Notes under the pieces: model-generated
What the model saw: only the letters and a program-made list of their open reading frames with translations
Databases searched by the model: none
What the model was told of the DNA's origin: nothing
Source of the DNA: Deltaproteobacteria bacterium
GTDB taxonomy: Bacteria; Desulfobacterota; Binatia; HRBIN30; JACQVA1
DNA length: 64,000 nt
Assembly (NCBI GenBank): GCA_016210005.1
Contig: JACQVA010000262.1
Coordinates: 1 to 64,000 of the forward strand
Direction: 5' to 3'
Program-made: the position numbers and the translations under genes
Shown here: positions 1 to 64,000 of the stretch, in pieces
Layout of the letters: each line of letters opens with the position of its first letter
How positions within the stretch are numbered: position 1 is the stretch's first letter

Positions 1-84
1 CCCCAAGGTACAGCGTGCCGTTCCGTTTGCTGGCTAGGATGTAAACGCAGAACTGCTTGTCCACAGCGCCAAACGCCAAACTGG

Positions 85-104
85 ATTCCCGCTTTCGCGG
101 GAAT
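85..104. repeat. REP-like palindrome
   Basis: A perfect inverted repeat with 8-base arms (ATTCCCGC and GCGGGAAT) around a TTTC loop. It lies in the first 249 bases, where I see no gene. The sequence resembles the short dispersed palindromes common in intergenic DNA of many proteobacteria. It could also work as a weak bidirectional hairpin. Confidence 0.6.
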
Positions 105-249
105 GACGGCCATAACACCGAACCACGTTACCCACAAATTTGTCGCGCACCCGTGTCTTCCCTTTCTGCCGGAGCGACTCAAAGTGCGGACAGCGCCGGC
201 GCCGGCAATAGCTCTGGCGCACTTGCCGGCAGAGGTTATCGTTTCTGAC

Positions 250-1653
250 TCAGGTGGCCGGCCGCCAGCGCCGCAGCAGCCACAGACTCCCGGCCACCCC
301 GCCGAGCGTAAGCGCGGCGATGGCGAAGGTGAGCGCGTAGCTCAGCAGGGCGAGGACTGTCAGCACCACCGCGACCAAGGTAAAGGGCTCGCGCCCGCAC
401 ACCAGCGCCAAGGTGATCACCGGCAGCAGGTGCCAAGGCCACAGTTGCGTCACCATCAGTGAGCAGAAGACCAAGCCGATCAGACAGCAGCTTTCCGCCA
501 GCGCCGCCAGCGACGGCGCGGCCCGCCACTGGCGGGCGCCGATGGCTAGCAGTAGCGCCGCGCTGAGCCCGAAGCGGCCGACATCGAACAGGCGAAACCC
601 CCAATCGCTGTCGAAGCCGCCGGCCGCACGCATCGCCCAGAACAGCAACGCTAGCGGTGGTGACAGCTCGGCCGGGAAGATGCCGCTGAGCTTTTCCGGA
701 TGGAGTAGTTGGCGGGCGATCATTGGCAACGCGCCCGCCAGCGGCTTGAGCAGTAGCCATCCGAGGGCGGCCGTCACCAGCGCGCCAAACGCCGCCTGGC
801 GCGCCGCCGCGCGCACCCCCGCTGCCCTAGTAGTTGCGAGCAAGAACGCCGGAACGAAGAGCACGCTGTACCACTTGTACCAGAACGACAGCGCCAAACA
901 GGCCAGCGCCGCAGAGCCACGCTCGCGCTGCCAACACCACAGGGCGGCAAGCAACAGCAACACCATGCCGATGTCGTTGTGCGCCGCGCCGGCCGCCTCG
1001 AACAGCAGCGCGGGGTTCCAGGCCAGCAACAGCCACGCGCCGCCGGCAGGCGCGGCGGGCTGACTCCGCCGCAGCAACGCCGCGGCAATGCCGAGGCTGC
1101 CAAGCAGCGCTAGGCCGGCCCAGGCCTTATGTAGCCACACTGCAACCCACAGCCGCTCGCCGGCGATGATCCCCACCGGCCAGCTCTGCCACATGAACAA
1201 CGGCCCGTAAGCCGCCACCGGCCGCGCTAGGGCTCGCCCCAGGTAGGGCTGCCACGAGTCGGCCGGGAACTGCGTGCCCGCCACAATGAACGGGTTGGCG
1301 TGATAGTAGGCCCAGATTTTCGAGAAGAACGCGTACGCGAAGACGTCGCGCGAACCGACCGGAAAGCTGGCGAACAGCATGCCCGCGCCCAGCAGCACGA
1401 CCGTGAAGGCGCAGCCGCGCGACAGCGCCACCGGGCCGATGTAGAGCGCCAAGTGCGCGGCACTCAATCCCAGGAACAGAACCAGGAACAGAACCGTTAG
1501 CCTGAGATCATCGAAGCGCTCGAAATCGTTGCTCGTCCAATCGGCGTGCAGATATGAGGCGATCAGCACGGCACCGAACAGGGCCACATGAAGAACGGGC
1601 AACACTCGCTGCCGCTGCCACCATGTGCCCGCTTGACCCGCACCGCCGCTCAT
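250..1653 (-). CDS. Membrane glycosyltransferase, GT-C / MptB-like
   Basis: A 467-residue polytopic membrane protein with about 11 to 13 hydrophobic segments along its whole length. The N-terminal third has an extracytoplasmic loop with an acidic motif (SRDVFAYAFFSK), followed by a proline- and tryptophan-rich stretch (YGPLFMWQSWP). This is typical of GT-C fold enzymes that move mannose or a similar sugar from a polyprenyl-phosphate carrier onto glycolipids, the MptA/MptB type. A TTG at 1710 would lengthen it, but ATG 1653 places the first hydrophobic helix better. It lies downstream of a small membrane protein and a prepilin on the same strand. The sugar and acceptor cannot be told from the sequence. 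Confidence 0.6.
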   Translation of the reverse strand: MSGGAGQAGTWWQRQRVLPVLHVALFGAVLIASYLHADWTSNDFERFDDLRLTVLFLVLFLGLSAAHLALYIGPVALSRGCAFTVVLLGAGMLFASFPVGSRDVFAYAFFSKIWAYYHANPFIVAGTQFPADSWQPYLGRALARPVAAYGPLFMWQSWPVGIIAGERLWVAVWLHKAWAGLALLGSLGIAAALLRRSQPAAPAGGAWLLLAWNPALLFEAAGAAHNDIGMVLLLLAALWCWQRERGSAALACLALSFWYKWYSVLFVPAFLLATTRAAGVRAAARQAAFGALVTAALGWLLLKPLAGALPMIARQLLHPEKLSGIFPAELSPPLALLFWAMRAAGGFDSDWGFRLFDVGRFGLSAALLLAIGARQWRAAPSLAALAESCCLIGLVFCSLMVTQLWPWHLLPVITLALVCGREPFTLVAVVLTVLALLSYALTFAIAALTLGGVAGSLWLLRRWRPAT

Positions 1654-1696
1654 AGTGGCAGCGAAGTGTAGCCGATCTATAACCGGTCTGGAACCG

Positions 1697-2167
1697 TTAC
1701 CCGCCGGCAACGGGATGATGGTCGGGATCCGGGCATGAAACCGCGGCCCCCGAACCGTCGCGAATATACTCGTACGGCTTCCCGGATAGCGGATCTACCG
1801 GCGGTACTGCCAGATAGCCTGGGCGCATCTGCCACAGCGATAGCGGTGCCTCGCCGGTCTTCTCAATGTACGCAGCCAGCGCCGCCGTGACCAGCGCCAT
1901 CCGCTGCGCACACGGGTCGGCATCGTAAACCGCCTTCACCGCGGCGCTGGGTTCCGCCGCAACTGTATCCTCACCTAGGTAATAGATGATGCCGACCTCC
2001 AGACCCGCGACGACCAGCGCCACCAGGCCGGCCAGCGCCCAATGCAAGCCGCGGTGACTGCCCGTAGCCGCAACGACATCGACGGGAACGCCCGGATCTT
2101 CCTTAATCGCCCCGGCGAACTCGAGGGCCATGCGCTGCAACTCTTGGCGTGAAGGAGTGGAGGCCAC
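1697..2167 (-). CDS. Hypothetical single-pass membrane protein
   Basis: A 156-residue protein starting at GTG 2167, with an AAGGA-like ribosome site just upstream. It has a soluble N-terminal part of about 40 residues, one strong membrane helix (about residues 42-66) and a C-terminal domain of about 90 residues with two cysteines. That domain includes a PVDPLSGKPYEYI motif, seen in some pilin-like and secretin-associated proteins. I do not recognise the family. It sits between the prepilin gene and the membrane glycosyltransferase on the same strand, so a role in pilus or surface-glycan assembly is possible but unproven. Confidence 0.6.
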   Translation of the reverse strand: MASTPSRQELQRMALEFAGAIKEDPGVPVDVVAATGSHRGLHWALAGLVALVVAGLEVGIIYYLGEDTVAAEPSAAVKAVYDADPCAQRMALVTAALAAYIEKTGEAPLSLWQMRPGYLAVPPVDPLSGKPYEYIRDGSGAAVSCPDPDHHPVAGG

Positions 2168-2184
2168 GAGTACATCCTTCGATT

Positions 2185-2625
2185 TCAGAGTTTGCCCTTG
2201 CTCGCGGTCAGTGCGCCATTCTGGAAGTAGTACGTGATGGTGCCTTTGCCGTGCTTACCGCGCACGTACCAATTGTACTTAGCCCCAACCTTGGTGCGCT
2301 GGACCAGCAGCGTGGCGCCTTTGGACACTCGTGGCCCCGGCAGGTTTGGAATTGCCGCCGGGCCGACCACGGTGCGGGAAAACGTCAACGTGCCGTCCAC
2401 CGCTTCGAGAGCTTTGCCGGCATTGACCACGTCACTGAGGGCCGCGCGGTCAAACCCGCGTTGGCGAATCAACGTCCAGACTGGTACCGCCAAGCGCGCC
2501 AAGATCATCACGATGGCGGTGGCAACCAATAACTCGATCAGCGAGTAGCCGCGCGCGGACCCACGAAGCTGCGCCCGCAGCCGGATCGGGAAGACAGAGG
2601 CAATTCGCCGCATATAGTTGCTCAT
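2185..2625 (-). CDS. Type IV prepilin-like protein
   Basis: A 146-residue protein with a class III prepilin signal. A basic leader ends at Gly, followed by the mature start YSLIELLVATAIVMIL, with Glu at position +5 and a long hydrophobic helix. Prepilin peptidase should cut after the Gly and N-methylate the new terminus. The mature protein of about 115 residues ends in a beta-rich domain, as in minor pilins or T2SS pseudopilins. ATG 2625 is chosen because GGGAGG lies at good spacing upstream; a GTG at 2658 is possible. No pilus motor or secretin gene lies nearby in this window. Confidence 0.8.
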   Translation of the reverse strand: MSNYMRRIASVFPIRLRAQLRGSARGYSLIELLVATAIVMILARLAVPVWTLIRQRGFDRAALSDVVNAGKALEAVDGTLTFSRTVVGPAAIPNLPGPRVSKGATLLVQRTKVGAKYNWYVRGKHGKGTITYYFQNGALTASKGKL

Positions 2626-2762
2626 GCGACCTCCCAGCCGGAGCACGCGCAATGCCACGATCGGCGCGGGCCGGCGGCTGCAACCACCGCTAAGCGCATT
2701 ATCACCGGTAGGATTCGTCGCCGGCTAGCCAGTGACGCTCTCTGCGAAAACGCCAACGCGGT

Positions 2763-3050
2763 GACGCCGGTGAGCTGGCCGAACGGCTTCGGGCTGCACT
2801 CTCTTGGTGCTGGCTCGGCAGCCGGGTGTACGGGATCGGGCTTGGGAACGCGGCTGGACCAAGTCGCAGGCGATCCGGGCGGCGATCCGCGCCCTAACGC
2901 GTGCACCGAAGGAAGCCGACCCGGTGCTTGAGTTGAGCGGCATAGTGCACGACGACCTACCGCCGGATTGAAGCGAACAATTCGACCGCTATCTGCAGGA
3001 GACGTTCGTTGCCGAGCCGATTGCTCACTACGGACGGCGGGGACGCCCCC
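2763..3050 (+). pseudogene. Broken RHH-type antitoxin upstream of PIN toxin
   Basis: No intact frame exists, but the translation shows a decayed antitoxin. An ELAERLRAAL segment (2772-2801) is separated by a frameshift from RGWTKSQAIRAAIRAL in another frame (about 2851-2900). Then comes LELSGIVHDDLPPD, a TGA stop near 2970, and a continuation SEQFDRYLQETF. The order of DNA-binding ribbon, KSQAIR helix, a PPD box and a final KYLxE-like helix is what VapB-like antitoxins show. The PIN toxin gene follows directly. I infer loss of function through one frameshift and one nonsense change. Confidence 0.4.
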
Positions 3051-3458
3051 GTTCGGGCGCTCGTCGATAGCGGGGCCTGGATTGCCCTGGTGCGAGCCAA
3101 GGACCAGCACCACGAGGCAGCCGATCGGCTGTTTCGGCTGGCGATCCGGCAGCACACGCGCCTATTCACCACCAACCTGATAGTGGCCGAGGTGCACCGC
3201 TTCATCCTTTTTCACATGGGCAGCCAGCCCGCGTCCCTGGTACTCGATCGCATCAACGCCAGCCCCCTGCTGTCGGTCGAATTCACCACGGCTGCTCACC
3301 ATCGTAAGGCGCGGCAGTGGCTGGCCAGGTTTCCGGACCAACGCCTGACCTACACCGATGCAATGAGCTTCGCCGTGATGGAGGCCAACCGCTGCACCAC
3401 CGCCATGGGGTTTGATCACGACTTCGAGGCGGCCGGGTTCTCGCTCTGGCGCCCGTAG
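3009..3458 (+). CDS. PIN-domain ribonuclease toxin (VapC-like)
   Basis: A 149-residue protein covering a complete PIN domain. The acidic residues that bind Mg2+/Mn2+ are present: Asp in LVDSGAW, Glu in VAEVH, Asp in YTDAMS and Asp in FDHDF. PIN toxins of this type cut tRNA or mRNA and are normally held in check by a DNA-binding antitoxin encoded just upstream. Here the upstream antitoxin reading frame is broken. The N-terminal 14 residues before the PIN fold have no clear role, and the true start may be later, although no better start codon with a ribosome site is obvious. Confidence 0.8.
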   Translation: MPSRLLTTDGGDAPVRALVDSGAWIALVRAKDQHHEAADRLFRLAIRQHTRLFTTNLIVAEVHRFILFHMGSQPASLVLDRINASPLLSVEFTTAAHHRKARQWLARFPDQRLTYTDAMSFAVMEANRCTTAMGFDHDFEAAGFSLWRP

Positions 3459-3512
3459 GGTCGAGCAGCCGGTTCTTGACTAACGGGCGTTGGTTTCCTA
3501 GCTAACACGGCT

Positions 3513-4229
3513 GTGGCCGCCCACACCGCCAAGGTCCGTCCGAAACGTGCGCGGGCACGTGAGCCGATCTCGCCGACCCGTGAGGTGATCCTAGACACCG
3601 CCGAACGGTTGTTTGCCCAGCGTGGCGTCGACGGCGTGGCGTTGCGTGATCTGGCCCGTGAGATGAACCTGACGGCGCCCAGCCTATACAATCATTTCGC
3701 CAGCAAGCAGGCGCTCTACGAGGCGGTGATCGAACGCGGCCTGCGGCCGGTCATGGAGGGGGTGGTCGAGGCCTGGCACCCGGGCACGCTGCGAATCGAG
3801 CAGATGCGCAGCAACGTCGACCGGCTGGTAACCCATCTGGCCGCGCACCCGCACCTCGCCCGCCTGCTCCAGCGCGCCTTGCTCGAGGAAGCTGGCACCG
3901 TCAAGAAGCTCATCCTGCGCTGGATGACGCCGATCTACCGCGAGGGCATGGCGGTGATGCGCGAGACTGCCGGTGCCGCCGGCTGGGAGCCCGAGGAGGT
4001 GCCCTATCTCGGCGTCGGCCTATTCGGCATGATCTTCGGGTATTTTACCAACGCCGCCCTGTGGCAGACCGTGGCCGGGCGCTCAGGTGATGTGACCGCA
4101 CCTCGTGTGATTGCGACGCAGCGCCGCTTTCTCGAAAAAGCCCTCTATCGGCTGATGGGGCCGCAGACCAAGAACGGCAACGACGCGCGTAATCGGCGCG
4201 CCGTTAGATCTACCGGCGCGCCGCTCTGA
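3513..4229 (+). CDS. TetR/AcrR family transcriptional regulator
   Basis: A 238-residue protein starting at GTG. Residues about 22-70 form the TetR helix-turn-helix, with ILDTAERLFAQRGVDGV, then the recognition helix LTAPSLYNHFASKQALYEAV. The C-terminal ligand domain (about 80-220) is of the kind found in acyl-CoA or fatty-acid responsive regulators. There is no obvious target gene downstream; the next gene encodes an NAD-dependent epimerase 368 bases away. It could be a trans-acting regulator of the catabolic operon at 10957-26793, but nothing in the sequence proves this. Confidence 0.85.
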   Translation: MAAHTAKVRPKRARAREPISPTREVILDTAERLFAQRGVDGVALRDLAREMNLTAPSLYNHFASKQALYEAVIERGLRPVMEGVVEAWHPGTLRIEQMRSNVDRLVTHLAAHPHLARLLQRALLEEAGTVKKLILRWMTPIYREGMAVMRETAGAAGWEPEEVPYLGVGLFGMIFGYFTNAALWQTVAGRSGDVTAPRVIATQRRFLEKALYRLMGPQTKNGNDARNRRAVRSTGAPL

Positions 4230-4570
4230 GTCGCAACCGCCCTCAGCAGGGCGCCAGCCCGGGACGCATGAAACCCGGCGGGCAGCAGCGACACGGTGTT
4301 TGCTCTGGAATGCAGAACACCATGTTGGTCGACGCCCCCGTAACCTCCGGATTCGCGCAGCCGCGCGACGGTCGCCAGCTCCTGCCCGGCTGTATAGTAG
4401 GCGCGCCACGAATACTGCAGTTGCTCGCGAACCGCCGCGGCAACGCTGGCGGCTATTTCAGCAACCCTCTCGGGCTGAGTGCCGTCTTGCACCGACACGA
4501 TCACTTCGCCGGCGAGGAAACCCTCGGCGCAACACTTGAACTCGACATACGGCCCCGGTCCTTGCAGCAC
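4145..4570 (-). CDS. Possible hypothetical protein (doubtful)
   Basis: An open frame of 141 codons in the gap between the TetR gene and the epimerase, starting at GTG 4570 with a weak AGGGGCG upstream. Its third-position GC is moderately high and the predicted protein has ordinary composition (for example VSVQDGTQPERVAEIAASV). However, its last 85 bases run antisense into the end of the TetR gene, and I recognise no family. It would be transcribed divergently from the epimerase. If it is not real, 4230-4596 holds no gene that I can see. Confidence 0.3.
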   Translation of the reverse strand: MLQGPGPYVEFKCCAEGFLAGEVIVSVQDGTQPERVAEIAASVAAAVREQLQYSWRAYYTAGQELATVARLRESGGYGGVDQHGVLHSRANTVSLLPAGFHASRAGALLRAVATQSGAPVDLTARRLRASLPFLVCGPISR

Positions 4571-4596
4571 CGCCCCTGCCCGCTCTGGCGGGAATA

Positions 4597-5637
4597 GTGG
4601 ACGAGCGCTACAACAGCCCGGTGATCTTGGTAACTGGAGCTACGGGGTTTCTTGGCAGTCACGTAGCGGAGGCTTTGCTCGCCCGTGGCGAGGCGGTGCG
4701 CCTGCTGGCGCGACGTCCCGAAGCGGCAGCCTGGCTGGTGGGGCGCGGTGCCCAATGCGTCGCCGGCGATCTCAGCTCGGCAGCGGCGCTGGCGGCGGCG
4801 GTGCGCGGCTGCCGCGCCGTGGTCCATTGTGCCGCCTTGGCTGCCGACTGGGGACCCTGGCAGGCCTTTCGTGAGGCCAACGACCACGGCGTGGCGCGAC
4901 TGCTCGAAGCGTGCCGGGACCAAGCGCTCGCTCGCTTCGTCCACATCAGCACCGCCGACGTCTACGGTTATCCCGATTGCGACGGCCTCGATGAAGCAAC
5001 GCCGTGGCGCGACCGCGGTTTTCCCTACAACTCGACCAAGATCGCCGGCGAACGGCACGCACAAGCGGCGCAGCGCGCCGGGCTGCCGGTCACCGTCATT
5101 CGTCCGGGAAACATTTACGGCCCGCGCTCGATCAGCTTCGGCAGCGAGCTGGTGGCGGCGATCAAGAGTGGCGCGCCGCTGATCCGCGGCGGCCGCGTCA
5201 ATGCCGGTTTGGTGTACGTCGACAACGTCGTCGCCCTCATTCTGATGGCGCTGGATCAGCCGGCGGCTGTGGGCGCAACGTTTCATAGCGTCGACGATGA
5301 CGGGCACACTTGGCGTGAGTACTTCACGGCGCTGTGCCGCGGCCTCGACCTGCCGCTTCCGCAGCGCTCGTTGCCGCGCTCGCTGGCGTACGCGCTGGCA
5401 ACGCTGATGGAATGGGGCGCGCGCGCCCGGCGCCAGCAACGGCGCCCGCTGCTCACGCGCACCGCCGTCGAGTTGCTCGGCACCCGCCAGGGCTTCTCGA
5501 TGGCGCGTGCCCGCCGGCAGCTCGGTTTTGTTCCCGCCGTCGGCTTCGAGGAGGGTTTGGCCCGCACCGTCGCCTGGCTACGAACACAATCCGCGCCCGG
5601 CAGCTCCACCGTAACCCCAGTGCCGCCGACCGCATGA
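4597..5637 (+). CDS. NAD-dependent epimerase/dehydratase (extended SDR)
   Basis: A 346-residue extended short-chain dehydrogenase. The N-terminal Rossmann motif TGATGFLGSH (about residues 14-23) binds NAD(P). A following Asp region, the catalytic YNSTK (Tyr and Lys, about residue 144) and a VIRPGNIYGP motif complete the family signature. It is closest in style to 3-beta-hydroxysteroid dehydrogenase/isomerase-like and nucleoside-diphosphate-sugar epimerase members; substrate unknown. The start may be GTG 4597 or the GTG at 4621 directly before the first beta strand. An adenosine-deaminase-family gene follows 85 bases downstream. Confidence 0.85.
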   Translation: MDERYNSPVILVTGATGFLGSHVAEALLARGEAVRLLARRPEAAAWLVGRGAQCVAGDLSSAAALAAAVRGCRAVVHCAALAADWGPWQAFREANDHGVARLLEACRDQALARFVHISTADVYGYPDCDGLDEATPWRDRGFPYNSTKIAGERHAQAAQRAGLPVTVIRPGNIYGPRSISFGSELVAAIKSGAPLIRGGRVNAGLVYVDNVVALILMALDQPAAVGATFHSVDDDGHTWREYFTALCRGLDLPLPQRSLPRSLAYALATLMEWGARARRQQRRPLLTRTAVELLGTRQGFSMARARRQLGFVPAVGFEEGLARTVAWLRTQSAPGSSTVTPVPPTA

Positions 5638-5722
5638 ACCCAGCGCTTCCGCTTGCCTGCTCGGCCAGCTGGTATTTGCCGCCGCGGGCCACGTCCGGCT
5701 TCGGCACCCATCTGGGGCAGGG

Positions 5723-6697
5723 ATGAACGCCGCGGCCGGCGAGCATTGGCAGGCCGTGCTCAAGCACGCGCTGGCCGGGCATGACGCCCGCATACTCGCC
5801 CGGGTGCCGAAAACCGACCTGCACTGTCACGGCCTGCTGTCGGCGCCGCTGTCGGTTTACGAGCGCCTGTTGGGGCATCCGCTACCACCGCCACCGGCTG
5901 CGTTCGCTGATTTCAGCGCCTTCATCAGCTACATCACCGCCAATCTCCTACCGGCGCTCACCGGCCGTGGTGCGGTGCAAGCGGTGATGCGTGCCGCCTT
6001 CGATCGGCTGGCGGACGAGGGCGTGGTGTACGCCGAGATGAGCTTCGATCTGCTGGTGCCCGACTTGATCGGCGTCGAAGTCGAGGAGTTCGCGGCCGTG
6101 CTGGCGGCCGAGATCGAACGCGTAGCCGGCCGCATCACGATTGCCCCGGAAGTGGGGATAAACCGCAAGCTGCCGGCGGACGCCGCCGAGCCGCGCCTGC
6201 GGGCGTGGATCGCGACGGGCGTCTGCCGCGGCATCGATCTCTACGACGACGAGTCCTACGGTGAGGTCGAGGACTTCGTTCCGCTCTACCGCCTCGCCGA
6301 AGCCCGCGGCCTCAAGCTGAAGGCGCACGCGGGCGAGCTGTGCGGGCCGAAGCGGGTGCGCGAGAGCGTCGAGAAGCTCAATCTGCACGCCGTGCAGCAC
6401 GGTGTGCGCGCGGCCGAGAGCCCGGAGGTGACGCAGCTGCTCGCCGAGCGCGGCACGCTGCTGCACTTGTGCCCCACCAGCAACGTCGCCCTCGGTGTCT
6501 GCGATACGCTGGAGAATCACCCCGCGCGCCAGCTGTTTGCGCAGGGTGTCAAGATCACCGTGAACTCGGACGACTTCACCCTCTTCGGCGTCGGCGTCTG
6601 TGACGAGCTGCTCAACCTCAGCCGCATGGGCTTCTCGCCCGACGAGATCGTGCAGATCGTCGAGAACGGCCTGGGCGAGCAGCCGCCCAAAGCGTAA
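5723..6697 (+). CDS. Adenosine deaminase family amidohydrolase
   Basis: A 324-residue zinc amidohydrolase of the adenosine/adenine deaminase family. The metal-binding HxH (DLHCHG, about residue 32), the HAGE motif with the catalytic Glu (about residue 203), the SNVALG loop and the NSDD metal-ligand motif near the end are all present and in order. Family members hydrolyse the 6-amino group of adenosine, adenine or modified purines. The chain is slightly short for the family, with a reduced C-terminal tail. It may be co-transcribed with the epimerase gene. Confidence is high for family, moderate for exact substrate. Confidence 0.85.
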   Translation: MNAAAGEHWQAVLKHALAGHDARILARVPKTDLHCHGLLSAPLSVYERLLGHPLPPPPAAFADFSAFISYITANLLPALTGRGAVQAVMRAAFDRLADEGVVYAEMSFDLLVPDLIGVEVEEFAAVLAAEIERVAGRITIAPEVGINRKLPADAAEPRLRAWIATGVCRGIDLYDDESYGEVEDFVPLYRLAEARGLKLKAHAGELCGPKRVRESVEKLNLHAVQHGVRAAESPEVTQLLAERGTLLHLCPTSNVALGVCDTLENHPARQLFAQGVKITVNSDDFTLFGVGVCDELLNLSRMGFSPDEIVQIVENGLGEQPPKA

Positions 6698-6742
6698 TCA
6701 GGGACAACCGGACGCCGGCCGCGCCAGCGTTGCGGCTGCTGA

Positions 6743-9700
6743 TCAACCACAACCGTTGAGGGCGTTGTTCACTGCCATCACCAGCTCGTCAACGGTCACC
6801 TCGCCGTCCAGGTTGGCGTCGAACACCGGACAAGGCTCATCGCTGAACGTGCCGAGCGCGATGTTGACGCCGGTGACGAGTTCATCGACGGTGACGTTGC
6901 CGTCGCCGTCGCAATCGCCGGTGCAACCGGGTCCGATGCTGGCCGCGAGCGGAATCACGACCATGTTCCCGGATACGTCATCGGTGACGGTGATACTGGC
7001 GGCGTGGTCGCCGCCAGCGAGGCCGGCGTCGTCGACGATGCCGACGGTAATCTCATTCGGTGTCAGTCCCTCGGCATGGCTCAGTTGCACCCACCGCTCG
7101 CTGGCTGAGGCGCGCCAGCGCAGTGGATTGCCGGCGGGGTTATCGACAAACAGCCGCGCGTTGCTGCGGCCCGCGCTGGGTTCAAGGCTGAGCAGCAGGG
7201 GCTCGACCTTCAACTCATCGGGCGGCGGCGGCACCTCGGCCGGGTCGGCCACGATCTCAATCTCGATCGCGGCGCTGGCCACGCCGCCTTCGCCGTCGTT
7301 GGCTTCTGCTGTGACCGTGTGCACGCCGACGCTGAGCTCGGCCGCACTCAGCGTGCGCCCGTTGCCGAGCACGCCATCGCGATCCGAGCGCCACAACATC
7401 CGCGCGCCGCTCAGCGCTCCGACCTCGACGTCGTAACCGTCGGCCTCGAACGCCACGGTCTGCTCTGCACCGAAGACGGCCCCGTTGGCGGGCGCGACGA
7501 TGGCCACTTGCGGCAGGTGGTTGGGGACGGTGAAAGGCGCATCGGAGACGTCGCTTGCCGTATGAATGCCGTCGCTCGCCCATACTCGGATCAGCGCCTG
7601 CGCCCCGCCGGGGATCGTGCTCGCGTCCAGCTCGATGCTGGTTTCAGTCAGGCCGCGAGCGACCGACTGCCAGCTGGTGCCGTTGTCGCGGCTGTACTCG
7701 ACGTGGAAGACCAGCGGGTCACCGTCTTCATCGCTGGCCGACCAGCTGACCGGAACCGTCGCGCCGGTGAAGACCTCGCCGCCGTTGGGCGATTGCACCG
7801 TCACCTGCGGCGCGGCCGCTCCCGCCTGGACAGTGGTCAGCAATGCCCCGCCGGGACCCTCGATATCGACCCGAACCGTGCCCTCGACAAAGGGCACCAT
7901 TTCGTCGATGAACAGAACCTCAACGTCACGCTCAGTTTCATCCGGTGCCGCACTACCGCGGCCGGCAGCGCCGGTGGACGGCGTGAACGGATACCGCGCC
8001 AGGACCGCTCCGTCGGCGTCGCGCAACACGATGGCGTAGTCGCCCGCAATCGGGCCCGGGACCTCGCCGTCGACCGGAATCACAAACAGTGGCTCCAACT
8101 CGACCTCGTTCGTGGCCGGATCGATGCTCCCCACCACCAGCAGACGGTCACCGGCGCTGGCTGCCGCCCCGGCTTGCAGCCCGGCCGAGCATGCGGCCTC
8201 CCTCATCCAGTCGGGGAACTTGTAGTCGACGAGCATGCACTTCTGCAGGTAGTTCATCAGGCCGTGGTGGGTGAAGTCGCTGATCCACTGGTACGGGCAG
8301 TAGGTCATCACGTCGCGCCAGTCGGGCCCATAGACCTGCAGCCGCGCGGCGTTGAAGCCATAGAGCGCGGTCGGGCCCGACAACGTCTTGCTGATGCGGC
8401 CTTGCGAATAGGGGTACGACTTGCCGTCCTTGGCGCCGCAGTACTGAGCGTGATAGCGCCCAAAGGCGTGAGCCAGTTCGTGGCCGCCGTACCAGTCCCC
8501 GTAGCTGCCATCGAAGTCCCAGCCCCTGCTGTCCGAGCCCGTGGGCCCCGATGCGACGGAGGAAGGCATGGTTCCTGAACAGCCACGCATGAACCCGCCG
8601 CCGTCGGGCACCATGCCGTAGTAACGCGCCCAGCCGGGGACGTTATCCTTGCCGTGCGCCAGGTCCCAATTCCTCTCGGCCTTCAGGAAGGCGTTGACCT
8701 TCTTGCACGAGGATGGATGCTTGCTGAAACCGTGCTGCCGGATCCAGAACTCGATGTCGTTGACCGGGAACGCCGAGGCGATCCACTTCAGCATCAGCTT
8801 CACGTCATTGCCGGGAACCGGATAGATGTAGTCCCCGGATTTGTAGGTGAGGGCGTACATCACCAGGCTGGGCCCCGGCACCGACTCAAACTTCACGGTG
8901 GTCGTGATGTCGTTGTTGGCGTAGTTGGTCTCGGGCACCACGAACCCCGGATTCACCCGGGCCGTGATCTTGACGGTCCCCGAGGTGAAGAAGCTCGGCA
9001 ATTCGAACAGAAAAGCATGATCAAGCACGCTGCGATCGGGGTAGGGCCGAACCTTGATATGGGCCGCCGGAGCGGTCTTGTTGATCGGCAGCACGCCCTT
9101 CGAGATGACCCCGTACTCGACCACGATGCGGGCGGCGGCTGTAACCACGTTCTTGGTCGAGCGCACATGCAAGCGTACGAAGGTGCGCTTACCCGCCACC
9201 AAGCGCACGGTGTTGTTGAGGTTTTGTACACTCTGAGTGACTTCGAGAGCGCTGGCGACCAGGTCGTCGACCGGCGTGGCGGTGCCGGCGGGCGTGGCGG
9301 TGCGCGTGCGCGTGCGGGTGCGCGTTGCCGTCCTGGTCGCGGTCTTGGTGGAAGACGGCGTCGATGTCCGGGTTACCGTGACCGTCAGCGAGGCGGTGGG
9401 CGTGGCGGTTGGCTCGTTCGGGCGGGTGACGCTCGGGGTAAAGGTGCGGGTCGAAGTTGGCGGCCGGGTGGGCGCAGGGGTCGTGGGCGTCGAGGTCGGC
9501 GTGCTGGTGAGCCGCGGCGGCAGAGTGCTCGTCGGCGTCCATGTCGGCGTGCTAGTGAGCCGCGGGGGCAGAGTGTTCGTCGGCGTCAACGTTGGCGTGC
9601 TGGTGAACCGCGGGGGCAGAGTGTTCGTCGGCGTCAACGTTGGCGTGCTGGTGTTTAACCGAGACGACAGAGTGTTCGTGGGGGTGACCAGTGGGGACTC

Positions 9701-9802
9701 GGAGCCACGAGCCACAGGCTGGAGGCCTGTGGCCGCCTGACTCGCGGTCGCCGCGGTCATAACCGCCAGAACGACCAGAATCGACCGTCGGGGGTTGGTC
9801 AC
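6743..9802 (-). CDS. Secreted metzincin-like metalloprotease with dockerin-like C terminus
   Basis: About 1019 residues. A signal peptide (RRSILVVLAVMTAATASQA) is followed by a Thr/Pro-rich linker with 16-residue repeats and a Ser/Thr/Arg-rich tract. Next comes a CARDB-like beta domain, then a catalytic region with HELAHAFGRYH (8450-8482), the HExxHxxGxxH zinc site of metzincins. The distal half carries Ig/cadherin-like domains (PNGGEVFTGATVPVSW). The extreme C terminus holds two EF-hand-like repeats (DCDGDGNVTVDELV and DANLDGEVTVDELV), as in type I dockerins. A GTG at 9820 is an alternative start. It is probably exported and cell-surface or matrix associated; its substrate is unknown. Confidence 0.75.
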   Translation of the reverse strand: MTNPRRSILVVLAVMTAATASQAATGLQPVARGSESPLVTPTNTLSSRLNTSTPTLTPTNTLPPRFTSTPTLTPTNTLPPRLTSTPTWTPTSTLPPRLTSTPTSTPTTPAPTRPPTSTRTFTPSVTRPNEPTATPTASLTVTVTRTSTPSSTKTATRTATRTRTRTRTATPAGTATPVDDLVASALEVTQSVQNLNNTVRLVAGKRTFVRLHVRSTKNVVTAAARIVVEYGVISKGVLPINKTAPAAHIKVRPYPDRSVLDHAFLFELPSFFTSGTVKITARVNPGFVVPETNYANNDITTTVKFESVPGPSLVMYALTYKSGDYIYPVPGNDVKLMLKWIASAFPVNDIEFWIRQHGFSKHPSSCKKVNAFLKAERNWDLAHGKDNVPGWARYYGMVPDGGGFMRGCSGTMPSSVASGPTGSDSRGWDFDGSYGDWYGGHELAHAFGRYHAQYCGAKDGKSYPYSQGRISKTLSGPTALYGFNAARLQVYGPDWRDVMTYCPYQWISDFTHHGLMNYLQKCMLVDYKFPDWMREAACSAGLQAGAAASAGDRLLVVGSIDPATNEVELEPLFVIPVDGEVPGPIAGDYAIVLRDADGAVLARYPFTPSTGAAGRGSAAPDETERDVEVLFIDEMVPFVEGTVRVDIEGPGGALLTTVQAGAAAPQVTVQSPNGGEVFTGATVPVSWSASDEDGDPLVFHVEYSRDNGTSWQSVARGLTETSIELDASTIPGGAQALIRVWASDGIHTASDVSDAPFTVPNHLPQVAIVAPANGAVFGAEQTVAFEADGYDVEVGALSGARMLWRSDRDGVLGNGRTLSAAELSVGVHTVTAEANDGEGGVASAAIEIEIVADPAEVPPPPDELKVEPLLLSLEPSAGRSNARLFVDNPAGNPLRWRASASERWVQLSHAEGLTPNEITVGIVDDAGLAGGDHAASITVTDDVSGNMVVIPLAASIGPGCTGDCDGDGNVTVDELVTGVNIALGTFSDEPCPVFDANLDGEVTVDELVMAVNNALNGCG
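9482..9685 (-). repeat. 48-bp tandem repeats coding the Thr/Pro linker
   Basis: Roughly four copies of a 48-base unit encode 16-residue blocks of the form STPTLTPTNTLPPRLT in the secreted protein. The two central copies are nearly identical in DNA, which points to recent slippage or unequal recombination. The last copy decays into Thr/Pro/Ser sequence. A flexible spacer that is likely to be O-glycosylated is the simplest role. Confidence 0.8.
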
Positions 9803-9883
9803 GGGTACGCAGGTTAGCACGCTGCGCTCGCACCTGTCGAACCGCGGTGAGTGTCGTGCGAGTTTCTGCTAGGTTGTGCGACG

Positions 9884-10351
9884 ATGGCACGAGTGCAGCA
9901 GAGCGAGGGCGAGAAGATCATCGCCGTCAACCGCAAGGCCCGGCACGATTACTTCATCGAGGAGAGCTGCGAAGCCGGCCTCGTACTCACCGGGAGCGAA
10001 GTGAAGTCACTGCGAGCTGGCAAAGCCAATTTGAAAGACAGCTACGCCCGCATCGAGCGCGGCGAAGCCTGGCTGGTGAATGCGCACATCAGCGAATACA
10101 ATCCCTCGGCCCAATTCGGGCATGAGCCGACCCGGCGGCGCAAGCTGCTGTTGCACGCGCGTGAGATCGACCGGCTCACGGGCAAAACCAAGGAGCGGGG
10201 GCTGACCTTGGTGCCGTTGCGGCTGTACTTCAAGAACGGCCGCGCCAAAGTGGAGCTGGGGCTCGGCCGCGGCAAGAAGCAGTACGACAAGCGCGAGTCG
10301 ATCAAAGAACGCGAGACCCGCCGTGAGGTCGACCGGGCGATGAAGCAATGA
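9884..10351 (+). CDS. smpB: SsrA-binding protein SmpB
   Basis: A 155-residue SmpB. It binds the tRNA-like domain of tmRNA and brings it to stalled ribosomes for trans-translation. Family motifs include RKARHDYFIEE, LTGSEVKSLRAGKANLKDSY, ERGEAWLVNAHI and FKNGRAKVELGLGRGKKQYDKRE, followed by the basic C-terminal helix that enters the mRNA channel. ATG 9884 matches the family start; an upstream GTG at 9851 would add 11 atypical residues. It is transcribed divergently from the secreted protease gene. No ssrA gene is visible in the window. Confidence 0.97.
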   Translation: MARVQQSEGEKIIAVNRKARHDYFIEESCEAGLVLTGSEVKSLRAGKANLKDSYARIERGEAWLVNAHISEYNPSAQFGHEPTRRRKLLLHAREIDRLTGKTKERGLTLVPLRLYFKNGRAKVELGLGRGKKQYDKRESIKERETRREVDRAMKQ

Positions 10352-10360
10352 GGGCTGGCC

Positions 10361-10530
10361 TCACCAGCCTTCGTCGGGGTCGGGGCCAATAACTCGCACC
10401 AGCTCGACGCCGTTCCGCGCCTGAATGACCAACCAACAGCCACGACCACAGCCACCGAGGAAGACGCGGCGCGGGCCGTCGTCAACTGCGATGCGGAAGC
10501 GCCCGACCTTGAACCGGAAGAAAGTGGCGG
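10361..10530 (-). pseudogene. Coding-like remnant abutting the tRNA 3' end
   Basis: On the minus strand one frame reads without a stop out of the 3' end of the tRNA and through about 55 codons to TGA at 10361. It includes KVGRFRIAVDDGPRRVFLGG and VIGPDPDEGW. The residue pattern looks like real protein rather than shadow sequence, but there is no start codon or ribosome site. I infer the tail of a gene lost or truncated at the tRNA, as happens where an element integrates. Family not recognised. A small GGCTGG/CCAGCC hairpin covers its end. Confidence 0.3.
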
Positions 10531-10598
10531 CGCGCAGAATCGAACTGCGGACCTAGGGATTATGAGACCCTCGCTCTAGCCAACTGAGCTACGCCGCC
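10525..10598 (-). tRNA. tRNA-Met (CAU anticodon)
   Basis: On the minus strand a 74-base cloverleaf folds as follows: acceptor GGCGGCG with CGCCGCC; D-arm GCTC/GAGC; anticodon loop CTCATAA giving CAU; T-arm CGCAG-TTCGATT-CTGCG; discriminator A. CCA is not encoded. The anticodon stem has one U-U mismatch next to the loop. The GGCGGCGUAGCUCAG start is typical of elongator tRNA-Met. A CAU anticodon could also be tRNA-Ile with lysidine, which I consider less likely from the acceptor stem. Confidence 0.93.
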
Positions 10599-10956
10599 AA
10601 ACTTGAGATCCTGGCGCTTGCGGCCGTCGCCACCGGCGGGCGCCGAGAACCGCCACCAACTTACCGGGCAAGCCCGCCTCTTGGCAAGCCCGGGCGCGAC
10701 ATTCGGCCGCGGATTGCGTCCCAGTTGAACGTCCCCTCCCCATGATTGTGCCCGTTGCGTGTGGCTCCGCGAACACAGCGCGAGACAGTACTGGTGCAAC
10801 GCAAATGCTACTCTTGCGTCTCCGCGTGCTGCTGAAAACCCTCCGGACCTGCGCCGAAGCCGCGCCCCGAAATGGCGCTGAGCGCGCCGCGACCTATAGC
10901 AAGCTCGCCACCAACGTCGCGCCCTGAGCTCAATCCGTCGAATCCCTTGTGGCGCA
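10599..10956. other. Intergenic region without recognisable gene
   Basis: 358 bases between tRNA-Met and the end of the CoA-transferase gene. I see no convincing reading frame, no strong hairpin followed by a T tract and no repeat from the families found elsewhere. It must hold the tRNA promoter on its left side (minus strand) and the 3' end of the long catabolic operon on its right. Confidence 0.5.
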
Positions 10957-13533
10957 TCATTCCCGTTCGATTGCGCCGGCTTCGACGTAGGCTTGTATCT
11001 CGTCCGGCGTCAGGCCGAGCAACTCGCCGAAGACATAGTCGTTGTCCTGCCCTAGCGCCGCGCCGGTTTGGCCGCTGCGGCCGGGAGTGCCGGTGAGACC
11101 GAGCGGAATGCCGTTGGCCACAACCGTCCCCTTCTTCGCGTGGGCGATTTCCTCGAAAAAACCCCGGGCGGCCAGCTGGCGGTCGCGGCGGAACTGATCC
11201 TCGATGTTCTGCACCACACCGGCGGCGACGCCGGCAGCCTGCAACCTGCTCATGACATCGTAGGCATCGCGGCCGGCGGTCCACTCCTCGATCAGCCGAT
11301 CCAGCTCGGCGGCATGTTCGAGTCGAGCGGCGAAGGTGGCGAAGCGCGCGTCCGCCGCCCACGCCGGGTCACCCATAGCGCGAGCGAAGCGCTGCCACTG
11401 CGCCTGGCTGGACACGGCGATGGCACACCAGCGGTCATCGCCCCGGCAGCGGTAGCAACCGTGCGGTGCGGCGTGGCGAGAGCGATTGCCCAGCCGCTCC
11501 GGCTCGCGGCCATTGGCGAGATACTCCATGAGCACGTGGCCGGCAACGCTTACCGTGGCCTCGAACTGCGAGAGGTTGATGTTCTGGCCTCGAGCGCTAC
11601 GGCGCCGATACTCAAGTGCACATAGCACCGCAAACAACCCGTGCAGCGCGCTCACCGTATCGGGATAGGCGTACTGCGTGATGGTGCACGGACGCTCGGG
11701 CAAGCCCGAGACCAGGCCGAGGCCGGAGACGGCTTCGATGTTCGGCCCCCAGGTGATGTACGAGCGGCAGGGTCCGCTGTCGCCAAAGCCGGACGAGCTG
11801 AGCATGATGAGGTCGGGCTTCACTCGTCTGAGTTCTTGGTATCCCAGCCCCAGCTTGTCCATCACGCCGGTGCTGTAGTTCTCCACCACGACGTCGCAGC
11901 TTGCCACCAGACGTTTGGCCAGATCGACCGCCTGCGGTTGCGTGAGATCGAGTGTCACAAAGCGCTTGCCGGCGTTCCAGTCGGTGAACCACGGCGAGAG
12001 CTGCGTCTGAATACCCATCTCCGGCGCCCACGGCGGTATGTAGGCGCGGGTGACATCCGGCCGCTTCTGCGATTCCACCTTGATGACCTCGGCGCCGCAG
12101 TAGGCCAAGTGCCGCCCGATCCACGGGCCGGCCATGCCGGCGGTGAACTCGACGACGCGCAGGCCAGCGAGGGCCGCTACTGCAGAGGCAACAGCTTCCC
12201 CCTCCCGAAAAGGGGGATCGCCGGAGATTTCTTCCACCAGCGCAAATCCCCCCTGGCCCCCTTCTTTCGAAGGAAGCGACCTCCGTTGGGTGACAGGGGC
12301 GACGCCTTTCGGGACGACGCCGGCGTTCACGAGGGTACGCAGCGTTTCCTCAGACAGCCCCAGCTCGCCGCAGTAGATCTCCTCGTTGTGCTCGCCGAGC
12401 CGCGGGGCCGGGCGCGTAATGCGCCATGGCGTTTCGGCGTGGCGATACGGTGCCCCCGGATAGCGCAGCATGCGGCCGCCGCCATGATCGACGCTGACGA
12501 AGTACTCGCGGGCGGCGAGCTGAGCATCATGCACCACCGCCGCGGCGCGGTTGACCGGCGTGACCGCGAGGTGCCGGCGCTGCCCCTGGTGGTAGAACTC
12601 GGCGACCGTGAAATGAGCGGTCAACTCGGCGATGTAGTGATCCAACAGGTCGCGCGAGTCGTAGCGGTGGAACGCCTGGCCGTCGAAGATCGGGTCGAGC
12701 ACGGCCCGGTTGCCGGTCACTTCAAAAATCCACTGCGCCAACGCGCGCCAGTGCGCCGGGCGGTTGACGATGAGGTAAACCGCACCGTCGCGGCAGGAAT
12801 AGGCACCCGACGGCACCGCCGCGAACAACCCCGGCCCCCGACGCCGAGCAATTATCTGGTCGTCAAGCCACTTGCCGGCGCCGCAGACGTGGGTGACCGA
12901 GGCGGTGACCTCTTCCGCTGAAATGTCGACGTGCTGCCCGATCCCCGTCCGCGTGCTGTGGTGGAGCGCGATCAGACTGCTCACCGCCGCATAGGTCGAG
13001 GCCATCATGTCCGCCTGCGATCCGGCAAGTGTCACCGGTGGGTCGTCAGCTTCGCCGGTGACGTGCAAGGCGCCGCCCAAGGCAGCGGCGACCAGATCGG
13101 CGGAGTGAAAGTCCTTGTACGGCCCGGTCTGTCCGAAACCCGTGATCGAGGTGAGCACCAAGCGCGGGTTGAGTACCTTTAACTTCCCGTAGCCCAGGCC
13201 CAAGCCGTCCAGATAACCGGGCGGGAACGTTTCAATGACGATATCGCCTGTGCGAGCGAGCTGTTTGAACAGTGCCTGGCCTTCGGGATGATCGAGGTCA
13301 AGAGTGATGCTCCGCTTGCTGCTGTTGAGGTACAAGAACGACAGGCCGCGGTTCGGATCGGGCTGGTCGTGCCAGAAGGGCGGGAGGTTGCGGGCAGCAT
13401 CACCGCCGGGCGGCTCGATCTTGATGACATCCGCGCCCATCTCAGCCAGCAGCTTGCCGCAGTAAGCGCCGGATTCACCGGCGAGCTCCAGGACCCGGCG
13501 GCCGCTGAGGGCGGATGGAGTTGTAACGCGCAT
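10957..13533 (-). CDS. Fused double family III (CaiB/BaiF) CoA-transferase
   Basis: 858 residues carrying two complete family III CoA-transferase domains in tandem, about residues 8-430 and 465-858. Each has the family hallmarks: LLAEMGADVIKIEPPGGD and HLAYCGAEVIKVES at the N-terminal fold, then TLDLDHPEG and TLDLTQPQA, and GFGQTGP and GFGDSGP. The catalytic Asp is expected near SQADMMAS in the first half. These enzymes move CoA between carboxylates through an aspartyl-CoA anhydride. Most relatives are single-domain dimers. The linker is coded by a palindromic repeat, which may have created the fusion. ATG 13533 matches the family start. It is the last gene of the operon. Confidence 0.9.
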   Translation of the reverse strand: MRVTTPSALSGRRVLELAGESGAYCGKLLAEMGADVIKIEPPGGDAARNLPPFWHDQPDPNRGLSFLYLNSSKRSITLDLDHPEGQALFKQLARTGDIVIETFPPGYLDGLGLGYGKLKVLNPRLVLTSITGFGQTGPYKDFHSADLVAAALGGALHVTGEADDPPVTLAGSQADMMASTYAAVSSLIALHHSTRTGIGQHVDISAEEVTASVTHVCGAGKWLDDQIIARRRGPGLFAAVPSGAYSCRDGAVYLIVNRPAHWRALAQWIFEVTGNRAVLDPIFDGQAFHRYDSRDLLDHYIAELTAHFTVAEFYHQGQRRHLAVTPVNRAAAVVHDAQLAAREYFVSVDHGGGRMLRYPGAPYRHAETPWRITRPAPRLGEHNEEIYCGELGLSEETLRTLVNAGVVPKGVAPVTQRRSLPSKEGGQGGFALVEEISGDPPFREGEAVASAVAALAGLRVVEFTAGMAGPWIGRHLAYCGAEVIKVESQKRPDVTRAYIPPWAPEMGIQTQLSPWFTDWNAGKRFVTLDLTQPQAVDLAKRLVASCDVVVENYSTGVMDKLGLGYQELRRVKPDLIMLSSSGFGDSGPCRSYITWGPNIEAVSGLGLVSGLPERPCTITQYAYPDTVSALHGLFAVLCALEYRRRSARGQNINLSQFEATVSVAGHVLMEYLANGREPERLGNRSRHAAPHGCYRCRGDDRWCAIAVSSQAQWQRFARAMGDPAWAADARFATFAARLEHAAELDRLIEEWTAGRDAYDVMSRLQAAGVAAGVVQNIEDQFRRDRQLAARGFFEEIAHAKKGTVVANGIPLGLTGTPGRSGQTGAALGQDNDYVFGELLGLTPDEIQAYVEAGAIERE
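12195..12285. repeat. Palindromic repeat inside the CoA-transferase linker
   Basis: Two hairpins side by side: CCCCCT with AGGGGG (about 12200-12217) and CCTTC with GAAGG (about 12260-12275). They are separated by a stretch that encodes an EGGQGGF-type peptide. Mobile palindromes that translate as KGGxGGF peptides are widespread in proteobacterial and cyanobacterial genomes. Here the element lies in frame between two domains. Confidence 0.65.
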
Positions 13534-13634
13534 GCCGGTAACAGCACTCACACGGTTTCGGGCTGACTCCGCGCAGCCTTGCTTGCGAGGCCGGCCCATT
13601 CACGTGTTGTGAGGTGAGCAGCGCAGCGGCGACC

Positions 13635-15344
13635 TCAGGCGGCGCCGACCGCATCGCGCGCGGCGATGTAGCCGAAGGTCATCGCCGGGCCGATGGTGGC
13701 ACCGGCGCCGGGGTAGCTGTGGCCCATGGTCGCGGCCGAGCAGTTGCCAACGGCATAGAGGCCGGGAATCGGTTGTCCGGCTTCCGTCAGCACGCGCGCG
13801 CGGGCGTCGGCCTTCAAGCCGCCCTTGGTGCCGAGCTCGCCCGGATAGGCGGCGATGCCGTAGAAAGGCGGCGTCGCGATGGCAGCCAGGCAAGCATTCG
13901 GCTTCACCTTCTCGTCGCCGTAGTAGCGATCGAAAACCGTTTCGCCGCGGTGGAAGTCGAGATCCGTTCCGCTGCGCGCGTACTGGTTGAACTTGGTGAT
14001 GGTAGCGCGCAGGCCGGCGGGGTCGAGGTCGAGTTGCGCCGCCAGGCCCTCCAGGGTGTCGGCTTTCTTCAGATAGCCTTTCAGCGGCTTCGGCAGCGCC
14101 CAGTCGGGTTGCTGCGAGGCCTGCAGGATCGGGCCGTAGGGGTACTTCTTGCGGAAGGTGGCATCGAAGACGACGTAGGCGGGCACACAGGGAGTGTCGG
14201 GGGTGTTGCTCTTGTACATCGCGTTGACGACGTCGATATACGGTGCGGCTTCGTTGACGAAGCGCTCGCCGCGCTTATTGACCATGATGCTACCAGGCAG
14301 TGACTTCTCGATTACCAAGATGCGAGCGTGCGACTCGCCCGGCACGAGCGTGACCGGTCCCCACCAGGCATCGTCCATGAGATCGAGGGCCGCACCCACC
14401 GCCAGGCCGAGGTTGATGGCGTCACCGGTGTTGGCGTGGTTGCCGCAGGACCACTCGGTGCGCGTCGGGTTGGGCAGGTATTTTTCGCGCATCGCCTGGT
14501 GGTGCTCGAAGCCGCCGGCGGCCAGCACCACGCCCTTGTCGGCACGAATACGGATGCGCCGGCCGTTCTTATCGGCAACCACGCCGACCACGCGGCCGTT
14601 TTCGACCACCAGTTCACGCGCCGCCGTCTGCAGCCAGAGCGGGATGCCGCGATCCATGAGCGAGCGGCGCAGCATGCCGACAAGTGCATTACCCATCGCT
14701 AGGTTACGGTCGCGTTTCGACTTGAAGCGCCACGGCAGATCGAGCCAGTAGCCGCCCATCAACTTCATCGTCAGCGCGATCCAGCCCGCCGCTCGCGTCA
14801 GCAAGGTGCGCGCTTCGAGCACGGTCATGAAGATGCGGTTCATGATCAGCATTTGCGGGTTCTGCTCGCGCAGGTTGAGAAACTCATCGCCGAGCAGTCG
14901 GGCGTCGAAATTGGTCGGCTCGATGCAGCGGCCGCCGGGGCGCCAGCCCGGGGCGTGGGGATAGTAATCGGCGTACTCGGGCAACGCCACGAACTTAACC
15001 CGCGAGTGCTCGGTGAGGTACTTGACCAACTGCGGCGCCTGTTCCAGGTAGGCCCGCAGGCGGTCTTCCGCCACCGCCTCGCCGACCGTGGCCTTGAGAT
15101 ACGCCCAGGCGTCTGCGGACGAGTCCTTGATGCCGACGCTGTCCATCAGGGGATTGCACGGCACCCACAAGCCGCCGCCCGACATCGCCGAGTTGCCGCC
15201 GTAGCGGTCGCTCTTCTCGATCAGCAGCGGCGCCGCGCCGCGATCGTAGGCCGTCAGCGCCGCCGTCATGGCGCCGGCGCCCGAACCGACGATCAAGAGG
15301 TCAACGGTCTGGTCCCAGTTTGTCGTGGCGGTGTCGGCGCTCAT
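13635..15344 (-). CDS. FAD-dependent dehydrogenase, 3-ketosteroid-delta-1-dehydrogenase-like
   Basis: A 569-residue flavoprotein of the fumarate reductase / KstD superfamily. The N terminus has the FAD dinucleotide fold LLIVGSGAGAMTAAL and the following Glu of LLIEKSDRYGGNSAMSGGG. The C terminus has the second FAD contact YPGAGATIGPAMTFGYIAA. The length is close to 3-ketosteroid-delta-1-dehydrogenases, which introduce a 1,2 double bond in ring A, but many relatives act on other cyclic ketones. It lies 13 bases from the hydratase gene in the same operon. The KstD-type fold is clear, the steroid substrate is inference. Confidence 0.8.
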   Translation of the reverse strand: MSADTATTNWDQTVDLLIVGSGAGAMTAALTAYDRGAAPLLIEKSDRYGGNSAMSGGGLWVPCNPLMDSVGIKDSSADAWAYLKATVGEAVAEDRLRAYLEQAPQLVKYLTEHSRVKFVALPEYADYYPHAPGWRPGGRCIEPTNFDARLLGDEFLNLREQNPQMLIMNRIFMTVLEARTLLTRAAGWIALTMKLMGGYWLDLPWRFKSKRDRNLAMGNALVGMLRRSLMDRGIPLWLQTAARELVVENGRVVGVVADKNGRRIRIRADKGVVLAAGGFEHHQAMREKYLPNPTRTEWSCGNHANTGDAINLGLAVGAALDLMDDAWWGPVTLVPGESHARILVIEKSLPGSIMVNKRGERFVNEAAPYIDVVNAMYKSNTPDTPCVPAYVVFDATFRKKYPYGPILQASQQPDWALPKPLKGYLKKADTLEGLAAQLDLDPAGLRATITKFNQYARSGTDLDFHRGETVFDRYYGDEKVKPNACLAAIATPPFYGIAAYPGELGTKGGLKADARARVLTEAGQPIPGLYAVGNCSAATMGHSYPGAGATIGPAMTFGYIAARDAVGAA

Positions 15345-15357
15345 GTGACGACCTCCC

Positions 15358-16443
15358 TCAGTTGTTCGGTGCCCGGCTCGGCAACGCCAGCGTGGCGGTG
15401 CACGGCGTTACCGGGCCATCTTGGGTGGCGATGACGATTTCCAGATCGACTCGGTGCTCACCGTCGGTGATGTACTTCTTGGTCACCTTGCCGGTGATGA
15501 TCATGCCGTCGCCGGCGCAGACGTTGCCGCGCATGGCGATGTTCATCCGCCGCACGGTGCTCCGCGGGCCGCCCCAATCGGTCATGAAGCGGCTGATCAT
15601 GCCCATGTTGAACGGGGTATTGACGAAGATGTCCTTGGTCTTCGAGCGTTGCTGGGCGTACTCGCGGTTGGAGTGTTGCGGCGAGAAGTCGCGAGTGGCC
15701 GAGGCCAGGTAGATGCAGCGCGTGAAAGTGATCGGCATGTCCAGCTTCGGCAGCTCCTCGCCCGCCTCCACCTCTTCCCAGAAGCGGTCGCGAAAGACGC
15801 GGGCCTTGTACCCGGTCTTGTCGCCTTGGATGACTTCTTCGACCGCCGGGCTCCAGCCGCCCTGCGAGCTGCCGGCGACCGGCGGCGCGCCTTCTTGGCG
15901 GCCGTATCCGAAAGCGGTCATGCGCTCGCGCACGATCAGCTCGCCTTTCTGGTTGCGGTAGAGCCGGTCCATGACCCAGAAGTGCCCTTCGCCGACGCGC
16001 GCCTTCTTCCACGGCGAAATCGACACCAGCCGCTGGCTGACCGAGACGCGATCGCCGACCTGTAACGGGACATGATTCTCCATCTCAATCTGCGTGATGA
16101 TGCCAACGGGAAGATTCAACGCTTCCTTGATGTCGTAGTGAATGTGCCGCACCGGCTCGCGCTCGCCCGGCGGCCACGGCCAGCGGAAGTGCATGGCGAA
16201 GGTGGTCATCACTGAGCCCGGCGGTGCCACCACGTTGCGAAATCCTTGGGCCCGGGCGTAGTCGGCGTCGAGGTAGAGCGGGTTGCCGTCCTCCAGCGTC
16301 TCGCACCAGTGACGGATGAGGTACTCGTTGACAGCGAGCGGCGCCGGCTCGGGCGCTGACTCCTGCGCCAGCTCGCACAGCTTGCGCTTGGCGTCCTCGG
16401 AGAGGTACTCGGGGATGTAGTCCAGTACGGTGTCGCCGGTCAT
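15358..16443 (-). CDS. Double-hotdog MaoC-like enoyl-CoA hydratase
   Basis: 361 residues forming two hotdog domains. The N-terminal half (about 30-180) is a FAS1-type dehydratase fold with ETLEDGNPLYLD and the GFRNVVAPPGSV loop. The C-terminal half (about 215-360) has the hydratase-2 signature ATRDFSPQHSNREYA, whose Asp and His form the catalytic pair. Similar proteins hydrate steroid side-chain enoyl-CoAs (ChsH1/ChsH2) or other bulky acyl-CoAs. The first half lacks the His, so only the second site should be active. ATG 16443 starts 8 bases after the upstream dehydrogenase gene ends at 16452. Confidence 0.8.
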   Translation of the reverse strand: MTGDTVLDYIPEYLSEDAKRKLCELAQESAPEPAPLAVNEYLIRHWCETLEDGNPLYLDADYARAQGFRNVVAPPGSVMTTFAMHFRWPWPPGEREPVRHIHYDIKEALNLPVGIITQIEMENHVPLQVGDRVSVSQRLVSISPWKKARVGEGHFWVMDRLYRNQKGELIVRERMTAFGYGRQEGAPPVAGSSQGGWSPAVEEVIQGDKTGYKARVFRDRFWEEVEAGEELPKLDMPITFTRCIYLASATRDFSPQHSNREYAQQRSKTKDIFVNTPFNMGMISRFMTDWGGPRSTVRRMNIAMRGNVCAGDGMIITGKVTKKYITDGEHRVDLEIVIATQDGPVTPCTATLALPSRAPNN

Positions 16444-16451
16444 GGCCGCCC

Positions 16452-17732
16452 TCAATGCATCTCAGCGTAAGTCTTACACCGGCCGCGCTGATTGGCGTGC
16501 TCGGCGAGGTCCTTCGCCAATTCGGTGCGCGAGCGAACGGCGCGAACCGGTTGTGGTGGGGTCTTGAAGGTCTTGCGGCCGTCTTCGGTCAGGCGTGGCG
16601 GCTGGCCGGCGTCGAGCACAGCGCTGGCGACCAGCTCTTCCAAGTAGCGCGTGTCCCACCACGACAGTTGCAGCTGCTTAGCGCGGCGGAAGTACAACTG
16701 GATATCGCACTCGATGGTGAAGCCCATACCGCCGTAAACCTGCTGAGCCATCGCGGTGACGTCGCGAAACGTCTGGCAGGCGAACAGTTTCGCCATCGGG
16801 GCCAGCCGGTCGACCGGCCGTCCGAGCGCGCGGGTCCAAGCGGCTTCGTAAACCAGAGTGGTGCCGCCGTCGACCGCGGCCGAGGCGTCAGCCAAGTAAT
16901 GGGCAATGGCCTGGAAGGCGCCGAGCGGCTTGTCGAACTGCTCGCGCTCTTTGGCGTACTGGACGGTCATCTCCAACGCTCGCTGCGCCCCGCCGATGGC
17001 CTGTGCCGCCAGCAGGATGATGCCGTCGTGCATCAGCGTGTTCCATGTCGACCATCCCGACTGCGCCGCGCCGATGCGATCGGCCAACGGCACGCGCACG
17101 TCCTTGAAGGCTACTTTGTACTGCGTGTCCGCGGCCAAGGCGTACTGCTGCGTGATTTCGACCCCGGGCGATTTGGGATCAACCAGCAGCAGGTCGACGT
17201 CGTGCTCGCCGTTGCCGGTGCGGGCCAAGACCAGCAGGCGGGTCGCGGCCGCGGCGCAGGCCACATGCCGCTTGCTGCCGTTCAAGCGCAAGTGCTCGCC
17301 GTCACGAACGGCGGAGAGCTGGACACCTTGCGGACCGAACCCGCGCTGTGGCTCCAACCACGCCGGAGTGAAGACAGCCGCGCCCGAGGCGATTTGCGGC
17401 AGCCACATCTGCTTCTGAGCGTCGCTGCCGGCCAGCGCCAGTGCGCCGCCGCTCATCACCGCGCTGGCGAAGTGCGGGCAGGGGGCCAACGAGCGGCCGA
17501 GTTCTTCGTACAGGATGGCACCTTCGACGCTCGACTGCCCGGCGCCGCCGTATTCTTCCGGCAGCGTCAGGCCGATCAGGCCCAGCTCACCCATCTGCCG
17601 CCAGAGCTGCTCGGAAAATCCGCTCGGGTCATCTTCCATTTTGCGCACCACGGCCAGCGGGGCCGACTCGCTGCACAACCGCTGCACCGTCTCCCGCAGC
17701 ATGTCTTGTTCTTGGCTGAAATCGAGGTCCAT
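16452..17732 (-). CDS. Acyl-CoA dehydrogenase (partner type)
   Basis: 426 residues with the acyl-CoA dehydrogenase layout: N-terminal helical domain (DFSQEQDMLRETVQRL), central beta domain with KRHVACAAAATRLLVLAR, and C-terminal helical domain with KEREQFDKPLGAFQAIAHYLAD and QVYGGMGFT. After that motif comes YFRRAK where catalytic members carry the YEGT glutamate, so the usual catalytic Glu is missing at that site. Actinobacterial steroid pathways use alpha2beta2 dehydrogenases built from two such unequal subunits, and a second dehydrogenase gene lies directly upstream. Pairing of the two products is inference. Confidence 0.85.
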   Translation of the reverse strand: MDLDFSQEQDMLRETVQRLCSESAPLAVVRKMEDDPSGFSEQLWRQMGELGLIGLTLPEEYGGAGQSSVEGAILYEELGRSLAPCPHFASAVMSGGALALAGSDAQKQMWLPQIASGAAVFTPAWLEPQRGFGPQGVQLSAVRDGEHLRLNGSKRHVACAAAATRLLVLARTGNGEHDVDLLLVDPKSPGVEITQQYALAADTQYKVAFKDVRVPLADRIGAAQSGWSTWNTLMHDGIILLAAQAIGGAQRALEMTVQYAKEREQFDKPLGAFQAIAHYLADASAAVDGGTTLVYEAAWTRALGRPVDRLAPMAKLFACQTFRDVTAMAQQVYGGMGFTIECDIQLYFRRAKQLQLSWWDTRYLEELVASAVLDAGQPPRLTEDGRKTFKTPPQPVRAVRSRTELAKDLAEHANQRGRCKTYAEMH

Positions 17733-17859
17733 CTGTTGTTACTCCTTGGTACGAGGAGGAAGAGGGGGGTTAACCGGACTTAACCGATCGAACGGATTAA
17801 AGCAGGAGGCCGGGTTCTGAGTAACCATATTCCGAATCCGTTGTCGGCCTATTCCGTGT

Positions 17860-19038
17860 TCAGAAATTCGGCGGCAGGCCGAGTTTGCGCCGGGCGATGA
17901 TGTTCTTTTGCACCTCCGAGGTGCCGCCGCCGATGGTGTCGATGACGGTGTAGCGGTAGGTGAGCTCGGGGCGCCCGCGCATGGGGGCGTCGGCGGTCTG
18001 CACGCGCAACTGCGTGCCGGGAGCGCCGATATCCAAGGCGGCGTTGGCAATACGTTTGGACAGCTCGGTGGCGTAGAGCTTGTACTGTGACGAATCGGTG
18101 GTCGGCGCCGCGCCGCCTTTCGAGGCCTTGGCCACGAAGCGTAGTCCGAGGCAGCGGGCCACCTCCGTTTGCGTCACCAGCTGCGCGATCCGTTGGCGGA
18201 TCACCAGGTCTTCGCGCAGCGGCCTGCCGTCGCACTGCTCGGTAACGACGTAGGCGCACAGCTCTTCCATGCGCTGCTCGATGGGCGAGAAGGTGAACAT
18301 GGTGAAGCGTTCGAGGTCGAGGGCCTCGGAGATGTACTGGAAGCCTTTATTGAGCTCGCCGACGCGGTACTCGTCGCCGACGTAGACATTGTCGAAGTAG
18401 ACCGAGTTGGTGATCTCGTCGCCGATGGTCGGCATCGGCTGGACGGTCAGACCGGGCGTGTCCATGTGCAACAGGAACAGCGTGATGCCGCGGTGTTTGT
18501 TGCTGGGGTCGGTACGGGCACCGAGCCAGTACCAATCGGCGAAGTGGGCCGAGGTGGAGAAGATCTTCTGGCCGTTGAGGCGCCAGCCGTCGCCGTCGCG
18601 CGTGGCCTTCAGCGCCATCGCCGCGGCGTCCGAGCCGGCTTCCGGTTCGGTGTAGCCGACCGCGAACTGGACTTCGTTGCGCAGGATCTTCGGCAGGAAC
18701 TCGCGCTTGAGCTTGTCGCTGCCGTGGCGGATGAGGGTCTTGCCGACGATGCCCACGCCCTTGCCGATCTGCGGTGCGCCGCGGCGCGCCAAGGACTCGT
18801 TGAGCAAGTACTCGTACACGCCTTCGGTCTCGTTGCCGCCGTATTCCTTGGGCCAGCCCATACCGAGCCAGCCACGCTCGCCGCACTTGCTCATGAACGC
18901 CCGGCGCTCCGGGGTATCGACGAGCTGTGCCATGTTCTCGCGCGTCACGTCCATCACCTCGGGGGTGTCGCATTGGTCGAGGAACTGCTCGACCGCTTGC
19001 ACGAAAGCCTTTTCCGCCTCTGAAAAATCGAAGTTCAC
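17860..19038 (-). CDS. Acyl-CoA dehydrogenase
   Basis: 392 residues starting at GTG 19038, with TAGGAG seven bases upstream; a longer open frame to 19542 only shadows the crotonase gene. Family motifs are GWPKEYGG, FAVGYTEPEAGSDAAAM (FAD and substrate contacts), DGWRLNGQKIFSTSAHFADW and IGGGTSEVQKNIIARRKLG. The YEGT-type glutamate is replaced by glycine. A Glu in ALDLERF may take over, as in isovaleryl- and long-chain dehydrogenases. It probably oxidises a branched or bulky acyl-CoA and passes electrons to the EtfAB encoded in the same operon. Confidence 0.88.
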   Translation of the reverse strand: MNFDFSEAEKAFVQAVEQFLDQCDTPEVMDVTRENMAQLVDTPERRAFMSKCGERGWLGMGWPKEYGGNETEGVYEYLLNESLARRGAPQIGKGVGIVGKTLIRHGSDKLKREFLPKILRNEVQFAVGYTEPEAGSDAAAMALKATRDGDGWRLNGQKIFSTSAHFADWYWLGARTDPSNKHRGITLFLLHMDTPGLTVQPMPTIGDEITNSVYFDNVYVGDEYRVGELNKGFQYISEALDLERFTMFTFSPIEQRMEELCAYVVTEQCDGRPLREDLVIRQRIAQLVTQTEVARCLGLRFVAKASKGGAAPTTDSSQYKLYATELSKRIANAALDIGAPGTQLRVQTADAPMRGRPELTYRYTVIDTIGGGTSEVQKNIIARRKLGLPPNF

Positions 19039-19079
19039 GGTTGGTCTCCTATTGCCGAGCCTAGCCAGCCACGCTCCGC

Positions 19080-19907
19080 TCAATGGCCTTTGAACACCGG
19101 CTTGCGTTTTTCCACGAAGGCGCGCGTGCCCTCGCGGGCGTCTTGGGTATTGGATGACAGTGTCGCCGCGATCGCTTCGTAGTCGAGCATCTCGTCGAGC
19201 GTCGAGTTGAGCGAGCGATAGATGAAGCGGCGCGCGAGATCGACGGCCACGCTCGGGCCCTTGGCCAGCTCCTTGGCGTAGCGCAGCGCGGCGTTCAACG
19301 CTTCGCCCTCGGGCACCAGTTCGTCGAGCAAGCCTTCCTTGAAAGCCTCTTCGGCTTCGAGGATGCGCCCGGTCTCTACCATCATCAGCGCGGTCGAGAG
19401 CCGGGTGATGCGCGGCAAGAAGTACGTGATGCCGCAGTCGGGCGCGAAGCCGAGGCGCACCATGGCCGCGCACAGACGGGCTTTGGTGTCGCCGAAGCGC
19501 CGATCGCACGCCAAGGCGAAGGCGAGCCCGGCGCCCATGCACGGGCCGTGAATCGCCGCGATCACCGGCTTGTCGACTTCGATGAGCCAGTGAGTGACCT
19601 CGGCTATCGGCCCAGCGGGCATCTTGCGCTGATAGCGCTCCATGACGAGGTTCGGGTCCGACAAGCCGGGCAGCGGCCGATCGCCGCCGCCGCTGAGCCA
19701 GTCGGCGTCGCCGCCGGCGCTGAAGGCGCGCCCGGCGCCGGTGAGGACGAGGGTGCGCACCTCATCGTTCTCGCGTAGCTCGCGCAACAACTGCACCAGG
19801 CGCCGGCCAACCTCCCAGTTGATCGGATTGAGGCGCTCGGGCCGGTTGAGGGTGATGATGCCGACGCCGTCTTCGATGCGGAACAAGACAGGTTCTTCTG
19901 CTGCCAT
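19080..19907 (-). CDS. Enoyl-CoA hydratase/isomerase (crotonase)
   Basis: 275 residues with the crotonase fold. The oxyanion-hole loops are TGAGRAFSAGGD (about residue 60) and HGPCMGAGLAFALACD (about residue 120). At the first catalytic position of hydratases (usually Glu) the sequence reads AAMVRLG, so that Glu is missing. At the second it reads APDCGITYFLPR, with Asp in place of Glu. The Asp-type pattern is found in enoyl-CoA isomerases such as PaaG, so double-bond isomerisation seems more likely than hydration. A separate MaoC-type hydratase is present in the operon. Confidence 0.85.
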   Translation of the reverse strand: MAAEEPVLFRIEDGVGIITLNRPERLNPINWEVGRRLVQLLRELRENDEVRTLVLTGAGRAFSAGGDADWLSGGGDRPLPGLSDPNLVMERYQRKMPAGPIAEVTHWLIEVDKPVIAAIHGPCMGAGLAFALACDRRFGDTKARLCAAMVRLGFAPDCGITYFLPRITRLSTALMMVETGRILEAEEAFKEGLLDELVPEGEALNAALRYAKELAKGPSVAVDLARRFIYRSLNSTLDEMLDYEAIAATLSSNTQDAREGTRAFVEKRKPVFKGH

Positions 19908-19944
19908 GGTTGTTACCTCCGTACTCTCAAGAGCCCCTCACCAG

Positions 19945-19965
19945 CCCTCTCCCAGGGGGAGAGGG
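19945..19965. repeat. REP-like palindrome in operon spacer
   Basis: An inverted repeat with 9-base arms (CCCTCTCCC and GGGAGAGGG) and a 3-base loop. It lies in the 115-base spacer between the crotonase and thiolase-like genes. The same palindrome type recurs at 61818-61846 inside pglX and, degenerate, near 46890-46925. It has no T tract and is unlikely to be an intrinsic terminator. Confidence 0.65.
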
Positions 19966-20022
19966 AGCAGGATTAAAGCAGGTTCACTGTTCCATTGGGA
20001 GAGCGTCAGATGTTCGCGCGCC

Positions 20023-21201
20023 CTAACGCTTAAGCACCACTGCGGTGGCGTTGCCGCCGAGACCAAGTGTCTGCGCTAGGCCCACTCTCGCATTGGGTAC
20101 TTGGCGGGCGCCGGCCTCGCCGCGTAGTTGCCAGCCCATCTCGCAGACCTGGAACAGCCCCTGTGCGGTGGTGGCTTCACCGAAACAGAGGAACCCGCCG
20201 CTGGGGTTAATCGGTAGCTTGCCGGTCGGCATGGTCTCGCCCGTCTCCATGAGGTGCTCCGCTTCGCCCGGCTTGCAGAAGCCCCACTCCTCGGGAAACG
20301 CGAGCTCGTAGTACACCGTGTTGTCCTGCAACTCGACGAGGTCGACGTCCTTCTGGCCGACCCCGGCACCCTTGAGCGCTTTTTCGACCGCGAGTTTCGC
20401 CTCGCTGTGCAGCGTCGGCCCTGACGGCCCCAGCCCGCCGAGGCCGCGCGTGATGCCGTCGTCGAAGCTGGCGGTCGCCACCGCGCTTGCCGCCACCCAC
20501 ACCGGCTTCGAGGTGCGCTTCTTCGCCTGCTCCGCTGAGCACAGGATCACCGCGGCCGCGCCGTCGCTCACCGGGCAGATCTCGTACAAACGGAGCGGAT
20601 AGCTGACGACGTTCGACTTGAGCACCTGCTCGAGCGTGAACTCCTGTCGAAAGCGCGCGTTCTCGTTGTGCTTGCCGACCTGATGCGCCTTGACGGCTAC
20701 CTTCGCCAGCTGCTCCTCGGTGGTGCCGTAGTCTTTCATGCGCCGCCAGCAGAGCGACGCCCAAAACGCCGGGCCGGGCATGCCGACGCAGCGCTGGCGC
20801 AGGAACTCGGGATCGGTGGTCTCCTCCAAGCCGGAGGTCTGGATGAATCCCTTGGGCATCTTCTCGCCGCCCACGACGAGCACCAGATCGTAGAGCCCGC
20901 TGGCAACGAGGGTGTAGCCGATGTTGAAGGCGTTGCCCCCGGCGGCGCATCCCGCCGACAGGTTGTAGACGGGGATTCCCGTCGAGCCCATCTCTTCGAC
21001 CACGTCGTTGCCGTTCAAGCCCCAGCCCTTGCCGCCGGAGAAGCGCGAGCTAGCGGCCGAGACCGCCTCGATCTCGCGCCACGACACGCCCGCGTCCTTG
21101 AGCGCCGCTTCTACCGCAACCCGGCACAGGTCGTTGACCGACTTGTCCGCAAACTTCCCCCACGGGTGCATTCCCAGCCCGATGACTGCCACGTCTCTCA
21201 T
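20023..21201 (-). CDS. Thiolase-like protein (SCP-x / Ltp2 type)
   Basis: 392 residues of the thiolase superfamily. An N-terminal AVIGLGMHPWGKF stretch opens the fold, and the nucleophile-loop Cys appears to be kept in NLSAGCAAGGNAF (about residue 85). The two other thiolase signatures are altered: NPSGGFLCFGEATTAQG replaces the GHPxGA motif, and the C-terminal CxG motif reads LGLGGNATAVV with no Cys. This is the pattern of lipid-transfer-protein thiolases and Ltp2-like aldolases, which release propionyl- or acetyl-CoA by retro-aldol cleavage. These work with a DUF35 partner, and one is encoded 31 bases upstream. Confidence 0.85.
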   Translation of the reverse strand: MRDVAVIGLGMHPWGKFADKSVNDLCRVAVEAALKDAGVSWREIEAVSAASSRFSGGKGWGLNGNDVVEEMGSTGIPVYNLSAGCAAGGNAFNIGYTLVASGLYDLVLVVGGEKMPKGFIQTSGLEETTDPEFLRQRCVGMPGPAFWASLCWRRMKDYGTTEEQLAKVAVKAHQVGKHNENARFRQEFTLEQVLKSNVVSYPLRLYEICPVSDGAAAVILCSAEQAKKRTSKPVWVAASAVATASFDDGITRGLGGLGPSGPTLHSEAKLAVEKALKGAGVGQKDVDLVELQDNTVYYELAFPEEWGFCKPGEAEHLMETGETMPTGKLPINPSGGFLCFGEATTAQGLFQVCEMGWQLRGEAGARQVPNARVGLAQTLGLGGNATAVVLKR

Positions 21202-21232
21202 GTGCGTCTCCGTCTCTGCCGCGTGCGCCGAC

Positions 21233-21649
21233 TCACACCGGCCTGAATTTCCAGGTGATGACCTCGGTACCGTCGGCTTCGTGGTACAGGGGCTCCAACA
21301 CCAGCTCCACCGGCATGTCCGGCCGCAGGCTCCTCAGATCGTCCGTGCTGATCCGGCCCAGCACCCGCAGGCCATCGTCGAGATCCACCACCCCCATCGC
21401 GTAGGGCTTGAACGGCTCATCGAATTTCACCGGCGGTGGCGGCGCATAACTCTGGATGGCCAGGCTCCACAACCTGCCGCGCGGTCCGAACGCGGCATCC
21501 TGGATCTTGCTCTCGCCACACTTCGGATTGTGACAGACAGCGGACTTCGGAAAGTACGGCGCGGCGCACGACGCGCAACGCGATCCCAACAGCCGCGGCC
21601 CCTGCGGGGTATCGGCAAAGAGGCCCGCGATTACCGGTTTCGTTTCCAT
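21233..21649 (-). CDS. DUF35 Zn-ribbon/OB-fold acyl-CoA-associated protein
   Basis: 138 residues. A rubredoxin-like zinc ribbon (RCASCAAPYFPKSAVCHNPKC, about residues 25-45, four cysteines) is followed by an OB-fold of about 75 residues with a PYAMGVVDLDDGLRVLG motif. DUF35 proteins bind CoA thioesters and form complexes with thiolase-like proteins, as ChsH2-DUF35 does with Ltp2. ATG 21649 is chosen over the GTG at 21652 because AGGATGAGG lies upstream. The etfA stop codon is only four bases upstream, so the two genes are translationally close. Confidence 0.9.
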   Translation of the reverse strand: METKPVIAGLFADTPQGPRLLGSRCASCAAPYFPKSAVCHNPKCGESKIQDAAFGPRGRLWSLAIQSYAPPPPVKFDEPFKPYAMGVVDLDDGLRVLGRISTDDLRSLRPDMPVELVLEPLYHEADGTEVITWKFRPV

Positions 21650-21653
21650 CACC

Positions 21654-22631
21654 TCATCCTTTCAGCGCCCGAGTGATCGCAGGCAAAATCTCGAGGCAGT
21701 CGCCGACGATGCCGTAGCGCGCGTAACGGAACACCGCCGCGTCCGGGTCGCGGTTGATCGCCACGATCGTCTTCGCTGCGGCGCAGCCGACCATGTGCTG
21801 GCTGGCGCCCGAGATGCCGGCGGCAATGTACAACGCCGGCCGCGTGATCTTGCCGGTTAGCCCGACCTGGCGCGAGGAGTCGACCCAGCCGTTTTCCACC
21901 ACCGGACGCGAGGCCGCAGCCATACCGCCGAGGGTCTCGGCCAGCTCTTCGATCAGCCGGTAGTTCTCCTTCTTGCCGAGTCCCATACCACCGGCCACGA
22001 TGATCTGCGCCTCCTCGAGACGCGGGCCTTCAAGGTGCGCTTTCTGGATGACCCGCACTCGTTCAGTTGCCGCGCCCAGGTCGACCGCCACCTGCCGCAC
22101 GGCCGGCGCCGGCGAGTCCGCTGCCGGCGGCTCCACGAGCAGCATGTCAGCCAGGACTCCGACCACGCAGGACTCCGCGCCGGTCAGCTCGTAGACCACA
22201 CGCGTATCCCCGCCGTAGGCCGAGGCGGTAACCTTGACCGCTCTACCTTCCACCTCCAGCTTCAGCGCATTCATCACCACGCCGGCACCGGTGCGCGCCG
22301 ACAGGCGCGGCGCCACCAGACGCGCGTTGAACGTCTGCGGGATGAGTATCAGCTTCGGCGCGTGCTGCTTGCTGTACTGCGCCAGGGCTTCGACCCAGAC
22401 GTCGGCCTGGAAGTCAGCGAGTTTAGCGTCCTCGATCCGATCGAGGTGAGCGACGCCGTACTTGCCCGCGATTTCGAGCGCCCGCTCCGGTGCCGGACCA
22501 GCGATCAGCCAATTCAATTCGAGACCCGCAGCAGCGGCAAGCTTGCAGGCCAAGCTGAGCGTTTCTTCCGCGCCCACGGGTACACCCGCACGGCCTCGTT
22601 CCCAGGTGCAGACAACGACCGAATTTGACAC
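21654..22631 (-). CDS. etfA: Electron transfer flavoprotein alpha subunit
   Basis: 325 residues, FAD-binding subunit of ETF. It collects electrons from the acyl-CoA dehydrogenases together with EtfB. The C-terminal FAD domain shows VGLTGKITRPALYIAAGISGA and QHMVGCAAAKTIVAINRDPDA, with the SR.VG-type start (DSSRQVGLTGK). GTG 22631 is preferred because GGAGG lies seven bases upstream; a GTG at 22655 would add eight residues. It follows etfB in the operon after a short gap. Confidence 0.95.
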   Translation of the reverse strand: MSNSVVVCTWERGRAGVPVGAEETLSLACKLAAAAGLELNWLIAGPAPERALEIAGKYGVAHLDRIEDAKLADFQADVWVEALAQYSKQHAPKLILIPQTFNARLVAPRLSARTGAGVVMNALKLEVEGRAVKVTASAYGGDTRVVYELTGAESCVVGVLADMLLVEPPAADSPAPAVRQVAVDLGAATERVRVIQKAHLEGPRLEEAQIIVAGGMGLGKKENYRLIEELAETLGGMAAASRPVVENGWVDSSRQVGLTGKITRPALYIAAGISGASQHMVGCAAAKTIVAINRDPDAAVFRYARYGIVGDCLEILPAITRALKG

Positions 22632-22661
22632 GTTTGCCTCCGAATGCTCCGTCACCGGAAC

Positions 22662-23459
22662 CTACTCGATGGTCCGCTCCGCGCGCAGGCGCGTGACCAG
22701 CTCCAGTGCCGCCGCGGCCGAGTCGCCCGGAATGACCTCGCAGCGGCCGATGATCGGTTCGACGAACTGGCGGGTCATCGTCACTCTTGGTCGAGCACTC
22801 TCACCGAGAGCGAGGCCGGCCGGCGTGATTTGCTGCGGCTTGATCTTGCGGGCCTTCATCGTGCGGATACCAGTCGGATAGCGCGGCTCGCCGAACTCGT
22901 TGCTGATCGTGATCACCGCGGGGCACGCGACCTCGACGATCTCGTCGCCGTCAGGCGTCACCCGCGTGACCCGCAGCTTCCCATCAACCAGCTCCACCGC
23001 GCGCGCGATGGTGACGATCGGCAGGCCCAACATCTCGCCCAGCAACGCCGGCACCACCCCCTGGTCTCCATCCGACGCCTGACGCCCGCACAGCACCAAG
23101 TCCGCCCCGCCGAGCGACTTCACGAACCCGGCGAGCAGCGCGGCGGTCGCGTAGCCGTCCACGGTCCCGGAGTCGACGGGGATGGTTGCGACCTCATCGG
23201 CGCCCATCGCGACCGCGTGTTGGAGAATCTTGGTCGGGTCGCTGCCGAGCGAGACCACGTGGATCTTACAGTCGACGCCGGCATCGCGCAGCCGCAGCGC
23301 GCACTCGATCGCCTGTTCGTCGTAGCGGTTCATCAGCCGCGGGATCGACGTCTGCGTCAGTGTCTTGCCGTCCGATCCGATCTCCAGCTTCCCCACCAGG
23401 ACGTAGTTGTCGACCGCGTCCGGATCGAGGACTTCCTTGGCGCAGATGACGATTCTCAT
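22662..23459 (-). CDS. etfB: Electron transfer flavoprotein beta subunit
   Basis: 265 residues, AMP-binding subunit of ETF. It starts MRIVICAKEVLDP and has the family signature stretch LCGRQASDGDQGVVPALLGEMLG, followed by the recognition-loop region that docks on dehydrogenases. It lies between etfD and etfA on the minus strand. ATG 23459 is the family start; the open frame extending upstream shadows the etfD gene. Confidence 0.95.
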   Translation of the reverse strand: MRIVICAKEVLDPDAVDNYVLVGKLEIGSDGKTLTQTSIPRLMNRYDEQAIECALRLRDAGVDCKIHVVSLGSDPTKILQHAVAMGADEVATIPVDSGTVDGYATAALLAGFVKSLGGADLVLCGRQASDGDQGVVPALLGEMLGLPIVTIARAVELVDGKLRVTRVTPDGDEIVEVACPAVITISNEFGEPRYPTGIRTMKARKIKPQQITPAGLALGESARPRVTMTRQFVEPIIGRCEVIPGDSAAAALELVTRLRAERTIE

Positions 23460-23494
23460 TTGCTGCACTCCTTGTTCCAGGCGCCTTCGATGGC

Positions 23495-25654
23495 CTAGCG
23501 CTCTTGGAGGGCGGGAGCTTGCTCCGGCTCTTGGGTGGTGCCGGGCGCCGCTGCGAGGCCCGAAAGCGGCGGCAAGCCGCCGCACTCCACATCGACGACC
23601 AGCGCTTCCGCAACCAGCTCGGCGATGTCCGCCGCCCGCACCGTCCGTTCCGGATCTTTCGTGCGGATAGCGTCCTCGAACATCTGCATGCAGAACGGGC
23701 ACGAGACGGCCGCCGTCTTGGCGCCACAGCCCTTTGCTTCTTCGAAGCGCAGGTGGTTGATTTTCGACTCGAGCTTGTCGTCCATCCAGGCGTACCCACC
23801 GCCCGCGCCGCAGCAGAGCGCCGTGGAACGATTCCGAGGCATCTCCGAGATGCCGCTTCTCGAAACCGACGCCAGCACCTGGCGCGGCGCGTCGTAGATT
23901 CCATTGTGGCGCCCGAGGTAACACGGATCGTGATACGTCACCGAATCCACCTCCTGCTTCAGCTTCAGTCTGCCGCTCCGGAGCAGTTGCTGGATGAACT
24001 CGGCGTGGTGAACGACTGCGTACTTCCCGCCAAAGTCGGGATACTCGTTGGCCAAGGTATTGAAGCAGTGTGGGCACGTCGTGATGATCTTCCGGATCTC
24101 GTACTGCTGGAAGAGTTCGACGTTGGTCTTGGCGCACATCTGAAAGGTCAGCTCGCCGCCCGCGCGCCGGGCGGGATCACCGGTGCAGGACTCCTCCGCG
24201 CCGAGCACGGCGAAATCGACCCCGGCGGCCTGCAAGACTTTGACGAAAGCGCGCGTCACTTGGATGTTGCGATCGACCAGCGCGCCGGCGCAGCCGACCC
24301 AGAAGAGATACTCCGCCGTATCGCCGCGGCCGTAGACCTTGAGGTCGAGGTCCTGAAACCACTCTTCCCGCTCGTGCGCGGCGCCGGCGAACGGATGCCC
24401 GCGTTCATCGATGTTCTTCAGAAACGTCTGCGTCTCGTCGCTCATCTTGGATTCGGTCATCACCAGGTAGCGGCGCATGTCGATCATCTTGGGGATGTGT
24501 TCGATATACATCGGGCACTCTTGCTGACAGGCTCCGCACGTGCGGCAGCCCCACAGTTCATCTTCCAGCACCGCCGGCCGCAACGGGCCCTCGGCGGCGT
24601 CACCGAACAGGGGCGCCTGTTCGGTGTCCGGTGCCGCGCCGCTCCCCGCTTGTGCCGCCAACAGCGACGGCCCGACTGCGCTCAGGTGATCGCGCAGGTT
24701 GCGAATGAGCAGCCGCGGATTCAGCTGGGAGCCCCCTAGCGTGGCCGGGCAGACCGACTCGCACCGGCCGCAATTCACGCAAGCATCGAGATCGAGCAGG
24801 CTCTTCCAGGAATACTGCTGGATCGCCTTAGCGCCGAGAACGGGCTCGCTCTTCCCGTCCTCGGCTTCCAGCATCGCTTCGATATCCGGATACGGCAGCG
24901 CGAGGCCGCGATTGAGATTGCGGAAAAAGATGTTCAAGGCGCCGTAGACGATGTGGTTGAGCTTTCCGGCGGAGAGGTAGCCGATGAAGGCGAATGCTGT
25001 GACGGCGTGAAACCACCAGCTACCGCGGTGCATGAACCGCAACGTCGGCTCGCTCAGTCCTTGCAGGGAAAGCGCGACCAGGTAACCGCCGGGAGACCAG
25101 CGGGCTAGAGCGGGATTGCCGTGCAACTCCGTCGCGGCCATTCGGAAACCTTCGGTCGCGAAGCCTTGCAGGAAAAGCAGCAGCAAGAGCCCCAGCGCAA
25201 CGCTGTCCTCCGTCAGAGAGACGACATGTCTTGGGCGCATGACCGTGCGCCGGACAAGGGCCATCGCCAGCCCGACGATCGCCAGCAGGCCGAAGCTGTC
25301 GCTCAGCAACGAGTACCAGCGATACGTCGCCCCTTGCAGGAAGTGGATTCCGCTCCATTCCTGCAAGCTGATCAGCGAGGTGGCGACCACCTGCGCCAGA
25401 AAGCCGTAGAAGATGAAGGCGTGCATCAAGCCGGGATACGGCTGGCGCCACTGGCGATGCTGCCCGAAAATCTCGAGCAGCAAGCCCGTCAGCCGCTCGG
25501 GAATGCGATCCCAGCGTGTTTCACTACCGCCCAGGCGCCAGAGGCGGTAACGGCGATACACGCCACCGGCGAACACTGCTGCGGCGACGGCGAGAAAGAG
25601 ATAGAGCAGCGCGCCGCCGGCGATGTTCCAATAGATCTCGCGCGTTTCAGCCAC
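23495..25654 (-). CDS. EtfD-like membrane Fe-S oxidoreductase
   Basis: 719 residues starting at GTG. The N-terminal third has five or six membrane helices of the NarI type with haem-ligand-like His. It is followed by two [4Fe-4S] motifs (CVNCGRCESVCP and CRTCGACQQECP). The C-terminal part has two CCG domains (CPHCFNTLANEYP, YHDPCYLGRHNG, ALCCGAGGG). This is the EtfD / heterodisulfide-reductase-like class that oxidises reduced ETF and feeds electrons to menaquinone at the membrane. The last 34 residues are coded partly by a palindromic repeat and look like a recent extension. Adjacent etfBA supports the role. Confidence 0.9.
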   Translation of the reverse strand: MAETREIYWNIAGGALLYLFLAVAAAVFAGGVYRRYRLWRLGGSETRWDRIPERLTGLLLEIFGQHRQWRQPYPGLMHAFIFYGFLAQVVATSLISLQEWSGIHFLQGATYRWYSLLSDSFGLLAIVGLAMALVRRTVMRPRHVVSLTEDSVALGLLLLLFLQGFATEGFRMAATELHGNPALARWSPGGYLVALSLQGLSEPTLRFMHRGSWWFHAVTAFAFIGYLSAGKLNHIVYGALNIFFRNLNRGLALPYPDIEAMLEAEDGKSEPVLGAKAIQQYSWKSLLDLDACVNCGRCESVCPATLGGSQLNPRLLIRNLRDHLSAVGPSLLAAQAGSGAAPDTEQAPLFGDAAEGPLRPAVLEDELWGCRTCGACQQECPMYIEHIPKMIDMRRYLVMTESKMSDETQTFLKNIDERGHPFAGAAHEREEWFQDLDLKVYGRGDTAEYLFWVGCAGALVDRNIQVTRAFVKVLQAAGVDFAVLGAEESCTGDPARRAGGELTFQMCAKTNVELFQQYEIRKIITTCPHCFNTLANEYPDFGGKYAVVHHAEFIQQLLRSGRLKLKQEVDSVTYHDPCYLGRHNGIYDAPRQVLASVSRSGISEMPRNRSTALCCGAGGGYAWMDDKLESKINHLRFEEAKGCGAKTAAVSCPFCMQMFEDAIRTKDPERTVRAADIAELVAEALVVDVECGGLPPLSGLAAAPGTTQEPEQAPALQER
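23566..23583. repeat. Perfect palindrome in the etfD 3' coding end
   Basis: GCGGCGGCAAGCCGCCGC, 18 bases with perfect 8-base arms and an AA loop. It translates as part of the CGGLPPLS tail of the EtfD-like protein. A short mobile palindrome inserted at the gene end is the likely origin. Confidence 0.65.
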
Positions 25655-25689
25655 GGCTACGCTTCACAATGATTCCGGGTCTTGGCAGC

Positions 25690-26793
25690 TCACTCGGCCG
25701 CGACGCCGGTCAGCTCCTCGAACGCCGCGAGGGCCTCGCCGGCCATGTCGAACACGATCTGGCGTGCCGGCTTCATCGCCTTGACGAAGCTGACACCTTG
25801 GCCCGCGGCTTCGGTCATCAGATCGCCGCGGCGATGGTCGTTGGCCCCTTGGATGTAATCGGAGCTGAGCAGCATCTGGTACGGCGCCGGCAAGATCGGG
25901 GGCGCCTCGGGCTTCGCCCACGCTTCCGTCCACGGGCACTTGAGGATACGCATCGGCATTCCGGAAATGCTCTTGGAGTACACGGTGTCGTCGGACGTCG
26001 CGGCGAGGAGCTTCTCCTTGACGATCATATCCGAGTCCGATTCGCGCGAAGCCAGCCAGAGCGTCCCCGTCCACACACCGGCAGCGCCGAGGCAGAGCGC
26101 CGCGGCGAGGTGCCGGCCAGTGGTGATGCCGCCGGCCGCGATCACCGGGACATCGCCCGCGATCGCCGCCACCTCGGGCACAATCGAGAAGGTGCCGATC
26201 GGCCCGGTGTGCCCCGCCGCGTCGTAGCCCTGCGCAATGATGGCATCGACGCCGGCCTCGATCTCGCGCTTGGCCTGACGGGTCTTGCCGATCAGACCGA
26301 AGACTTTGATCCCGCGCTCGTGCATGGCCTTCAGAATGAACTCGGGGCTGCCGAGCCCGGAGGTGAAGACCGGGACGCGCTCGTCCAGGATCACCTCCAG
26401 TTGCTTGCGGGCAATCTCCTGGTTGAGACCGCCCCACTGGTGCAACGCTACCTGTCCTTTCGGATCGGGTACGTTGTACTTCTCCTTGATGGCCCGAGCG
26501 AACTTGCGCTGGGGCTCGGGAATCTTGGCCAGCAACTCGTCCAGCGTGTCCTTGGGCGGCACCGAGGCCGGGAGGACCAAGTCGATGCCGAAGGGCTTGC
26601 TGCCGACCCGCTCGCGAATCCACTTGATATCGGCGGCGATCTCGTCGGGGGTGTGCATCGCTTCGCCGAGGACGGCGAACCCGCCGCTGTTGACGACCGC
26701 GTTCACGACATCCTTGCAGTGCGTGAAGGCGATGATCGGGAACTCGATCCCCAGCATATCGCAGAGCTTGGTGTGCAACGGGTTCTTGGCCAT
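25690..26793 (-). CDS. Nitronate monooxygenase family flavoprotein
   Basis: 367 residues, TIM-barrel FMN enzyme of the nitronate monooxygenase / 2-nitropropane dioxygenase class. Motifs include the N-terminal LGIEFPIIAFTHCKDV, the catalytic GYDAAGHTGPIGT with the base His, and the FMN-phosphate site AAGGITTGRHLAAAL. In several catabolic clusters such proteins act as enoyl reductases or with an acyl-CoA pathway, so the substrate need not be a nitronate. It is the first gene of the long minus-strand operon, with a palindromic operator candidate about 80 bases upstream. Confidence 0.88.
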   Translation of the reverse strand: MAKNPLHTKLCDMLGIEFPIIAFTHCKDVVNAVVNSGGFAVLGEAMHTPDEIAADIKWIRERVGSKPFGIDLVLPASVPPKDTLDELLAKIPEPQRKFARAIKEKYNVPDPKGQVALHQWGGLNQEIARKQLEVILDERVPVFTSGLGSPEFILKAMHERGIKVFGLIGKTRQAKREIEAGVDAIIAQGYDAAGHTGPIGTFSIVPEVAAIAGDVPVIAAGGITTGRHLAAALCLGAAGVWTGTLWLASRESDSDMIVKEKLLAATSDDTVYSKSISGMPMRILKCPWTEAWAKPEAPPILPAPYQMLLSSDYIQGANDHRRGDLMTEAAGQGVSFVKAMKPARQIVFDMAGEALAAFEELTGVAAE

Positions 26794-26873
26794 GTTTCAT
26801 TCCTGCCGCGCCGCGCGAAAGACGCTGGGGCGTACCGTGCCAGTTCGCCGGGGGCCGCGGACTTGGGCGAGAG

Positions 26874-26889
26874 ACTAACAAACGTTAGT
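26874..26889. promoter_or_regulatory. Palindromic operator candidate, ACTAAC-N4-GTTAGT
   Basis: A perfect 16-base palindrome with 6-base arms, 81 bases upstream of the first gene of the catabolic operon. Spacing and arm length fit a TetR-family operator. It resembles but does not match the KstR-type TnnAACnnGTTnnA box, because its spacer is two bases longer. The regulator is unknown. Confidence 0.5.
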
Positions 26890-26973
26890 TTCACAGGTCA
26901 AGGGCATCGTTCGGGTAGAAATCCCGAACCGTGCGGTACGGGCCGAGAGGTGCGCCCTGCCCGGAGGCCAAAA

Positions 26974-27008
26974 CACAACAGCCGGGGCTGCTGGCCCCGG
27001 CTGTTGTG
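26974..27008 (-). terminator. Intrinsic terminator after the TonB receptor gene
   Basis: A perfect 15-bp stem (CACAACAGCCGGGGC paired with its complement) with a 5-base loop. On the minus strand it is followed by TTTT. It lies 37 bases past the stop codon of the TonB-dependent receptor and separates that gene from the catabolic operon downstream. Confidence 0.9.
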
Positions 27009-27045
27009 GGTGAAGCGCTGCGAGCGGCAGAGCCGCGGCGCGCGA

Positions 27046-29505
27046 TCAGGAGGCGGTGAAGTTGTAGGCGAGCTGGAGACCGAAGGTGCGCGGGTCGCCG
27101 TACTGGTTGACGGCCCAACCAAGCTGCGGGCCGAAATCAACGCCGAAGGTGCGGTACTTGCGGTCGAGCAGATTGTGGGCAAACACCGCCACGTCTAGGC
27201 TTCCGTGCTGCAGCGGAATGCCGGCCAGTTGCACGCGGCCGTTGAGTAGCCCGTAGTCGCCCTGGTTGTTGACGTAGTGCTCATCAACCAGGAACACGAC
27301 GTCGTCCTGCCAGTAGGTGTCCATGTGCGCCGAGAACGTTCCCCTGTCCGTTGGTGGTGCGGTGTATGAGAGCCCGACCGTAACGGCGTGCTTGGGTGTG
27401 AGCACGAACTGGCGCTGGTCCGAGACGTCTATCCGCTCGGGGTTGCCCTGGGAATCGAGCACGGGATTGCCCATGGCGTCGAGGGCTTGTTCCATGAACT
27501 CCTTGTAGGTTGGATCGATGTAGCCGTAAGTCACGGAAGCCTCGATGCCGCGCAGGGGCACGGCGACCACTTCAAGCTCGCTACCCCAGATGTTAGCGGA
27601 CGCGGCATTTTGCAGCGTTGACACCGCACCGCCGTACTGGCTGGCGCGGAATACCGCCACCTGTAGGTCATGGTAGTCGCTGAAGAACATCGAGGCATTC
27701 ACCTGTAGGCGGTTGTCGAGCCACTGCGACTTGATGCCGCCCTCGTAAGCCTCCAGGGTTTCCGGGTCGTAGTTCTGGGCAAAAGCCTCTTCGGTCGTCG
27801 CGCGACCGTTGAAGCCGCCGCTCTGGAATCCGCGGCTGGCCCGGACATAGAACATGAAGTCGTCGGTCGCCTGGAACGCGATGCTCCCCATCGGGGAGAC
27901 GGCATCCCAACCGCCGAAGGCTCTACCGTGGGCCACCGAGAAGTTCTTGAACGACGGGATTCCGACGTTGCAGATGTTGGTGAATTGCCCCGGGTTGTTT
28001 CGATCGGGGACCATGATGGCGTAGCAGGAGTACTGCTTGCCGTGATGGACTTGCTCTTGCGTGTAACGAACACCAAGAGTGAGGCTGAGCCTGTCGTCCA
28101 AGAACGGAAACGTGTAGGTCCCCTGCGCATAAGGGGCATACGAGCGAACGTTGAAAACGTCGTTGTAGGCAAGATTGGTTGCGCCGCCGTAAAGGACTTG
28201 CCCGCTCTGCTCGTCGCCGTGCTCGCCATAGTAGTAACCGCCCAGCACCCACTTGAGGCGCGGGAAGGTGCCGAGGAGCTGGAGTTCCTGGCTCCAATAG
28301 GCGACGTCGTGGTGCAGCTCGAAGTCCCCGTAATGCAGCGGGCTACCGTCGACGTCCTGATCCTCTTGTTGGGTGAAAGTTCGATAGGAGGAAATCGACT
28401 TGAGCGTTACGTTTGACGACTCATCCGGTTTCGCCAGGTCAAACGCCGCCGTCACGGTATGCGCGCGCGCATTGCCATGGTTCACCTGCTGCCGGTAGGG
28501 ACCCCTGGTTACGTCGTTTTCCAAGAGCGAGTTGTTGGCGATTGCATCGGCCCGATCTGCCTCTATATACGGGACAAGGGGCTGGGCGCCCGGAGCGTTA
28601 GGGTAGACGTAGGTCAGCTGCGAGGCCGACGGGTTCTCCACGTGACGGCGGTACTCGAAGTTGTAGTCTATCGTGGCGCTCTTGGCCGGTTCCCAGCGCA
28701 GCGAGGTGCTGGTAGCGACACGGTCCAGGTTGGCAAAGTCGCCCGAGCCGCCCCGCTGTTTCCTGCCGGTCGTCGGATCCGTGTAGTAATCGCCGGTATT
28801 GTCATAGAAGCCGTCGCGTGAGCGGTAATCCGCCACCTGTCTCAGGTTGAGGGTGCCGAAGCCCTCTGACTCGGCCAACCCGCCTTTGCCAATTACGGGG
28901 GTATTGAGGATCACGCTGCCCTTGAATTGCTCGTAATTGCCGACCTCGGTCTTGGCGCTGATCGACTTCTCGGACGTAGGTTTCTTGGTGATGAAATTGA
29001 CCGCGCCGCCGTTGGCGTTTCGGCCCCACAGGGTTCCTTGCGGCCCGCGCAGCACTTCGATGCGCTCGATGTCCGACAGCTCGGCATTCGCCGCCGACGA
29101 CTTGGCGATGTAGACGCCATCGGTATAGAGGCCCACCTTCGGCTGATTGGTGATGATCGGATCGGTTCTGATCACACCTCGCATGTTGACGGTTACTCCG
29201 GTGCTGCCGCCGACGTTTGGGTGCATGTGGAGATTGGGCGCCACTTGTCCGAGGTCGATCACATCCCTAATGCCCTTCTCCTCGATGGCCTCGCTGGTAA
29301 TCGCGGTAACCGAGACCGGTGTTTCCTGTAGGCTCTCTTCGCGTTTTTCCGCGGTCACGGTGATCTCTTCGACCCCGACCTCCATCCCGGCTTCCGGCTT
29401 GTCCCCGGCCTTCTTCTTGGCCTGCGCCCAGGTTTGCCCTGGCAGCCCAAATGCCACCGCCGCCGCTACCGTGAGGATGACAGCCCGCCTCGATGTGAAC
29501 ATCAT
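27046..29505 (-). CDS. TonB-dependent outer-membrane receptor
   Basis: 819 residues. A signal peptide (RRAVILTVAAAVAFGLPGQTWAQ) is followed by a TonB box EEITVTAEKREE. The plug domain (about 60-190) has VNMRGV, RIEVLRGPQGTLWGRNANGG and AVNFITKKP. A 22-strand barrel follows, with a typical final strand close to the C terminus (FGLQLAYNF). It should import a scarce substrate with energy from TonB. Its place behind the catabolic operon suggests, without proof, uptake of a hydrophobic substrate such as a steroid or terpenoid. ATG 29505 has a strong AGGAGG; the longer frame to 29667 is not used. Confidence 0.95.
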   Translation of the reverse strand: MMFTSRRAVILTVAAAVAFGLPGQTWAQAKKKAGDKPEAGMEVGVEEITVTAEKREESLQETPVSVTAITSEAIEEKGIRDVIDLGQVAPNLHMHPNVGGSTGVTVNMRGVIRTDPIITNQPKVGLYTDGVYIAKSSAANAELSDIERIEVLRGPQGTLWGRNANGGAVNFITKKPTSEKSISAKTEVGNYEQFKGSVILNTPVIGKGGLAESEGFGTLNLRQVADYRSRDGFYDNTGDYYTDPTTGRKQRGGSGDFANLDRVATSTSLRWEPAKSATIDYNFEYRRHVENPSASQLTYVYPNAPGAQPLVPYIEADRADAIANNSLLENDVTRGPYRQQVNHGNARAHTVTAAFDLAKPDESSNVTLKSISSYRTFTQQEDQDVDGSPLHYGDFELHHDVAYWSQELQLLGTFPRLKWVLGGYYYGEHGDEQSGQVLYGGATNLAYNDVFNVRSYAPYAQGTYTFPFLDDRLSLTLGVRYTQEQVHHGKQYSCYAIMVPDRNNPGQFTNICNVGIPSFKNFSVAHGRAFGGWDAVSPMGSIAFQATDDFMFYVRASRGFQSGGFNGRATTEEAFAQNYDPETLEAYEGGIKSQWLDNRLQVNASMFFSDYHDLQVAVFRASQYGGAVSTLQNAASANIWGSELEVVAVPLRGIEASVTYGYIDPTYKEFMEQALDAMGNPVLDSQGNPERIDVSDQRQFVLTPKHAVTVGLSYTAPPTDRGTFSAHMDTYWQDDVVFLVDEHYVNNQGDYGLLNGRVQLAGIPLQHGSLDVAVFAHNLLDRKYRTFGVDFGPQLGWAVNQYGDPRTFGLQLAYNFTAS

Positions 29506-29678
29506 TCTTCCTCCTCCTTCCTTACACGCCAAACACGCCAAACGCGCGTACCTGCACGCCGCACCAAATGCCCGAATCGACTGGAATGTGCAAGGGAATC
29601 GCGCCACCCCAAACCACAAAACCACCCCCCAGCGCGGCGCGCGGGCGGCGGTTTTGGCGACAGGCACCCCCGCGGAGA

Positions 29679-30275
29679 TCAGCCCGTAGCCGCGTGAGCA
29701 CCAGCTGCACGCGCTCGCCAGCGAGCCTCAAGATCGGCATGCGTAAAGACCGCGGCTAGCGGAACATCCGGCCCGGCTTCGAGCCGGATGTTTTCCATCC
29801 CGTTCTCTTCCTGACGGTCGATCAGGGCCACAACCCCGACCACACGCAGCCCCTCTTCGCGGCAGCGTCTGATGGCGTCGATGGTCGAGCCGCCGGTGGT
29901 CACGACATCGTCGAGCACCACCACCTTCGAGCCGCGCTCCGCGCACCCCTCGATCCACTTCTTCAGACCGTGCGCCTTAGGCTCTTTGCGCACCGAGAAG
30001 ACATCGACGCGGCGGCCTTGCAGTTGGCAATGGAACGCGGTCGGTGCCGCTATCCAATCCGCACCCATCGTCAGTCCGCCGACCGCGTCGGCCTCCGGCG
30101 GTAGCAGGCTCGCAACCACCTGACCCACCAGCGGCATGGCCTCGCCGCACATGGTGGTCGCCTTGCAATCGACGTAGAAGTTGCTGAGCTTGCCCGAAGC
30201 CAGCCGAAACGACGGCGAATCGGCGTGGCGATACGAGCGGGCAATCAGCAGATCCAGCAGCTTCGTCTTCACCAT
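29679..30275 (-). CDS. pyrE: Orotate phosphoribosyltransferase
   Basis: 198 residues, PRTase fold. It joins orotate to PRPP, giving OMP in pyrimidine synthesis. The PRPP-binding motif [14 protein letters not shown] (about residue 118) is complete, and the flexible loop [15 protein letters not shown] contributes catalytic Lys residues. It is transcribed divergently from groEL, with 144 bases between the starts that must hold both promoters. Confidence 0.95.
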
Positions 30276-30419
30276 ACGGCTCTCCGCGCTCGGCGTCCTT
30301 TAGCCCAAGCAACCAGAGCGCGCCAGCTTGCGCCGGGCCCGGCCCCTTGCAAGTGCGCAGGGGAATGCTTAAGTCAGGCGCCGCACAACTTCGGGTATTT
30401 CCAGGAAAGGAGTCTCGCT

Positions 30420-32051
<1,632 letters not shown>

Positions 32052-32178
32052 ACCCGCGGGCGAGAAAGGGCTTTTTGCCCTTTCCGCGGCGGTTGCCCCT
32101 TGCGGCATAAGGGGTTTTGTGCAAGAAGCGAGGACGAAACAGGAAACCCACGCCACAATGGCGGGAAGGAGGTCAAGT

Positions 32179-32439
32179 ATGCGGGTAAGAAAAGGGTCAC
32201 GCGTAGCGGTCGCGGTGGTCGGGTCGGTGCTCCTCGCCGGAGTGACGGCGGGATGCACGGCGCAAAAGGCGGAAATCGATCCGGCTCAAATGACGCGGAT
32301 CGAGAACGCGGCCAGCAAGGCCGAGTCGGCTGCGCTCAAAGCCGAAGCGGCTGCCAAGAGTGCAGCCGATGCGGCGGCACGTGCCGAGGCTGCAGCCCAG
32401 CGGGCGCAGGCCATGTTCGACAAGGGCATCAGGAAGTAG
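32179..32439 (+). CDS. Alanine-zipper lipoprotein (Lpp/OprI-like)
   Basis: 86 residues with a strong AAGGAGGT ribosome site. A signal peptide ends in a lipobox (VTAGC, Cys 26). The mature part, about 60 residues, is one helix with alanine at heptad positions (SAALKAEAAAKSAADAAARAEA) ending in Lys (KGIRK). This layout matches murein lipoproteins such as Lpp and OprI, which trimerise and can be linked to peptidoglycan through the final Lys. A strong terminator follows, as for a highly expressed single gene. Family assignment rests on pattern rather than identity. Confidence 0.8.
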   Translation: MRVRKGSRVAVAVVGSVLLAGVTAGCTAQKAEIDPAQMTRIENAASKAESAALKAEAAAKSAADAAARAEAAAQRAQAMFDKGIRK

Positions 32440-32463
32440 AAGCATCTGTCTGTATTGGCAAGG

Positions 32464-32492
32464 AAGGCGGTCCGTCTCGGATCGCCTTTTTT
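32464..32492 (+). terminator. Intrinsic terminator after the lipoprotein gene
   Basis: A 9- to 10-bp stem (AAGGCGGTCC with GGATCGCCTT, one G-T pair) with a 5-base loop, running directly into a run of six T on the plus strand, 24 bases after the stop codon. Confidence 0.92.
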
Positions 32493-32615
32493 GCTTTTGG
32501 CGGCCTTGGGTATCGCTGCGACGCCGCCAGGCTCATTTCTGTACCAAGTTCGCGGCTGCGCTTGGCCGCCCTACATGCTTGCGATGCGCCGGGTGGCTGA
32601 GTAGAAGCCGCTGGG

Positions 32616-33125
32616 ATGACCAAGGAGAGCAGCAGCCCGCTACCGGCGCAGTTGCCGGCCGCATCGGTGCCGCGGCCGGGCTGGCAGGATTGGCTGCGCT
32701 ACTGGGGCACAGTGGCAGCCTGGATGACAGTCATCGCCATGCTGTCATCCGACGCGTTTTCAGCAACGAACACCAACCGCTACCTCGATCCGCTGCTGCG
32801 CTTCTTGTTCCCAGGCATCTCGACGAGCCAGATCCTGCTCGCCCACACCCTCGTGCGCAAGAGTGCGCACTTTGCCGAATTCCTTGTCCTCGGCCTACTG
32901 GTCTTCTGGGCCTCTCGCCGGGGCCGTCCGCCGCGCTGGCGCTGGCGTTGGATGGTGCAGGCGCTGGTGATAGCGGGTGGCTACGCCTTGCTCGACGAGT
33001 TGCGTCAGGCCTTCGTCCCCAGCCGAACCGCCTCGTTCGCCGATAGTGGCGTCGATTCCCTCGGTGCATTGGTCAGCCAGTCCCTGGTTTATCTGCGCTA
33101 TCGCTGGCTGATGCGGTGGAGCTAA
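32616..33125 (+). CDS. VanZ-family membrane protein
   Basis: 169 residues with about four membrane helices. The VanZ-like signature RKSAHFAEFLVLGLL (about residues 86-100) and DELRQAFVPSRTASFADSGVDSLGA near the end are clear. VanZ relatives are associated with envelope stress and teicoplanin resistance, but most have no defined biochemical role. The stop codon is three bases before the rnhB start, so the two are likely co-transcribed. Confidence 0.85.
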   Translation: MTKESSSPLPAQLPAASVPRPGWQDWLRYWGTVAAWMTVIAMLSSDAFSATNTNRYLDPLLRFLFPGISTSQILLAHTLVRKSAHFAEFLVLGLLVFWASRRGRPPRWRWRWMVQALVIAGGYALLDELRQAFVPSRTASFADSGVDSLGALVSQSLVYLRYRWLMRWS

Positions 33126-33128
33126 ACC

Positions 33129-33788
33129 GTGAGCGAGCGGGGCAAGCGCCAGCGCCGGAAGGCGGCACGCCTCGGCGTGCTGCTGCGTCCGGAGCGGGAA
33201 CTGTGGCGCCTGGGCTATCGGCTGGTGGCGGGTGTTGATGAGGTCGGCGTCGGACCACTGGCGGGTCCAGTGGTGGCGGCGGCGGTGGTATTTCCGCCCG
33301 AGGTGAGCATCCCCGGTGTTGACGACTCGAAGAAACTCACGCCGGCGGCGCGCGAGCGCCTTGCCGAGGCGATTCGGGCGCAGGCGCTGAGTATCGGAGT
33401 CGGGGTGGTCGGTGTCGCCGACATCGATCGGCTCAACATCTACCACGCCGCCCTTGAAGCGATGCGCCGGGCGGTGCTGGAACTCACGCTGGTGCCGGCG
33501 CACCTGCTGGTGGATGCCCGCCACGTGCCCGGCCTCGACATCCCGCAGCTGGCGCTGGTCAAAGGCGACGCTCGCAGTTTTTCCATCGCCGCCGCCTCAA
33601 TTGTGGCCAAGGTGGCGCGTGACCGCATGATGGTGGCACTCGATGAACAGTACCCCGTATATGGCTTCGCCTCTCATATGGGCTACGGCACTCGCACCCA
33701 TCGCGAGGCCATCGTTCGCTACGGGCCGTGCCCCGCTCATCGCCGCTCGTTTGCGCCGGTAAGCCAACTACCGCTTCCCGGCCTGTGA
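33129..33788 (+). CDS. rnhB: Ribonuclease HII
   Basis: 219 residues starting at GTG 33129. RNase HII cuts RNA in RNA/DNA hybrids and removes misinserted ribonucleotides. The metal-binding acidic residues lie in VDEVGVGPLAGPV (Asp-Glu), LVDARHVP (Asp) and the KGDARSFSIAAASIVAKVARD block. DSKKLTPAARE is also typical. The usual GRGPLAGP reads GVGPLAGP here, so the Arg/Lys that contacts the ribonucleotide junction is Val. This is uncommon but should not abolish activity. It is followed by the E2 gene. Confidence 0.95.
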   Translation: MSERGKRQRRKAARLGVLLRPERELWRLGYRLVAGVDEVGVGPLAGPVVAAAVVFPPEVSIPGVDDSKKLTPAARERLAEAIRAQALSIGVGVVGVADIDRLNIYHAALEAMRRAVLELTLVPAHLLVDARHVPGLDIPQLALVKGDARSFSIAAASIVAKVARDRMMVALDEQYPVYGFASHMGYGTRTHREAIVRYGPCPAHRRSFAPVSQLPLPGL

Positions 33789-33839
33789 CGCATGGCCGAA
33801 GGCGGCGAGTTTGCCTATAATCCCGCGCGAGACTCCACC

Positions 33840-34901
33840 ATGGCGATCGAGATCACCTTGCCGAAGCTGACCGACACGATGGAGGAGGCCACCGTCGTGC
33901 AGTGGCTGAAACAGGTCGGCGAAGCGGTGCAGGCCGGTGAAATCATCGCCGAGGTTGAGACCGACAAAGCCAACATGGAGCTGGAGTCCGCCGCCTCGGG
34001 AATATTGGCGGAAATCAGGGTCGCCGAGGGCGAGACGGCCCGGGTGGGTGCGGTGCTGGCTTTGGTTGATGCGACGGCAAGATCTGCGACCGCCGCGCCG
34101 CCGACACCGCCACGCCCGGCCGTGGAATCAGCCCGCCCGGCGCCGGCCAAGGCGCCGCGGCCGGCGAAGCCCACACCGCCGCCCCCGCCGCAGCCCGTAG
34201 CTGCAAGCGCTCCTGCGGCCGGTCGGGTCGAGTTGTCGAAGATGCGACTCACCATCGCCCGCCGCATGGCCGAGGCCAAACGCGACGTGCCGCACTTTTA
34301 CGTTACCCGCGAAATCGAAATGGACGAGGCTATGCGCCTGCGCGCCGCGCTCGAAGCCACAGGGCGGATCGAAGGCCCGCTCACCGTGACGCACGTGCTC
34401 ATCAAAGCGGTAGCGGTGGCGCTGCAACGTTGCCCGCGCCTCAATGCTTCGTGGGACGACGGTGCACTGAGGTTTTCCGAGCACGTCAACGTCGGCATCG
34501 CCACGGCCGTCGAGGACGGCCTGCTTGTCCCGGTCATTATCGGCTGCGAGCATCTGGGGCTGCCAGCGATTGCCGCCGCGGCACGCCAGCTGGGCGAGAA
34601 AGCCCGCGGCGGCCGCTTCAGTGCAGACGAGATGCTGGGCGGCACCTTTACCATCTCCAATCTCGGCATGCTCGAAGTCGATGAGTTCGCGGCCGTGATC
34701 AATCCACCCCAGGTGGCGATTCTGGCGGTCGGGACGGTTAGAGCCCGGGCCGTGGTGCGGGCCGGCCAACTGGCGGCGGCGCAGACGATGCGGGTCACCC
34801 TTTCGTGCGATCACCGCGCGCTCAACGGCGTCGAGGCTGCGCAGTTTCTTGCAGAACTCAAGCAGTTGCTGGAAAACCCACTGGTGCTGGCGATCGGTTG
34901 A
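33840..34901 (+). CDS. Dihydrolipoamide acyltransferase (E2) without visible E3-binding domain
   Basis: 353 residues. The lipoyl domain (about 1-78) has the lipoylated Lys in VETDKANMELES. An Ala/Pro-rich hinge (about 82-132) leads straight into the acyltransferase domain, which ends with the catalytic DHRALNG (His/Asp). No peripheral-subunit-binding domain can be seen between hinge and catalytic domain, so it is unclear how E1 and E3 would dock. No E1 or E3 gene is nearby. The lipB and lipA genes follow directly; lipB starts at the last base of this stop codon. ATG 33840 is the family start. Confidence 0.9.
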   Translation: MAIEITLPKLTDTMEEATVVQWLKQVGEAVQAGEIIAEVETDKANMELESAASGILAEIRVAEGETARVGAVLALVDATARSATAAPPTPPRPAVESARPAPAKAPRPAKPTPPPPPQPVAASAPAAGRVELSKMRLTIARRMAEAKRDVPHFYVTREIEMDEAMRLRAALEATGRIEGPLTVTHVLIKAVAVALQRCPRLNASWDDGALRFSEHVNVGIATAVEDGLLVPVIIGCEHLGLPAIAAAARQLGEKARGGRFSADEMLGGTFTISNLGMLEVDEFAAVINPPQVAILAVGTVRARAVVRAGQLAAAQTMRVTLSCDHRALNGVEAAQFLAELKQLLENPLVLAIG

Positions 34902-35554
34902 TGGCAATGACCTTGGTGGTGCAAGAACTCGGACGGATCGAGTACGGACGCGCGCTGGCGCTACAGCAAGAGCTGCTCGCCGCGCGCCTGGCGGAGCACG
35001 TGCCAGATCAGCTGCTGCTGCTGGAGCACGACCCCGTCTACACCCTCGGCCGTGGCGCTGACGCGGCGGATCTGTGCGGTGCCGACGAGCGGCTCGGGGT
35101 ACCGGTATTTCGCGTAGGCCGCGGTGGTGGCGTGACGTTTCACGGCCCGGGGCAGCTGGTGGCCTATCCCATCATCAAGCTCGGCAGTGGCCGCCGCGAC
35201 GTGCACCGCTACATGCGCTGCCTCGAGGACGTCGTCATCGCTACATGTTCCGAATTCGGCGTTGTGGCCGAGCGCTGTCCCGATACCACCGGCGTATGGG
35301 TGGGGGAAGCGAAAATCGCCTCACTAGGTGTCGGCCTGCGGCGCTGGGTGACCTATCACGGCCTGGCGTTGAATGTGGCGACGGACTTGCGCTTCTTTCG
35401 CGCGATCGTGCCGTGCCGGATGCCCGCGCTGCGGGTGACCTCGTTGGCTGAATTGCTTGCGGTTGTGCCATCGCTGCCTGAGGTTGGCGCGGTGCTGGCG
35501 CGACGCTTCCGCGAGACGTTCGAAACCAGCCAGCCCGGGGAGGCCGCTGCATGA
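34901..35554 (+). CDS. lipB: Octanoyltransferase LipB
   Basis: 217 residues. It moves octanoate from acyl carrier protein to the lipoyl domain of target enzymes. The RGGGVTFHGPGQLVAYPI signature (about residue 70), the Lys of VGEAKIASLGV and the catalytic Cys of AIVPCRMPALRVTS are present. The start overlaps the E2 stop codon (TGATG) and the end overlaps lipA by four bases, so translational coupling is likely. Confidence 0.96.
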   Translation: MAMTLVVQELGRIEYGRALALQQELLAARLAEHVPDQLLLLEHDPVYTLGRGADAADLCGADERLGVPVFRVGRGGGVTFHGPGQLVAYPIIKLGSGRRDVHRYMRCLEDVVIATCSEFGVVAERCPDTTGVWVGEAKIASLGVGLRRWVTYHGLALNVATDLRFFRAIVPCRMPALRVTSLAELLAVVPSLPEVGAVLARRFRETFETSQPGEAAA

Positions 35555-36429
35555 GTGACCCCACGATCGAGGCCGCGCCGGGGGGCCGGCGCCACCCGGA
35601 GTGGCTCAAGGTGCGGGCACCGAGCGGGGAAGCGGTCCATGACACCAAGCGCGTCATACGCGGGCTCCAGCTGCACACGGTATGTGAAGAAGCGCGCTGC
35701 CCGAACGTCGGCGAGTGCTGGGGTCATCGCACCGCGACCTTCATGCTCATGGGCGAGGTTTGCACCCGCAACTGCGGTTTTTGCGCAGTGACCCATGGCC
35801 GCCCGGCGACCCTGGATCCGGATGAGCCACGCCGGGTGGCCCAGGCCGTGGCCCAGCTCAACCTGCGCCACGTGGTGGTGACCTCAGTCGATCGCGACGA
35901 CTTGCAGGATGGCGGGGCTCAGCACTTCGCCGACACCGCCTGTGCCATCAAGGCGCAGCGCCCCGATTGCCGGGTGGAACTGCTCATACCCGATTTCCAA
36001 GGCGACCAGCGTGCGATCGACACGGCGACCGACGCGCCCATCGATGTCCTCAATCACAACCTCGAAACCGTGCCGCGGCTCTATAGGCGCGTACGCCCAG
36101 GATCCCACTACCAGCGCTCGCTGGCCCTGCTGCAGCGAGCCCACGAACGCAGGCCGGGGCTGCTGACCAAGACCGGCTTAATGCTGGGCTTGGGCGAGCA
36201 GCGGGCGGAAATGCTGGCCGTTTTTGCCGATCTTCAGGCCGCGGGCTGTGCGATTTTGACCCTCGGGCAGTACTTGCGGCCGAGCGCCGAGCACCTGCCG
36301 GTAGAGCGGTACGTGCCGCCGCCGGAGTTTGCCGAATTGGGGCGCGCAGCCGCTGAATTCGGCTTCCGCCACGTCGAATCCGGACCCTTAGTGCGCAGCT
36401 CCTATCACGCCTGGAAACACGTCGGATGA
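35551..36429 (+). CDS. lipA: Lipoyl synthase
   Basis: 292 residues, radical SAM enzyme that inserts two sulfurs into the octanoyl chain. The auxiliary cluster cysteines are in CEEARCPNVGEC, the radical SAM cysteines in CTRNCGFC, and the RSSYHAW tail closes the protein with the conserved Ser that ligates the auxiliary cluster. It overlaps lipB by four bases (ATGA). Confidence 0.97.
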   Translation: MSDPTIEAAPGGRRHPEWLKVRAPSGEAVHDTKRVIRGLQLHTVCEEARCPNVGECWGHRTATFMLMGEVCTRNCGFCAVTHGRPATLDPDEPRRVAQAVAQLNLRHVVVTSVDRDDLQDGGAQHFADTACAIKAQRPDCRVELLIPDFQGDQRAIDTATDAPIDVLNHNLETVPRLYRRVRPGSHYQRSLALLQRAHERRPGLLTKTGLMLGLGEQRAEMLAVFADLQAAGCAILTLGQYLRPSAEHLPVERYVPPPEFAELGRAAAEFGFRHVESGPLVRSSYHAWKHVG

Positions 36430-36506
36430 CGCTCCTTGGGTAGACACCGGCGCAGTTTTCTGCAATTGTCCGCCGGGTTTAGAGAGCTGACCAGCTGAGG
36501 GTATAG

Positions 36507-37112
36507 ATGATGAAACTGTACGACCATCCGGACTGCCCGTTCTGCCACAAGGTCCGCGTGGTTCTGGCAGAAAAGGAACTCGAGCACGAGAAGTTGTTCG
36601 TCGACCTGCGCGCGGGCGAGCAGCGCAACCCGGAGTTCCTCAAGCTCAATCCCTACGGTAAGGTGCCGGTGCTGGTCGACGAAGACCTGGTGGTTTACGA
36701 CTCCACCATCATCAATGAGTACCTCGAGGACGAGTACCCGTTGCCCCACCTGCTGCCGGAAGACTCGGCGGGGCGGGCGCGCGTGCGGATGCTCGAGGAT
36801 TACTGCGATAATTCGTTCTTGCCGGTGGCCGGGCTAGTCCTGGCCGAGATGGCCAAGCCTGAGGCTGAGCGCGACGCCGAGAAGCTCAAGCGCTATCAGG
36901 GAGAAGTCAGCCGCGCCTTGGTACGCGTCGAAGGCCTGCTCGACGGCAAGGAATACCTGGTCGGCGAGTTTTCGCTGGCGGATATTGCCTTTGTGCCGCG
37001 GGTCCTGGTCCTGCCGCAGCTGGGGGTCGAGTTGGACGCACGGCTGCGCCAGGTAGCCGCTTGGATCCAGCGCCTGCGCCAGCGGCCCAGCATTCAGGCC
37101 CTCGGCCTGTAA
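36507..37112 (+). CDS. Glutathione S-transferase family protein (SspA-like)
   Basis: 201 residues. The N-terminal thioredoxin-like domain starts MKLYDHPDCPFCHKVRVVL, with a CPFC glutaredoxin-type motif, and has the cis-Pro KVPVLVDEDLVVYDSTIINEYL. The C-terminal helical domain (about 90-200) contains GEFSLADIAFVPR. It may act as a glutathione-dependent reductase or as a stringent-starvation-type protein. The CxxC in place of the usual Ser/Tyr favours a thiol-transfer role. Specific substrate unknown. Confidence 0.88.
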   Translation: MMKLYDHPDCPFCHKVRVVLAEKELEHEKLFVDLRAGEQRNPEFLKLNPYGKVPVLVDEDLVVYDSTIINEYLEDEYPLPHLLPEDSAGRARVRMLEDYCDNSFLPVAGLVLAEMAKPEAERDAEKLKRYQGEVSRALVRVEGLLDGKEYLVGEFSLADIAFVPRVLVLPQLGVELDARLRQVAAWIQRLRQRPSIQALGL

Positions 37113-37319
37113 TCGCGACTCCGCAACTTCTTCATCTCAAGTAGCGCTGACGCGCCGCCCCAGCGATGGCGCTGGTAGTGGCGTTGGCGGCCTGCTGCGC
37201 ACGCCCCGATATTGACGTAGCTCTGGAAAGCTGATTGATCGCTACCATCGACACAGTGAGTTGGTGTGTGGCCGGAGCGGGTGACCGCGCCGGCGGCACC
37301 CATCGGGAGGATGGCTACG

Positions 37320-38069
37320 ATGCAAGTGCTTGACGGGCTATTCCGCTGGCTGCATGTGCTGGCGGGAATCGTATGGATTGGGCATCTCTACTTCTTCAAC
37401 TTCGTGAACGCGGGATTCGTGGCGACGCTGGACGCGGAGACCAAGAAGAAAGTGGTGCCGGAGCTGATGCCGCGGGCGCTCTATTGGTTCCGCTGGGGGG
37501 CGGCCTGGACTTGGAGCACCGGGGTGCTGCTGCTCTTGGTGGTCTATTACCCGTACTCGTCGTTGATGTTCGAGGGCGATGCCGGCTGGGGTGTGCCGGC
37601 CTTCGCCATGATTGCGGTGGTCTTTCTCGGGGTGTTCGCCTACGACGTGCTGTACCGGGGGCCGCTCAAGGATCTGCGCAACGGCTTCATCGGGGGCGTG
37701 GTGCTGGCGACGGCGATGATCTTGGCGATGAAATACGTCGCCGGCTTCAGCTACCGCGCCTACGCCATCCATCTCGGGACGTTGTTCGGGACCGCGATGG
37801 CGTTTAACGTCTGGTTTCGTATCTGGCCGGCGCAGCAGAAGATCATCGCCGCCACCAAGAACGGCGAGGCCCCTGATGCAGCGCTGGTGGCGTTGGCCGG
37901 CTTACGCTCGCGCCACAATACCTACATGTCGGCAGCGCTGGTGTTCATGATGGTGAGTCAGCACGCCACCTGGGCGGCGAACCCGTTTATTCTCGCCGCC
38001 GTGGTTCCGGTCGCCTGGGCCCTGGTCTACCACCTCTATGATCGCGCCCCGAAGGTCAAAGGCTTCTAG
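37320..38069 (+). CDS. Urate-oxidase-like (PuuD-type) membrane protein
   Basis: 249 residues, seven or eight membrane helices. WLHVLAGIVWIGHLYFFNFVN at the start and RSRHNTYMSAALVFMMVSQH near the end are the hallmarks of the membrane-bound urate hydroxylase (PuuD) N-terminal family, with His residues likely to bind haem. The C-terminal cytochrome c of PuuD is missing, so urate oxidation is uncertain. ATG 37320 is chosen because GGAGG lies nine bases upstream; an ATG at 37311 is too close to it. Confidence 0.7.
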   Translation: MQVLDGLFRWLHVLAGIVWIGHLYFFNFVNAGFVATLDAETKKKVVPELMPRALYWFRWGAAWTWSTGVLLLLVVYYPYSSLMFEGDAGWGVPAFAMIAVVFLGVFAYDVLYRGPLKDLRNGFIGGVVLATAMILAMKYVAGFSYRAYAIHLGTLFGTAMAFNVWFRIWPAQQKIIAATKNGEAPDAALVALAGLRSRHNTYMSAALVFMMVSQHATWAANPFILAAVVPVAWALVYHLYDRAPKVKGF

Positions 38070-38131
38070 CGGCCACCGGCCATTGCGCCGGGGTTAAGCG
38101 TGGCGCCCCTCGCCCCGGCTCCCGGCTGCTC

Positions 38132-38890
38132 TCACTTCGCCTTCTCGGCGGTGAAAGTGAACGCGACCTCTCGGGTTTCTTTCTGACCGAGAGCGAGGGT
38201 GGCGCTGCGCACGCCGAAACGCTCGTGCCACGCCTCGATGACGTACTCCCCCGGCGGCACCTGCTTGAACTCGAAGCGTCCGTCCGCACCGCTCACCGCC
38301 GCGTACGGGTGATCGAAGACGCCGAGGTAGGCCGCCATCCACGGGTGAACGTCACACTTGAGTTCAATGACGTTCTCGGGCTTGGCCACGGTGATGGTGC
38401 GGTTGGTCCCCTTGGCGGCAAGCATGAAGTTCCAACCCCGCTGCGCCTTCGGCGAGCTGCGGACGTTGTGCGCGAGCGGGTCGCTGTTGAGAAAACGCAC
38501 CGGCTGTCCGGCCTGCGCCACCGCCACGCGCGGCACGAATAGGCAACCGACTTGGTCGATGACGACGGGGGTGTCGGGGACCGCAAAGCCGCGCTCTCCA
38601 AGCCCTTGCTTGACGTAGACGACTACATTCTGGAGCTTGCCGTTGTTGACCAGCACGTCGCCGGCGGACACCGGCCCCGTATGCTGCTTGGCACAGTCGG
38701 CCCACGCGCCCAGCTGCAGCTGCTTTGACGGCGGCACCGGCCCGGCAAACTGAACCTCACCCACGATCGCGCCCACCGCGTCCAAATCCAAGGGCGTCAC
38801 CGGCCGCCGCGCCACCGCTTGCTCGCTGTCTTGGCAGGCGGCTGCGAGGACGGCGAGCAGAGCAGCGACCAACGGCAACGCTCTCAGCAT
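38132..38890 (-). CDS. Cupredoxin-like periplasmic lipoprotein
   Basis: 252 residues. A signal peptide MLRALPLVAALLAVLAAAC ends in a lipobox Cys. A beta-sandwich domain follows with probable copper ligands: His in PLAHNV and Cys-His-Met in KCDVHPWM. The C-terminal carboxypeptidase-regulatory-like fold has DGRFEFKQVPPGEYVIEAWHE. Related proteins occur next to methylamine or c-type cytochrome systems and may carry electrons or copper. It converges on the PuuD-like gene, but no functional link is shown. Confidence 0.75.
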   Translation of the reverse strand: MLRALPLVAALLAVLAAACQDSEQAVARRPVTPLDLDAVGAIVGEVQFAGPVPPSKQLQLGAWADCAKQHTGPVSAGDVLVNNGKLQNVVVYVKQGLGERGFAVPDTPVVIDQVGCLFVPRVAVAQAGQPVRFLNSDPLAHNVRSSPKAQRGWNFMLAAKGTNRTITVAKPENVIELKCDVHPWMAAYLGVFDHPYAAVSGADGRFEFKQVPPGEYVIEAWHERFGVRSATLALGQKETREVAFTFTAEKAK

Positions 38891-38967
38891 GTCGGGCTGC
38901 CTCATGACCGTTGTCTACGGGGTCGCACCAGCCCGCGCAAGGTGGCCGCAACGCCCGAATACCGGGC

Positions 38968-38996
38968 TTGACATGGCGCCTGACTTCGGGGATAAG
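38968..38996 (+). promoter_or_regulatory. Sigma-70 promoter of the rubrerythrin operon
   Basis: A perfect -35 box TTGACA (38968-38973), a 17-base spacer and a -10 box GATAAG (38991-38996). This places a transcript start near 39003, about 38 bases before the rubrerythrin ATG. Confidence 0.7.
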
Positions 38997-39007
38997 AGTA
39001 GCCAAGT

Positions 39008-39020
39008 AGGAATAATTCCT
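39008..39020. promoter_or_regulatory. Palindrome AGGAAT-A-ATTCCT, operator candidate
   Basis: A perfect 13-base palindrome just downstream of the predicted transcript start and ahead of the ribosome site of rubrerythrin. A Fur/PerR-type regulator is encoded three genes downstream, so autogenous repression through this site is a reasonable guess. The sequence does not match the classic TTATAATNATTATAA box. Confidence 0.45.
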
Positions 39021-39040
39021 GATAAGGAGGAGAAACCAAC

Positions 39041-39466
39041 ATGGCGAAGAGTCTCAAGGGCACCAAAACGCACGAAAACCTCAAAGCCGCCTTCGCGGGC
39101 GAGTCGCAGGCCAACCGGCGCTACCTGTATTTCGCGCGCCGCGCCGACATCGAGGGTTACCCCGATATCGGCGGCCTGTTTCGCGATACCTCGGAGGCCG
39201 AGACCGGGCACGCATTCGGGCACTTGGACTTCTTGCGCGAAGTCGGTGACCCGTGCACCGGCGCCCCGATCGGCGACACGGAGCAAAACCTGAAGTCCGC
39301 GGTCGAGGGCGAGACCTACGAGTACAGCGAGATGTACCCCGGTTTCGCCAAGAGCGCCCGCGGCGAAGGCTTCGAAGAGATCGCCGAGTGGTTCGAGACC
39401 CTGGCGCGGGCGGAAAAATCCCACGCCGGGCGCTTCCAGAAGGGCCTCGACACCTTGTCACTGTAA
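39041..39466 (+). CDS. Rubrerythrin (no rubredoxin domain)
   Basis: 141 residues, ferritin-like di-iron protein. Glu/His ligands are in [41 protein letters not shown] and [11 protein letters not shown]. It reduces hydrogen peroxide. The rubredoxin domain of classical rubrerythrins is missing, so another electron donor is needed. A strong AAGGAGG precedes ATG 39041. It leads a set with DUF3501 and a PerR-like regulator. Confidence 0.93.
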
Positions 39467-39490
39467 GCGGCGCCTCGCCCGTGGAGATAT

Positions 39491-39522
39491 GCAAGAGTCG
39501 CCGCCCCGGCGGCGGCTCTTGC
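39491..39522 (+). terminator. Hairpin between rubrerythrin and DUF3501 genes
   Basis: A stem of about 15 pairs (GCAAGAGTCGCCGCC with GGCGGCGGCTCTTGC) and a 2-base loop, but no clean T tract. It may attenuate rather than end transcription, or protect the short rubrerythrin message. Confidence 0.55.
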
Positions 39523-39566
39523 TTGCTCCGGGTCTCGCTGCCGCTCACTGCAAGGATGGCTTGATT

Positions 39567-40148
39567 ATGCAACCCGTTACCCTCGACGAGATTGTCGGCC
39601 TCGACCGCTATGAAGCCATGCGCGAAGAGTTTCGCCGGCACATCATCGACCTGAAGAAGCAGCGGCGCGTCAGCGTCGGCGACTACATCACTTTCATCTT
39701 CGAGAACCGCGACACGGTCCGTTTCCAGATTCAGGAGATGCTGCGCGCCGAGCACATCGCCGACCTCGACAAGATCCGCGCCGAGGTCGACTGCTACAAC
39801 GAGTTGCTGCCGCGCCCCGGTGAACTGAGCAGCACGATGCTCATCGAAATCACCGAGCAAGAGCAGATCCGCCAGCGCCTGCTCTCCCTCCAGGGCATCG
39901 AGCAGGCGGTTTACTTCGAGGTGAACGGCCAAGTGGTGCGCGGGCAATTCGAGGCCGGCCGCAGCCAAGAAGACAAGCTTAGCGCGGTGCAGTACGTGCG
40001 CTTCGACCTCGACGCCCGTGCCCGCGCCGCCTTCATTGACGGGCACGGGCCGGTGCGGCTGGTGGTTGATCACCCGAACTACCGGGCGGCGACGCTGCTG
40101 GGCGAAGCCGTACGTCGCTCGCTGGCGGACGACCTCGCTTGTGAGTGA
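39567..40148 (+). CDS. DUF3501 family protein
   Basis: 193 residues starting at ATG 39567. It is a soluble DUF3501 protein: SVGDYITFIFENRDTVRFQIQEMLRAEHI near residues 34-62 is the conserved core, followed by ELLPRPGELSSTMLIEI. Function unknown. The family is repeatedly found beside rubrerythrin, Fur/PerR regulators and GlpC-like Fe-S oxidoreductases, which suggests a part in peroxide handling. The PerR-like gene follows six bases downstream. Confidence 0.88.
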   Translation: MQPVTLDEIVGLDRYEAMREEFRRHIIDLKKQRRVSVGDYITFIFENRDTVRFQIQEMLRAEHIADLDKIRAEVDCYNELLPRPGELSSTMLIEITEQEQIRQRLLSLQGIEQAVYFEVNGQVVRGQFEAGRSQEDKLSAVQYVRFDLDARARAAFIDGHGPVRLVVDHPNYRAATLLGEAVRRSLADDLACE

Positions 40149-40154
40149 GCCGAC

Positions 40155-40583
40155 ATGTCCCGGACTGCCGCCCCCGCTCCGGTGAAGAGCCGGCGCACGC
40201 GCCAATTGGATGCGACCTACGAGGTCGTGCGGGAAGCTCACGATCATCCAACGGCAGAGGAGGTCCACCACCGCGTTCAGCGGCAAGTACCGCGCGTGAG
40301 TCTGGGCACGGTTTACCGCAACCTGCAGAAGCTGGCAGCTGAAGGCCGAGTTCAGACGGTGCAGCTGGCGCGGCGCAGCACGCGCTTCGACGGCATGGTG
40401 GCGGCGCACGAGCACTTCGTCTGCGAACACTGCGGCGACATCACCGACTTGCCGGTGACCACCCGCAGCGTGGCGCAGCCGCCACCGCTGAGCCGAGCGG
40501 GCTATGCGGTGAACCGCTCGGCGCTGACCTACTACGGCACCTGCCCCTCATGCCGCCACACGCAGCGCCACGCGACTCGGTAG
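40155..40583 (+). CDS. Fur-family peroxide regulator (PerR-like)
   Basis: 142 residues. The winged helix has HPTAEEVHHRVQRQVPRVSLGTVYRNLQKLA. The metal-binding part has STRFDGMVAAHEHFVCEHCGD, and the structural zinc site pairs CEHC with CPSC. The Asp in RFDG is the residue that makes PerR (rather than Fur) sensitive to metal-catalysed His oxidation. Its place behind rubrerythrin and DUF3501 fits a peroxide sensor that controls its own operon. Confidence 0.88.
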   Translation: MSRTAAPAPVKSRRTRQLDATYEVVREAHDHPTAEEVHHRVQRQVPRVSLGTVYRNLQKLAAEGRVQTVQLARRSTRFDGMVAAHEHFVCEHCGDITDLPVTTRSVAQPPPLSRAGYAVNRSALTYYGTCPSCRHTQRHATR

Positions 40584-40587
40584 ACCG

Positions 40588-41238
40588 ATGCGCTGGCCGC
40601 GGGTCATTCCGATCTTTCCCCTGCCCGACGTGGTATTGTTCCCCGGGGTGCCGCTGCCGCTCCACATCTTCGAGCCCCGCTACTGCGAGATGGTGCGCGA
40701 TGCCAGCAACGGCGCCGCCATCATCGGTATGACCTTGCTGCGCGGCGATTGGCAGCAGGACTATTACGGCTCCCCGCCGATCTTCGCGGTCGGTTGCGCC
40801 GGCCGCATGGTCAGTGTCGAGAACCTCGCCGACGGGCGATTTAATATCATGCTGCGCGGCGCCCGCGAGTTCACCATTGTGCGCAAAGTCAGCGGCAAGT
40901 CGTACCGCCAAGCGCAAGTCACTTGGCGCCCAGCAGCCGCCAACGTCCGCCTCGATACCGAGCGACGTAACCGGATCAACGATCTCTTGGAACGTTTTCT
41001 GGCTGGCGAACCCGAAACCCCCGCGCGCCGGCTGCTCGACGACGAATCGCTGTCCGACGAGTTACTGGTGAACTTCTTCTCCTACGCCGTGGAAGTACCC
41101 GGCCTGGAGAAACAGGCGCTCCTGGAGGCTACCTCGCTCGCGCAGCGTGCCCGAAGCTTGTGCACGGTGCTCGAATTCCATCTCGAAGCACGCCGCCTGG
41201 GGGCCCAGGGTGCCGGCGCCAGCGAGCGATATCATTAG
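40588..41238 (+). CDS. Lon N-terminal (LonN) domain protein
   Basis: 216 residues, stand-alone Lon substrate-binding domain. It starts RVIPIFPLPDVVLFPGVPLP, then PLHIFEPRY and GRMVSVENLADGRFNIMLRGAREF, and has a helical C-terminal third. There is no ATPase or protease part. Its function is unknown; such proteins may act as adaptors. Four bases after perR, so probably in the same transcript. Confidence 0.9.
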   Translation: MRWPRVIPIFPLPDVVLFPGVPLPLHIFEPRYCEMVRDASNGAAIIGMTLLRGDWQQDYYGSPPIFAVGCAGRMVSVENLADGRFNIMLRGAREFTIVRKVSGKSYRQAQVTWRPAAANVRLDTERRNRINDLLERFLAGEPETPARRLLDDESLSDELLVNFFSYAVEVPGLEKQALLEATSLAQRARSLCTVLEFHLEARRLGAQGAGASERYH

Positions 41239-41298
41239 CGCGCCAGCCACCTTGACAGCACGGCGGCCGCCCCATAGGTGACTGGCGGAGTCCGGTGT

Positions 41299-41886
41299 AT
41301 GGCAGTAACCCGACGCGATGAGCTGACGTTCGTGGAGCGCTGGTACCTGCGCGAGATAGCCCGCGGGTTGGCGGTGACCACCTACCGGTTCTGGCGCAAT
41401 CTAACGCTGCATGTCTTACACGCGGCCGGTATCGCCAAAGAGACCAAAGCCGCGATCACGGTGCAGTACCCCGAAGAGCATAAACGCTACGAGGATAACT
41501 TCCGCGGCAGCCATCGTCTGACGCTCAAGGCCGACGCCTCGGTGCGCTGCACCGCCTGTTTCCTGTGCGCCACCGCCTGCCCGGCGCAGTGCATCTACAT
41601 CGAAGCGGGAGCCCACCCGGACCCGACGGTGGAGAAGTTCCCGCTGCGCTACGAAATCGACACGCTGCGCTGCATTTACTGCGGCCTGTGCGTCGAAGCC
41701 TGCCCGTGCGACGCCATCCGCATGGATAGCTACGTCCACCCCCGAATCTGGGGCTACCGGCGCGCCGACTTCATCGAAACCAAGGAAGTCTTGATGGCGC
41801 GCTCGCAGGTGCTCGCCGAGCGTGGCCGCGACGCCTTGCTCGAAGACCTCCTGGCGACCTATCGCGAGGCCGACAAAGCCGCGTAG
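41299..41886 (+). CDS. NuoI-like 2[4Fe-4S] ferredoxin-type subunit
   Basis: 195 residues. Two cluster motifs are CTACFLCATACPAQC and CIYCGLCVEACPCDA, with the NuoI-type N-terminal amphipathic helix and HRLTLKADASVRC lead-in. In complex I this subunit carries clusters N6a and N6b. No other nuo gene lies here, so it may serve a different redox partner or belong to a dispersed complex I. ATG 41299 is the likely start. Confidence 0.88.
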   Translation: MAVTRRDELTFVERWYLREIARGLAVTTYRFWRNLTLHVLHAAGIAKETKAAITVQYPEEHKRYEDNFRGSHRLTLKADASVRCTACFLCATACPAQCIYIEAGAHPDPTVEKFPLRYEIDTLRCIYCGLCVEACPCDAIRMDSYVHPRIWGYRRADFIETKEVLMARSQVLAERGRDALLEDLLATYREADKAA

Positions 41887-41991
41887 TCCATCATTGCCCC
41901 CCGGGAGGCGCCGGGCGCGGCGATGGACGTACCGCCGGCACGGGGCTATATTCCGCAGCGTACCGGAAATGCAGACGCGGGGGGACGATAT

Positions 41992-43206
41992 ATGGGGAAG
42001 AGTTTCAAAGAATTGATGCAAGAAGCCCGGCAAGAGGTGCCGGAGTGGAGTATCGACGAGGTCCGCGCCGGCTTGACCAACGGCGGCGGCTACACCCTGG
42101 TCGATGTCCGCGAACGCGAGGAGTACCGCGAAGGCCACTTGCAGGGTGCGCTCTCGCTGCCGCGCGGCTTCCTAGAACTGCGCGCCGAGGAGTTGCTGCC
42201 CGACAAACACGCCGCGATCATCGCCTACTGCGCCGGCGGCACCCGCTCGCTGCTGGCCGGCAAGCAGTTGCGCGACATGGGCTATCACAAAGTGATATCG
42301 ATGGCCGGCGGCTACAGCGCCTGGAAGGGCGCGGGCTATTCCTGGGAGCAGGACTTTCAGTTCACCAAGGATCAGCTCAGCCGGTACAGCCGCCACTTCA
42401 TCCTGCCCGAAGTCGGCGAAAAGGGTCAGGCCAAGCTGCTGCAAGCCAAGGTGCTGCTCATTGGTGCCGGCGGCTTGGGTTCGCCGGCGGCCTTCTACCT
42501 GGCCGCAGCCGGCGTCGGCACCCTCGGCATCGTCGACAACGACGTCGTCGACATGAGCAACCTGCAGCGCCAGATCCTCCACACCAACGATCGCGTCGGC
42601 ACCCCCAAGGTGGACTCGGCCCGTGCGGCCCTGACCGCGCTCAATCCCGACGTCAAAGTGGTCGGTTTCCAGGAACGACTGACTTCGAGCAACATCCTCG
42701 ACATCATCAAGGACTTCGACATCGTCGTCGACGGCTGCGACAATTTCCCGACTCGCTATCTGGTCAACGATGCCTGCGTCATGACCGGTAAACCCAACGT
42801 GCACGGCAGCATCTTTCAGTTCGAGGGGCAGGCCTCGGTCTTCTATCCCCACAAGGGCCCCTGCTACCGCTGCCTGTTTCCCGAACCGCCGCCGCCGGGG
42901 GCGGCTCCGAGTTGCCAGGAGGCGGGCGTGCTCGGCGTGTTGCCGGGGCTGGTGGGCTGCGTCCAGGCGCTCGAAACCATCAAGCTGGTGCTCGGGGTGG
43001 GCAAGCCGCTGATCGGCCGCATGGTCTACTTCGATACGCTCAGCATGGAGCTGCGCATCCACAAGCTGCGCAAAGACAAGAATTGCCCGGTCTGCGGTCC
43101 GCACCCGACCGTAACCAAACTGATCGACTACGAGGAGTTCTGTGGCCTGCGCGGTGGCGGCCACACGGCCGCGCCGCCGGCAGACACGGCGCATTCAGCG
43201 GCGTAA
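41992..43206 (+). CDS. moeB: Rhodanese-MoeB/ThiF fusion (E1-like adenylyltransferase)
   Basis: 404 residues. Residues about 16-115 form a rhodanese domain with active-site Cys in IIAYCAGGTRS. Residues about 125-390 form the E1-like domain: GAGGLGSPAAFYLAAAGVG for ATP, the acceptor Cys in PSCQEAGVLGVLPG, and a zinc site from CYRC and CPVC. It should adenylate the C terminus of a MoaD/ThiS-type carrier and load sulfur onto it. In most fusions (MOCS3, MoeBR) the rhodanese domain is at the C terminus; here it comes first. A MoaD-like carrier is encoded at 46520. Confidence 0.92.
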   Translation: MGKSFKELMQEARQEVPEWSIDEVRAGLTNGGGYTLVDVREREEYREGHLQGALSLPRGFLELRAEELLPDKHAAIIAYCAGGTRSLLAGKQLRDMGYHKVISMAGGYSAWKGAGYSWEQDFQFTKDQLSRYSRHFILPEVGEKGQAKLLQAKVLLIGAGGLGSPAAFYLAAAGVGTLGIVDNDVVDMSNLQRQILHTNDRVGTPKVDSARAALTALNPDVKVVGFQERLTSSNILDIIKDFDIVVDGCDNFPTRYLVNDACVMTGKPNVHGSIFQFEGQASVFYPHKGPCYRCLFPEPPPPGAAPSCQEAGVLGVLPGLVGCVQALETIKLVLGVGKPLIGRMVYFDTLSMELRIHKLRKDKNCPVCGPHPTVTKLIDYEEFCGLRGGGHTAAPPADTAHSAA

Positions 43207-43305
43207 GGTTCGTCCGGATCACGGGCTGTGTTATAACCCGTGTTCAGGTCAGCCGCGGTGAATGGGCTGGGGAGACACCCGGCGAGAGCTGCCACGAGCG
43301 CGCCC

Positions 43306-44661
43306 ATGTCGTCTGACAGCAAGGTACGCGAGGAGTGCGGAGTCTTCGGCGTTTTCGGCGTTGCCGCCGCCGCCCGCACAACTTATCTCGGGCTCCACGC
43401 GTTGCAGCATCGTGGCCAGGAATCCTCCGGCATGGTCGCCGGTGACGGAGCCCAGTGGCGCCGGCGCGTTGGCATGGGGCTGGTCGATCAAGTGTACGAC
43501 GAGGACATCGTCAATGACCTCGCCGGCGATGTCGCCATCGGCCACAACCGTTACTCCACCAGCGGCACCTCGACGCTCGATAACGCCCAGCCGGTGGTAA
43601 TTGGCGACGGCGCCGAGACCGTCGCGCTCTGCCACAATGGCAACTTGCTGCGCCGCGCCTGGCTGGCGCCCGCTCTGCCCGCCGCAACCTCGGATACGCG
43701 GTTGCTGGCCGAGGCGGTGCGTACCCTGCCGCGCGACGGCAACTGGCCCGAGCACGCCGCCAACTTGCTCGGGCGCGTCGAAGGAGCGTTCTCGCTGCTG
43801 CTGCTGCATCGGCGGGCGCTCTACGCCGTGCGCGATCCTCACGGCTTTCGACCGCTGGTGCTGGGGCGGCTGGACTCCGGCTGGGTGGTGGCGTCGGAAT
43901 CGTGCGCCTTCGATCTCGTCGGTGCGCGCGTGGAGCGAGAAGTCGAGCCGGGCGAGCTGGTTTGTATCACCGACACCGGAGTCGAGAGCCGCAGCATTGG
44001 GATGGCCGCGCCCAGCCCATGCGTCTTCGAGTGGATCTACTTCAGCCGCCCCGACAGCGTCGTCTTCGGGCGCAGCGTCGGGGAGGTGCGCGTGGCGTTG
44101 GGGCGCGAGCTGGCGCGCGAAGCTCCGGTCGATGCCGACTGCGTGGTGCCGGTGCCGGACTCGGGCAACTTCGCCGCGCTCGGTTTCGCCCAGGAATCGG
44201 CGCTACCGCTGGTGCACGGCTTGATTCGCAACCACTACGTCGGGCGCACGTTCATCGAGCCGGAGCAAGGCGCGCGCGATTTCAAGGCCCGCATCAAGTA
44301 CAACGTCTACGCCCCGCAGATCAGCGGCCGCCGCGTGGTACTGGTGGACGACTCGCTGGTACGCGGCACCACCATGCGCACGCTCGCGCTCATGCTGCGT
44401 GACGCCGGCGCCCGCGCGGTGCATCTACGCGTGAGCGCCCCGCCGCTGCGCCACGAGTGCTTCTTCGGGGTCGACATCCCCGACGAGCGCCTGCTGATCG
44501 CGGTCGGGCGTGAAGCGCCGCAGATCGCTCACCTGCTCGGCGTTGATTCCGTCGGTTACCTCTCGCTGGCGGCGACGATGCGCGCGGCACAACCCGAGGG
44601 CGCGCTGTGCCACGGCTGTTTTTCCGGCACCTACCCGGTCGCGGTGCGCGCGTCAGAGTAG
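43306..44661 (+). CDS. purF: Amidophosphoribosyltransferase
   Basis: 451 residues. The first committed step of purine synthesis: PRPP plus glutamine to phosphoribosylamine. A 10-residue propeptide precedes the nucleophile Cys in ECGVFGVFG. The glutaminase domain has HRGQESSGM and GHNRYSTSG, and the PRPP motif is VVLVDDSLVRGTTM. Cys residues in CVFEWIYF, HECFFGVD and CHGCFSG fit the [4Fe-4S] type. ATG 43306 is selected because it gives the normal propeptide. Confidence 0.96.
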   Translation: MSSDSKVREECGVFGVFGVAAAARTTYLGLHALQHRGQESSGMVAGDGAQWRRRVGMGLVDQVYDEDIVNDLAGDVAIGHNRYSTSGTSTLDNAQPVVIGDGAETVALCHNGNLLRRAWLAPALPAATSDTRLLAEAVRTLPRDGNWPEHAANLLGRVEGAFSLLLLHRRALYAVRDPHGFRPLVLGRLDSGWVVASESCAFDLVGARVEREVEPGELVCITDTGVESRSIGMAAPSPCVFEWIYFSRPDSVVFGRSVGEVRVALGRELAREAPVDADCVVPVPDSGNFAALGFAQESALPLVHGLIRNHYVGRTFIEPEQGARDFKARIKYNVYAPQISGRRVVLVDDSLVRGTTMRTLALMLRDAGARAVHLRVSAPPLRHECFFGVDIPDERLLIAVGREAPQIAHLLGVDSVGYLSLAATMRAAQPEGALCHGCFSGTYPVAVRASE

Positions 44662-44745
44662 CTTGGACGGACTAGGTGATTCTGGTAAGGGGTGGCGCGT
44701 GCCGCAGACCGCGAGCGCAGTGGGGGCGCGGGGAAGGGAGAGGGC

Positions 44746-45231
44746 ATGAAGCAAATCATCGTACACCAAGAGAAGTGCACCGCCTGCCGCGACTGCGAGG
44801 TGGCGTGTTCATTTGTCCACGAAGGCGCCTTCGTGCCGGCGCTCTCGCGCATCCGCGTCAACGATTTCTACGAGCAGCAGTTCTACCTGCCGATGACCTG
44901 CGTGCACTGCGCCGACGCACCCTGCGCCCAAGTCTGTCCGACCGTGGCGATTCAAAGGGAGCCGGACGGCCAGGTGCTGGTCCACGATGACCGCTGCATC
45001 GGCTGCAAGATGTGCCTGCTGGCGTGCCCGTTCGGGGTCATGGGGTTCCAACCCGCGCGCGGCGTGGCGCAGAATTGTGATCTTTGCCGCACCGTGCCCG
45101 AGGGACCGCAGTGCGTGGCGTTCTGCGCCCCGCACGCCCTCGAATACGCCGAGGTGGAGAGCGCCGCCACCGCCAAGCAGAAGATCTACGCCGCCACCAT
45201 TCAGCAATCCCTGATTGCCCAGTCGCACTAG
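44746..45231 (+). CDS. 4Fe-4S ferredoxin-type electron carrier (AorA/CooF-like)
   Basis: 161 residues with four cluster motifs: CTACRDCEVACS, CVHCADAPCAQVCP, CIGCKMCLLACP and CDLC with CVAFC. This is the HycB/CooF fold, electron-transfer subunit for molybdo- or tungsto-enzymes. GGGAAGGGAG precedes ATG 44746. It starts a tight set with a FAD oxidoreductase and a MoaD-like protein, as in aldehyde:ferredoxin oxidoreductase (Aor) clusters. No catalytic subunit gene is present. Confidence 0.9.
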   Translation: MKQIIVHQEKCTACRDCEVACSFVHEGAFVPALSRIRVNDFYEQQFYLPMTCVHCADAPCAQVCPTVAIQREPDGQVLVHDDRCIGCKMCLLACPFGVMGFQPARGVAQNCDLCRTVPEGPQCVAFCAPHALEYAEVESAATAKQKIYAATIQQSLIAQSH

Positions 45232-45245
45232 AGCGGTCGCCGGTG

Positions 45246-46520
45246 ATGGAAGGGCAGTACGTCCTGATCGGCAACAGCGCCGCGGCGCTGGCGGCAATCG
45301 ACGCCATTCGCAAGTTCGACGGCGGCGGTTCGATCGTGCTGCTTAACCGCGAGCACGGCCCGGCTTACTCGCGCGTGGCGCTGCCCTATTACGTGGCCGG
45401 CGAAATGACGCTCGAAGACCTGCTCATCCGCCAGCGCGCGGATTACCAGCGCCTGGGGGTCGAGCTGGTCGAGGACGCCAGCGTTGTCGCCGTCGACGCC
45501 GGGGCTAAGCAGGTCGTGCTCGCGGACGGCCGCAAGCTGCGATTCGGCAAGCTGCTGCTCGGCACCGGCTCGGGGTGCAGTATGCCGCCGATCAGCGGGC
45601 TCGAGGCCGTGCCGCATCACTACTTGTGGACTCTCGATGACGCCAAGGGCTTGCGGGCCGCGGCCCAGAAGGCGCGCCGTGCCGTGCTCATCGGCGGCGG
45701 CTTCATCGGCATGCTGGCGGCCGAGGCCTTGCGCAAGTTGAACCTGCGCCTGACCATCGTCGAGATGGCTTCCCAGTTGCTGCCCCAGCTGCTGGATGCT
45801 GAAGGCGGCCGGCGCTTCTCGCAGGCGGTGGCCGAGGCCGGCGTGACCCTGCGCCTCGGCGCCACCGTGGCGGCGGTGGCGGCGAACAACGGCGAAATTA
45901 CGGTTACGCTCGAAGGCGGCGAAGCACTGCTGGCGGACTTGCTGGTGGTGGCCGCCGGCGTCGAGCCCAACGTCGGCTTTCTGCGCAACGGCCCGTGCGT
46001 GGTCAACCGCGGCGTGGTGGTGGACGAGTGGTTGGAGACCGACTGCGCCGACATCTTTGCTGCCGGCGACGTGGCCGAGGTCAAGGACTTCCTCGGCGGC
46101 GATCGCACCATTCACGCCATCTGGCCGGCGGCAGTGGAGCAGGGCCGCATCGCCGGCGCCAACATGGCCGGCCAGCGCCTGACTTACGCCGGCAGTCTGG
46201 GCATGAACGTGGTCACGCTGTTCAACCTGACGCTGGCGCAACTGGGGCGGTTCCGCGAGGCACCAGGAGACGAAGTGCAGCTGCTCAGCAACACCGCCGC
46301 CGCCTACCGCAAAGTGGTTGTGAGTGCCGACGGCGGCATCGCCGGCGCCATGTATTTGGGAGACGAAAACGGCGTGGCGGAAATGGGCGTGATCAATGGG
46401 TTGATCAAGCGCCGCGCCAGCTGGCGCGAGTTCGCCGACTACAAGCTGCCGCGCTTCACTTACGCCACCACCATCTACGGCCGCGGCCAGCACGGGCCAC
46501 GCCCACGTCCGGTGCGCTGA
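45246..46520 (+). CDS. FAD/NAD-dependent oxidoreductase (AorC-like)
   Basis: 424 residues with two dinucleotide folds: YVLIGNSAAALAAIDAIR for FAD and AVLIGGGFIGMLAAEALR for NAD(P), then DIFAAGDVAEVKDF. It belongs to the rubredoxin / nitrite reductase NADH-dependent reductase class. In Aor loci such a protein passes electrons between the Fe-S subunit and NAD. ATG 45246 follows the ferredoxin gene by 14 bases, and its stop shares a base with the MoaD start. Confidence 0.88.
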   Translation: MEGQYVLIGNSAAALAAIDAIRKFDGGGSIVLLNREHGPAYSRVALPYYVAGEMTLEDLLIRQRADYQRLGVELVEDASVVAVDAGAKQVVLADGRKLRFGKLLLGTGSGCSMPPISGLEAVPHHYLWTLDDAKGLRAAAQKARRAVLIGGGFIGMLAAEALRKLNLRLTIVEMASQLLPQLLDAEGGRRFSQAVAEAGVTLRLGATVAAVAANNGEITVTLEGGEALLADLLVVAAGVEPNVGFLRNGPCVVNRGVVVDEWLETDCADIFAAGDVAEVKDFLGGDRTIHAIWPAAVEQGRIAGANMAGQRLTYAGSLGMNVVTLFNLTLAQLGRFREAPGDEVQLLSNTAAAYRKVVVSADGGIAGAMYLGDENGVAEMGVINGLIKRRASWREFADYKLPRFTYATTIYGRGQHGPRPRPVR

Positions 46521-46765
46521 TGTGCATCACGGTCAAGTTGCACGCCACGCTGAAGAAGCACTTGCCGGCGCAAGCTACCGGCGATGCCGTCGTCATCGAG
46601 GTCGCCGAAGGGGCGACCGTGGCCGATGTCATCCGGCAACTGGGCATTCCGCCCCGGCACGCCGGCATGACGGTGTCGGGCGATGAGTTGCTCGATCCGG
46701 CAGCCGTGCTGAAAGACGGGCAGGAGATCAACCTCTTCCCGCCGCTGGCAGGTGGTAGCCGATGA
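46520..46765 (+). CDS. MoaD/ThiS-family sulfur carrier
   Basis: 81 residues, ubiquitin-like fold: VKLHATLKKHLP, then VAEGATVADVIRQLGIP, LKDGQEINLFPPLAGG. The C terminus is ...AGGSR, two residues beyond the Gly-Gly that is normally adenylated and thiocarboxylated, so processing would be needed, or the chain is not a substrate. TGATG overlap with the preceding oxidoreductase. Aor clusters carry such a protein for the tungsten pterin cofactor. Confidence 0.85.
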   Translation: MCITVKLHATLKKHLPAQATGDAVVIEVAEGATVADVIRQLGIPPRHAGMTVSGDELLDPAAVLKDGQEINLFPPLAGGSR

Positions 46766-47093
46766 CTAGTGCCCGTCATCCGACCCCGCAATCCGGAATC
46801 GAGAATGCGCAAGCGTCCGTGCTCCCTGACCTGAAACTCGCCCGCTGTCTCCGCGCCAGCGCTCTCTACCGGCATCCCTTCGCGTGTTGCTCCCTCTCCC
46901 CGCATGGTTTTGCGCGGAGGGGGCTACGGTACCGGATCGTGGGGCACTCCGGCGAGCACAAGCGGCGAGTTTCAGCTCAGGGCTGGGGTGAGCTTGTGAG
47001 GGGTTCATCTTTCGACCTCACGCGACCCCACGGGGCTGGCTCCTGAAATCGTACGGCCGCCGCGACGCACACCATCTTCGCTCGGAATTTGAG
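46766..47093. other. Intergenic region with degenerate palindrome
   Basis: 328 bases between the MoaD-like gene and transketolase with no convincing gene. Around 46890-46925 there is a degenerate copy of the CCCTCTCCCC...GCGGAGGGGG palindrome, followed by GGGGTGAGC and GTGAGGGG fragments of the same repeat family. The left part may be the remains of sequence lost next to the Aor-type genes. Confidence 0.45.
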
Positions 47094-47099
47094 TTGCCA

Positions 47100-48962
47100 A
47101 TGAACCCTACAATTTCGACTCTCGACACACTCCGTGCTCGCGCGGCGCGCTTGCGCGCGCACTCGTTGCGCTCGACCGCGGAGGCCGGTTCGGGTCATCC
47201 AACCTCGTGCCTCTCGGCCGCCGACATCGTCGCGGCGCTGTTCTTCGATGTCATGCGCTACGATCCGGCCAACCCGCAGCATCCGGCCGCCGACCGCTTT
47301 GTGCTCTCCAAGGGGCACGCGGCGCCGCTGCTTTATGCCGCGTGGGCGGAGGCTGGCGCCTTCCCGCCGGAGCGGTTGCTCACCCTGCGGCGCTACGACA
47401 GCGAACTGGAAGGACACCCGACGCCGCGTTTCTCCGGAACGGTTGGTGCCACGGGATCACTCGGACAGGGCCTTTCGATCGGAGCCGGCCTCGCCCTGAA
47501 CGCAAAGCACCTCGAGCGGCTGCCGTACCGCGTCTACGTGCTGCTCGGTGACGGCGAGACGGCGGAAGGCGCGGTGTGGGAAGCCGCGGCCTTCGCCGCT
47601 TATTACCGGCTCGACAACCTGGTGGCCATCGTCGATGTCAACGCCCTGGGCCAGAGCCAGCGCACGATGTACCAGTGGGATCTCGAATCCTATCGCGCCC
47701 GTTTCGCCGCCTTCGGTTGGCACGCGGTCACCATCGATGGCCACGACCTGGCCGCGATTGTCGAGGCGCTGCGCGCCGCCGCCACCGTGACCGACAAGCC
47801 GGTGGCGATCATCGCCCGCACCGTGAAGGGTAAAGGGGTTTCGTTCCTCGAAGACAAAGACGGCTGGCACGGCAAGCCGCTCAAGAAGGGCGACGAGCTG
47901 GAGCGCGCGGTCGCAGAAGTGATGCAAAACGGCGGCGCGCAACCGCCGGCGCCACGCATCGCATCGCCGCCGGCAGCGCCGGCCCCGGCAGCCGCCAGCA
48001 AGCCGGTGGCGCTGCCGAGCTACAAGCTCGGGCAGGAGGTGGCGACACGCGAGGCCTACGGCAGCGCTCTGGTGAAGCTGGGGGACGTCGATCCGCGTAT
48101 CGTCGTGCTCGATGGCGACACCAAGAACTCGACTTTCGCCGAGCGCTTCTTGCAATCCCATCCCGACCGCTATTTCGAGGCCTTCATCGCCGAGCAGAAC
48201 CTCATCGGGGTCGGTGTGGGCTTGGCGATTGCGGGCAAGATTCCGTTCCTCTCGAGCTTCGCCTGTTTTCTCACCCGCGGGTTTGACCACATCCGGATGG
48301 CGGCGATCTCGCAAGCCAACCTCAAACTCGCGGGCTCGCACGCCGGGGTCTCGATCGGTGAAGACGGCCCATCGCAAATGGGCTTGGAAGACATTGCCAT
48401 GATGCGCGCGGTCCCGGGCTCGGTGGTGTTGTATCCAGCCGATGCCGTCAGCGCCGAGCGCCTGGCCGGCATTGCCGCGGCGGTTACGGGCATTGTCTAC
48501 TTGCGCCTGAGCCGGCCCAAGACTCCGGTCTTGTACGCCAACGACGAGCAATTCCCGATCGGCGGCTCGAAGGTGCTGCGCGCAAGCGCACACGATCAGC
48601 TCAGCGTGGTGGCGGCGGGGGTGACGTTGTACGAGGCCCTCAAGGCGCATCAGCAACTGGCCGCCGCGGGCATTCACATCCGCGTGATCGATGCCTACTC
48701 GGTGAAACCGATCGATCGCCAGGGCCTGCTGCACGCGGCGCGGGCGACCAACAACACCATCATCACCATCGAAGACCATTTCTACGACGCCGGCCTCGGC
48801 GACGCAGTCCTCAGCGCGCTGGCGACCGCTGGCGTGCGCGTGCACAAGCTTGCCGTCGCCACCGTCTCGCGTTCGGGTAAGCCCGCCGAGCTGCTCGCCG
48901 CCCACGGCATCGACGCCGGCGCGATCGTCGCCCTGGCGCGCGAACTGGCCGCCAGCAAATAG
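47100..48962 (+). CDS. tkt: Transketolase
   Basis: 620 residues, both transketolase halves in one chain. The TPP motif is GDGETAEGAVWEAAAFAAYYRLDN (about 145-170), and the pyrimidine-binding half has FIAEQNLIGVGVGLA with the catalytic Glu. An Ala/Pro-rich linker near residues 280-305 joins the halves, as in lineages with separate N and C subunit genes. It moves two-carbon units in the pentose phosphate pathway. ATG 47100 is preferred to the TTG at 47094. Confidence 0.95.
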   Translation: MNPTISTLDTLRARAARLRAHSLRSTAEAGSGHPTSCLSAADIVAALFFDVMRYDPANPQHPAADRFVLSKGHAAPLLYAAWAEAGAFPPERLLTLRRYDSELEGHPTPRFSGTVGATGSLGQGLSIGAGLALNAKHLERLPYRVYVLLGDGETAEGAVWEAAAFAAYYRLDNLVAIVDVNALGQSQRTMYQWDLESYRARFAAFGWHAVTIDGHDLAAIVEALRAAATVTDKPVAIIARTVKGKGVSFLEDKDGWHGKPLKKGDELERAVAEVMQNGGAQPPAPRIASPPAAPAPAAASKPVALPSYKLGQEVATREAYGSALVKLGDVDPRIVVLDGDTKNSTFAERFLQSHPDRYFEAFIAEQNLIGVGVGLAIAGKIPFLSSFACFLTRGFDHIRMAAISQANLKLAGSHAGVSIGEDGPSQMGLEDIAMMRAVPGSVVLYPADAVSAERLAGIAAAVTGIVYLRLSRPKTPVLYANDEQFPIGGSKVLRASAHDQLSVVAAGVTLYEALKAHQQLAAAGIHIRVIDAYSVKPIDRQGLLHAARATNNTIITIEDHFYDAGLGDAVLSALATAGVRVHKLAVATVSRSGKPAELLAAHGIDAGAIVALARELAASK

Positions 48963-49059
48963 ACGGGCAGCACACCCTCGGCCCAGCTAATCGCGGGTGC
49001 GGGTTTGTGCCCGGCACCGCTCAGGAGTACCCTCGACTCCGCTCTCTAGGGTGGCGCTC

Positions 49060-49503
49060 ATGCCGGCGACCTCGCTCAGCCAGGTCATTCCCGTCCTCCA
49101 GTTGGCCATCGGGCCGGTGATTTTGATTTCCGGCATGGGGTTGTTGCTGCTGACGATGACCAATCGGCTCGGGCGTGCCATCGATCGCTCGCGTATTCTC
49201 TTCAAAGAACTGCGGTTGCTCTCGGGCTCGGAGCGCGAGCGTGTGCTGGCGCAGGTGCAGATCCTGTTCCGGCGCGCGCGCCTCATCCGCTTGGCCATCA
49301 CACTGGCGGCAGCCAGCGCGATCCTCGCCGGCCTGCTCGTCATCAGCTTGTTCGTAGTCGCACTGCTGCAGCTCGAGCTGGGGCTGCTGATCAGCCTGCT
49401 CTTCATCGGATGCATGGCGGCGCTGGTGGCGTTCATGCAGGACATCCACTTGTCGCTGGTGGCCTTGCGCCTCGAGCTCGGGCACGCGGCCAGCGCCGAG
49501 TAA
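49060..49503 (+). CDS. DUF2721 membrane protein
   Basis: 147 residues. An N-terminal membrane helix (about 8-30) is followed by a charged stretch TNRLGRAIDRSRILFKEL and two more helices after RRARLIRLAITLAAASAIL. This order defines DUF2721, a family of unknown function. The start at ATG 49060 avoids 21 atypical upstream residues. Confidence 0.85.
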   Translation: MPATSLSQVIPVLQLAIGPVILISGMGLLLLTMTNRLGRAIDRSRILFKELRLLSGSERERVLAQVQILFRRARLIRLAITLAAASAILAGLLVISLFVVALLQLELGLLISLLFIGCMAALVAFMQDIHLSLVALRLELGHAASAE

Positions 49504-49529
49504 CGCCCGCGCCTGGCGATATACGCTCA

Positions 49530-50150
49530 CTACAAGAGTGGCCTTCGAAAACTCGCGCTGTGGATGCCGCTGCCGTGGCTCAGGGCCTTGTGCTCGAAGC
49601 GGGTGACCACGGCCAGCGGGCGGGGCGCGTCATCCGGCTCCAGCTGCGCCGCCAGCAGTGCGGTGACCGCGCCGAAATACGGCGCCACGTCGGTGGCGAA
49701 GTAGAGGCGGCCGCCGCGTATCAGCGTGCGCGCCAGCGCGGCGGCGAAGGCAGCGGTGAACAGCCGGCGCCGATGATGCCGGCGTTTCCACCACGGGTCG
49801 GGAAAGTAGACGTGGTAGGCCGCCACCGACTCGGCCGGGATCAGCGATGCCACCACGCAGGTGGCGTCGGCGCGCAGGACGCGCACGTTGGCGAGGCCGC
49901 GGGCCTCGGCCTCGTGCCTGAGCCGCACGGCGTGCGAGCTGGAGTTCTCGATGGCGAAGAAGTTGCGATCGGGTGCAGCAACCGCAGCGGCAAACAGAAA
50001 GGCGCCGCGGCCGGCACCGATCTCCACCTCCACCGGCGCAACACGGCCGAAGACGCCGCCCCAGAACTCGTGCGCGCTGATGCCGGACACCGGCAAAGTC
50101 GCCGGCTCGGGTGCGGCCGCGACCGCCGGGTGCCAAGGGCGTTGCGCCAC
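49530..50150 (-). CDS. trmB: tRNA (guanine-N7-)-methyltransferase
   Basis: 206 residues. SAM site EVEIGAGRGAFLF (about residue 41), the family signature YFPDPWWKRRHHRRRLF (about 114-130) with catalytic Asp, and TRFEHKAL near the end for tRNA contacts. It methylates G46 of tRNA. The SDR gene ends six bases upstream, so the two are probably one transcript. Confidence 0.94.
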   Translation of the reverse strand: MAQRPWHPAVAAAPEPATLPVSGISAHEFWGGVFGRVAPVEVEIGAGRGAFLFAAAVAAPDRNFFAIENSSSHAVRLRHEAEARGLANVRVLRADATCVVASLIPAESVAAYHVYFPDPWWKRRHHRRRLFTAAFAAALARTLIRGGRLYFATDVAPYFGAVTALLAAQLEPDDAPRPLAVVTRFEHKALSHGSGIHSASFRRPLL

Positions 50151-50156
50151 CGGTGA

Positions 50157-50900
50157 TTACCTGGAGCCTTCGAACAGCAGCCGGCCGCCGTCGACCGGCA
50201 GCACGACCCCGGTGATGTAGTCGGCGCGCGCCAGGAATAGCACCGCCTCGGCGATATCACCCGCGCCTCCTGCGCGCCCGAGCAGGGTGCGCGCGATCTC
50301 GCGCTGGCGCTGGGCGGCGTCGAAATCGTCCGGAAACAGCACCGGGCCGGGAGCGATGCCGTTGACGCGCACAAGCGGTGCCAACTCGATCGCCAGCGCT
50401 TGCACCAAGCCGGCGACCGCGGCTTTGGCGGCGCAGTACGGCCCGTACTCGGCCCACGGGCGTAAGCCGGCGACGTCGGCCAGCGCGACGATGGCACCGC
50501 CGCCGCGCGCCACCATCGCCGCACCGGCGCTCTGGGCCGGAAAGAAGAAGGCATCGAGGTTGCCGCGCATCATGTCGTCCCAGTCGCCGTCGCCCGCCTG
50601 CGCGATCGGCGTGCGCCGGAAGACACCGGCATTGGCGACCAGGAGATCGAGGCGGCCGAAGCGGGAGAGGGTGAAGTCGATCAGCGCTTGTGCCTGCGCC
50701 GGCCGGCTGACGTCGGCTTGAAAGCTCTCCGCCTGCACGCTGAACGCGCGCGCGTCTGCCGCGGTGTCCGCCGCCGCCTGCTCTGAGTGATGATAGTTCA
50801 CAACTACGTGGCAACCGGCCTGAGCCAGGCGCAGCACCGTGGCCTGTCCCAGCCGGCGTGCGCCACCGGTCACCACCGCAACCGCCTCGCGTACGACCAT
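50157..50900 (-). CDS. SDR oxidoreductase, pteridine-reductase-like (PTR1/FolM type)
   Basis: 247 residues. The cofactor site is TGGARRLGQATVLRL with Arg after the glycine, as in NADPH-dependent pteridine reductases. The catalytic Ser of ordinary SDRs is Asp (ALADVAG), and the Tyr and Lys lie 13 and 17 residues later (YCAAK), the same spacing as Asp181, Tyr194 and Lys198 of PTR1. Reduction of dihydropterins is therefore the best guess. LPVDGG at the end is a standard SDR feature. Confidence 0.85.
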   Translation of the reverse strand: MVVREAVAVVTGGARRLGQATVLRLAQAGCHVVVNYHHSEQAAADTAADARAFSVQAESFQADVSRPAQAQALIDFTLSRFGRLDLLVANAGVFRRTPIAQAGDGDWDDMMRGNLDAFFFPAQSAGAAMVARGGGAIVALADVAGLRPWAEYGPYCAAKAAVAGLVQALAIELAPLVRVNGIAPGPVLFPDDFDAAQRQREIARTLLGRAGGAGDIAEAVLFLARADYITGVVLPVDGGRLLFEGSR

Positions 50901-50911
50901 GGCAAAACGCC

Positions 50912-51538
50912 TCAGTCGCCACCGTCGTCGGCGGCGGGCTCGCCGGCTACGGCTTCAGCGCTCTCGGCGGTGATGTCCGAGCCGGCCTCTTCGTTCTGCC
51001 GCGCCGGCTCCACAATTTCGTCGGGCAGTAATGCCGCCCCCGGCCCTTGTGGCTGTTCGTCGAACTCGTCGAGCGCAGTTTCGGACAACTCCTCCGCTAC
51101 TGGCGGCTCACTGCTAACGGCGTCGAGCGGCACCGGCTCGATCGCGCGCAGTTGCTCCTGCAACGCGCCGAGCTCTCGCAGCGGCTGCGAGATCGGTGCA
51201 CCGAGTGGGGCCGCGCGATCCTTCTTGACGGCGCCCACTGACAATTCGCCGGCAGCGCCGCCGGCGCCGACGCTGTCGTACACCGAGCCGGCTCCCAGCT
51301 CCGAAACCGGACCGCTATGCATGCTGCGCCCCCTGCCGTCGCGCACCGGCCGCGAATGCATCGAGCCGACGCTGCCTTCATGCACGCTCAGGCTGCCGCG
51401 GCGAACGCTGCCGGCGGCCTCGGACACCGGCGCCGCCGCCTGCGCCAACGCCCGCGCCTGCCCCTCTGTCACTTCGGCAGCCGCCGGTTGTAGCAGGAGA
51501 CCGGCAAACGAGACGACAACCACGAACCCGTAGCGCAC
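50912..51538 (-). CDS. Secreted hypothetical protein, low complexity
   Basis: 208 residues. A signal peptide (YGFVVVVSFAGLLLQPAAA) precedes a Ser/Gly/Arg-rich central part with short imperfect repeats (SMHSRPV and SMHSGPV) and a Glu/Asp-rich C-terminal third. Highly acidic and probably unfolded. I do not recognise a family. It lies 11 bases upstream of the SDR gene on the same strand. Confidence 0.55.
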   Translation of the reverse strand: MRYGFVVVVSFAGLLLQPAAAEVTEGQARALAQAAAPVSEAAGSVRRGSLSVHEGSVGSMHSRPVRDGRGRSMHSGPVSELGAGSVYDSVGAGGAAGELSVGAVKKDRAAPLGAPISQPLRELGALQEQLRAIEPVPLDAVSSEPPVAEELSETALDEFDEQPQGPGAALLPDEIVEPARQNEEAGSDITAESAEAVAGEPAADDGGD

Positions 51539-51618
51539 GCCCCGAGCGTAGCCAGCGCGGCACAGGGGTGCAAGCCTGCGGCGTGCGTGCTATGAAGCCC
51601 GCACTAGCCGGCCAGCGA

Positions 51619-51921
51619 ATGCCCTTCGTCAACGACAAGCGCCTGTATCTGCGGCTCGGCGATCGGGTGAATCATCTCAACTACAGCCAGTGGGGTCAGG
51701 GCGTGGTGGTGGAGGAGATGACCTCGACGGTCCCTGGCGGCACCTGCCTGGTGCGCATCGACTTCCAGGACGGGCGGCAGCGCACTTTCAACAACGACAT
51801 GGACAACGAGATGTGCGGTTACTACTTCGGCCTGCGCAAATTCTGGGAGTTCGACCCGCAAACCTTCGAGCCCACGGTGCGCCAGCGCCGCCGCCAGCCG
51901 CGCCGGCTCACTTCGCGCTGA
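51619..51921 (+). CDS. DUF3553 domain protein
   Basis: 100 residues. Core LRLGDRVNHLNYSQWGQGVVVEE, then RIDFQDGRQRTFNNDMDNEM, an SH3-like barrel of the DUF3553 type found also in UvrD-like helicases and CarD-like proteins. The C terminus is Arg-rich and could bind nucleic acid. ATG 51619 is the likely start; ATG 51592 would add nine residues. Confidence 0.7.
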   Translation: MPFVNDKRLYLRLGDRVNHLNYSQWGQGVVVEEMTSTVPGGTCLVRIDFQDGRQRTFNNDMDNEMCGYYFGLRKFWEFDPQTFEPTVRQRRRQPRRLTSR

Positions 51922-52007
51922 ACGACTGCGATTGAGGCCCCGCGCTGTGCACGCCTCGCGCCTTCCTGCCTCCACGCGGCGGTGTACGCCGGTGCCGGCC
52001 GGAATCA

Positions 52008-52115
<108 letters not shown>

Positions 52116-54152
52116 TCAATTCAACCCCAGCGCCTTCATCGCCGCCATGAGCGGATCTCCGTAGAAGATCGGGTCTACTCGCTCCATGATGTCGGCCGAC
52201 ACTTCGAGAAAATGGCGCTTGTTCTCAATCGGGATCAGGGCACGTCGAGCCCCGTTCTCCATGCCGATTTGAAGCGCCTCGGACAACGAACGCACGGGCT
52301 TCAAGTTGCCTTGAATGCTGAGGTCGCCCAGTACGACCAGGGCGGGCAAGCCTGAATGCTTCTTGAGCGCCGAATGGATGGCGACCACCAGCGCGATCCC
52401 CGCATCGCACGAGACGCGGTTCGTGAGCAGGTCGATCGCCTCGACGTGGAAGTCCGTGACATCGAAGGCTTGCGCAATGCCCATGTTCACTTTGTGCCCT
52501 TGAATGTATGCGAACGCCCGCTGGATGGCCTCCTTCATCGTGCTGTCCAAGCCACCGGCCACCTTGAGCTTGCCGGTGCCCGGTGAGCAGCCCACCTCGA
52601 TGCGATACAAGCCCACCTTGCCTTGGTCATCCACCGAGGCCGCGTACACCGACCCCGGCGCCAGCGGATCACTGGAAATCAGCCCCCGGCCACCCTCTTC
52701 CGGCACACCGACGTAACGCTCCTCCCGGGTCTCGTTGTCGATGTACGAGAATGAGGTCTGGTGGTACTCGAAGGAGCCCATCTTCTTGAGCTGTTCTTTC
52801 ACGCGGCGCCGGCCTTCGAGCGCGATCTCCAGCAGCTCCGCCAGCTCCTCCTTCTGCACCTCGCCATCCGGGTGAAGCAGCTTGGCCAAACCCGCGACCG
52901 TCTTTCGCACGGCCTTCACGTCGCGGGCGTTCAGATGAGCGCCGAGCGAGAAGTGATGGTCCGTAATCTCGGCGAAGTTGTGCCGTCGCAGCTCGCGCAA
53001 CGCCTCGGCCAGGTAGTCGACGATGAACCCGTAGTGGTCAGTGAAGAACTCGATCCGCATCTTCGGCACCTCCCAACCCGGGAGGTAGAAGTGAATGCGG
53101 TCGAGGAAGGCCATGTCTTCCCGAATCACATCGGGCATCGGCAGGAAGAGGTGCGACGATCGCACCATCACCTCGACCGGCTGATTCGTGTTGCCGAACA
53201 TGGCGACTGACGCGATGCCCGAGAGCGCCTCCTTGCCCCGGGCGAAGGTGCCGGACTCGCAGTACGTCTTCAGCGTTGTCACCACCTCCTTGGGCATTTT
53301 CTGAAGGTCGGCCACTTCGTCGAAGGCCACCGCATCCCACAAACCGACCAGCCCCATCTTCCCGCTCGCCATGTTGTAGAAGAGGTTGGCGACGGTCGTT
53401 GGCCCCGTGAGCAGGATCACGTACGGACTCAGCTCCTGGTACGCATACGATTTGCCGGTTCCTCGCGGACCAAGCTCCACCAAGTTGAAGTTCGCCTCGC
53501 ACAACGGAATCAGCCGAGTCAGGAAGAGTAGCTTGAGCCGCCGGCTGAAGTGCGACGGCTCCAGCCCGATGCTGCGGATCAGGAGATCGATCCATTCGTC
53601 GGCGCGGAACTCCCGGCGCCGCTGCCGGTAATCGTCGAGATCAAACGTTCCGAGCTGGATCGGCTTCAGGTCATCGATCCAGAACGGGCTCCGCTTCCCC
53701 TTCGCCTCTTCGTCGTACTCGTGGCGCAGGTTCACCTGCGCCCAGATGCCACCCATGAGCAGCCGGTCGTACTCGCGGACATACCGCTCGGGAATGTGCA
53801 CGTGCTTGTGCCCGAAGTTGACGAACTCGGCCCAGTATTTGTCGTCGTCGGAGAGATACCGGACCTTCACCTTGTCGATCAGCGTGTGCCGGCCCTTCTC
53901 CCGCACGAACGATTGCGCTTTGTTCGCCTCGTCCGGCCGCACGAAGTTTTCGGCGATCGTGCTGTTGACGAGCCGGAGCCCCGCCTCGATGGCCTGCTGA
54001 TCGTCAGTGGCGCAGTACTTCCCGAGGAGATACTCCAGCACGAACACCGGCACATTGGCGCCGACCTTGACCTTGCGGACGAGATCCTTCCGCACGACAC
54101 GGCCGCCGAAGACGTCGTTGGCCTTCCGATCCAGGTCTGCGCGTTCAGTCAT
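52116..54152 (-). CDS. brxL: BREX protein BrxL (AAA+ / Lon-like)
   Basis: 678 residues. An N-terminal DNA-binding region precedes the AAA+ core with Walker A ELGPRGTGKSYAYQE (about 227-241), Walker B AVAFDEVADLQKM and sensor FGNTNQP. The C-terminal Lon-like domain (about 490-678) reads VSCDAGIAL where Lon has GPSAG, and PVRSLSEAL where Lon has GGIKEK, so both residues of the Ser-Lys dyad are replaced. BrxL is required for phage defence in type 1 BREX and is thought to act as a DNA-bound ring. GGAGACGAGGG precedes ATG 54152. Confidence 0.94.
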   Translation of the reverse strand: MTERADLDRKANDVFGGRVVRKDLVRKVKVGANVPVFVLEYLLGKYCATDDQQAIEAGLRLVNSTIAENFVRPDEANKAQSFVREKGRHTLIDKVKVRYLSDDDKYWAEFVNFGHKHVHIPERYVREYDRLLMGGIWAQVNLRHEYDEEAKGKRSPFWIDDLKPIQLGTFDLDDYRQRRREFRADEWIDLLIRSIGLEPSHFSRRLKLLFLTRLIPLCEANFNLVELGPRGTGKSYAYQELSPYVILLTGPTTVANLFYNMASGKMGLVGLWDAVAFDEVADLQKMPKEVVTTLKTYCESGTFARGKEALSGIASVAMFGNTNQPVEVMVRSSHLFLPMPDVIREDMAFLDRIHFYLPGWEVPKMRIEFFTDHYGFIVDYLAEALRELRRHNFAEITDHHFSLGAHLNARDVKAVRKTVAGLAKLLHPDGEVQKEELAELLEIALEGRRRVKEQLKKMGSFEYHQTSFSYIDNETREERYVGVPEEGGRGLISSDPLAPGSVYAASVDDQGKVGLYRIEVGCSPGTGKLKVAGGLDSTMKEAIQRAFAYIQGHKVNMGIAQAFDVTDFHVEAIDLLTNRVSCDAGIALVVAIHSALKKHSGLPALVVLGDLSIQGNLKPVRSLSEALQIGMENGARRALIPIENKRHFLEVSADIMERVDPIFYGDPLMAAMKALGLN

Positions 54153-54163
54153 GCCCTCGTCTC

Positions 54164-56773
54164 CTAGATCCCGATCGCCACTTCTACATCGTCCAGCCGC
54201 TTCAGTTCCACCTGTGAGGCGGCATCCAGGATGTGGACGGAGACGATCTTCATGTCGGCGTCGGCGGGCAACATGAGCGTGATGGCATTCGGCTTGTCCT
54301 TTCGGAGGACGATTTCCTGCGTGCCGTCCTCGAACCCATATCCTGCCATCACCGCCGACCCGATGTCCTTCTTGTTGGCGCGTACCACGGCTTTCACCCG
54401 TTTTTCCTCAGCCCCGAAGAACTCGGTCAGCGAGTAGGTCGCCGTCACCGAGAAGAACCGAGTTGCGATCCGGGGACGTTCCATCGTCAAGGCGATCACG
54501 GCCTGGCCCGCCGGAACGGCATCGCGCTTCGCCTTCACCACGGCAACCGGAATGATCAACTCCTGCAGGGAGGCAGCACCGTGGAAGAACGATTCCGAGC
54601 CGCCCGCCTTGAAGCACGCCAGGCTGCGGGGCAAGGCCAACTCAAGGTCGCCGCCCAGCCCCACCCGGCTCGCTGGCACGCGCACAAATCCGTCAGCACT
54701 GCTTCCGCCCTTCCCAATCCAGACGCGTCGATGCAGATCGGCGGTATCGCCACCGGGTGGATCGATCTTCATTCCACTTTCGATCGCCTCGCCAAACAGA
54801 TGGCCATGGTCCGCGGTGATCACCACGTCGGTCACGTCAAGAGACGCCAGTCTGCGCACGCCTTTGCGCAGCTTGTCGAGCACTTCGTCCATGTACCGGC
54901 GCGCCTCGTCTTCGTCCTCGGCACTCTCGCCGCGGCGGTCGATTTCTTGTGAGGTCACCAACACGAAGTCAGCCGCGCTGATTTCATCGCGCAGCTTCTT
55001 CGACGGTTTGATGAGCTCGTTGAGCTTCACATCGACCACCTTGCCGCCGACGCGGTCCCGCAAATGCTTCACCCGACCGGCTCGGTCCTTGAGGATGTTC
55101 CCGCCGATCTTCAAGGCGACCTTGCCAGCACCTGCTTCGACCAACTCCGCGCCATGGTCGGCCCCGGGCAGCAGAGCCGACATCCCGACCTCCGTGATCG
55201 TCGGAAGCTGGGCGATGCCGGGGATGAGCTTGACCTCAAGCTCATCCCCAAGCCCGTCAACGAACTCGCGCCCCATTTCGAATCGCATCGCGTCGACCCA
55301 AATGTAGGCTGGTTTCCCCTTCGATTCCTTTCCCGATTTCGTGAGGGGCGCGACGAGGTTCGGAAAGATCTTCTCCTGATGCAGTACGTCCGCGACCGAG
55401 AAGTCGGCGGCGTCCAGCGCTGCAGTGAAGGCTTCGGCGCAGAGCGCGACGGCGTCCATGTATTGCTGCCGCGCGCGGTGGATGACCTGCTCGATGAGGT
55501 CGTGCTCACCACCGATCTCCAGATCGAAGATCGCGAACTGACGCTCCAAATGCCGGTGGTAGGTATCGAGCAGGCACCACGGTTCCGAGCCCGCAACGTA
55601 TGCCTTCACAAACGCTGCAGGTGTCTTCGCCACGTTCTTCAGCTCCGCTTTGAGTCGGGCCGCAGTGAGAATCACGAGCGCAGCCGTCTCGATGAGCGAC
55701 CAGCGCAGCTGGTTCGTTGGCTCTTCCGTGGACCAAAATGAACGCTTGCGTTGCTCGGCCAGATCGCGTGCGCGCTCCGGAGTCCCGTCAAACACGGTCT
55801 GCTCGGCGTGGCGCAGCAACTTCTCCTCGACCGACGGGAATGTTTCGATGCCGGCCAAGCATTGCGCCTCAAGGTTCAAACTGCCGATTGCGACCTCAGC
55901 ATCAACCTCGCGAGCGGCAGCGACGTATGCCTCTCGGTAGTCAGAGCGGCGACGCCACGTCTGACACACCTTCGTGGCCATCGCCATGTGGTGGTCGCGC
56001 GCAGGCAACCCAGCGGATTCGAACTCCGGCACCGTTCCGCCGCGAGCACGCACTGCGGCAACGAACTCGCTCAGCAGCAAGACCCTTCGCAGGGCGTGGC
56101 GTGCGGCAGTGATGGAGCCGTTGGCATCAACCGCGACGCCGAGTTCGGATGCAAGCAGGAGTGCGATTTCCGGGAGGGCCTGCTTCGACGCAGTGGCTGC
56201 GTCGTGCTTCTCGGATGCGGCGAACATCAGCGCGACATCTTCCACCGATGCGGTGCCGAAGATCAGCTTCACAGCCCCCGATCCGACTGCCGCCGATTGT
56301 TCGGCAAGGCGGTCCAGATCTTCGAGCGTGAGGATGCCCTGCTCGACTTGTCGAGCGACGTCGCCGGCGCGGTCTGGCGCGAGGTCCTTGAACACCCGCT
56401 CTGCGATGACTTTCAGGCGTGTGTTGCGCTGCCACGGGTTGGCGCCGGGCTCGATCACGTGGCCCGCGCTCTCCGCTTCGATCAGGGCGTAGTGCGTCTC
56501 GCGGCGATCCATCGGCATGTAGACGAGCACATGCGGCGGCACGGTGCGTTCCGGTCGCGGATGGCCATCGGTATCGACAAATTCGAGTAGCGGCTCGAGC
56601 TGGGCGCGCAGCTCGAAAAAGCTGCCACAAAATCGGATGACAGTCGCGTCCGGCACGGTGATCTGCTCAGCGACGTGCACGTAGGAGCGTTCCGGGTCGT
56701 ACCAGACTACGATGCCGGCGTCGTGCACCTGTTTGGTGACCAAGGAAACGACCGCGTCAGCGACTCTGCCCAT
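54164..56773 (-). CDS. pglZ: BREX protein PglZ
   Basis: 869 residues. Alkaline-phosphatase-fold core: YIWVDAMRFEMG (about residue 491) with the first metal Asp, LPTITEVGMSALLPG with the Thr at the nucleophile position, and VVITADHGHLFGE (about 653) with Asp-His metal ligands. An N-terminal Toprim-like region and a long helical insert complete the BREX type. It forms a core with BrxB and PglX in BREX. ATG 56773 is used; the longer frame to 56842 would overlap the VapC gene. Confidence 0.93.
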   Translation of the reverse strand: MGRVADAVVSLVTKQVHDAGIVVWYDPERSYVHVAEQITVPDATVIRFCGSFFELRAQLEPLLEFVDTDGHPRPERTVPPHVLVYMPMDRRETHYALIEAESAGHVIEPGANPWQRNTRLKVIAERVFKDLAPDRAGDVARQVEQGILTLEDLDRLAEQSAAVGSGAVKLIFGTASVEDVALMFAASEKHDAATASKQALPEIALLLASELGVAVDANGSITAARHALRRVLLLSEFVAAVRARGGTVPEFESAGLPARDHHMAMATKVCQTWRRRSDYREAYVAAAREVDAEVAIGSLNLEAQCLAGIETFPSVEEKLLRHAEQTVFDGTPERARDLAEQRKRSFWSTEEPTNQLRWSLIETAALVILTAARLKAELKNVAKTPAAFVKAYVAGSEPWCLLDTYHRHLERQFAIFDLEIGGEHDLIEQVIHRARQQYMDAVALCAEAFTAALDAADFSVADVLHQEKIFPNLVAPLTKSGKESKGKPAYIWVDAMRFEMGREFVDGLGDELEVKLIPGIAQLPTITEVGMSALLPGADHGAELVEAGAGKVALKIGGNILKDRAGRVKHLRDRVGGKVVDVKLNELIKPSKKLRDEISAADFVLVTSQEIDRRGESAEDEDEARRYMDEVLDKLRKGVRRLASLDVTDVVITADHGHLFGEAIESGMKIDPPGGDTADLHRRVWIGKGGSSADGFVRVPASRVGLGGDLELALPRSLACFKAGGSESFFHGAASLQELIIPVAVVKAKRDAVPAGQAVIALTMERPRIATRFFSVTATYSLTEFFGAEEKRVKAVVRANKKDIGSAVMAGYGFEDGTQEIVLRKDKPNAITLMLPADADMKIVSVHILDAASQVELKRLDDVEVAIGI

Positions 56774-56805
56774 GGGAGGAACGAGATCTCTGAAGAGTGT
56801 TTGTC

Positions 56806-57216
56806 TCAGGGTACGACTATTTCCACCTTCGCCTCGGCGCACCGCTGTAGCGTGGTGTCTCCTGTCAGGAAGACATCGGTCCCGTCATCGATGGCGGTCG
56901 CGAGGTGAATAGCATCGGGAGTCTTGAACCCGTATTTGGCCCGCAGTTCGGTGGCCTGGTCGATCACGGCCGGCGTCAACTCGGCGAGCACGAGACGGCG
57001 CGCGGAGAAGAACTTATCGTATCTTGCGAGCAGCCCCGTGTCCTTGTCTCGCAGCGGCCGCACGCGGCATTCCAGGCGCGATAGTTGGGACGTTACAATG
57101 CGAGCGCTCCGGTCCTTGCCGTGCTGCTTGAGCCGCGCCAGCACGGCTGCATGAAACGGGTTCGCCGCTTCAATGAGGTAGATGATGCAACACGCGTCGA
57201 GGTACAGGCGGCTCAT
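56806..57216 (-). CDS. vapC: VapC-type PIN toxin within the BREX locus
   Basis: 136 residues, complete PIN domain: Asp in LYLDACCIIYLIE, Glu in LSRLECRV, Asp in KTPDAIHLATA and Asp in FLTGDTTLQR. An RNase toxin by family. It overlaps the preceding antitoxin gene by four bases, the usual vapBC layout, and ends 32 bases before pglZ. It is not part of standard type 1 BREX. Confidence 0.9.
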   Translation of the reverse strand: MSRLYLDACCIIYLIEAANPFHAAVLARLKQHGKDRSARIVTSQLSRLECRVRPLRDKDTGLLARYDKFFSARRLVLAELTPAVIDQATELRAKYGFKTPDAIHLATAIDDGTDVFLTGDTTLQRCAEAKVEIVVP

Positions 57217-57452
57217 CGATCCCCCCAGGACTCCCGCTCCTCCTGGATCTGGCGATCGATCTCCTGCTTTGTTCGCGTGCCCGGCGGTAGGGTCGCAATG
57301 TACTCGAAGACGTCGGGTTGCGTCTTTCGCCGAGATTTCCCAACGGCCCGGATTGCAACCTCGACAGGGCCTTTCAGCTCCCTGACCGGCTCTTCCAACT
57401 CAATGTGCCGCGCGTCGGAGAATCTACCCCGGACGACAATTGCCCTTTTCAT
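57213..57452 (-). CDS. Probable antitoxin of the VapC gene
   Basis: 79 residues: MKRAIVVRGRFSDARHIELEEP, a short beta-type N terminus, and a basic and acidic C-terminal helix (KQEIDRQIQEERESW) that should wrap the toxin. Similar small proteins precede PIN toxins. GGAGGAGC precedes ATG 57452. It overlaps DUF433 upstream and VapC downstream by four bases each, forming one translational unit. Confidence 0.75.
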   Translation of the reverse strand: MKRAIVVRGRFSDARHIELEEPVRELKGPVEVAIRAVGKSRRKTQPDVFEYIATLPPGTRTKQEIDRQIQEERESWGDR

Positions 57453-57763
57453 CTGCTCCTCCAATTCCCGCACCCGCTGGTGCGTCGATCTTGTAGCCGC
57501 ACACGACCCTCGGTGTTTTCGTCAATCTCGCGGTCAATCACGGCCTGGTGATCGTAGTAGTACGACAAGGCGTCATGTACCTGGGCGAGCGTCAGGTGCT
57601 CGAACTCTTTGACCACCTCCTCCGGGGACATGCCCTGCCGGAGGACGTAGTTCACCACCGAGCGAACCGGGAACTTCGTCCCTGCAATAATTGGACTGCC
57701 GCCGCAGTACCCCTTGCGGCTTTCAATGTAGGGGTGTTTCGCTTTCACTGCTGTTCGTGCCAT
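57449..57763 (-). CDS. DUF433 protein (antitoxin-like)
   Basis: 104 residues. Typical DUF433 core: GGSPIIAGTKFPVRSVVNYVLRQGMSPEEVVKEFEHLTLAQVHDALSYYYDH split over a small helix-turn-helix. DUF433 proteins usually act as antitoxins for DUF5615 PIN-like toxins. Here no DUF5615 is seen and the next genes are an AbrB-like antitoxin and VapC, a mixed arrangement. ATG 57763. Confidence 0.85.
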   Translation of the reverse strand: MARTAVKAKHPYIESRKGYCGGSPIIAGTKFPVRSVVNYVLRQGMSPEEVVKEFEHLTLAQVHDALSYYYDHQAVIDREIDENTEGRVRLQDRRTSGCGNWRSR

Positions 57764-57767
57764 TGAT

Positions 57768-57803
57768 CTAGCCTCCAGTCTCCAGCCTCTAGCCTCCCGC
57801 CAC
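57768..57803. repeat. Heptamer array A1
   Basis: On the minus strand: GAGGCTA, GAGGCTG, GAGACTG, GAGGCTA, four exact 7-base units in a row. The stop codon of the pglX C-terminal part (TAG) lies inside the array, so the end of that protein is set by it. Confidence 0.85.
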
Positions 57804-59753
57804 AAGACCCTTCTCTCGCAACCGCTTGGACATCGTGCTCCACTCGTACTTGCCCTCGCACAGTTCGTCCCAGTACTGCTTGGCGACCTTCCAGGGGGTG
57901 ATCTCGTAGAAGGGGGCGATGTTGAGGACGACGCCGTCGTTGAGGTCGGGATCGTAGCCGAGCGCGGCGACGCGTTCGAGGGCTTCCTTGAACGCCGTCA
58001 GCTCGGTGAGCAGGGCTTCCTGCTTGTCGATGGCCTTCTCGCGCTTGGTCCGCTGCGATTGCGGCAGCCAGTCCTTGCCCTGTTCGAGGCCGTCGGTCAT
58101 TTCGCGCAGGCGGGTGGTCTCGCCGTTGATCTTCGGCAGCACGTAGTTGCGCAGTGCCTTGAAGACCGTGTCGCGGTCGAGGCGGTGGTAGTAGAGCCAC
58201 AGGCCGTACGAGCACTTCGACGACTGCAGCAACCAATAGATCGGCGCTTTGCGCCGGCTCTTGGAGTAGCGCCTGATGTGGTCGGTGAAGAACCCGTTCG
58301 GATAGCGCAAGTAGTCGCGCAGGTCCTTCGCGCGGAGGATTTCGCATGCCTCCTTCTCGATGGCGTCGTGGCGGTCGCCGAAAAGGAGTTCGAGCACCTC
58401 GCGCACCCGGCGGACGATGTCGTCGGCGTGGAGGCTGTTGCCGTCCGGGCCGGGATCGTCGACCAGAATGCCGTCCCAATCGATTCGGACGGGATACCCC
58501 GGCGGCGCCTCACGCGCCGGCAGGCCGTCGGAGCCGGTCAGCATGCCGGGCAAGCACACAGGTAGGGGTGTAAACGGGTTGGGCGACTCAGTCGGTCGCG
58601 TCTCGCCCGTTGCAACACGGAGATTCCACCGGCCAAACACGCAGCCGAGAGCGTACGAGAGCAGATCCCTCGTCAGCGAGGGCCGATCAAGAGCGAAGGC
58701 TTCGCTTGCATCTCCCTCTTCGGATCCGGCTGGCGCACCGTCGGCAACGTCGACGGCCGCTGACTGCCGACCGAGAATCACAGACCTGATTGCGTCCCGC
58801 TCGTCGTCGGCGATGCCGTAGGCGTCGAATGCAATCTCGTCTATTCTCGCTTGAATCTCCCGAAGCCGGTTGCCGTTGCACTCGATCCGCCTTGAAAAGC
58901 GCGTGGCGCGGTCAGCAATGCTGCGCCCCGTCTCGGCTACAACCGATGGCGAGAGATAAGCGTGAGATATCTCATCGGATCGGTACGGAAGGCGGTTGCG
59001 CGCACATCCTTCTTCCGCAAGACGCCTCAATTCATCGGCGGCTGCGCTTCCAAGCTCAGGGATCGGCACTTGCTGAATCAACCCGGCCTCGTACTGAACC
59101 CCACCCACCTTGCCCGCGAATACGCGAAGCAGGTAGTCGAACATCGCGGAGTTGAACAGGCCAAGAAACGTAAGCAGCTCGGCGACGTCGCGCGCGAACG
59201 CCATCTTGCCTGCGTTGCTGAAGATGCAGCCCTCCGGAACCGCTTGCGCGGAGAAGACGATGCCTCGTAGTGGCCAGGTGAGGCCGGGCCGGAAGTAGAA
59301 TGACTCGGCCTGCACCTTACGACTTGCACTTCCAACCTTGCATTCAACGAAACGCTTGAGTTCCAGTCCGCTCTCCTCCCAGTACACGACGGCTGGAACG
59401 GCTCCAAAGAAGCGCGAGAATTGGCCTCCACTGACAAGCGGGTACCAGCTCTTGCGCATTCGCTCTGGCGCGCACTCCCACCAGCATCGTAGAAAGCGGA
59501 AGTCGTCGAGCGTACCGAGCCCCACCTTTGCCGTTCGCCCCTCTCCTTCGTACGGCTGCAATTCCACAAACAGTCGCCTGACGCGGTCGCTCACCCAATA
59601 CGCGAAAGGCGAGCCTGGGATCTGTCGAAACGAGTCGGGTTCGGCTGCGTGAACAACGGTGTCCATCGCGTGCCCGACGCGAGTGGTGTCTACGACGGCA
59701 CGCAGCCCCGCGCCCTTGTCATCGGCAGAGAGGAGTCGGAAGAAGAGGGCCAT
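57789..59753 (-). CDS. pglX: BREX methyltransferase PglX, C-terminal part
   Basis: 654 residues, second half of PglX. It starts ATG 59753, MALFFRLLSADDKGAG, and contains the target-recognition and helical parts: FAYWVSDRVRRLF, PLVSGGQFSRFFG, GLFNSAMFDYLLR, then DIVRRVREVLELLFGDR, PIYWLLQSSKCSYGLWLYYHRLD and AKQYWDELCEGKYEW, as at the C terminus of BREX-1 PglX. It has no SAM or NPPF motif. The N-terminal part is a separate gene at 60197-62749, and a cassette on the other strand lies between them. The two parts may work in trans; this is unproven. Confidence 0.88.
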   Translation of the reverse strand: MALFFRLLSADDKGAGLRAVVDTTRVGHAMDTVVHAAEPDSFRQIPGSPFAYWVSDRVRRLFVELQPYEGEGRTAKVGLGTLDDFRFLRCWWECAPERMRKSWYPLVSGGQFSRFFGAVPAVVYWEESGLELKRFVECKVGSASRKVQAESFYFRPGLTWPLRGIVFSAQAVPEGCIFSNAGKMAFARDVAELLTFLGLFNSAMFDYLLRVFAGKVGGVQYEAGLIQQVPIPELGSAAADELRRLAEEGCARNRLPYRSDEISHAYLSPSVVAETGRSIADRATRFSRRIECNGNRLREIQARIDEIAFDAYGIADDERDAIRSVILGRQSAAVDVADGAPAGSEEGDASEAFALDRPSLTRDLLSYALGCVFGRWNLRVATGETRPTESPNPFTPLPVCLPGMLTGSDGLPAREAPPGYPVRIDWDGILVDDPGPDGNSLHADDIVRRVREVLELLFGDRHDAIEKEACEILRAKDLRDYLRYPNGFFTDHIRRYSKSRRKAPIYWLLQSSKCSYGLWLYYHRLDRDTVFKALRNYVLPKINGETTRLREMTDGLEQGKDWLPQSQRTKREKAIDKQEALLTELTAFKEALERVAALGYDPDLNDGVVLNIAPFYEITPWKVAKQYWDELCEGKYEWSTMSKRLREKGLVAGG

Positions 59754-59756
59754 GGG

Positions 59757-59797
59757 AGGGGGCTGGCGGCTAGAGGCTGGAGGCTGGCGGCCGGGGG
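59757..59797. repeat. Heptamer array A2
   Basis: On the plus strand: GGGGCTG, GCGGCTA, GAGGCTG, GAGGCTG, GCGGCCG. It sits between the start of the pglX C-terminal part and the DUF4258 remnant, at one edge of the cassette that splits pglX. Confidence 0.85.
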
Positions 59798-59832
59798 AAG
59801 AGAGCGCCGTGAGCAGTGGCAGCGGGTTCGGG

Positions 59833-59931
59833 GCGTTCATCACGGAGCTGAGCCGGTACCTGCGAGTGGTCACCGAGGCAGACGGCGAGACGGTGCACAA
59901 CGCGTTTCTTGATCGCGGCTTCAAGCCGTGA
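59833..59931 (+). pseudogene. DUF4258-like toxin remnant (C-terminal end)
   Basis: A plus-strand frame ends with SRYLRVVTEADGETVHNAFLDRGFKP. This resembles the last beta strands of DUF4258 / RelE-like small toxins (RYLRVV ... DRxFKP). The first half of the domain is missing and the frame runs back into the heptamer array, so only about 32 codons survive. The DUF2283 gene follows 19 bases later, the usual partner in DUF4258-DUF2283 pairs. Confidence 0.45.
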
Positions 59932-59950
59932 GAGAAAAGGGGTGACGGTC

Positions 59951-60196
59951 ATGATCTTCCAATACCATGCCGATAGCGACATGCTGTACCTCAAGCTCGC
60001 TGAGGGTGTCAGCACCGAGTCGGAAGAGGTGGCGCCGGGTATCGTGCTCGACTTCGACGAGCACAACCGCGTGATCGGCATCGAGATCGAAGACGCCAGC
60101 AAGTCTGCCGATCTCTCCCGCCTGGAAGTATTGGCCCTGCCGCTCACGGACCTAGTCCTCGGCGAGAAACGCCCCGCACCGGCTACTGACCACTGA
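59951..60196 (+). CDS. DUF2283 protein
   Basis: 81 residues on the plus strand, against the BREX genes. Core YHADSDMLYLKLAEGVSTESEEVAPGIVLDFDEHNRVIGIEIEDAS is split by the usual turn; this is a complete DUF2283 domain, an antitoxin-like family often paired with DUF4258. AAAGGGGTGAC lies before ATG 59951. It sits in the insert that separates the two pglX parts, and its stop abuts the pglX N-terminal stop. Confidence 0.9.
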   Translation: MIFQYHADSDMLYLKLAEGVSTESEEVAPGIVLDFDEHNRVIGIEIEDASKSADLSRLEVLALPLTDLVLGEKRPAPATDH

Positions 60197-60217
60197 TCAC
60201 GGCTCACTGACACCTGC
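60182..60217. repeat. Heptamer array A3
   Basis: On the plus strand: CTACTGA, CCACTGA, TCACGGC, TCACTGA, CACCTGC. It covers the last codons of both DUF2283 and the pglX N-terminal part, and marks the second edge of the cassette. Confidence 0.75.
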
Positions 60218-62749
60218 CTCCTTCGCCAAGCAGTATGCGGCGGTCTCGACCATCGCGGTGTCGAGGACGCCTTGGCCCAGGTCGGCGACGACCGTCGGCC
60301 GTGCTTCCTTGAGCAAGATCTCCTCACGCCACTTCTGGAACGAGGAGAGGAAGAAGCCGGTCCGCGAGGTGATCGCACCGAGCATGCCACCGGTGTGCAG
60401 CCACCCCACGCCGCGCTCGACGAAGGCCGCGTAGACGTCGTTCTTGGTTCGCGGGTAGGTCTTCTCGATGTACGCCTTGGACGGCTTGCTGGCCTCACCG
60501 AACGGTGGATTCATGAGCACGACCTCGAACTGCTGGCGACACACGTCGATGAAGGCGAAGCCGCGCTCGGCGTCGTCGGCGAACAGCCGCCGCAGGAAAC
60601 CCTTGCCATTCGCTGCTCCGCTCGCATACCGATGCAGCTCCGCGATCACGCGCTCGTCCGCATCGTCCCAAAACTTCTTGTCGGTGATACCCGAGAGGTC
60701 GAAGAGCACCATCTGCTCGGCCTTGCGCCGCTCTGGCTCCGGAAACAATGCGAGCTGTTCCTTCTTCGGCCGTTTCAGCCATTGCTGCTTCGCGCGCGCG
60801 ATGTCGTCGCGCACCTCCTCTTCGATCTTGAGCAGGGAACCGGCTTCGCCTGCCAGTTTCATCGAGTCGAAGACGCGGCGAACCAAGTCACCCAAGAGCT
60901 TCGGTTCCAAGCCAGCGGTGAACTCTTCCAGCAATTCGCGTTCACCGGGCATCGGCTCGGCGCACGCGATGTTCGAGCGTGTGATCCGCGGCCGCTCGGC
61001 GACCTTCAGGCCCAGACGCTGAAACGATCGCTGCGCCCGCAGCCACAACGCCAGCGCCGCGATCTGTGTGGCACGCAGGTCGATGTCGATGCCGTGCAGG
61101 TTGTGCTGCAGGACCAACGCCGGCAACGCACGGCGGAGCGACTCCAGCGTTGGGTAGGCGGTAGGCAGAGGGCAGAAGGCAGAATTCGAGTAGTCGTACC
61201 CTATCTCCTGGAGATCGCGTTCATAAGCCCTTTGATCAACCTGCCAACTTCCGCAGCTGATGCGAGGAGTGTCTCCGCCTGTTCCCGCGTTAAGTACTTC
61301 AGCCGCTGGGCAATCATGGCTTGCGTCTCCACCTCGCGAACCGAACCGTGCGCGATCGAGAGGAAGTTCACGAACTCCTTGGCCGACGACCGGCCCTGGC
61401 CCTCTGCGATGTTCGATGGAATCGACACCGCCGCGCGGCGGATCTGCGATGTCAGCGCGAACTGTTCCTCTTTCGGAAAGCTCCGTGTCGCCTGATACAC
61501 CAGCTCCACGAGATCCATCGCCTTCTGCCAGCCGATGAGATCCCTGTAATTCTGTCCCGCCATCACTTCCTCCCTCTGCCATCAGCCCACTGCCTACTGC
61601 TTCCTCCGCTGCCTTCAGCCTACTGCCTACCGCATACTGCTCTTCCCAGCACTCTTCGTAGATGGTCTCGAGGACATCGAAGCCGTACAGGAGGAAGTGG
61701 GCGCTGCCGCACGCTGGGTCGAGCAGCTTCAGGTCGCGTGGGTCCTTCTTCGGGCGATGATGGACGTAGATTGACGCCACCGTCCCATCGCCCCTCCCAT
61801 TGGTACCCTCACCCTCGCCCTCTCCCGCGGGTGATGCGGGAGAGGGGATTTCTCCGCTGCCGTCTGCCGTCTGCCTACTGCCTACTTTTTCCCCGCCCGC
61901 GTCGAGGAAGACCTCGTTCGGTTGGTACACGAGGTAACGGCAGGTCTCCTTGAGGCGCGTGCTACGCCGCTGCATCTCGAACCAGATGCGGCCGAGGGTG
62001 TTGTCGACCAAGAACTGGACGACGTACCGCGGCGTGTAGAACTGGTTGCGGAACGCTAGCTCGTAGGAGTTCCGCGGTGCGCTACTTTCCTTGCGCGCTT
62101 TGTCGCGCAGCTCCTTGGGGGTGAAGTATTGGTAGATCCAGCCGATCGTCTCGTCCTCATCCCACACGGCGGCAATGGCGTCACCGTTCAGAATGTCGAG
62201 CACCTGCTTCACGCACGCATCCGACGGAAAGATGATCGACTGCGGTAGGTGCCGCTCGAAGAGTACGCCCAGCTCGGTTGCCAGATCGTCGAAGAGGCAT
62301 TCCAGGTAGAGCCGATAGCCGCCATCGAGAACGCCGCCGTTCTTCGCCGCTCGGCATGCTTCCGGGCTTACCTTCTGGAAGAGCAGGAAGCCCTTCGATT
62401 CCTTGCCGTGGCCGACCGAGTCGGGAATCAGCTCGCGGCTGTCGTGCTCCATCAGCTTCAGCGCCGCCAGTCGGTTGAGATGCGTGAACGCGGTCTCGCG
62501 GACGAATTGCTCGACGGCATCCTTGCGCGCGATGCCGAAGCTCTCGATGTGGCCGATCGCGTCGATGATGCTGGCGCGCAAGACGGGCACCGTCTCGTCG
62601 CCATACGGTGCAAACTCCTCAGCGACAAGGAACTGCCCCTTGGGAGTCACCCCGTATCGGCCCTCAAGTTGCCCGCGGACATCTTCCTCCAGCGCCTGGC
62701 GGCAGGCGACGACGGCGGAGCGGAGGGCGTTGCGGAGGGACTTATCCAC
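60197..62749 (-). CDS. pglX: BREX methyltransferase PglX, N-terminal part
   Basis: 850 residues from GTG 62749 (GGGGGGAAG upstream). N-terminal helical region; then NQFYTPRYVVQFLVDNTLGRIW; SAM motif LLDPACGSAHFLLYGFDV (about 343); catalytic VVLMNPPFGEAS (about 746). It should methylate adenine in the BREX site. Two foreign segments keep the frame open. One near residues 285-325 is made of a palindrome and a heptamer array. The other, between motif I and HNLHGIDID, holds a complete S23 gene read in another frame. The protein stops after SMVET-like AMVETAAYCLAKEAG at array A3, so the target-recognition half is missing. Confidence 0.9.
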   Translation of the reverse strand: MDKSLRNALRSAVVACRQALEEDVRGQLEGRYGVTPKGQFLVAEEFAPYGDETVPVLRASIIDAIGHIESFGIARKDAVEQFVRETAFTHLNRLAALKLMEHDSRELIPDSVGHGKESKGFLLFQKVSPEACRAAKNGGVLDGGYRLYLECLFDDLATELGVLFERHLPQSIIFPSDACVKQVLDILNGDAIAAVWDEDETIGWIYQYFTPKELRDKARKESSAPRNSYELAFRNQFYTPRYVVQFLVDNTLGRIWFEMQRRSTRLKETCRYLVYQPNEVFLDAGGEKVGSRQTADGSGEIPSPASPAGEGEGEGTNGRGDGTVASIYVHHRPKKDPRDLKLLDPACGSAHFLLYGFDVLETIYEECWEEQYAVGSRLKAAEEAVGSGLMAEGGSDGGTELQGSHRLAEGDGSRGAGVSGDTELSERGTVRADIADPPRGGVDSIEHRRGPGPVVGQGVRELPLDRARFGSRGGDASHDCPAAEVLNAGTGGDTPRISCGSWQVDQRAYERDLQEIGYDYSNSAFCPLPTAYPTLESLRRALPALVLQHNLHGIDIDLRATQIAALALWLRAQRSFQRLGLKVAERPRITRSNIACAEPMPGERELLEEFTAGLEPKLLGDLVRRVFDSMKLAGEAGSLLKIEEEVRDDIARAKQQWLKRPKKEQLALFPEPERRKAEQMVLFDLSGITDKKFWDDADERVIAELHRYASGAANGKGFLRRLFADDAERGFAFIDVCRQQFEVVLMNPPFGEASKPSKAYIEKTYPRTKNDVYAAFVERGVGWLHTGGMLGAITSRTGFFLSSFQKWREEILLKEARPTVVADLGQGVLDTAMVETAAYCLAKEAGVSEP
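61152..61186. repeat. Heptamer array A4
   Basis: On the plus strand: GGGTAGG, CGGTAGG, CAGAGGG, CAGAAGG, CAGAATT. It lies at the 3' edge of the S23 insert in pglX. Confidence 0.8.
61201..61563 (-). CDS. S23 / four-helix-bundle protein nested in pglX
   Basis: 120 residues. Classic S23 family (23S rRNA intervening-sequence protein): YRDLIGWQKAMDLVELVYQ, FPKEEQFALTSQIRRAAVSIPSNIAEGQGR and EFVNFLSIAHGSVREVETQ, split over four helices. It has its own ribosome site (GGAGGAAG) and ATG 61563. It is coded on the same strand as pglX but in another frame, and is bordered by heptamer arrays A4 and A5. Function unknown; relatives occur inside rRNA genes and other genes as inserted units. Confidence 0.92.
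   Translation of the reverse strand: MAGQNYRDLIGWQKAMDLVELVYQATRSFPKEEQFALTSQIRRAAVSIPSNIAEGQGRSSAKEFVNFLSIAHGSVREVETQAMIAQRLKYLTREQAETLLASAAEVGRLIKGLMNAISRR
61572..61641. repeat. Heptamer array A5
   Basis: On the minus strand: GCAGTAT, GCGGTAG, GCAGTAG, GCTGAAG, GCAGCGG, a 5-base slip, then GCAGTAG, GCAGTGG, GCTGATG, GCAGAGG. It is the longest array, at the 5' edge of the S23 insert, translated within pglX. Confidence 0.85.
61818..61846. repeat. REP-like palindrome inside pglX
   Basis: Perfect 11-base arms CCCTCTCCCGC and GCGGGAGAGGG with a 7-base loop, translated within pglX as a Pro/Gly/Glu-rich stretch (PSPASPAGEGEGEG). Same family as 19945-19965. Confidence 0.8.
61852..61889. repeat. 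Heptamer array A6
   Basis: On the minus strand: GCAGTAG, GCAGACG, GCAGACG, GCAGCGG after a leading GTAG. It stands next to the palindrome at 61818 and no gene is carried between them, as if it were an empty or collapsed cassette. Confidence 0.8.
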
Positions 62750-63197
62750 GCTTCCCCCCGTCCTGACCCTTTCGACTTGGCTCGGGACAGGCTTCCTCAG
62801 CAAGGAGGAAAGGATCATCGCCGCCGGTCCGCCTTCCTCCCCCCTTGCGGGGGAGGATTGAGGTGGGGGGTGCCTGACTCAGAGCCGCGCAAATCGCCGC
62901 GATAACACCGTCGTGGTTTCGCAAGACCTCGTTGTTCCAAAATCTGAGCACTCGAAATCCCTGCGACTCCAACCATGCCGTTCGTTGGGCGTCGCGACCC
63001 GCCTGCTCCGCATGTTGGGCGCCGTCGACTTCCACAATCAGGCGCCTTTCCAAACAGGCGAAATCTGCGACGTAGGGCCCGAGTGGCTGCTGCCGCCGAA
63101 ACTTGTGGCCGTGGAGTTGGCGCAGCCGGAGGTAACGCCACAACGTGCGCTCAGCTTCCGTAGGGTTCTTCCGCAGCAGCCGTGCCGTGCTGGCCAT
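62742..63197 (-). CDS. DUF559 endonuclease-like protein
   Basis: 151 residues. DUF559 (Vsr/MTES-like) nuclease fold: RLLRKNPTEAERTLWRYLR, HKFRRQQPLGPYVADFAC, LIVEVDGAQHAEQAGRDAQRTAWL, FRVLRFWNNEVL; the Asp/Glu residues of VADF and VEVDG fit a PD-(D/E)xK site. The C-terminal tail (PTSILPRKGGGRRTGG) is coded by a palindromic repeat. It is inserted between brxC and pglX, overlapping the pglX start by eight bases. ATG 63197. Confidence 0.88.
   Translation of the reverse strand: MASTARLLRKNPTEAERTLWRYLRLRQLHGHKFRRQQPLGPYVADFACLERRLIVEVDGAQHAEQAGRDAQRTAWLESQGFRVLRFWNNEVLRNHDGVIAAICAALSQAPPTSILPRKGGGRRTGGDDPFLLAEEACPEPSRKGQDGGKRG
62836..62856. repeat. Palindrome in the DUF559 3' end
   Basis: Arms CCTCCCCC and GGGGGAGG with a 5-base loop, coding the Gly-rich tail of the DUF559 protein. 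Confidence 0.7.
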
Positions 63198-63215
63198 GCC
63201 TACCCCCCATCCTAA

Positions 63216-63238
63216 CCTTCCCCCGCAAGGGGGGAAGG
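63216..63238. repeat. Palindrome upstream of DUF559
   Basis: Arms CCTTCCCCC and GGGGGAAGG with a GCAAG loop, 19 bases upstream of the DUF559 start codon. With the copy at 62836 it brackets the gene. Confidence 0.75.
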
Positions 63239-63276
63239 AACTTCGCGTTGAGGCCGCCGCTCGCGATGCCCCACGA

Positions 63277-63299
63277 CCTTCCCCCGCAAGGCGGAAGGA
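63277..63299. repeat. Second, imperfect palindrome upstream of DUF559
   Basis: CCTTCCCCCGCAAGGCGGAAGG, a variant of the 63216 palindrome with one mismatched pair, in the 176-base gap between brxC and DUF559. No gene is visible in this gap. Confidence 0.65.
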
Positions 63300-63340
63300 A
63301 CCGTAGAGCAAGCTGTTGCGGAGTTACAAATCACCGTGTT

Positions 63341-63379
63341 GACCTCCCAGCCTGCAGTCTCTAGCCTCCAGCCTCATTC
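63341..63379. repeat. Heptamer array A7
   Basis: On the minus strand: GAGGCTG, GAGGCTA, GAGACTG, CAGGCTG. The brxC stop codon (TGA) is formed at its first unit, as the stop of the pglX C-terminal part is at array A1. Confidence 0.85.
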
Positions 63380-64000
63380 CAAAACGATCCGCACGCCCTC
63401 GGCCAGCAGCTTCAGCAGGTGCTCCTTGAGCCGCTCGATGCCGGCCTCCACGTCTGCTGGGCTTTCAAGCCGACTGCCGAGAAATGCGGCCAACCGCACC
63501 CGCTCAACCCGCTGGTTCGGTGCGGCCATGCTTGCAAGCACCTGCAGGGCCGCGCCGCTCAGTCCTGCCACGGCGGCCATGTCGGCTTCGATCTCGTTGA
63601 GCGAGCTGCGGCAGGTGCTGCATGCCGGATTGCTGGCAGCGAGGCTCAGCTCCGCACATGATCGGCGCTGTAACGGTGCCAAGATGCCATCTTTTTGGGC
63701 CTGCGGAATGCTCGGGTCTGCCGCAACTGTCGCCCAGTCGGGTTGCCCCTTGATCTCCTCGATCGCCGTGGCGAACAACGTTGCCCGCTCCGTGTGCGCC
63801 GCTTCGTACAGACGACGGTGCTCGGCCTCGATAGCGGCGGCTGCCTGCCGCATCGCTTCGACTGCTTCGAAGAAGTTGGGGGATTGCAGGTTCTCTTGCA
63901 GCTCCTTGGCGCGGTCGACGAGGGCGCCTTCGCCGGTGCGAACCTGAACCGCCGGCCACTGCTCGTCCAAAACCGACCGGGCAGCGCGAATGATGTTGAG
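63374..64000 (-). CDS. brxC: BREX protein BrxC, C-terminal end (partial)
   Basis: 208 residues, open to the window edge. Only the helical C-terminal region of BrxC is seen: VRTGEGALVDRAKELQENLQ, FEAVEAMRQAAAAIEAEHRRLYEAAH, and a closing LKEHLLKLLAEGVRIVLE. The identification rests on this pattern and on position directly upstream of pglX, as in type 1 BREX, where BrxC is a large DUF499-like ATPase. The stop codon falls in heptamer array A7. Confidence 0.8.
   Translation of the reverse strand, partial: LNIIRAARSVLDEQWPAVQVRTGEGALVDRAKELQENLQSPNFFEAVEAMRQAAAAIEAEHRRLYEAAHTERATLFATAIEEIKGQPDWATVAADPSIPQAQKDGILAPLQRRSCAELSLAASNPACSTCRSSLNEIEADMAAVAGLSGAALQVLASMAAPNQRVERVRLAAFLGSRLESPADVEAGIERLKEHLLKLLAEGVRIVLE

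Follow-up and report, generated by a model that had tools for sequence, protein, structure and literature searches.

A twelve-gene operon of a Binatia genome that likely takes part in CoA-dependent degradation of the steroid ring skeleton

Steroid degradation has been described mainly from Actinobacteria and Proteobacteria, and IpdA is a hallmark of steroid C/D-ring degradation. Known aerobic steroid degraders use the oxygenase KshA to open the ring. The ChsH1-ChsH2 hydratase combines one active D-x4-H hotdog with one inert hotdog, ChsH2 also having a fused DUF35 domain, and the Ltp2/Sal retro-aldolases belong to the SCP2-thiolase family and have a DUF35 partner gene. In the portion of PMC12329534 drawn on here, YDHF/YDCY is the aldolase motif of the Ltp2/Sal type. 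For the 2,3-seco route, a section of a 2019 review says that the steps after ring A require an as yet unknown CoA-activating enzyme, a dehydrogenase step, hydration and release of acetyl-CoA (PMC6678751).

The window (the whole 64,000-nucleotide stretch of DNA that was analysed) comes from a metagenome-assembled genome (MAG) with 4.5% contamination. Binatota is an uncultured phylum, and the other carriers of such genes are likewise little-known bacteria. The features of the window are as follows.

3479..3494: palindrome, second copy with 1 mismatch, immediately before the TetR gene
3513..4229, plus strand: TetR-family regulator (PF00440), own palindrome upstream
10957-26793, minus strand: operon, twelve same-strand ORFs with own promoter region
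10957..13599, minus strand: fused class III CoA-transferase, 880 aa, two CaiB domains (N half to 9fn0_A, C half to 9fn0_B)
13635..15344, minus strand: KstD-like flavoprotein, AcmB type (PDB 7p18 match, 593 bits)
15358..16455, minus strand: double-hotdog hydratase, inert N half, D-x4-H in C half
16452..17732, minus strand: acyl-CoA dehydrogenase ACAD2, presumed heteromer partner of ACAD1
17860..19038, minus strand: acyl-CoA dehydrogenase ACAD1, best solved matches steroid ACAD subunits
19080..19907, minus strand: crotonase-family protein, PaaG-like (PF00378)
20023..21201, minus strand: SCP2-thiolase-like protein, Cys85, QDNT and GEAT replacing HDCF and GHP
21233..21652, minus strand: DUF35 / OB_ChsH2_C zinc-ribbon thiolase partner, four Cys (PF01796, PF12172)
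21654..22655, minus strand: EtfA (PF00766, PF01012)
22662..23459, minus strand: EtfB (PF01012; start set at MRIVICAKE)
23495..25654, minus strand: EtfD-like membrane Fe-S oxidoreductase, CCG domains (PF02754 and Fer4)
25690..26793, minus strand: NMO-family FMN TIM-barrel enzyme, FabK-like, the operon's first gene (PF03060, 175 bits)
26874..26889: palindrome ACTAACNNNNGTTAGT ahead of the operon, operator-like, the genome's single perfect copy
26993-26976: terminator-like hairpin between the TonB receptor and the operon
27046..29667, minus strand: TonB-dependent receptor (PF00593, PF07715), possible substrate importer

An earlier note on this DNA had described a twelve-gene operon, and the analysis bears this out: twelve minus-strand ORFs fill 10957-26793 with spacing from a 4-bp overlap up to 127 bp, and their order is kept in the relative G008. 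The comparison with G008 starts at EtfD, the NMO position lying outside the stretch compared, and gave the same order (EtfD-EtfB-EtfA-DUF35-thiolase-crotonase-ACAD1-ACAD2-hotdog-KstD-CaiB-CaiB) at 67-91% identity, with 88% for the EtfD-like protein. This preservation of gene order indicates that the arrangement is not due to chance. The crotonase and NMO genes are operon members that the note did not mention. CaiB-type CoA-transferase is present as claimed, but as a single fused gene rather than the several genes implied, there being two genes in the relatives G008 and G014. The operon itself contains no acyl-CoA ligase, as had been noted; both relatives have a PrpE-like acyl-CoA ligase inside their operons, and that of G014 also has two SDR genes. 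A TonB receptor does adjoin the operon, but it had been placed behind it and in fact lies upstream on the same strand, separated by the hairpin; a homologue with 37% identity is found within the G003 cluster.

The KstD-like protein is 50% identical over 547 residues to its nearest solved relative, 7p18, which is titled 3-oxosteroid 1-dehydrogenase and which we take to be AcmB, the cholest-4-en-3-one Delta1-dehydrogenase of Sterolibacterium. Its Tyr127, Tyr369, Tyr544 and Gly548 occupy the KstD1 catalytic columns (4/4 residues kept), of which KstD1 Tyr119 and Gly491 are presumably two. The other two, Tyr318 and Tyr487, are KstD1 residues with catalytic roles according to part of PMC8220720. The protein scored below the NCBIfam KstD equivalog cut-offs (best 623 bits vs 789), and a small tree set 7p18 apart and grouped the window protein with other module sequences. 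We consider the enzyme AcmB-like and a predicted 3-ketosteroid Delta1-dehydrogenase. For the NMO enzyme, the best PDB match was of FabK type (149 bits), and the GHTG motif was present in 21/21 aligned sequences.

The proposed likeness of the double-hotdog protein to ChsH1/ChsH2 was upheld, these being the best PDB match for both halves at approximately 45 bits per half. As in that system, one hotdog appears active and the other inert: RDFSPQH is found in the C half in 18/18 aligned sequences, and in its N half the window protein reads EDGNPLY, with Tyr for the His that occurs there in only 2/18. The arrangement differs in that the two hotdogs are fused in one chain and DUF35 is encoded by a separate ORF. 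Support was mixed for the suggestion that the unequal ACAD pair mirrors ChsE1/E2. The two genes are adjacent and ACAD1 is closest to a ChsE-type subunit, lying nearest to 4x28_A (199 bits; presumably FadE26) and Tcur3483, with 198 bits to 6wy8_B and 139 to the next distinct enzyme; the best match of ACAD2, however, is not steroid-specific (5ol2, 169 bits, vs 125 for 6wy8_A). The crotonase has lost the Glu at both hydratase positions and retains the PDCG Asp. Its best PDB entries include 4fzw_C, PaaG by title, and we take the others to be PaaG-type as well. If, as we assume, the two Glu mark hydratases and the Asp a PaaG-like activity, these residues make an isomerase more likely than a ring hydrolase, which was rejected, and the protein is a probable enoyl-CoA isomerase.

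The thiolase departs from what the earlier note had proposed, namely an Ltp2 counterpart. It keeps the nucleophilic Cys85 and has QDNT in place of YDHF/YDCY; like the Ltp2/Sal enzymes it is an SCP2-thiolase family member with a DUF35 partner gene (four Cys present in 25/25 aligned), but its score with 6ok1 was only 67 bits, compared with 188 for an SCP2 thiolase. The HDCF Cys and GHP His of SCP2 thiolases are not found in it either. By phylogeny the window thiolase falls in a clade of its own, separate (support 0.999) from the related, Ipd-linked PRK06059 lipid-transfer proteins. Of the NCBIfam models PRK06059 fits best (410 bits against a cut-off of 424) and shares the Cys and GEA motif, with YDLS where the window protein has QDNT; it is Ipd-linked at 16/36 loci, and so in many MAGs. 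An identity of PRK06059 with Ltp3, entertained at first, was dropped because in a Mycobacterium locus (L123) PRK06059 is flanked by a polA-like and a pdtaR-like gene, as named from visual inspection of the sequences. The genome does encode an Ltp2-type protein elsewhere (PRK07855, 543 bits, cut-off 469), with QVG at the thiolase nucleophilic Cys position and its own DUF35, inside the Ipd cluster of contig C158.

In the fused CoA-transferase, an apparent catalytic Asp is found in the N half (10/10 aligned halves) and Asn in the C half (9/9). The halves resemble chains A and B, respectively, of benzylsuccinate CoA-transferase (PDB 9fn0), a match to be read as a ranking and not as proof, few such enzymes being in the PDB. 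That enzyme, BbsEF, consists of two chains, whereas the window protein is fused and stands in a different operon. It is plausible that it stands in for the acyl-CoA ligase. A literature search on benzylsuccinate CoA-transferase returned nothing.

The suggested link to steroids was strengthened by co-distribution with IpdA and common contigs, as well as by the AcmB-like KstD, the ChsH-like hydratase and the affinity of ACAD1 to steroid ACADs. Thiolase orthologs (at least 74% identity) were found in 16/98 genomes of the same class and IpdA (at least 60%) in 21/98; 15 of the 16 thiolase-positive genomes also have IpdA (hypergeometric 4e-12), and within-family shuffles gave a mean of 9.5, with 0/20000 reaching 15. 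The exceptions are one thiolase-positive genome without IpdA (G068) and six IpdA genomes without the thiolase ortholog. An Ipd-type cluster is present in the source genome too, on C158, its IpdA scoring 344 bits to 6co6. In G003 an Ipd cluster and the module lie approximately 26 kb apart on contig C85, and on contig C37 of G040 the hotdog, crotonase, fused CaiB and Ipd cluster lie within 60 kb. IpdA/IpdB were found in the flanks of 0/21 QDNT-clade loci, so the linkage is one of contig or genome. A Nonomuraea locus (L055) had no steroid genes by eye. The KshA_C profile (PF19298) matched in 28/98 genomes and gave no match in the source genome. KshA_C-type Rieske proteins are present in 9/16 module genomes, so the module is not a universal KshA replacement, and replacement as a rule was rejected since KshA_C has no within-family association with the module, positive or negative. 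A Mo enzyme past the window on contig C262, considered as a steroid C25 dehydrogenase, is nitrite-oxidoreductase-like (877 bits to 7b04).

Judged by its sequence, the operon likely helps to degrade the steroid ring skeleton by CoA chemistry. We give a probability of about one half to the reading that it is a CoA-dependent module for rings A and B of the steroid nucleus, acting upstream of the Ipd cluster (HIP, rings C/D) of the same genome. The earlier note had favoured the side chain; on a sterol side-chain reading the ACAD pair, ChsH-like hydratase and DUF35-thiolase would run one side-chain cycle and KstD would be a neighbour acting on ring A. The relatives of ACAD1 and the hotdog, and the resemblance of the DUF35-thiolase pair to Ltp2-ChsH2, speak for this assignment, which we nevertheless consider unlikely: the thiolase keeps its nucleophilic Cys without the Ltp2/Sal motif, the C158 cluster already holds an Ltp2-type protein with its own DUF35, and the partners conserved across groups (NMO, crotonase, LLM, KstD and ketone carboxylase) seem unlike a side-chain set.

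The substrate could also be some other polycyclic isoprenoid or alicyclic ketone, such as a hopanoid, triterpenoid or diterpenoid, degraded by the same kind of chemistry, the IpdA link then reflecting common ecology or overlapping lower pathways. The source genome is rich in acyl-CoA operons (19 DUF35 matches), the relatives' clusters include P450s, F420-type LLM enzymes and a Rieske protein, and KstD falls under the equivalog cut-offs, all of which fit such a substrate; we hold it improbable given how closely the module tracks a steroid C/D-ring cluster, both across genomes and on shared contigs, and given the 3-oxosteroid 1-dehydrogenase as nearest solved KstD relative. A role in general branched-chain or aromatic acyl-CoA metabolism, after the manner of the benzylsuccinate (Bbs) operon and with no part in steroid breakdown, would explain the subunit-by-subunit match to BbsEF, the moderate match of DUF35 and thiolase to BbsAB, and the two SDR genes of G014. 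We regard this as very unlikely, since we know of no place in the Bbs pathway for KstD or a ChsH-like hotdog, and the glycyl-radical enzyme beside a KstD paralogue on C207 scores as dehydratase type and not as benzylsuccinate synthase. A fumarate addition or alkylsuccinate route was set aside on the same score.

The ring-A/B reading is built on computed gene content, conservation, IpdA co-distribution, catalytic motifs and the palindrome, from which we infer substrate, step order and regulation. The AcmB-like KstD would introduce the 1,2-ene into ring A of a 3-ketosteroid, and ring A would then be opened by enzymes outside the assigned set. The fused BbsEF-like CoA-transferase would put CoA on the free carboxylate from ring-A opening; ACAD1/ACAD2 would desaturate the CoA ester, passing electrons through EtfAB and EtfD to the quinone pool; the PaaG-like isomerase would position the double bond, the double hotdog hydrate it, and the DUF35-thiolase release an acyl-CoA unit. 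The NMO/FabK-like enzyme may reduce or oxidise an enone.

The TetR protein is the probable, still putative, regulator of the operon. A 13-mer, ACTAACGTTTGTT, occurs upstream of the operon, of the carboxylase operon on C235 and of a DUF35-thiolase operon on C222, and TetR and the palindromic operator may co-switch the operon, the acetone-carboxylase-type operon and this second DUF35-thiolase operon. When 1 mismatch is allowed, the palindrome turns up less often than its reversed control (3 vs 8), so the regulon rests on positions and not on counts. HyuA-HyuB-AcxG adjoin the module at 8/21 loci, and at a ninth HyuA stands at the contig end; in the source genome these genes have the 13-mer in common with the operon. 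As a speculative extension, for which we would claim little probability, an oxygenase-independent A/B route might carboxylate the 1-oxo methyl ketone of a 2,3-seco intermediate with the acetone-carboxylase-type complex, add CoA via class III CoA-transferases and cleave with the new-clade Cys-Glu DUF35-thiolase. If true, this route would account for the steps leading from the 2,3-seco acid to HIP. A literature search on acetone carboxylase together with steroid, CoA-transferase and thiolase returned nothing.

A full-text literature search combining Binatota/Binatia with steroid terms returned no title on steroid degradation in the group; one match, PMC9531527, is on steroid biosynthesis genes as far as its retrieved text goes. 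A search on IpdAB and KstD in metagenome-assembled Myxococcota also found nothing. Similar gene sets occur in MAGs labelled as Myxococcota, Chloroflexi and Actinobacteria. A steroid catabolic set in Binatota would broaden the range of known degraders, and the QDNT-clade thiolase and fused CoA-transferase are offered as metagenome markers.

Among described systems, the operon set matches what the 2019 review, in the section cited, requires after ring A, and this match supports a 2,3-seco-like reading; the operon thereby offers candidate genes for steps called unknown there (PMC6678751). Against it, the AcmB-like gene is the only one in the operon to be a proven ortholog of a 2,3-seco enzyme. 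The operon shares with the 2,3-seco pathway the AcmB step and, likewise, CoA activation, dehydrogenation, hydration, C-C cleavage and convergence on HIP, as that section describes them (PMC6678751). The pathway is known from anaerobic degraders, whereas the organisms considered here are uncultured.

Twelve genes on the minus strand of the window (10957-26793) make up the operon, as the earlier note had described it. The window's contig, C262, belongs to a metagenome-assembled genome of 5.9 Mb (97.6% complete, 4.5% contaminated). Upstream lies a TonB receptor gene, followed by a terminator-like hairpin, and between this hairpin and the first gene of the operon is a palindrome, ACTAACNNNNGTTAGT, which occurs as a single perfect copy in the genome. 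Three sites were found when up to one mismatch was allowed.

Genomic sites of ACTAACNNNNGTTAGT with at most one mismatch
5' of the operon
18 bases 5' of the TetR gene at 3513
5' of a DUF35-DUF35-thiolase-thiolase-crotonase operon on contig C222 (L187:5930-10123)

Scanning 23 loci returned two hits, among them a two-mismatch copy approximately 0.13 kb 5' of HyuA on contig C235. This site has the 13-mer ACTAACGTTTGTT in common with those of the operon and of C222. The reversed control of ACTAACNNNNGTTAGT gave 8 sites at one mismatch, and therefore position alone speaks for a function of the palindrome.

Other genes were noted nearby. Downstream of the TetR gene, 4597-5637 encodes an extended SDR with some similarity to 3beta-HSD (PF01073, 78 bits; Epimerase, 138). 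The protein at 6743-9820 has Pro/Thr repeats and, read by eye, two paired dockerin-like calcium motifs at the C terminus; its only Pfam match is a weak one to an Ig domain. Two relatives (L039:16814-19438, L044:14948-15445) carry a conserved gene after the operon with weak PEP-synthase similarity.

The proposed steroid context of the operon is supported by its co-occurrence with Ipd clusters for C/D-ring degradation. Contig C158 of the same genome carries an Ipd-type cluster, with an IpdA at 344 bits to 6co6 (presumably IpdAB), along with IpdB-like, IpdC-like NMO, EchA20-like crotonase, ACAD pair, FadA6-like thiolase and SDR entries, these six being putative names based on gene order and NCBIfam scores. 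Two further proteins of this cluster belong to PRK06059 (723 bits; cut-off 424) and to PRK07855 (543 bits; cut-off 469), the latter of which we take to be the family of Ltp2; the PRK07855 protein has YDAF and lacks the Cys. Among 98 same-class genomes, IpdA matches of at least 60% were present in 21 (26 hits, less five weaker or partial ones) and thiolase orthologs, two of them split into pieces, in 16, with 15 genomes in common; all 12 hotdog orthologs (at least 64%) fell in IpdA genomes. Two genomes have module and Ipd genes on one contig: G003:C85, where the Ipd cluster spans about 56-68 kb and module genes, with a TonB receptor gene among them, about 94-119 kb, and G040:C37, with the hotdog gene at 3.7 kb, the crotonase and fused CaiB genes at 19-25 kb and Ipd genes at 50-59 kb. 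KshA_C had no match in the operon's own genome; it was found in 28 of the 98 genomes and 9 of the 16 module genomes.

The operon thiolase scored 188 bits against an SCP2 thiolase, 131 against a benzoylsuccinyl-CoA thiolase and 67 against 6ok1, which we take to be Ltp2. It carries Cys85, QDNT and GEAT. CtSal and TcLtp2 instead show YDCY or YDHF as their motif, according to PMC12329534, and in CtSal the thiolase Cys is replaced by Gly. With Cys85, and QDNT versus YDHF/YDCY, the earlier analogy to Ltp2 was not supported, and the assignment of the operon to side-chain degradation was not borne out either. In a tree built from the loci, excluding fragments below 250 residues, the window clade (n=25 sequences) was monophyletic with support of 0.999. 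PRK06059 members have the motif YDLS, and 16 of 36 such loci have IpdA or IpdB in their flanks, compared to 0 of 21 window-clade loci. The operon thiolase thereby belongs to a distinctive clade. A further cluster (L077-L088) comprises Sphingomonad, Brevundimonas and related thiolases, 45-48% identical with motif ADNT/ADNS, which adjoin DUF35 and often a TonB receptor; this type likewise occurs on plasmid pSFD01 of Sphingopyxis FD7 (L054).

A scan of genome contigs yielded 79 loci, 21 with at least 70% identity to the operon thiolase. Depositors named these Binatota, Actinobacteria, Chloroflexi, Dehalococcoidia, Deltaproteobacteria/Myxococcota and others, although MAG names can be wrong. The 21 loci, many of them on short contigs, gave the following counts: DUF35 in 20, EtfB and EtfA in 19, NMO (at least 66%) in 17, crotonase (at least 51%) in 11, the LLM enzyme TIGR03617 in 10, KstD (at least 58%) in 5 and double CaiB (at least 53%) in 2. 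Eight have a full HyuA-HyuB-AcxG set (AcxG being Pfam Acetone_carb_G), and one more has HyuA at a contig end; the nearest score of HyuA, to acetophenone carboxylase, is far under the cut-off. Between NMO and EtfB, 13 of the 21 loci share a conserved ORF that spans about 90 residues and has no Pfam match (L073:7434-7703, equivalents in L056-L076); it was not found in the window.

Among solved structures, the KstD-like protein matched 7p18 best (593 bits, 50.5% identity, 4/4 catalytic residues), with the KstD types 8jbz and 4c3x next at 307. All four residues are kept in 18 of 19 aligned sequences, the exception being a distant protein with Phe at the Tyr119 position. The hotdog halves have ChsH1/ChsH2 as top matches, with D-x4-H of the C half invariant (18/18). 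ACAD1 scored 198-199 bits with 4x28_A (FadE26, we presume) and 6wy8_B (Tcur3483), and 139 with the distinct enzyme that ranked next; the top matches of ACAD2 are generic and those of the crotonase PaaG-type. The N and C halves of the CoA-transferase matched chains A and B of 9fn0, respectively, and the NMO gene product is FabK-type by best match. Contig C207 (L136:307-13168) carries a KstD paralogue (67% identical); the genes around it encode an LLM enzyme, an amidohydrolase-like protein, and a glycyl-radical enzyme of the dehydratase type together with its activase.

The genome also encodes molybdenum enzymes. Beyond the window on C262, an operon (L158:10087-16234) combines genes for Fe-S and haem subunits with one for a catalytic subunit that matches nitrite oxidoreductase subunit A (7b04) at 877 bits; this similarity makes nitrite oxidation or nitrate reduction a candidate function in this Binatota MAG. 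Contig C8 encodes a DMSO-reductase type II subunit like ethylbenzene dehydrogenase (641 bits; L159:8706-11594), adjoining genes for LLM enzymes and for a distantly related KstD-like protein. DMSO-reductase type II molybdenum enzymes of this kind include the steroid C25 dehydrogenases.

In the 2,3-seco pathway, as presented in a 2019 review (PMC6678751), an unknown enzyme activates the ring-A product, after which come desaturation, hydration and cleavage with release of acetyl-CoA; the B-ring step is called unknown, and HIP follows. In Sterolibacterium ring A is opened hydrolytically, according to PMC3691188. The operon would supply one candidate for each CoA step of the 2,3-seco pathway, and an AcmB-like enzyme would act ahead of them; it is because of this pairing that we read the operon as a ring-A/B module. 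Steroid catabolism by this operon would be a variation on the known pathways, with its individual steps at candidate level.

What the first reader, a model, noticed from the sequence alone, without database searches (positions are those of the whole stretch)
61152..61641. S23 four-helix-bundle gene inserted in pglX in a different frame without closing the pglX frame
The S23 gene has its own ribosome site and ATG, yet the pglX frame stays open through about 490 bases, adding roughly 160 residues between the SAM motif and the HNLHGIDID block. S23 proteins are known as inserts in 23S rRNA genes. Here the host is a phage-defence methyltransferase. The insert may be tolerated as a loop, spliced at the RNA level, or make PglX inactive.
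Basis: partly seen in the sequence, partly recalled or inferred. Interest (0 to 1): 0.75.

Follow-up and report, generated by a model that had tools for sequence, protein, structure and literature searches.

The report
Stealth S23 mobile element inside pglX
A small mobile DNA element sits inside a phage-defence gene without breaking it: its ends are matching inverted 7-base repeats, and the same DNA appears to be read in two frames, once as the element's own S23 protein and once as a harmless-looking extra loop of the host protein; comparison with about 220 relatives shows this is a widespread, apparently undescribed style of insertion.

Summary
A 121-aa S23 gene (61201-61566, minus strand) lies in sense inside pglX, and the pglX frame stays open through about 490 bp. 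Ten or more PglX homologues lack the segment. Of 217 S23 genes from many phyla, 77% have such arms, against 2.3% for mismatched flanks and 0.6% for control windows. The repeat unit differs between elements, but left and right arms match. Related elements at unrelated sites share sequence just up to the arm edges, and sites without S23 carry a mini-hairpin of the same unit, so the unit is mobile. Most elements sit just after a stop codon between co-transcribed genes. All 11 found inside genes (mostly defence methylases and helicases, also LeuRS and DnaE) are in sense and stop-free in the +2 frame; 8 are in phase with the host. Best explanation: a 23S-rRNA-IVS-like mobile element in protein genes, read through by ribosomes as a disordered loop. 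PglX looks intact, because its two-gene form is natural in this clade. Read-through, RNA processing and the role of S23 in mobility are inferred, not shown.

The parts
61152..61641 (-). S23 element (insert in pglX), whole
   Evidence: insert edges from alignment with uninterrupted PglX; arms
61201..61566 (-). S23 / four-helix-bundle gene (ATG at 61563)
   Evidence: PF05635 E=3e-41, bAvd E=1e-10; TIGR02436; PDB 2GSC E=2e-27
61609..61637 (-). 5' arm (upstream of S23 in transcript), heptamer array GTATGCGGTAGGCAGTAGGCTGAAGGCAG
   Evidence: 86% complementary to the 3' arm; period about 7
61154..61182 (-). 3' arm (downstream of S23 in transcript), inverted heptamer array
   Evidence: I5; pairs with 5' side in RNA MFE, z=-3.2
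61566..61605 (-). second heptamer array between 5' arm and S23 start; contains Shine-Dalgarno-like GGGAGGAA (61568-61575)
   Evidence: D1 and I14; sequence
60197..62818 (-). pglX-N (N-terminal half of split BREX methyltransferase PglX), open through the insert
61849..61886 (-). solo heptamer array without S23 in another variable loop of pglX, in frame
   Evidence: D1/I4 (90% complementary to 61154-61182); loop position
61818..61846 (.). adjacent G+C-rich palindrome (CTCTCCCGCgggtgatGCGGGAGAG), in frame in pglX
   Evidence: sequence; absent from homologues
57789..59924 (-). pglX-C, natural second ORF of split PglX (likely ATG at 59753)
   Evidence: PADLOC PglX E=7e-142; L244, L246-L248 have the same two-ORF arrangement
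54164..56842 (-). pglZ
52116..54152 (-). brxL
63374..64000 (-). brxC 3' end (runs off the window)
   Evidence: E=6e-12

Best explanation
The insert is a small mobile element: two inverted arrays of 7-bp repeats as ends, and one S23 gene inside. It is the protein-gene counterpart of the S23-coding intervening sequence (IVS) of 23S rRNA genes. Shown by sequence: the arms are the termini of the unit that is shared between sites; elements lie in sense in transcribed genes or directly behind stop codons; inside genes the host frame is the +2 frame of S23 and has no stop. Inferred: the ribosome reads pglX straight through, so PglX carries a loop of about 160 residues, rich in Gly, Asp and Arg, at a variable loop, while S23 is made from its own start site on the same mRNA (dual coding). 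The arms pair in the transcript or in single-stranded DNA. Spread goes through small hairpins of the same repeat, which are scattered in genomes and can act as landing sites. S23, a relative of the retroelement protein Avd, would help by binding that hairpin nucleic acid; this last step is a guess.
For: Arms: 167 of 217 S23 genes (77%) have inverted arms scoring 14 or more, against 2.3% for left flank i with right flank j and 0.6% of 861 windows in the same loci; best period 7 in 134 of 167, 8 in 20. Units differ between elements, and unit similarity follows S23 protein identity (r=0.26, best of 200 permutations 0.04). Mobility: L140/L127 (94% identical), L144/L123, L218/L142 and L003/L002 share sequence to within about ten bases of the outer arm edges, with unrelated flanks (in L140/L127 the gene flanks are the same but in opposite orientation). 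Filled site in G040; sites without S23 in G138, G165 and G076 hold a mini-hairpin of the same unit; G109 holds the element in the other orientation at that place; dozens of short arm copies elsewhere. Placement: upstream gene co-directional in 124 of 158; about two thirds of 117 start within about 20 nt of its stop codon. Read-through: 11 of 11 in-gene elements sense, +2 stop-free over S23, against 10 of 85 others of similar GC (P=4e-9); T before AA/AG/GA codon starts 0 of 73 against 267 of 950. LeuRS of a 45% GC Treponema: chance of no stop 6e-6. A +2 reading of S23 is even built into a PADLOC PglX profile (insert alone E=4e-14). Anatomy equals the Coxiella IVS: S23 ORF in sense, complementary ends, heptamers GACAGAT (PMC4990558).
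Against: No RNA or protein data. Most of the eleven in-gene cases were found because a frame spans them, so the open-frame statistics are inflated by ascertainment; only L117 (PADLOC homology) and L041 were placed in genes by homology on both sides without an in-phase spanning frame. Three in-gene cases (L041, L117, L222) are out of phase, so not all hosts are readable. L025 (LeuRS) ends at a contig edge 19 nt past the element, so its right flank is barely seen. The window arms are imperfect (86%), and no empty copy of this very pglX from a close relative was found, so the pglX event itself cannot be dated. The window is from a draft assembly of 268 contigs. The AlphaFold model was too poor (pLDDT 45) to test the loop.
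Confidence: 0.7

Rival explanations
1. The segment is cut out of the pglX mRNA by RNase III at the arm stem, as in 23S rRNA, without religation, so PglX is made as fragments or not at all and the element acts as a negative regulator.
For: Arms pair in the MFE of the transcript (z=-3.2); RNase III excision without ligation is established for rRNA IVS (PMC4990558).
Against: Does not need the host frame to stay open or in phase, yet it is open in 11 of 11 and in phase in 8 of 11 in-gene cases, including LeuRS, normally an essential gene.
Confidence: 0.15
2. The element is removed by true RNA splicing (excision and ligation).
Against: No Rfam match in 56-64 kb, so no known intron family; splicing gives no reason for +2 openness and phase; no splicing is known for S23 IVS (fragments stay unligated, PMC4990558).
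Confidence: 0.05
3. The insertion has inactivated PglX and the open frame is a chance result of high G+C.
For: G+C is high (element 59%); some in-gene elements are out of phase (L041, L117, L222).
Against: The +1 frame of the same element has 9 stops; open +2 in only 10 of 85 other elements; low-GC in-gene cases (L025, L117, L176) are also open; all BREX ORFs in view are open.
Confidence: 0.15
4. The heptamer hairpins are the mobile or expanding units on their own, and S23 is only a passenger captured between them (compatible with read-through of the insert).
For: Many solo arrays and mini-hairpins without S23; one in the same pglX.
Against: Unit sequence follows the S23 clade; S23 with arms is a single coherent unit across many phyla.
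Confidence: 0.25

Closest known systems
S23-coding intervening sequence (IVS) of 23S rRNA genes (Coxiella, Leptospira, Brucella)
   Same: S23 ORF in sense, about 430-490 bp, complementary ends forming a stem, heptameric repeats at the 5' side (Coxiella GACAGAT, PMC4990558)
   Different: Host here is a protein gene or an intercistronic gap; none of 20 surveyed S23 loci lies in rRNA; the frame must stay readable instead of the RNA being cut; repeat unit varies widely
Rickettsia palindromic elements (RPE) and other bacterial MITEs fused in frame
   Same: Stem-loop mobile DNA inserted in frame in protein genes and tolerated (PMC2229807)
   Different: RPE are 105-146 bp (PMC2229807), carry no gene of their own in another frame as far as described there, and are not described as flanked by 7-bp repeat arrays
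REPIN/RAYT
   Same: Gene-bearing unit plus many dispersed gene-less hairpins of matching sequence (own knowledge; REPIN paper PMC3116915 listed)
   Different: RAYT is a transposase-like enzyme; S23 is a four-helix bundle with no known catalytic motif; unit is a heptamer array
Diversity-generating retroelement protein Avd
   Same: S23 matches Avd models (NF033474 E=2e-10, bAvd E=1e-10); homology also noted in PMC10053308
   Different: Below the NCBIfam Avd cut-off; no reverse transcriptase or template/variable repeat was seen next to this element
Heptamer STRR repeats of cyanobacteria
   Same: 7-bp tandem repeats dispersed in genomes (own knowledge; papers listed)
   Different: Not known to me as inverted arms of S23 genes

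Membership tests
S23 / 23S_rRNA_IVP protein family | PF05635 / TIGR02436 above cut-off | tested here: met
   140 bits vs 33.8; 137 vs 24
23S rRNA intervening sequence | located in an rRNA gene | tested here: not met
   host is pglX; no Rfam hit in 56-64 kb
23S rRNA intervening sequence | complementary ends enclosing S23 in sense | tested here: met
23S rRNA intervening sequence | excised by RNase III without ligation | not testable with these tools
   needs RNA
In-frame palindromic elements (RPE-like) | insert keeps the host frame open | tested here: met
In-frame palindromic elements (RPE-like) | homology to RPE families | not tested
   no RPE model on hand; anatomy differs
BREX type 1 PglX | PglX profile, N6-MTase motifs, pglZ/brxL/brxC neighbours | tested here: met
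   (NCBIfam below its full-length cut-off, as expected for a half)
DGR Avd | NF033474 cut-off and adjacent reverse transcriptase | tested here: not met
   40.7 vs cut-off 80; RT not seen among the window ORFs read, not searched genome-wide

The most novel reading that the evidence does not exclude
S23 elements are a large, overlooked class of dual-coding mobile elements that home into cognate 7-bp hairpins. Inside genes their coding sequence is shaped so that the +2 frame is a benign host linker, and since 7 is not a multiple of 3, changes in repeat number could switch the host gene (often a defence methylase or helicase) on and off.
Probability: 0.35. Interest if true: 0.9.

Novelty: new variant of a known kind. 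Interest (0 to 1): 0.78.

Why it matters
S23 proteins have long been a puzzle: known from rRNA inserts, of unknown function. This locus and its relatives show that the usual home of S23 is not rRNA but operons and, now and then, the inside of protein genes; that the arms are part of the element although their sequence is free to change; and that sites without S23 can still hold a matching mini-hairpin. That turns 'what is S23 for' into a testable question about hairpin-targeted mobility. It also warns annotators: a +2-frame translation of S23 has entered a defence-gene profile as if it were part of PglX.

Tried and rejected
Truncation of pglX by the DUF2283 cassette (my own reading): dropped when L244, L246-L248 showed that PglX is naturally two ORFs in this clade. 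Rfam intron or riboswitch: none in 56-64 kb. S23 in rRNA among 20 loci: none. AlphaFold of PglX-N with 9 sequences: mean pLDDT 45, insert 412-549 about 24, not usable either way. PglX with the insert on plasmids: 211 matching records, none covers 80% of the query; best hits are two pieces at 80% or less, as expected if they skip it. Conserved PglX domain: rejected. Literature: no description of S23 elements in protein genes found in the open library; subscription papers were not searchable.

Full report
What is there. On the minus strand the window carries the 3' end of brxC, pglX in two parts, pglZ and brxL. The first pglX ORF (60197-62818) contains an S23 gene at 61201-61566. S23 is in sense, has its own Shine-Dalgarno-like sequence and ATG, and lies in another frame; the pglX frame has no stop through the segment. 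Alignment with an uninterrupted relative (L109) puts the insert between ETIYEECWEE and YPTLESLRRALP. Eight more homologues from viral contigs and solved BrxX chains have only a short variable loop there. In several of these, pglX is naturally two ORFs (L244, L246-L248), so the window's second ORF (57789-59924) is a normal PglX-C and the gene set looks intact.

The insert is bounded by inverted arrays of 7-bp repeats, 61154-61182 and 61609-61637, 86% complementary, and one more array without S23 lies in another loop of the same gene at 61849-61886. The other full-length, high-scoring S23 genes of this genome (L002, L003, L004) have arms too, but of other units: GAGAAGT-like in two, an 8-bp unit AGACGCGG in the third. 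So the arms are not one conserved sequence; they match each other within each element.

Scale. I collected S23 genes from the species-wide collection and from the phylum of the window, 220 in all. Of 217 with enough flank, 167 have inverted arms with score 14 or more; pairing the left flank of one with the right flank of another gives 2.3%, and random windows of the same loci give 0.6%. The best period is 7 in 134 and 8 in 20 of 167 arms. The 5' arm is G-rich and C-poor. Median element length is 468 bp.

It moves as a unit. Elements with related S23 genes are similar up to within about ten bases of the outer arm edges and not beyond (L140/L127 94% over 486 bp; L144/L123; L218/L142; the two copies L002/L003 in neighbouring defence genes of the window's genome). 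In one genus, one genome has the element between two convergent genes, three have instead a mini-hairpin of the same heptamer (ATCGTAAATCGT-ACTT-ACGAGTAACG), and a fifth has the element at the same place in the other orientation. Short arm-like copies without S23 are scattered in these genomes (up to 72 hits in one). Whether the mini-hairpin is a landing site or a footprint cannot be told from these data; its presence in three genomes, with the element in opposite orientations in two others, favours a landing site, although inversion between the arms would also explain the two orientations. The repeat unit follows the S23 clade (r=0.26; 200 permutations reached at most 0.04).

Where it sits. 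The upstream neighbour is co-directional in 124 of 158 cases, and about two thirds of 117 elements begin within about 20 nt of its stop codon. Examples are the nuoC-nuoD gap in three Alphaproteobacteria (L054, L061, L088), each with a different repeat unit. Eleven elements lie inside genes: pglX (window; L117), HmaA helicase (L002), HmaB DUF1156 methylase (L003), another helicase (L190), type III methylases (L027, L176, and a remnant in L222), a type IIG-like methylase (L041), error-prone DnaE (L011) and leucyl-tRNA synthetase (L025). All eleven are sense, and all are free of stops in the +2 frame over S23; 10 of 85 others of similar GC are (P=4e-9); at codon junctions where a T would make a stop, in-gene elements have 0 of 73, others 267 of 950. 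Eight are in phase with their host; three (L041, L117, L222) are not. This test is partly circular, since most in-gene cases were noticed through a spanning frame; L117 and L041 were recognised by homology on both sides instead, and they too are +2-open. In the low-GC Treponema LeuRS the chance of a stop-free +2 frame is about 6e-6.

An independent sign. The insert alone, translated in the pglX frame, matches PADLOC profile PDLC02522 (PglX) at positions 274-385 with E=4e-14, while the S-adenosylmethionine motif of the window maps to 419 onward. That profile therefore contains an S23 element read in +2, in a loop before the motif, not after it. Genome G253 (L117) has such a gene; G263, G089, G382 and G103 have the same PglX without it. 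So S23 has entered pglX at least twice, in two loops.

How it most likely works. The same anatomy is known from the Coxiella 23S rRNA IVS: S23 in sense, complementary ends, heptamers, excision by RNase III without ligation (PMC4990558). In rRNA the pieces hold together; in an mRNA, cutting would break the message. The open, in-phase +2 frame points to the other way out: the ribosome reads through, and the host bears a loop of about 160 residues. The RNA of the segment folds with its arms paired (z=-3.2), so partial cleavage is possible. In-frame palindromic elements in Rickettsia are the nearest precedent for tolerated loops (PMC2229807). The role of S23 itself is inferred only from its Avd-like family match (PMC10053308).

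Limits. No expression data; a draft assembly; the pglX copy itself has no close empty relative; the structure model failed; the literature search covers open papers only.

Noticed in passing
window 59909-60196 (+) within 59750-60220: DUF2283 gene, antisense, placed between pglX-N and pglX-C; heptamer-like repeats on both sides (CAGTGGTCAGTAGCC near 60180-60215; GGCTGGAGGCTGGC at 59761-59791).
   Followed up: partly
window 62742-63311 (-): DUF559 gene between brxC and pglX-N, framed by inverted 34-nt G+C-rich repeats (62838-62871 / 63202-63235): another one-gene cassette with inverted ends.
   Followed up: no
window 56806-57805 (-): DUF433 and PIN-domain genes (toxin-antitoxin-like) between pglX-C and pglZ, next to a 7-bp array (57770-57801) that is inverted relative to 59761-59791. 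The BREX operon thus holds at least four small cassettes.
   Followed up: no
L027 and L176: The same loop of a type III methylase carries an S23 element in L176 and a solo heptamer hairpin (SVVSGQHSATDNRKLTTDNS) in L027; L027 has several more in-frame solo arrays.
   Followed up: partly
L244, L246, L247, L248, L110: PglX encoded as two adjacent or overlapping ORFs (N part ending ..VETAAYxLE.., C part starting ..FLRLL..), a split BREX methyltransferase.
   Followed up: partly
L115, L014: The open S23 reading frame runs on from the upstream coding sequence, giving potential upstream-protein/S23 fusions.
   Followed up: no
PADLOC profile PDLC02522: Defence-gene profile contains a +2-frame S23 read-through (about positions 270-413), a mobile element built into the model.
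   Followed up: yes
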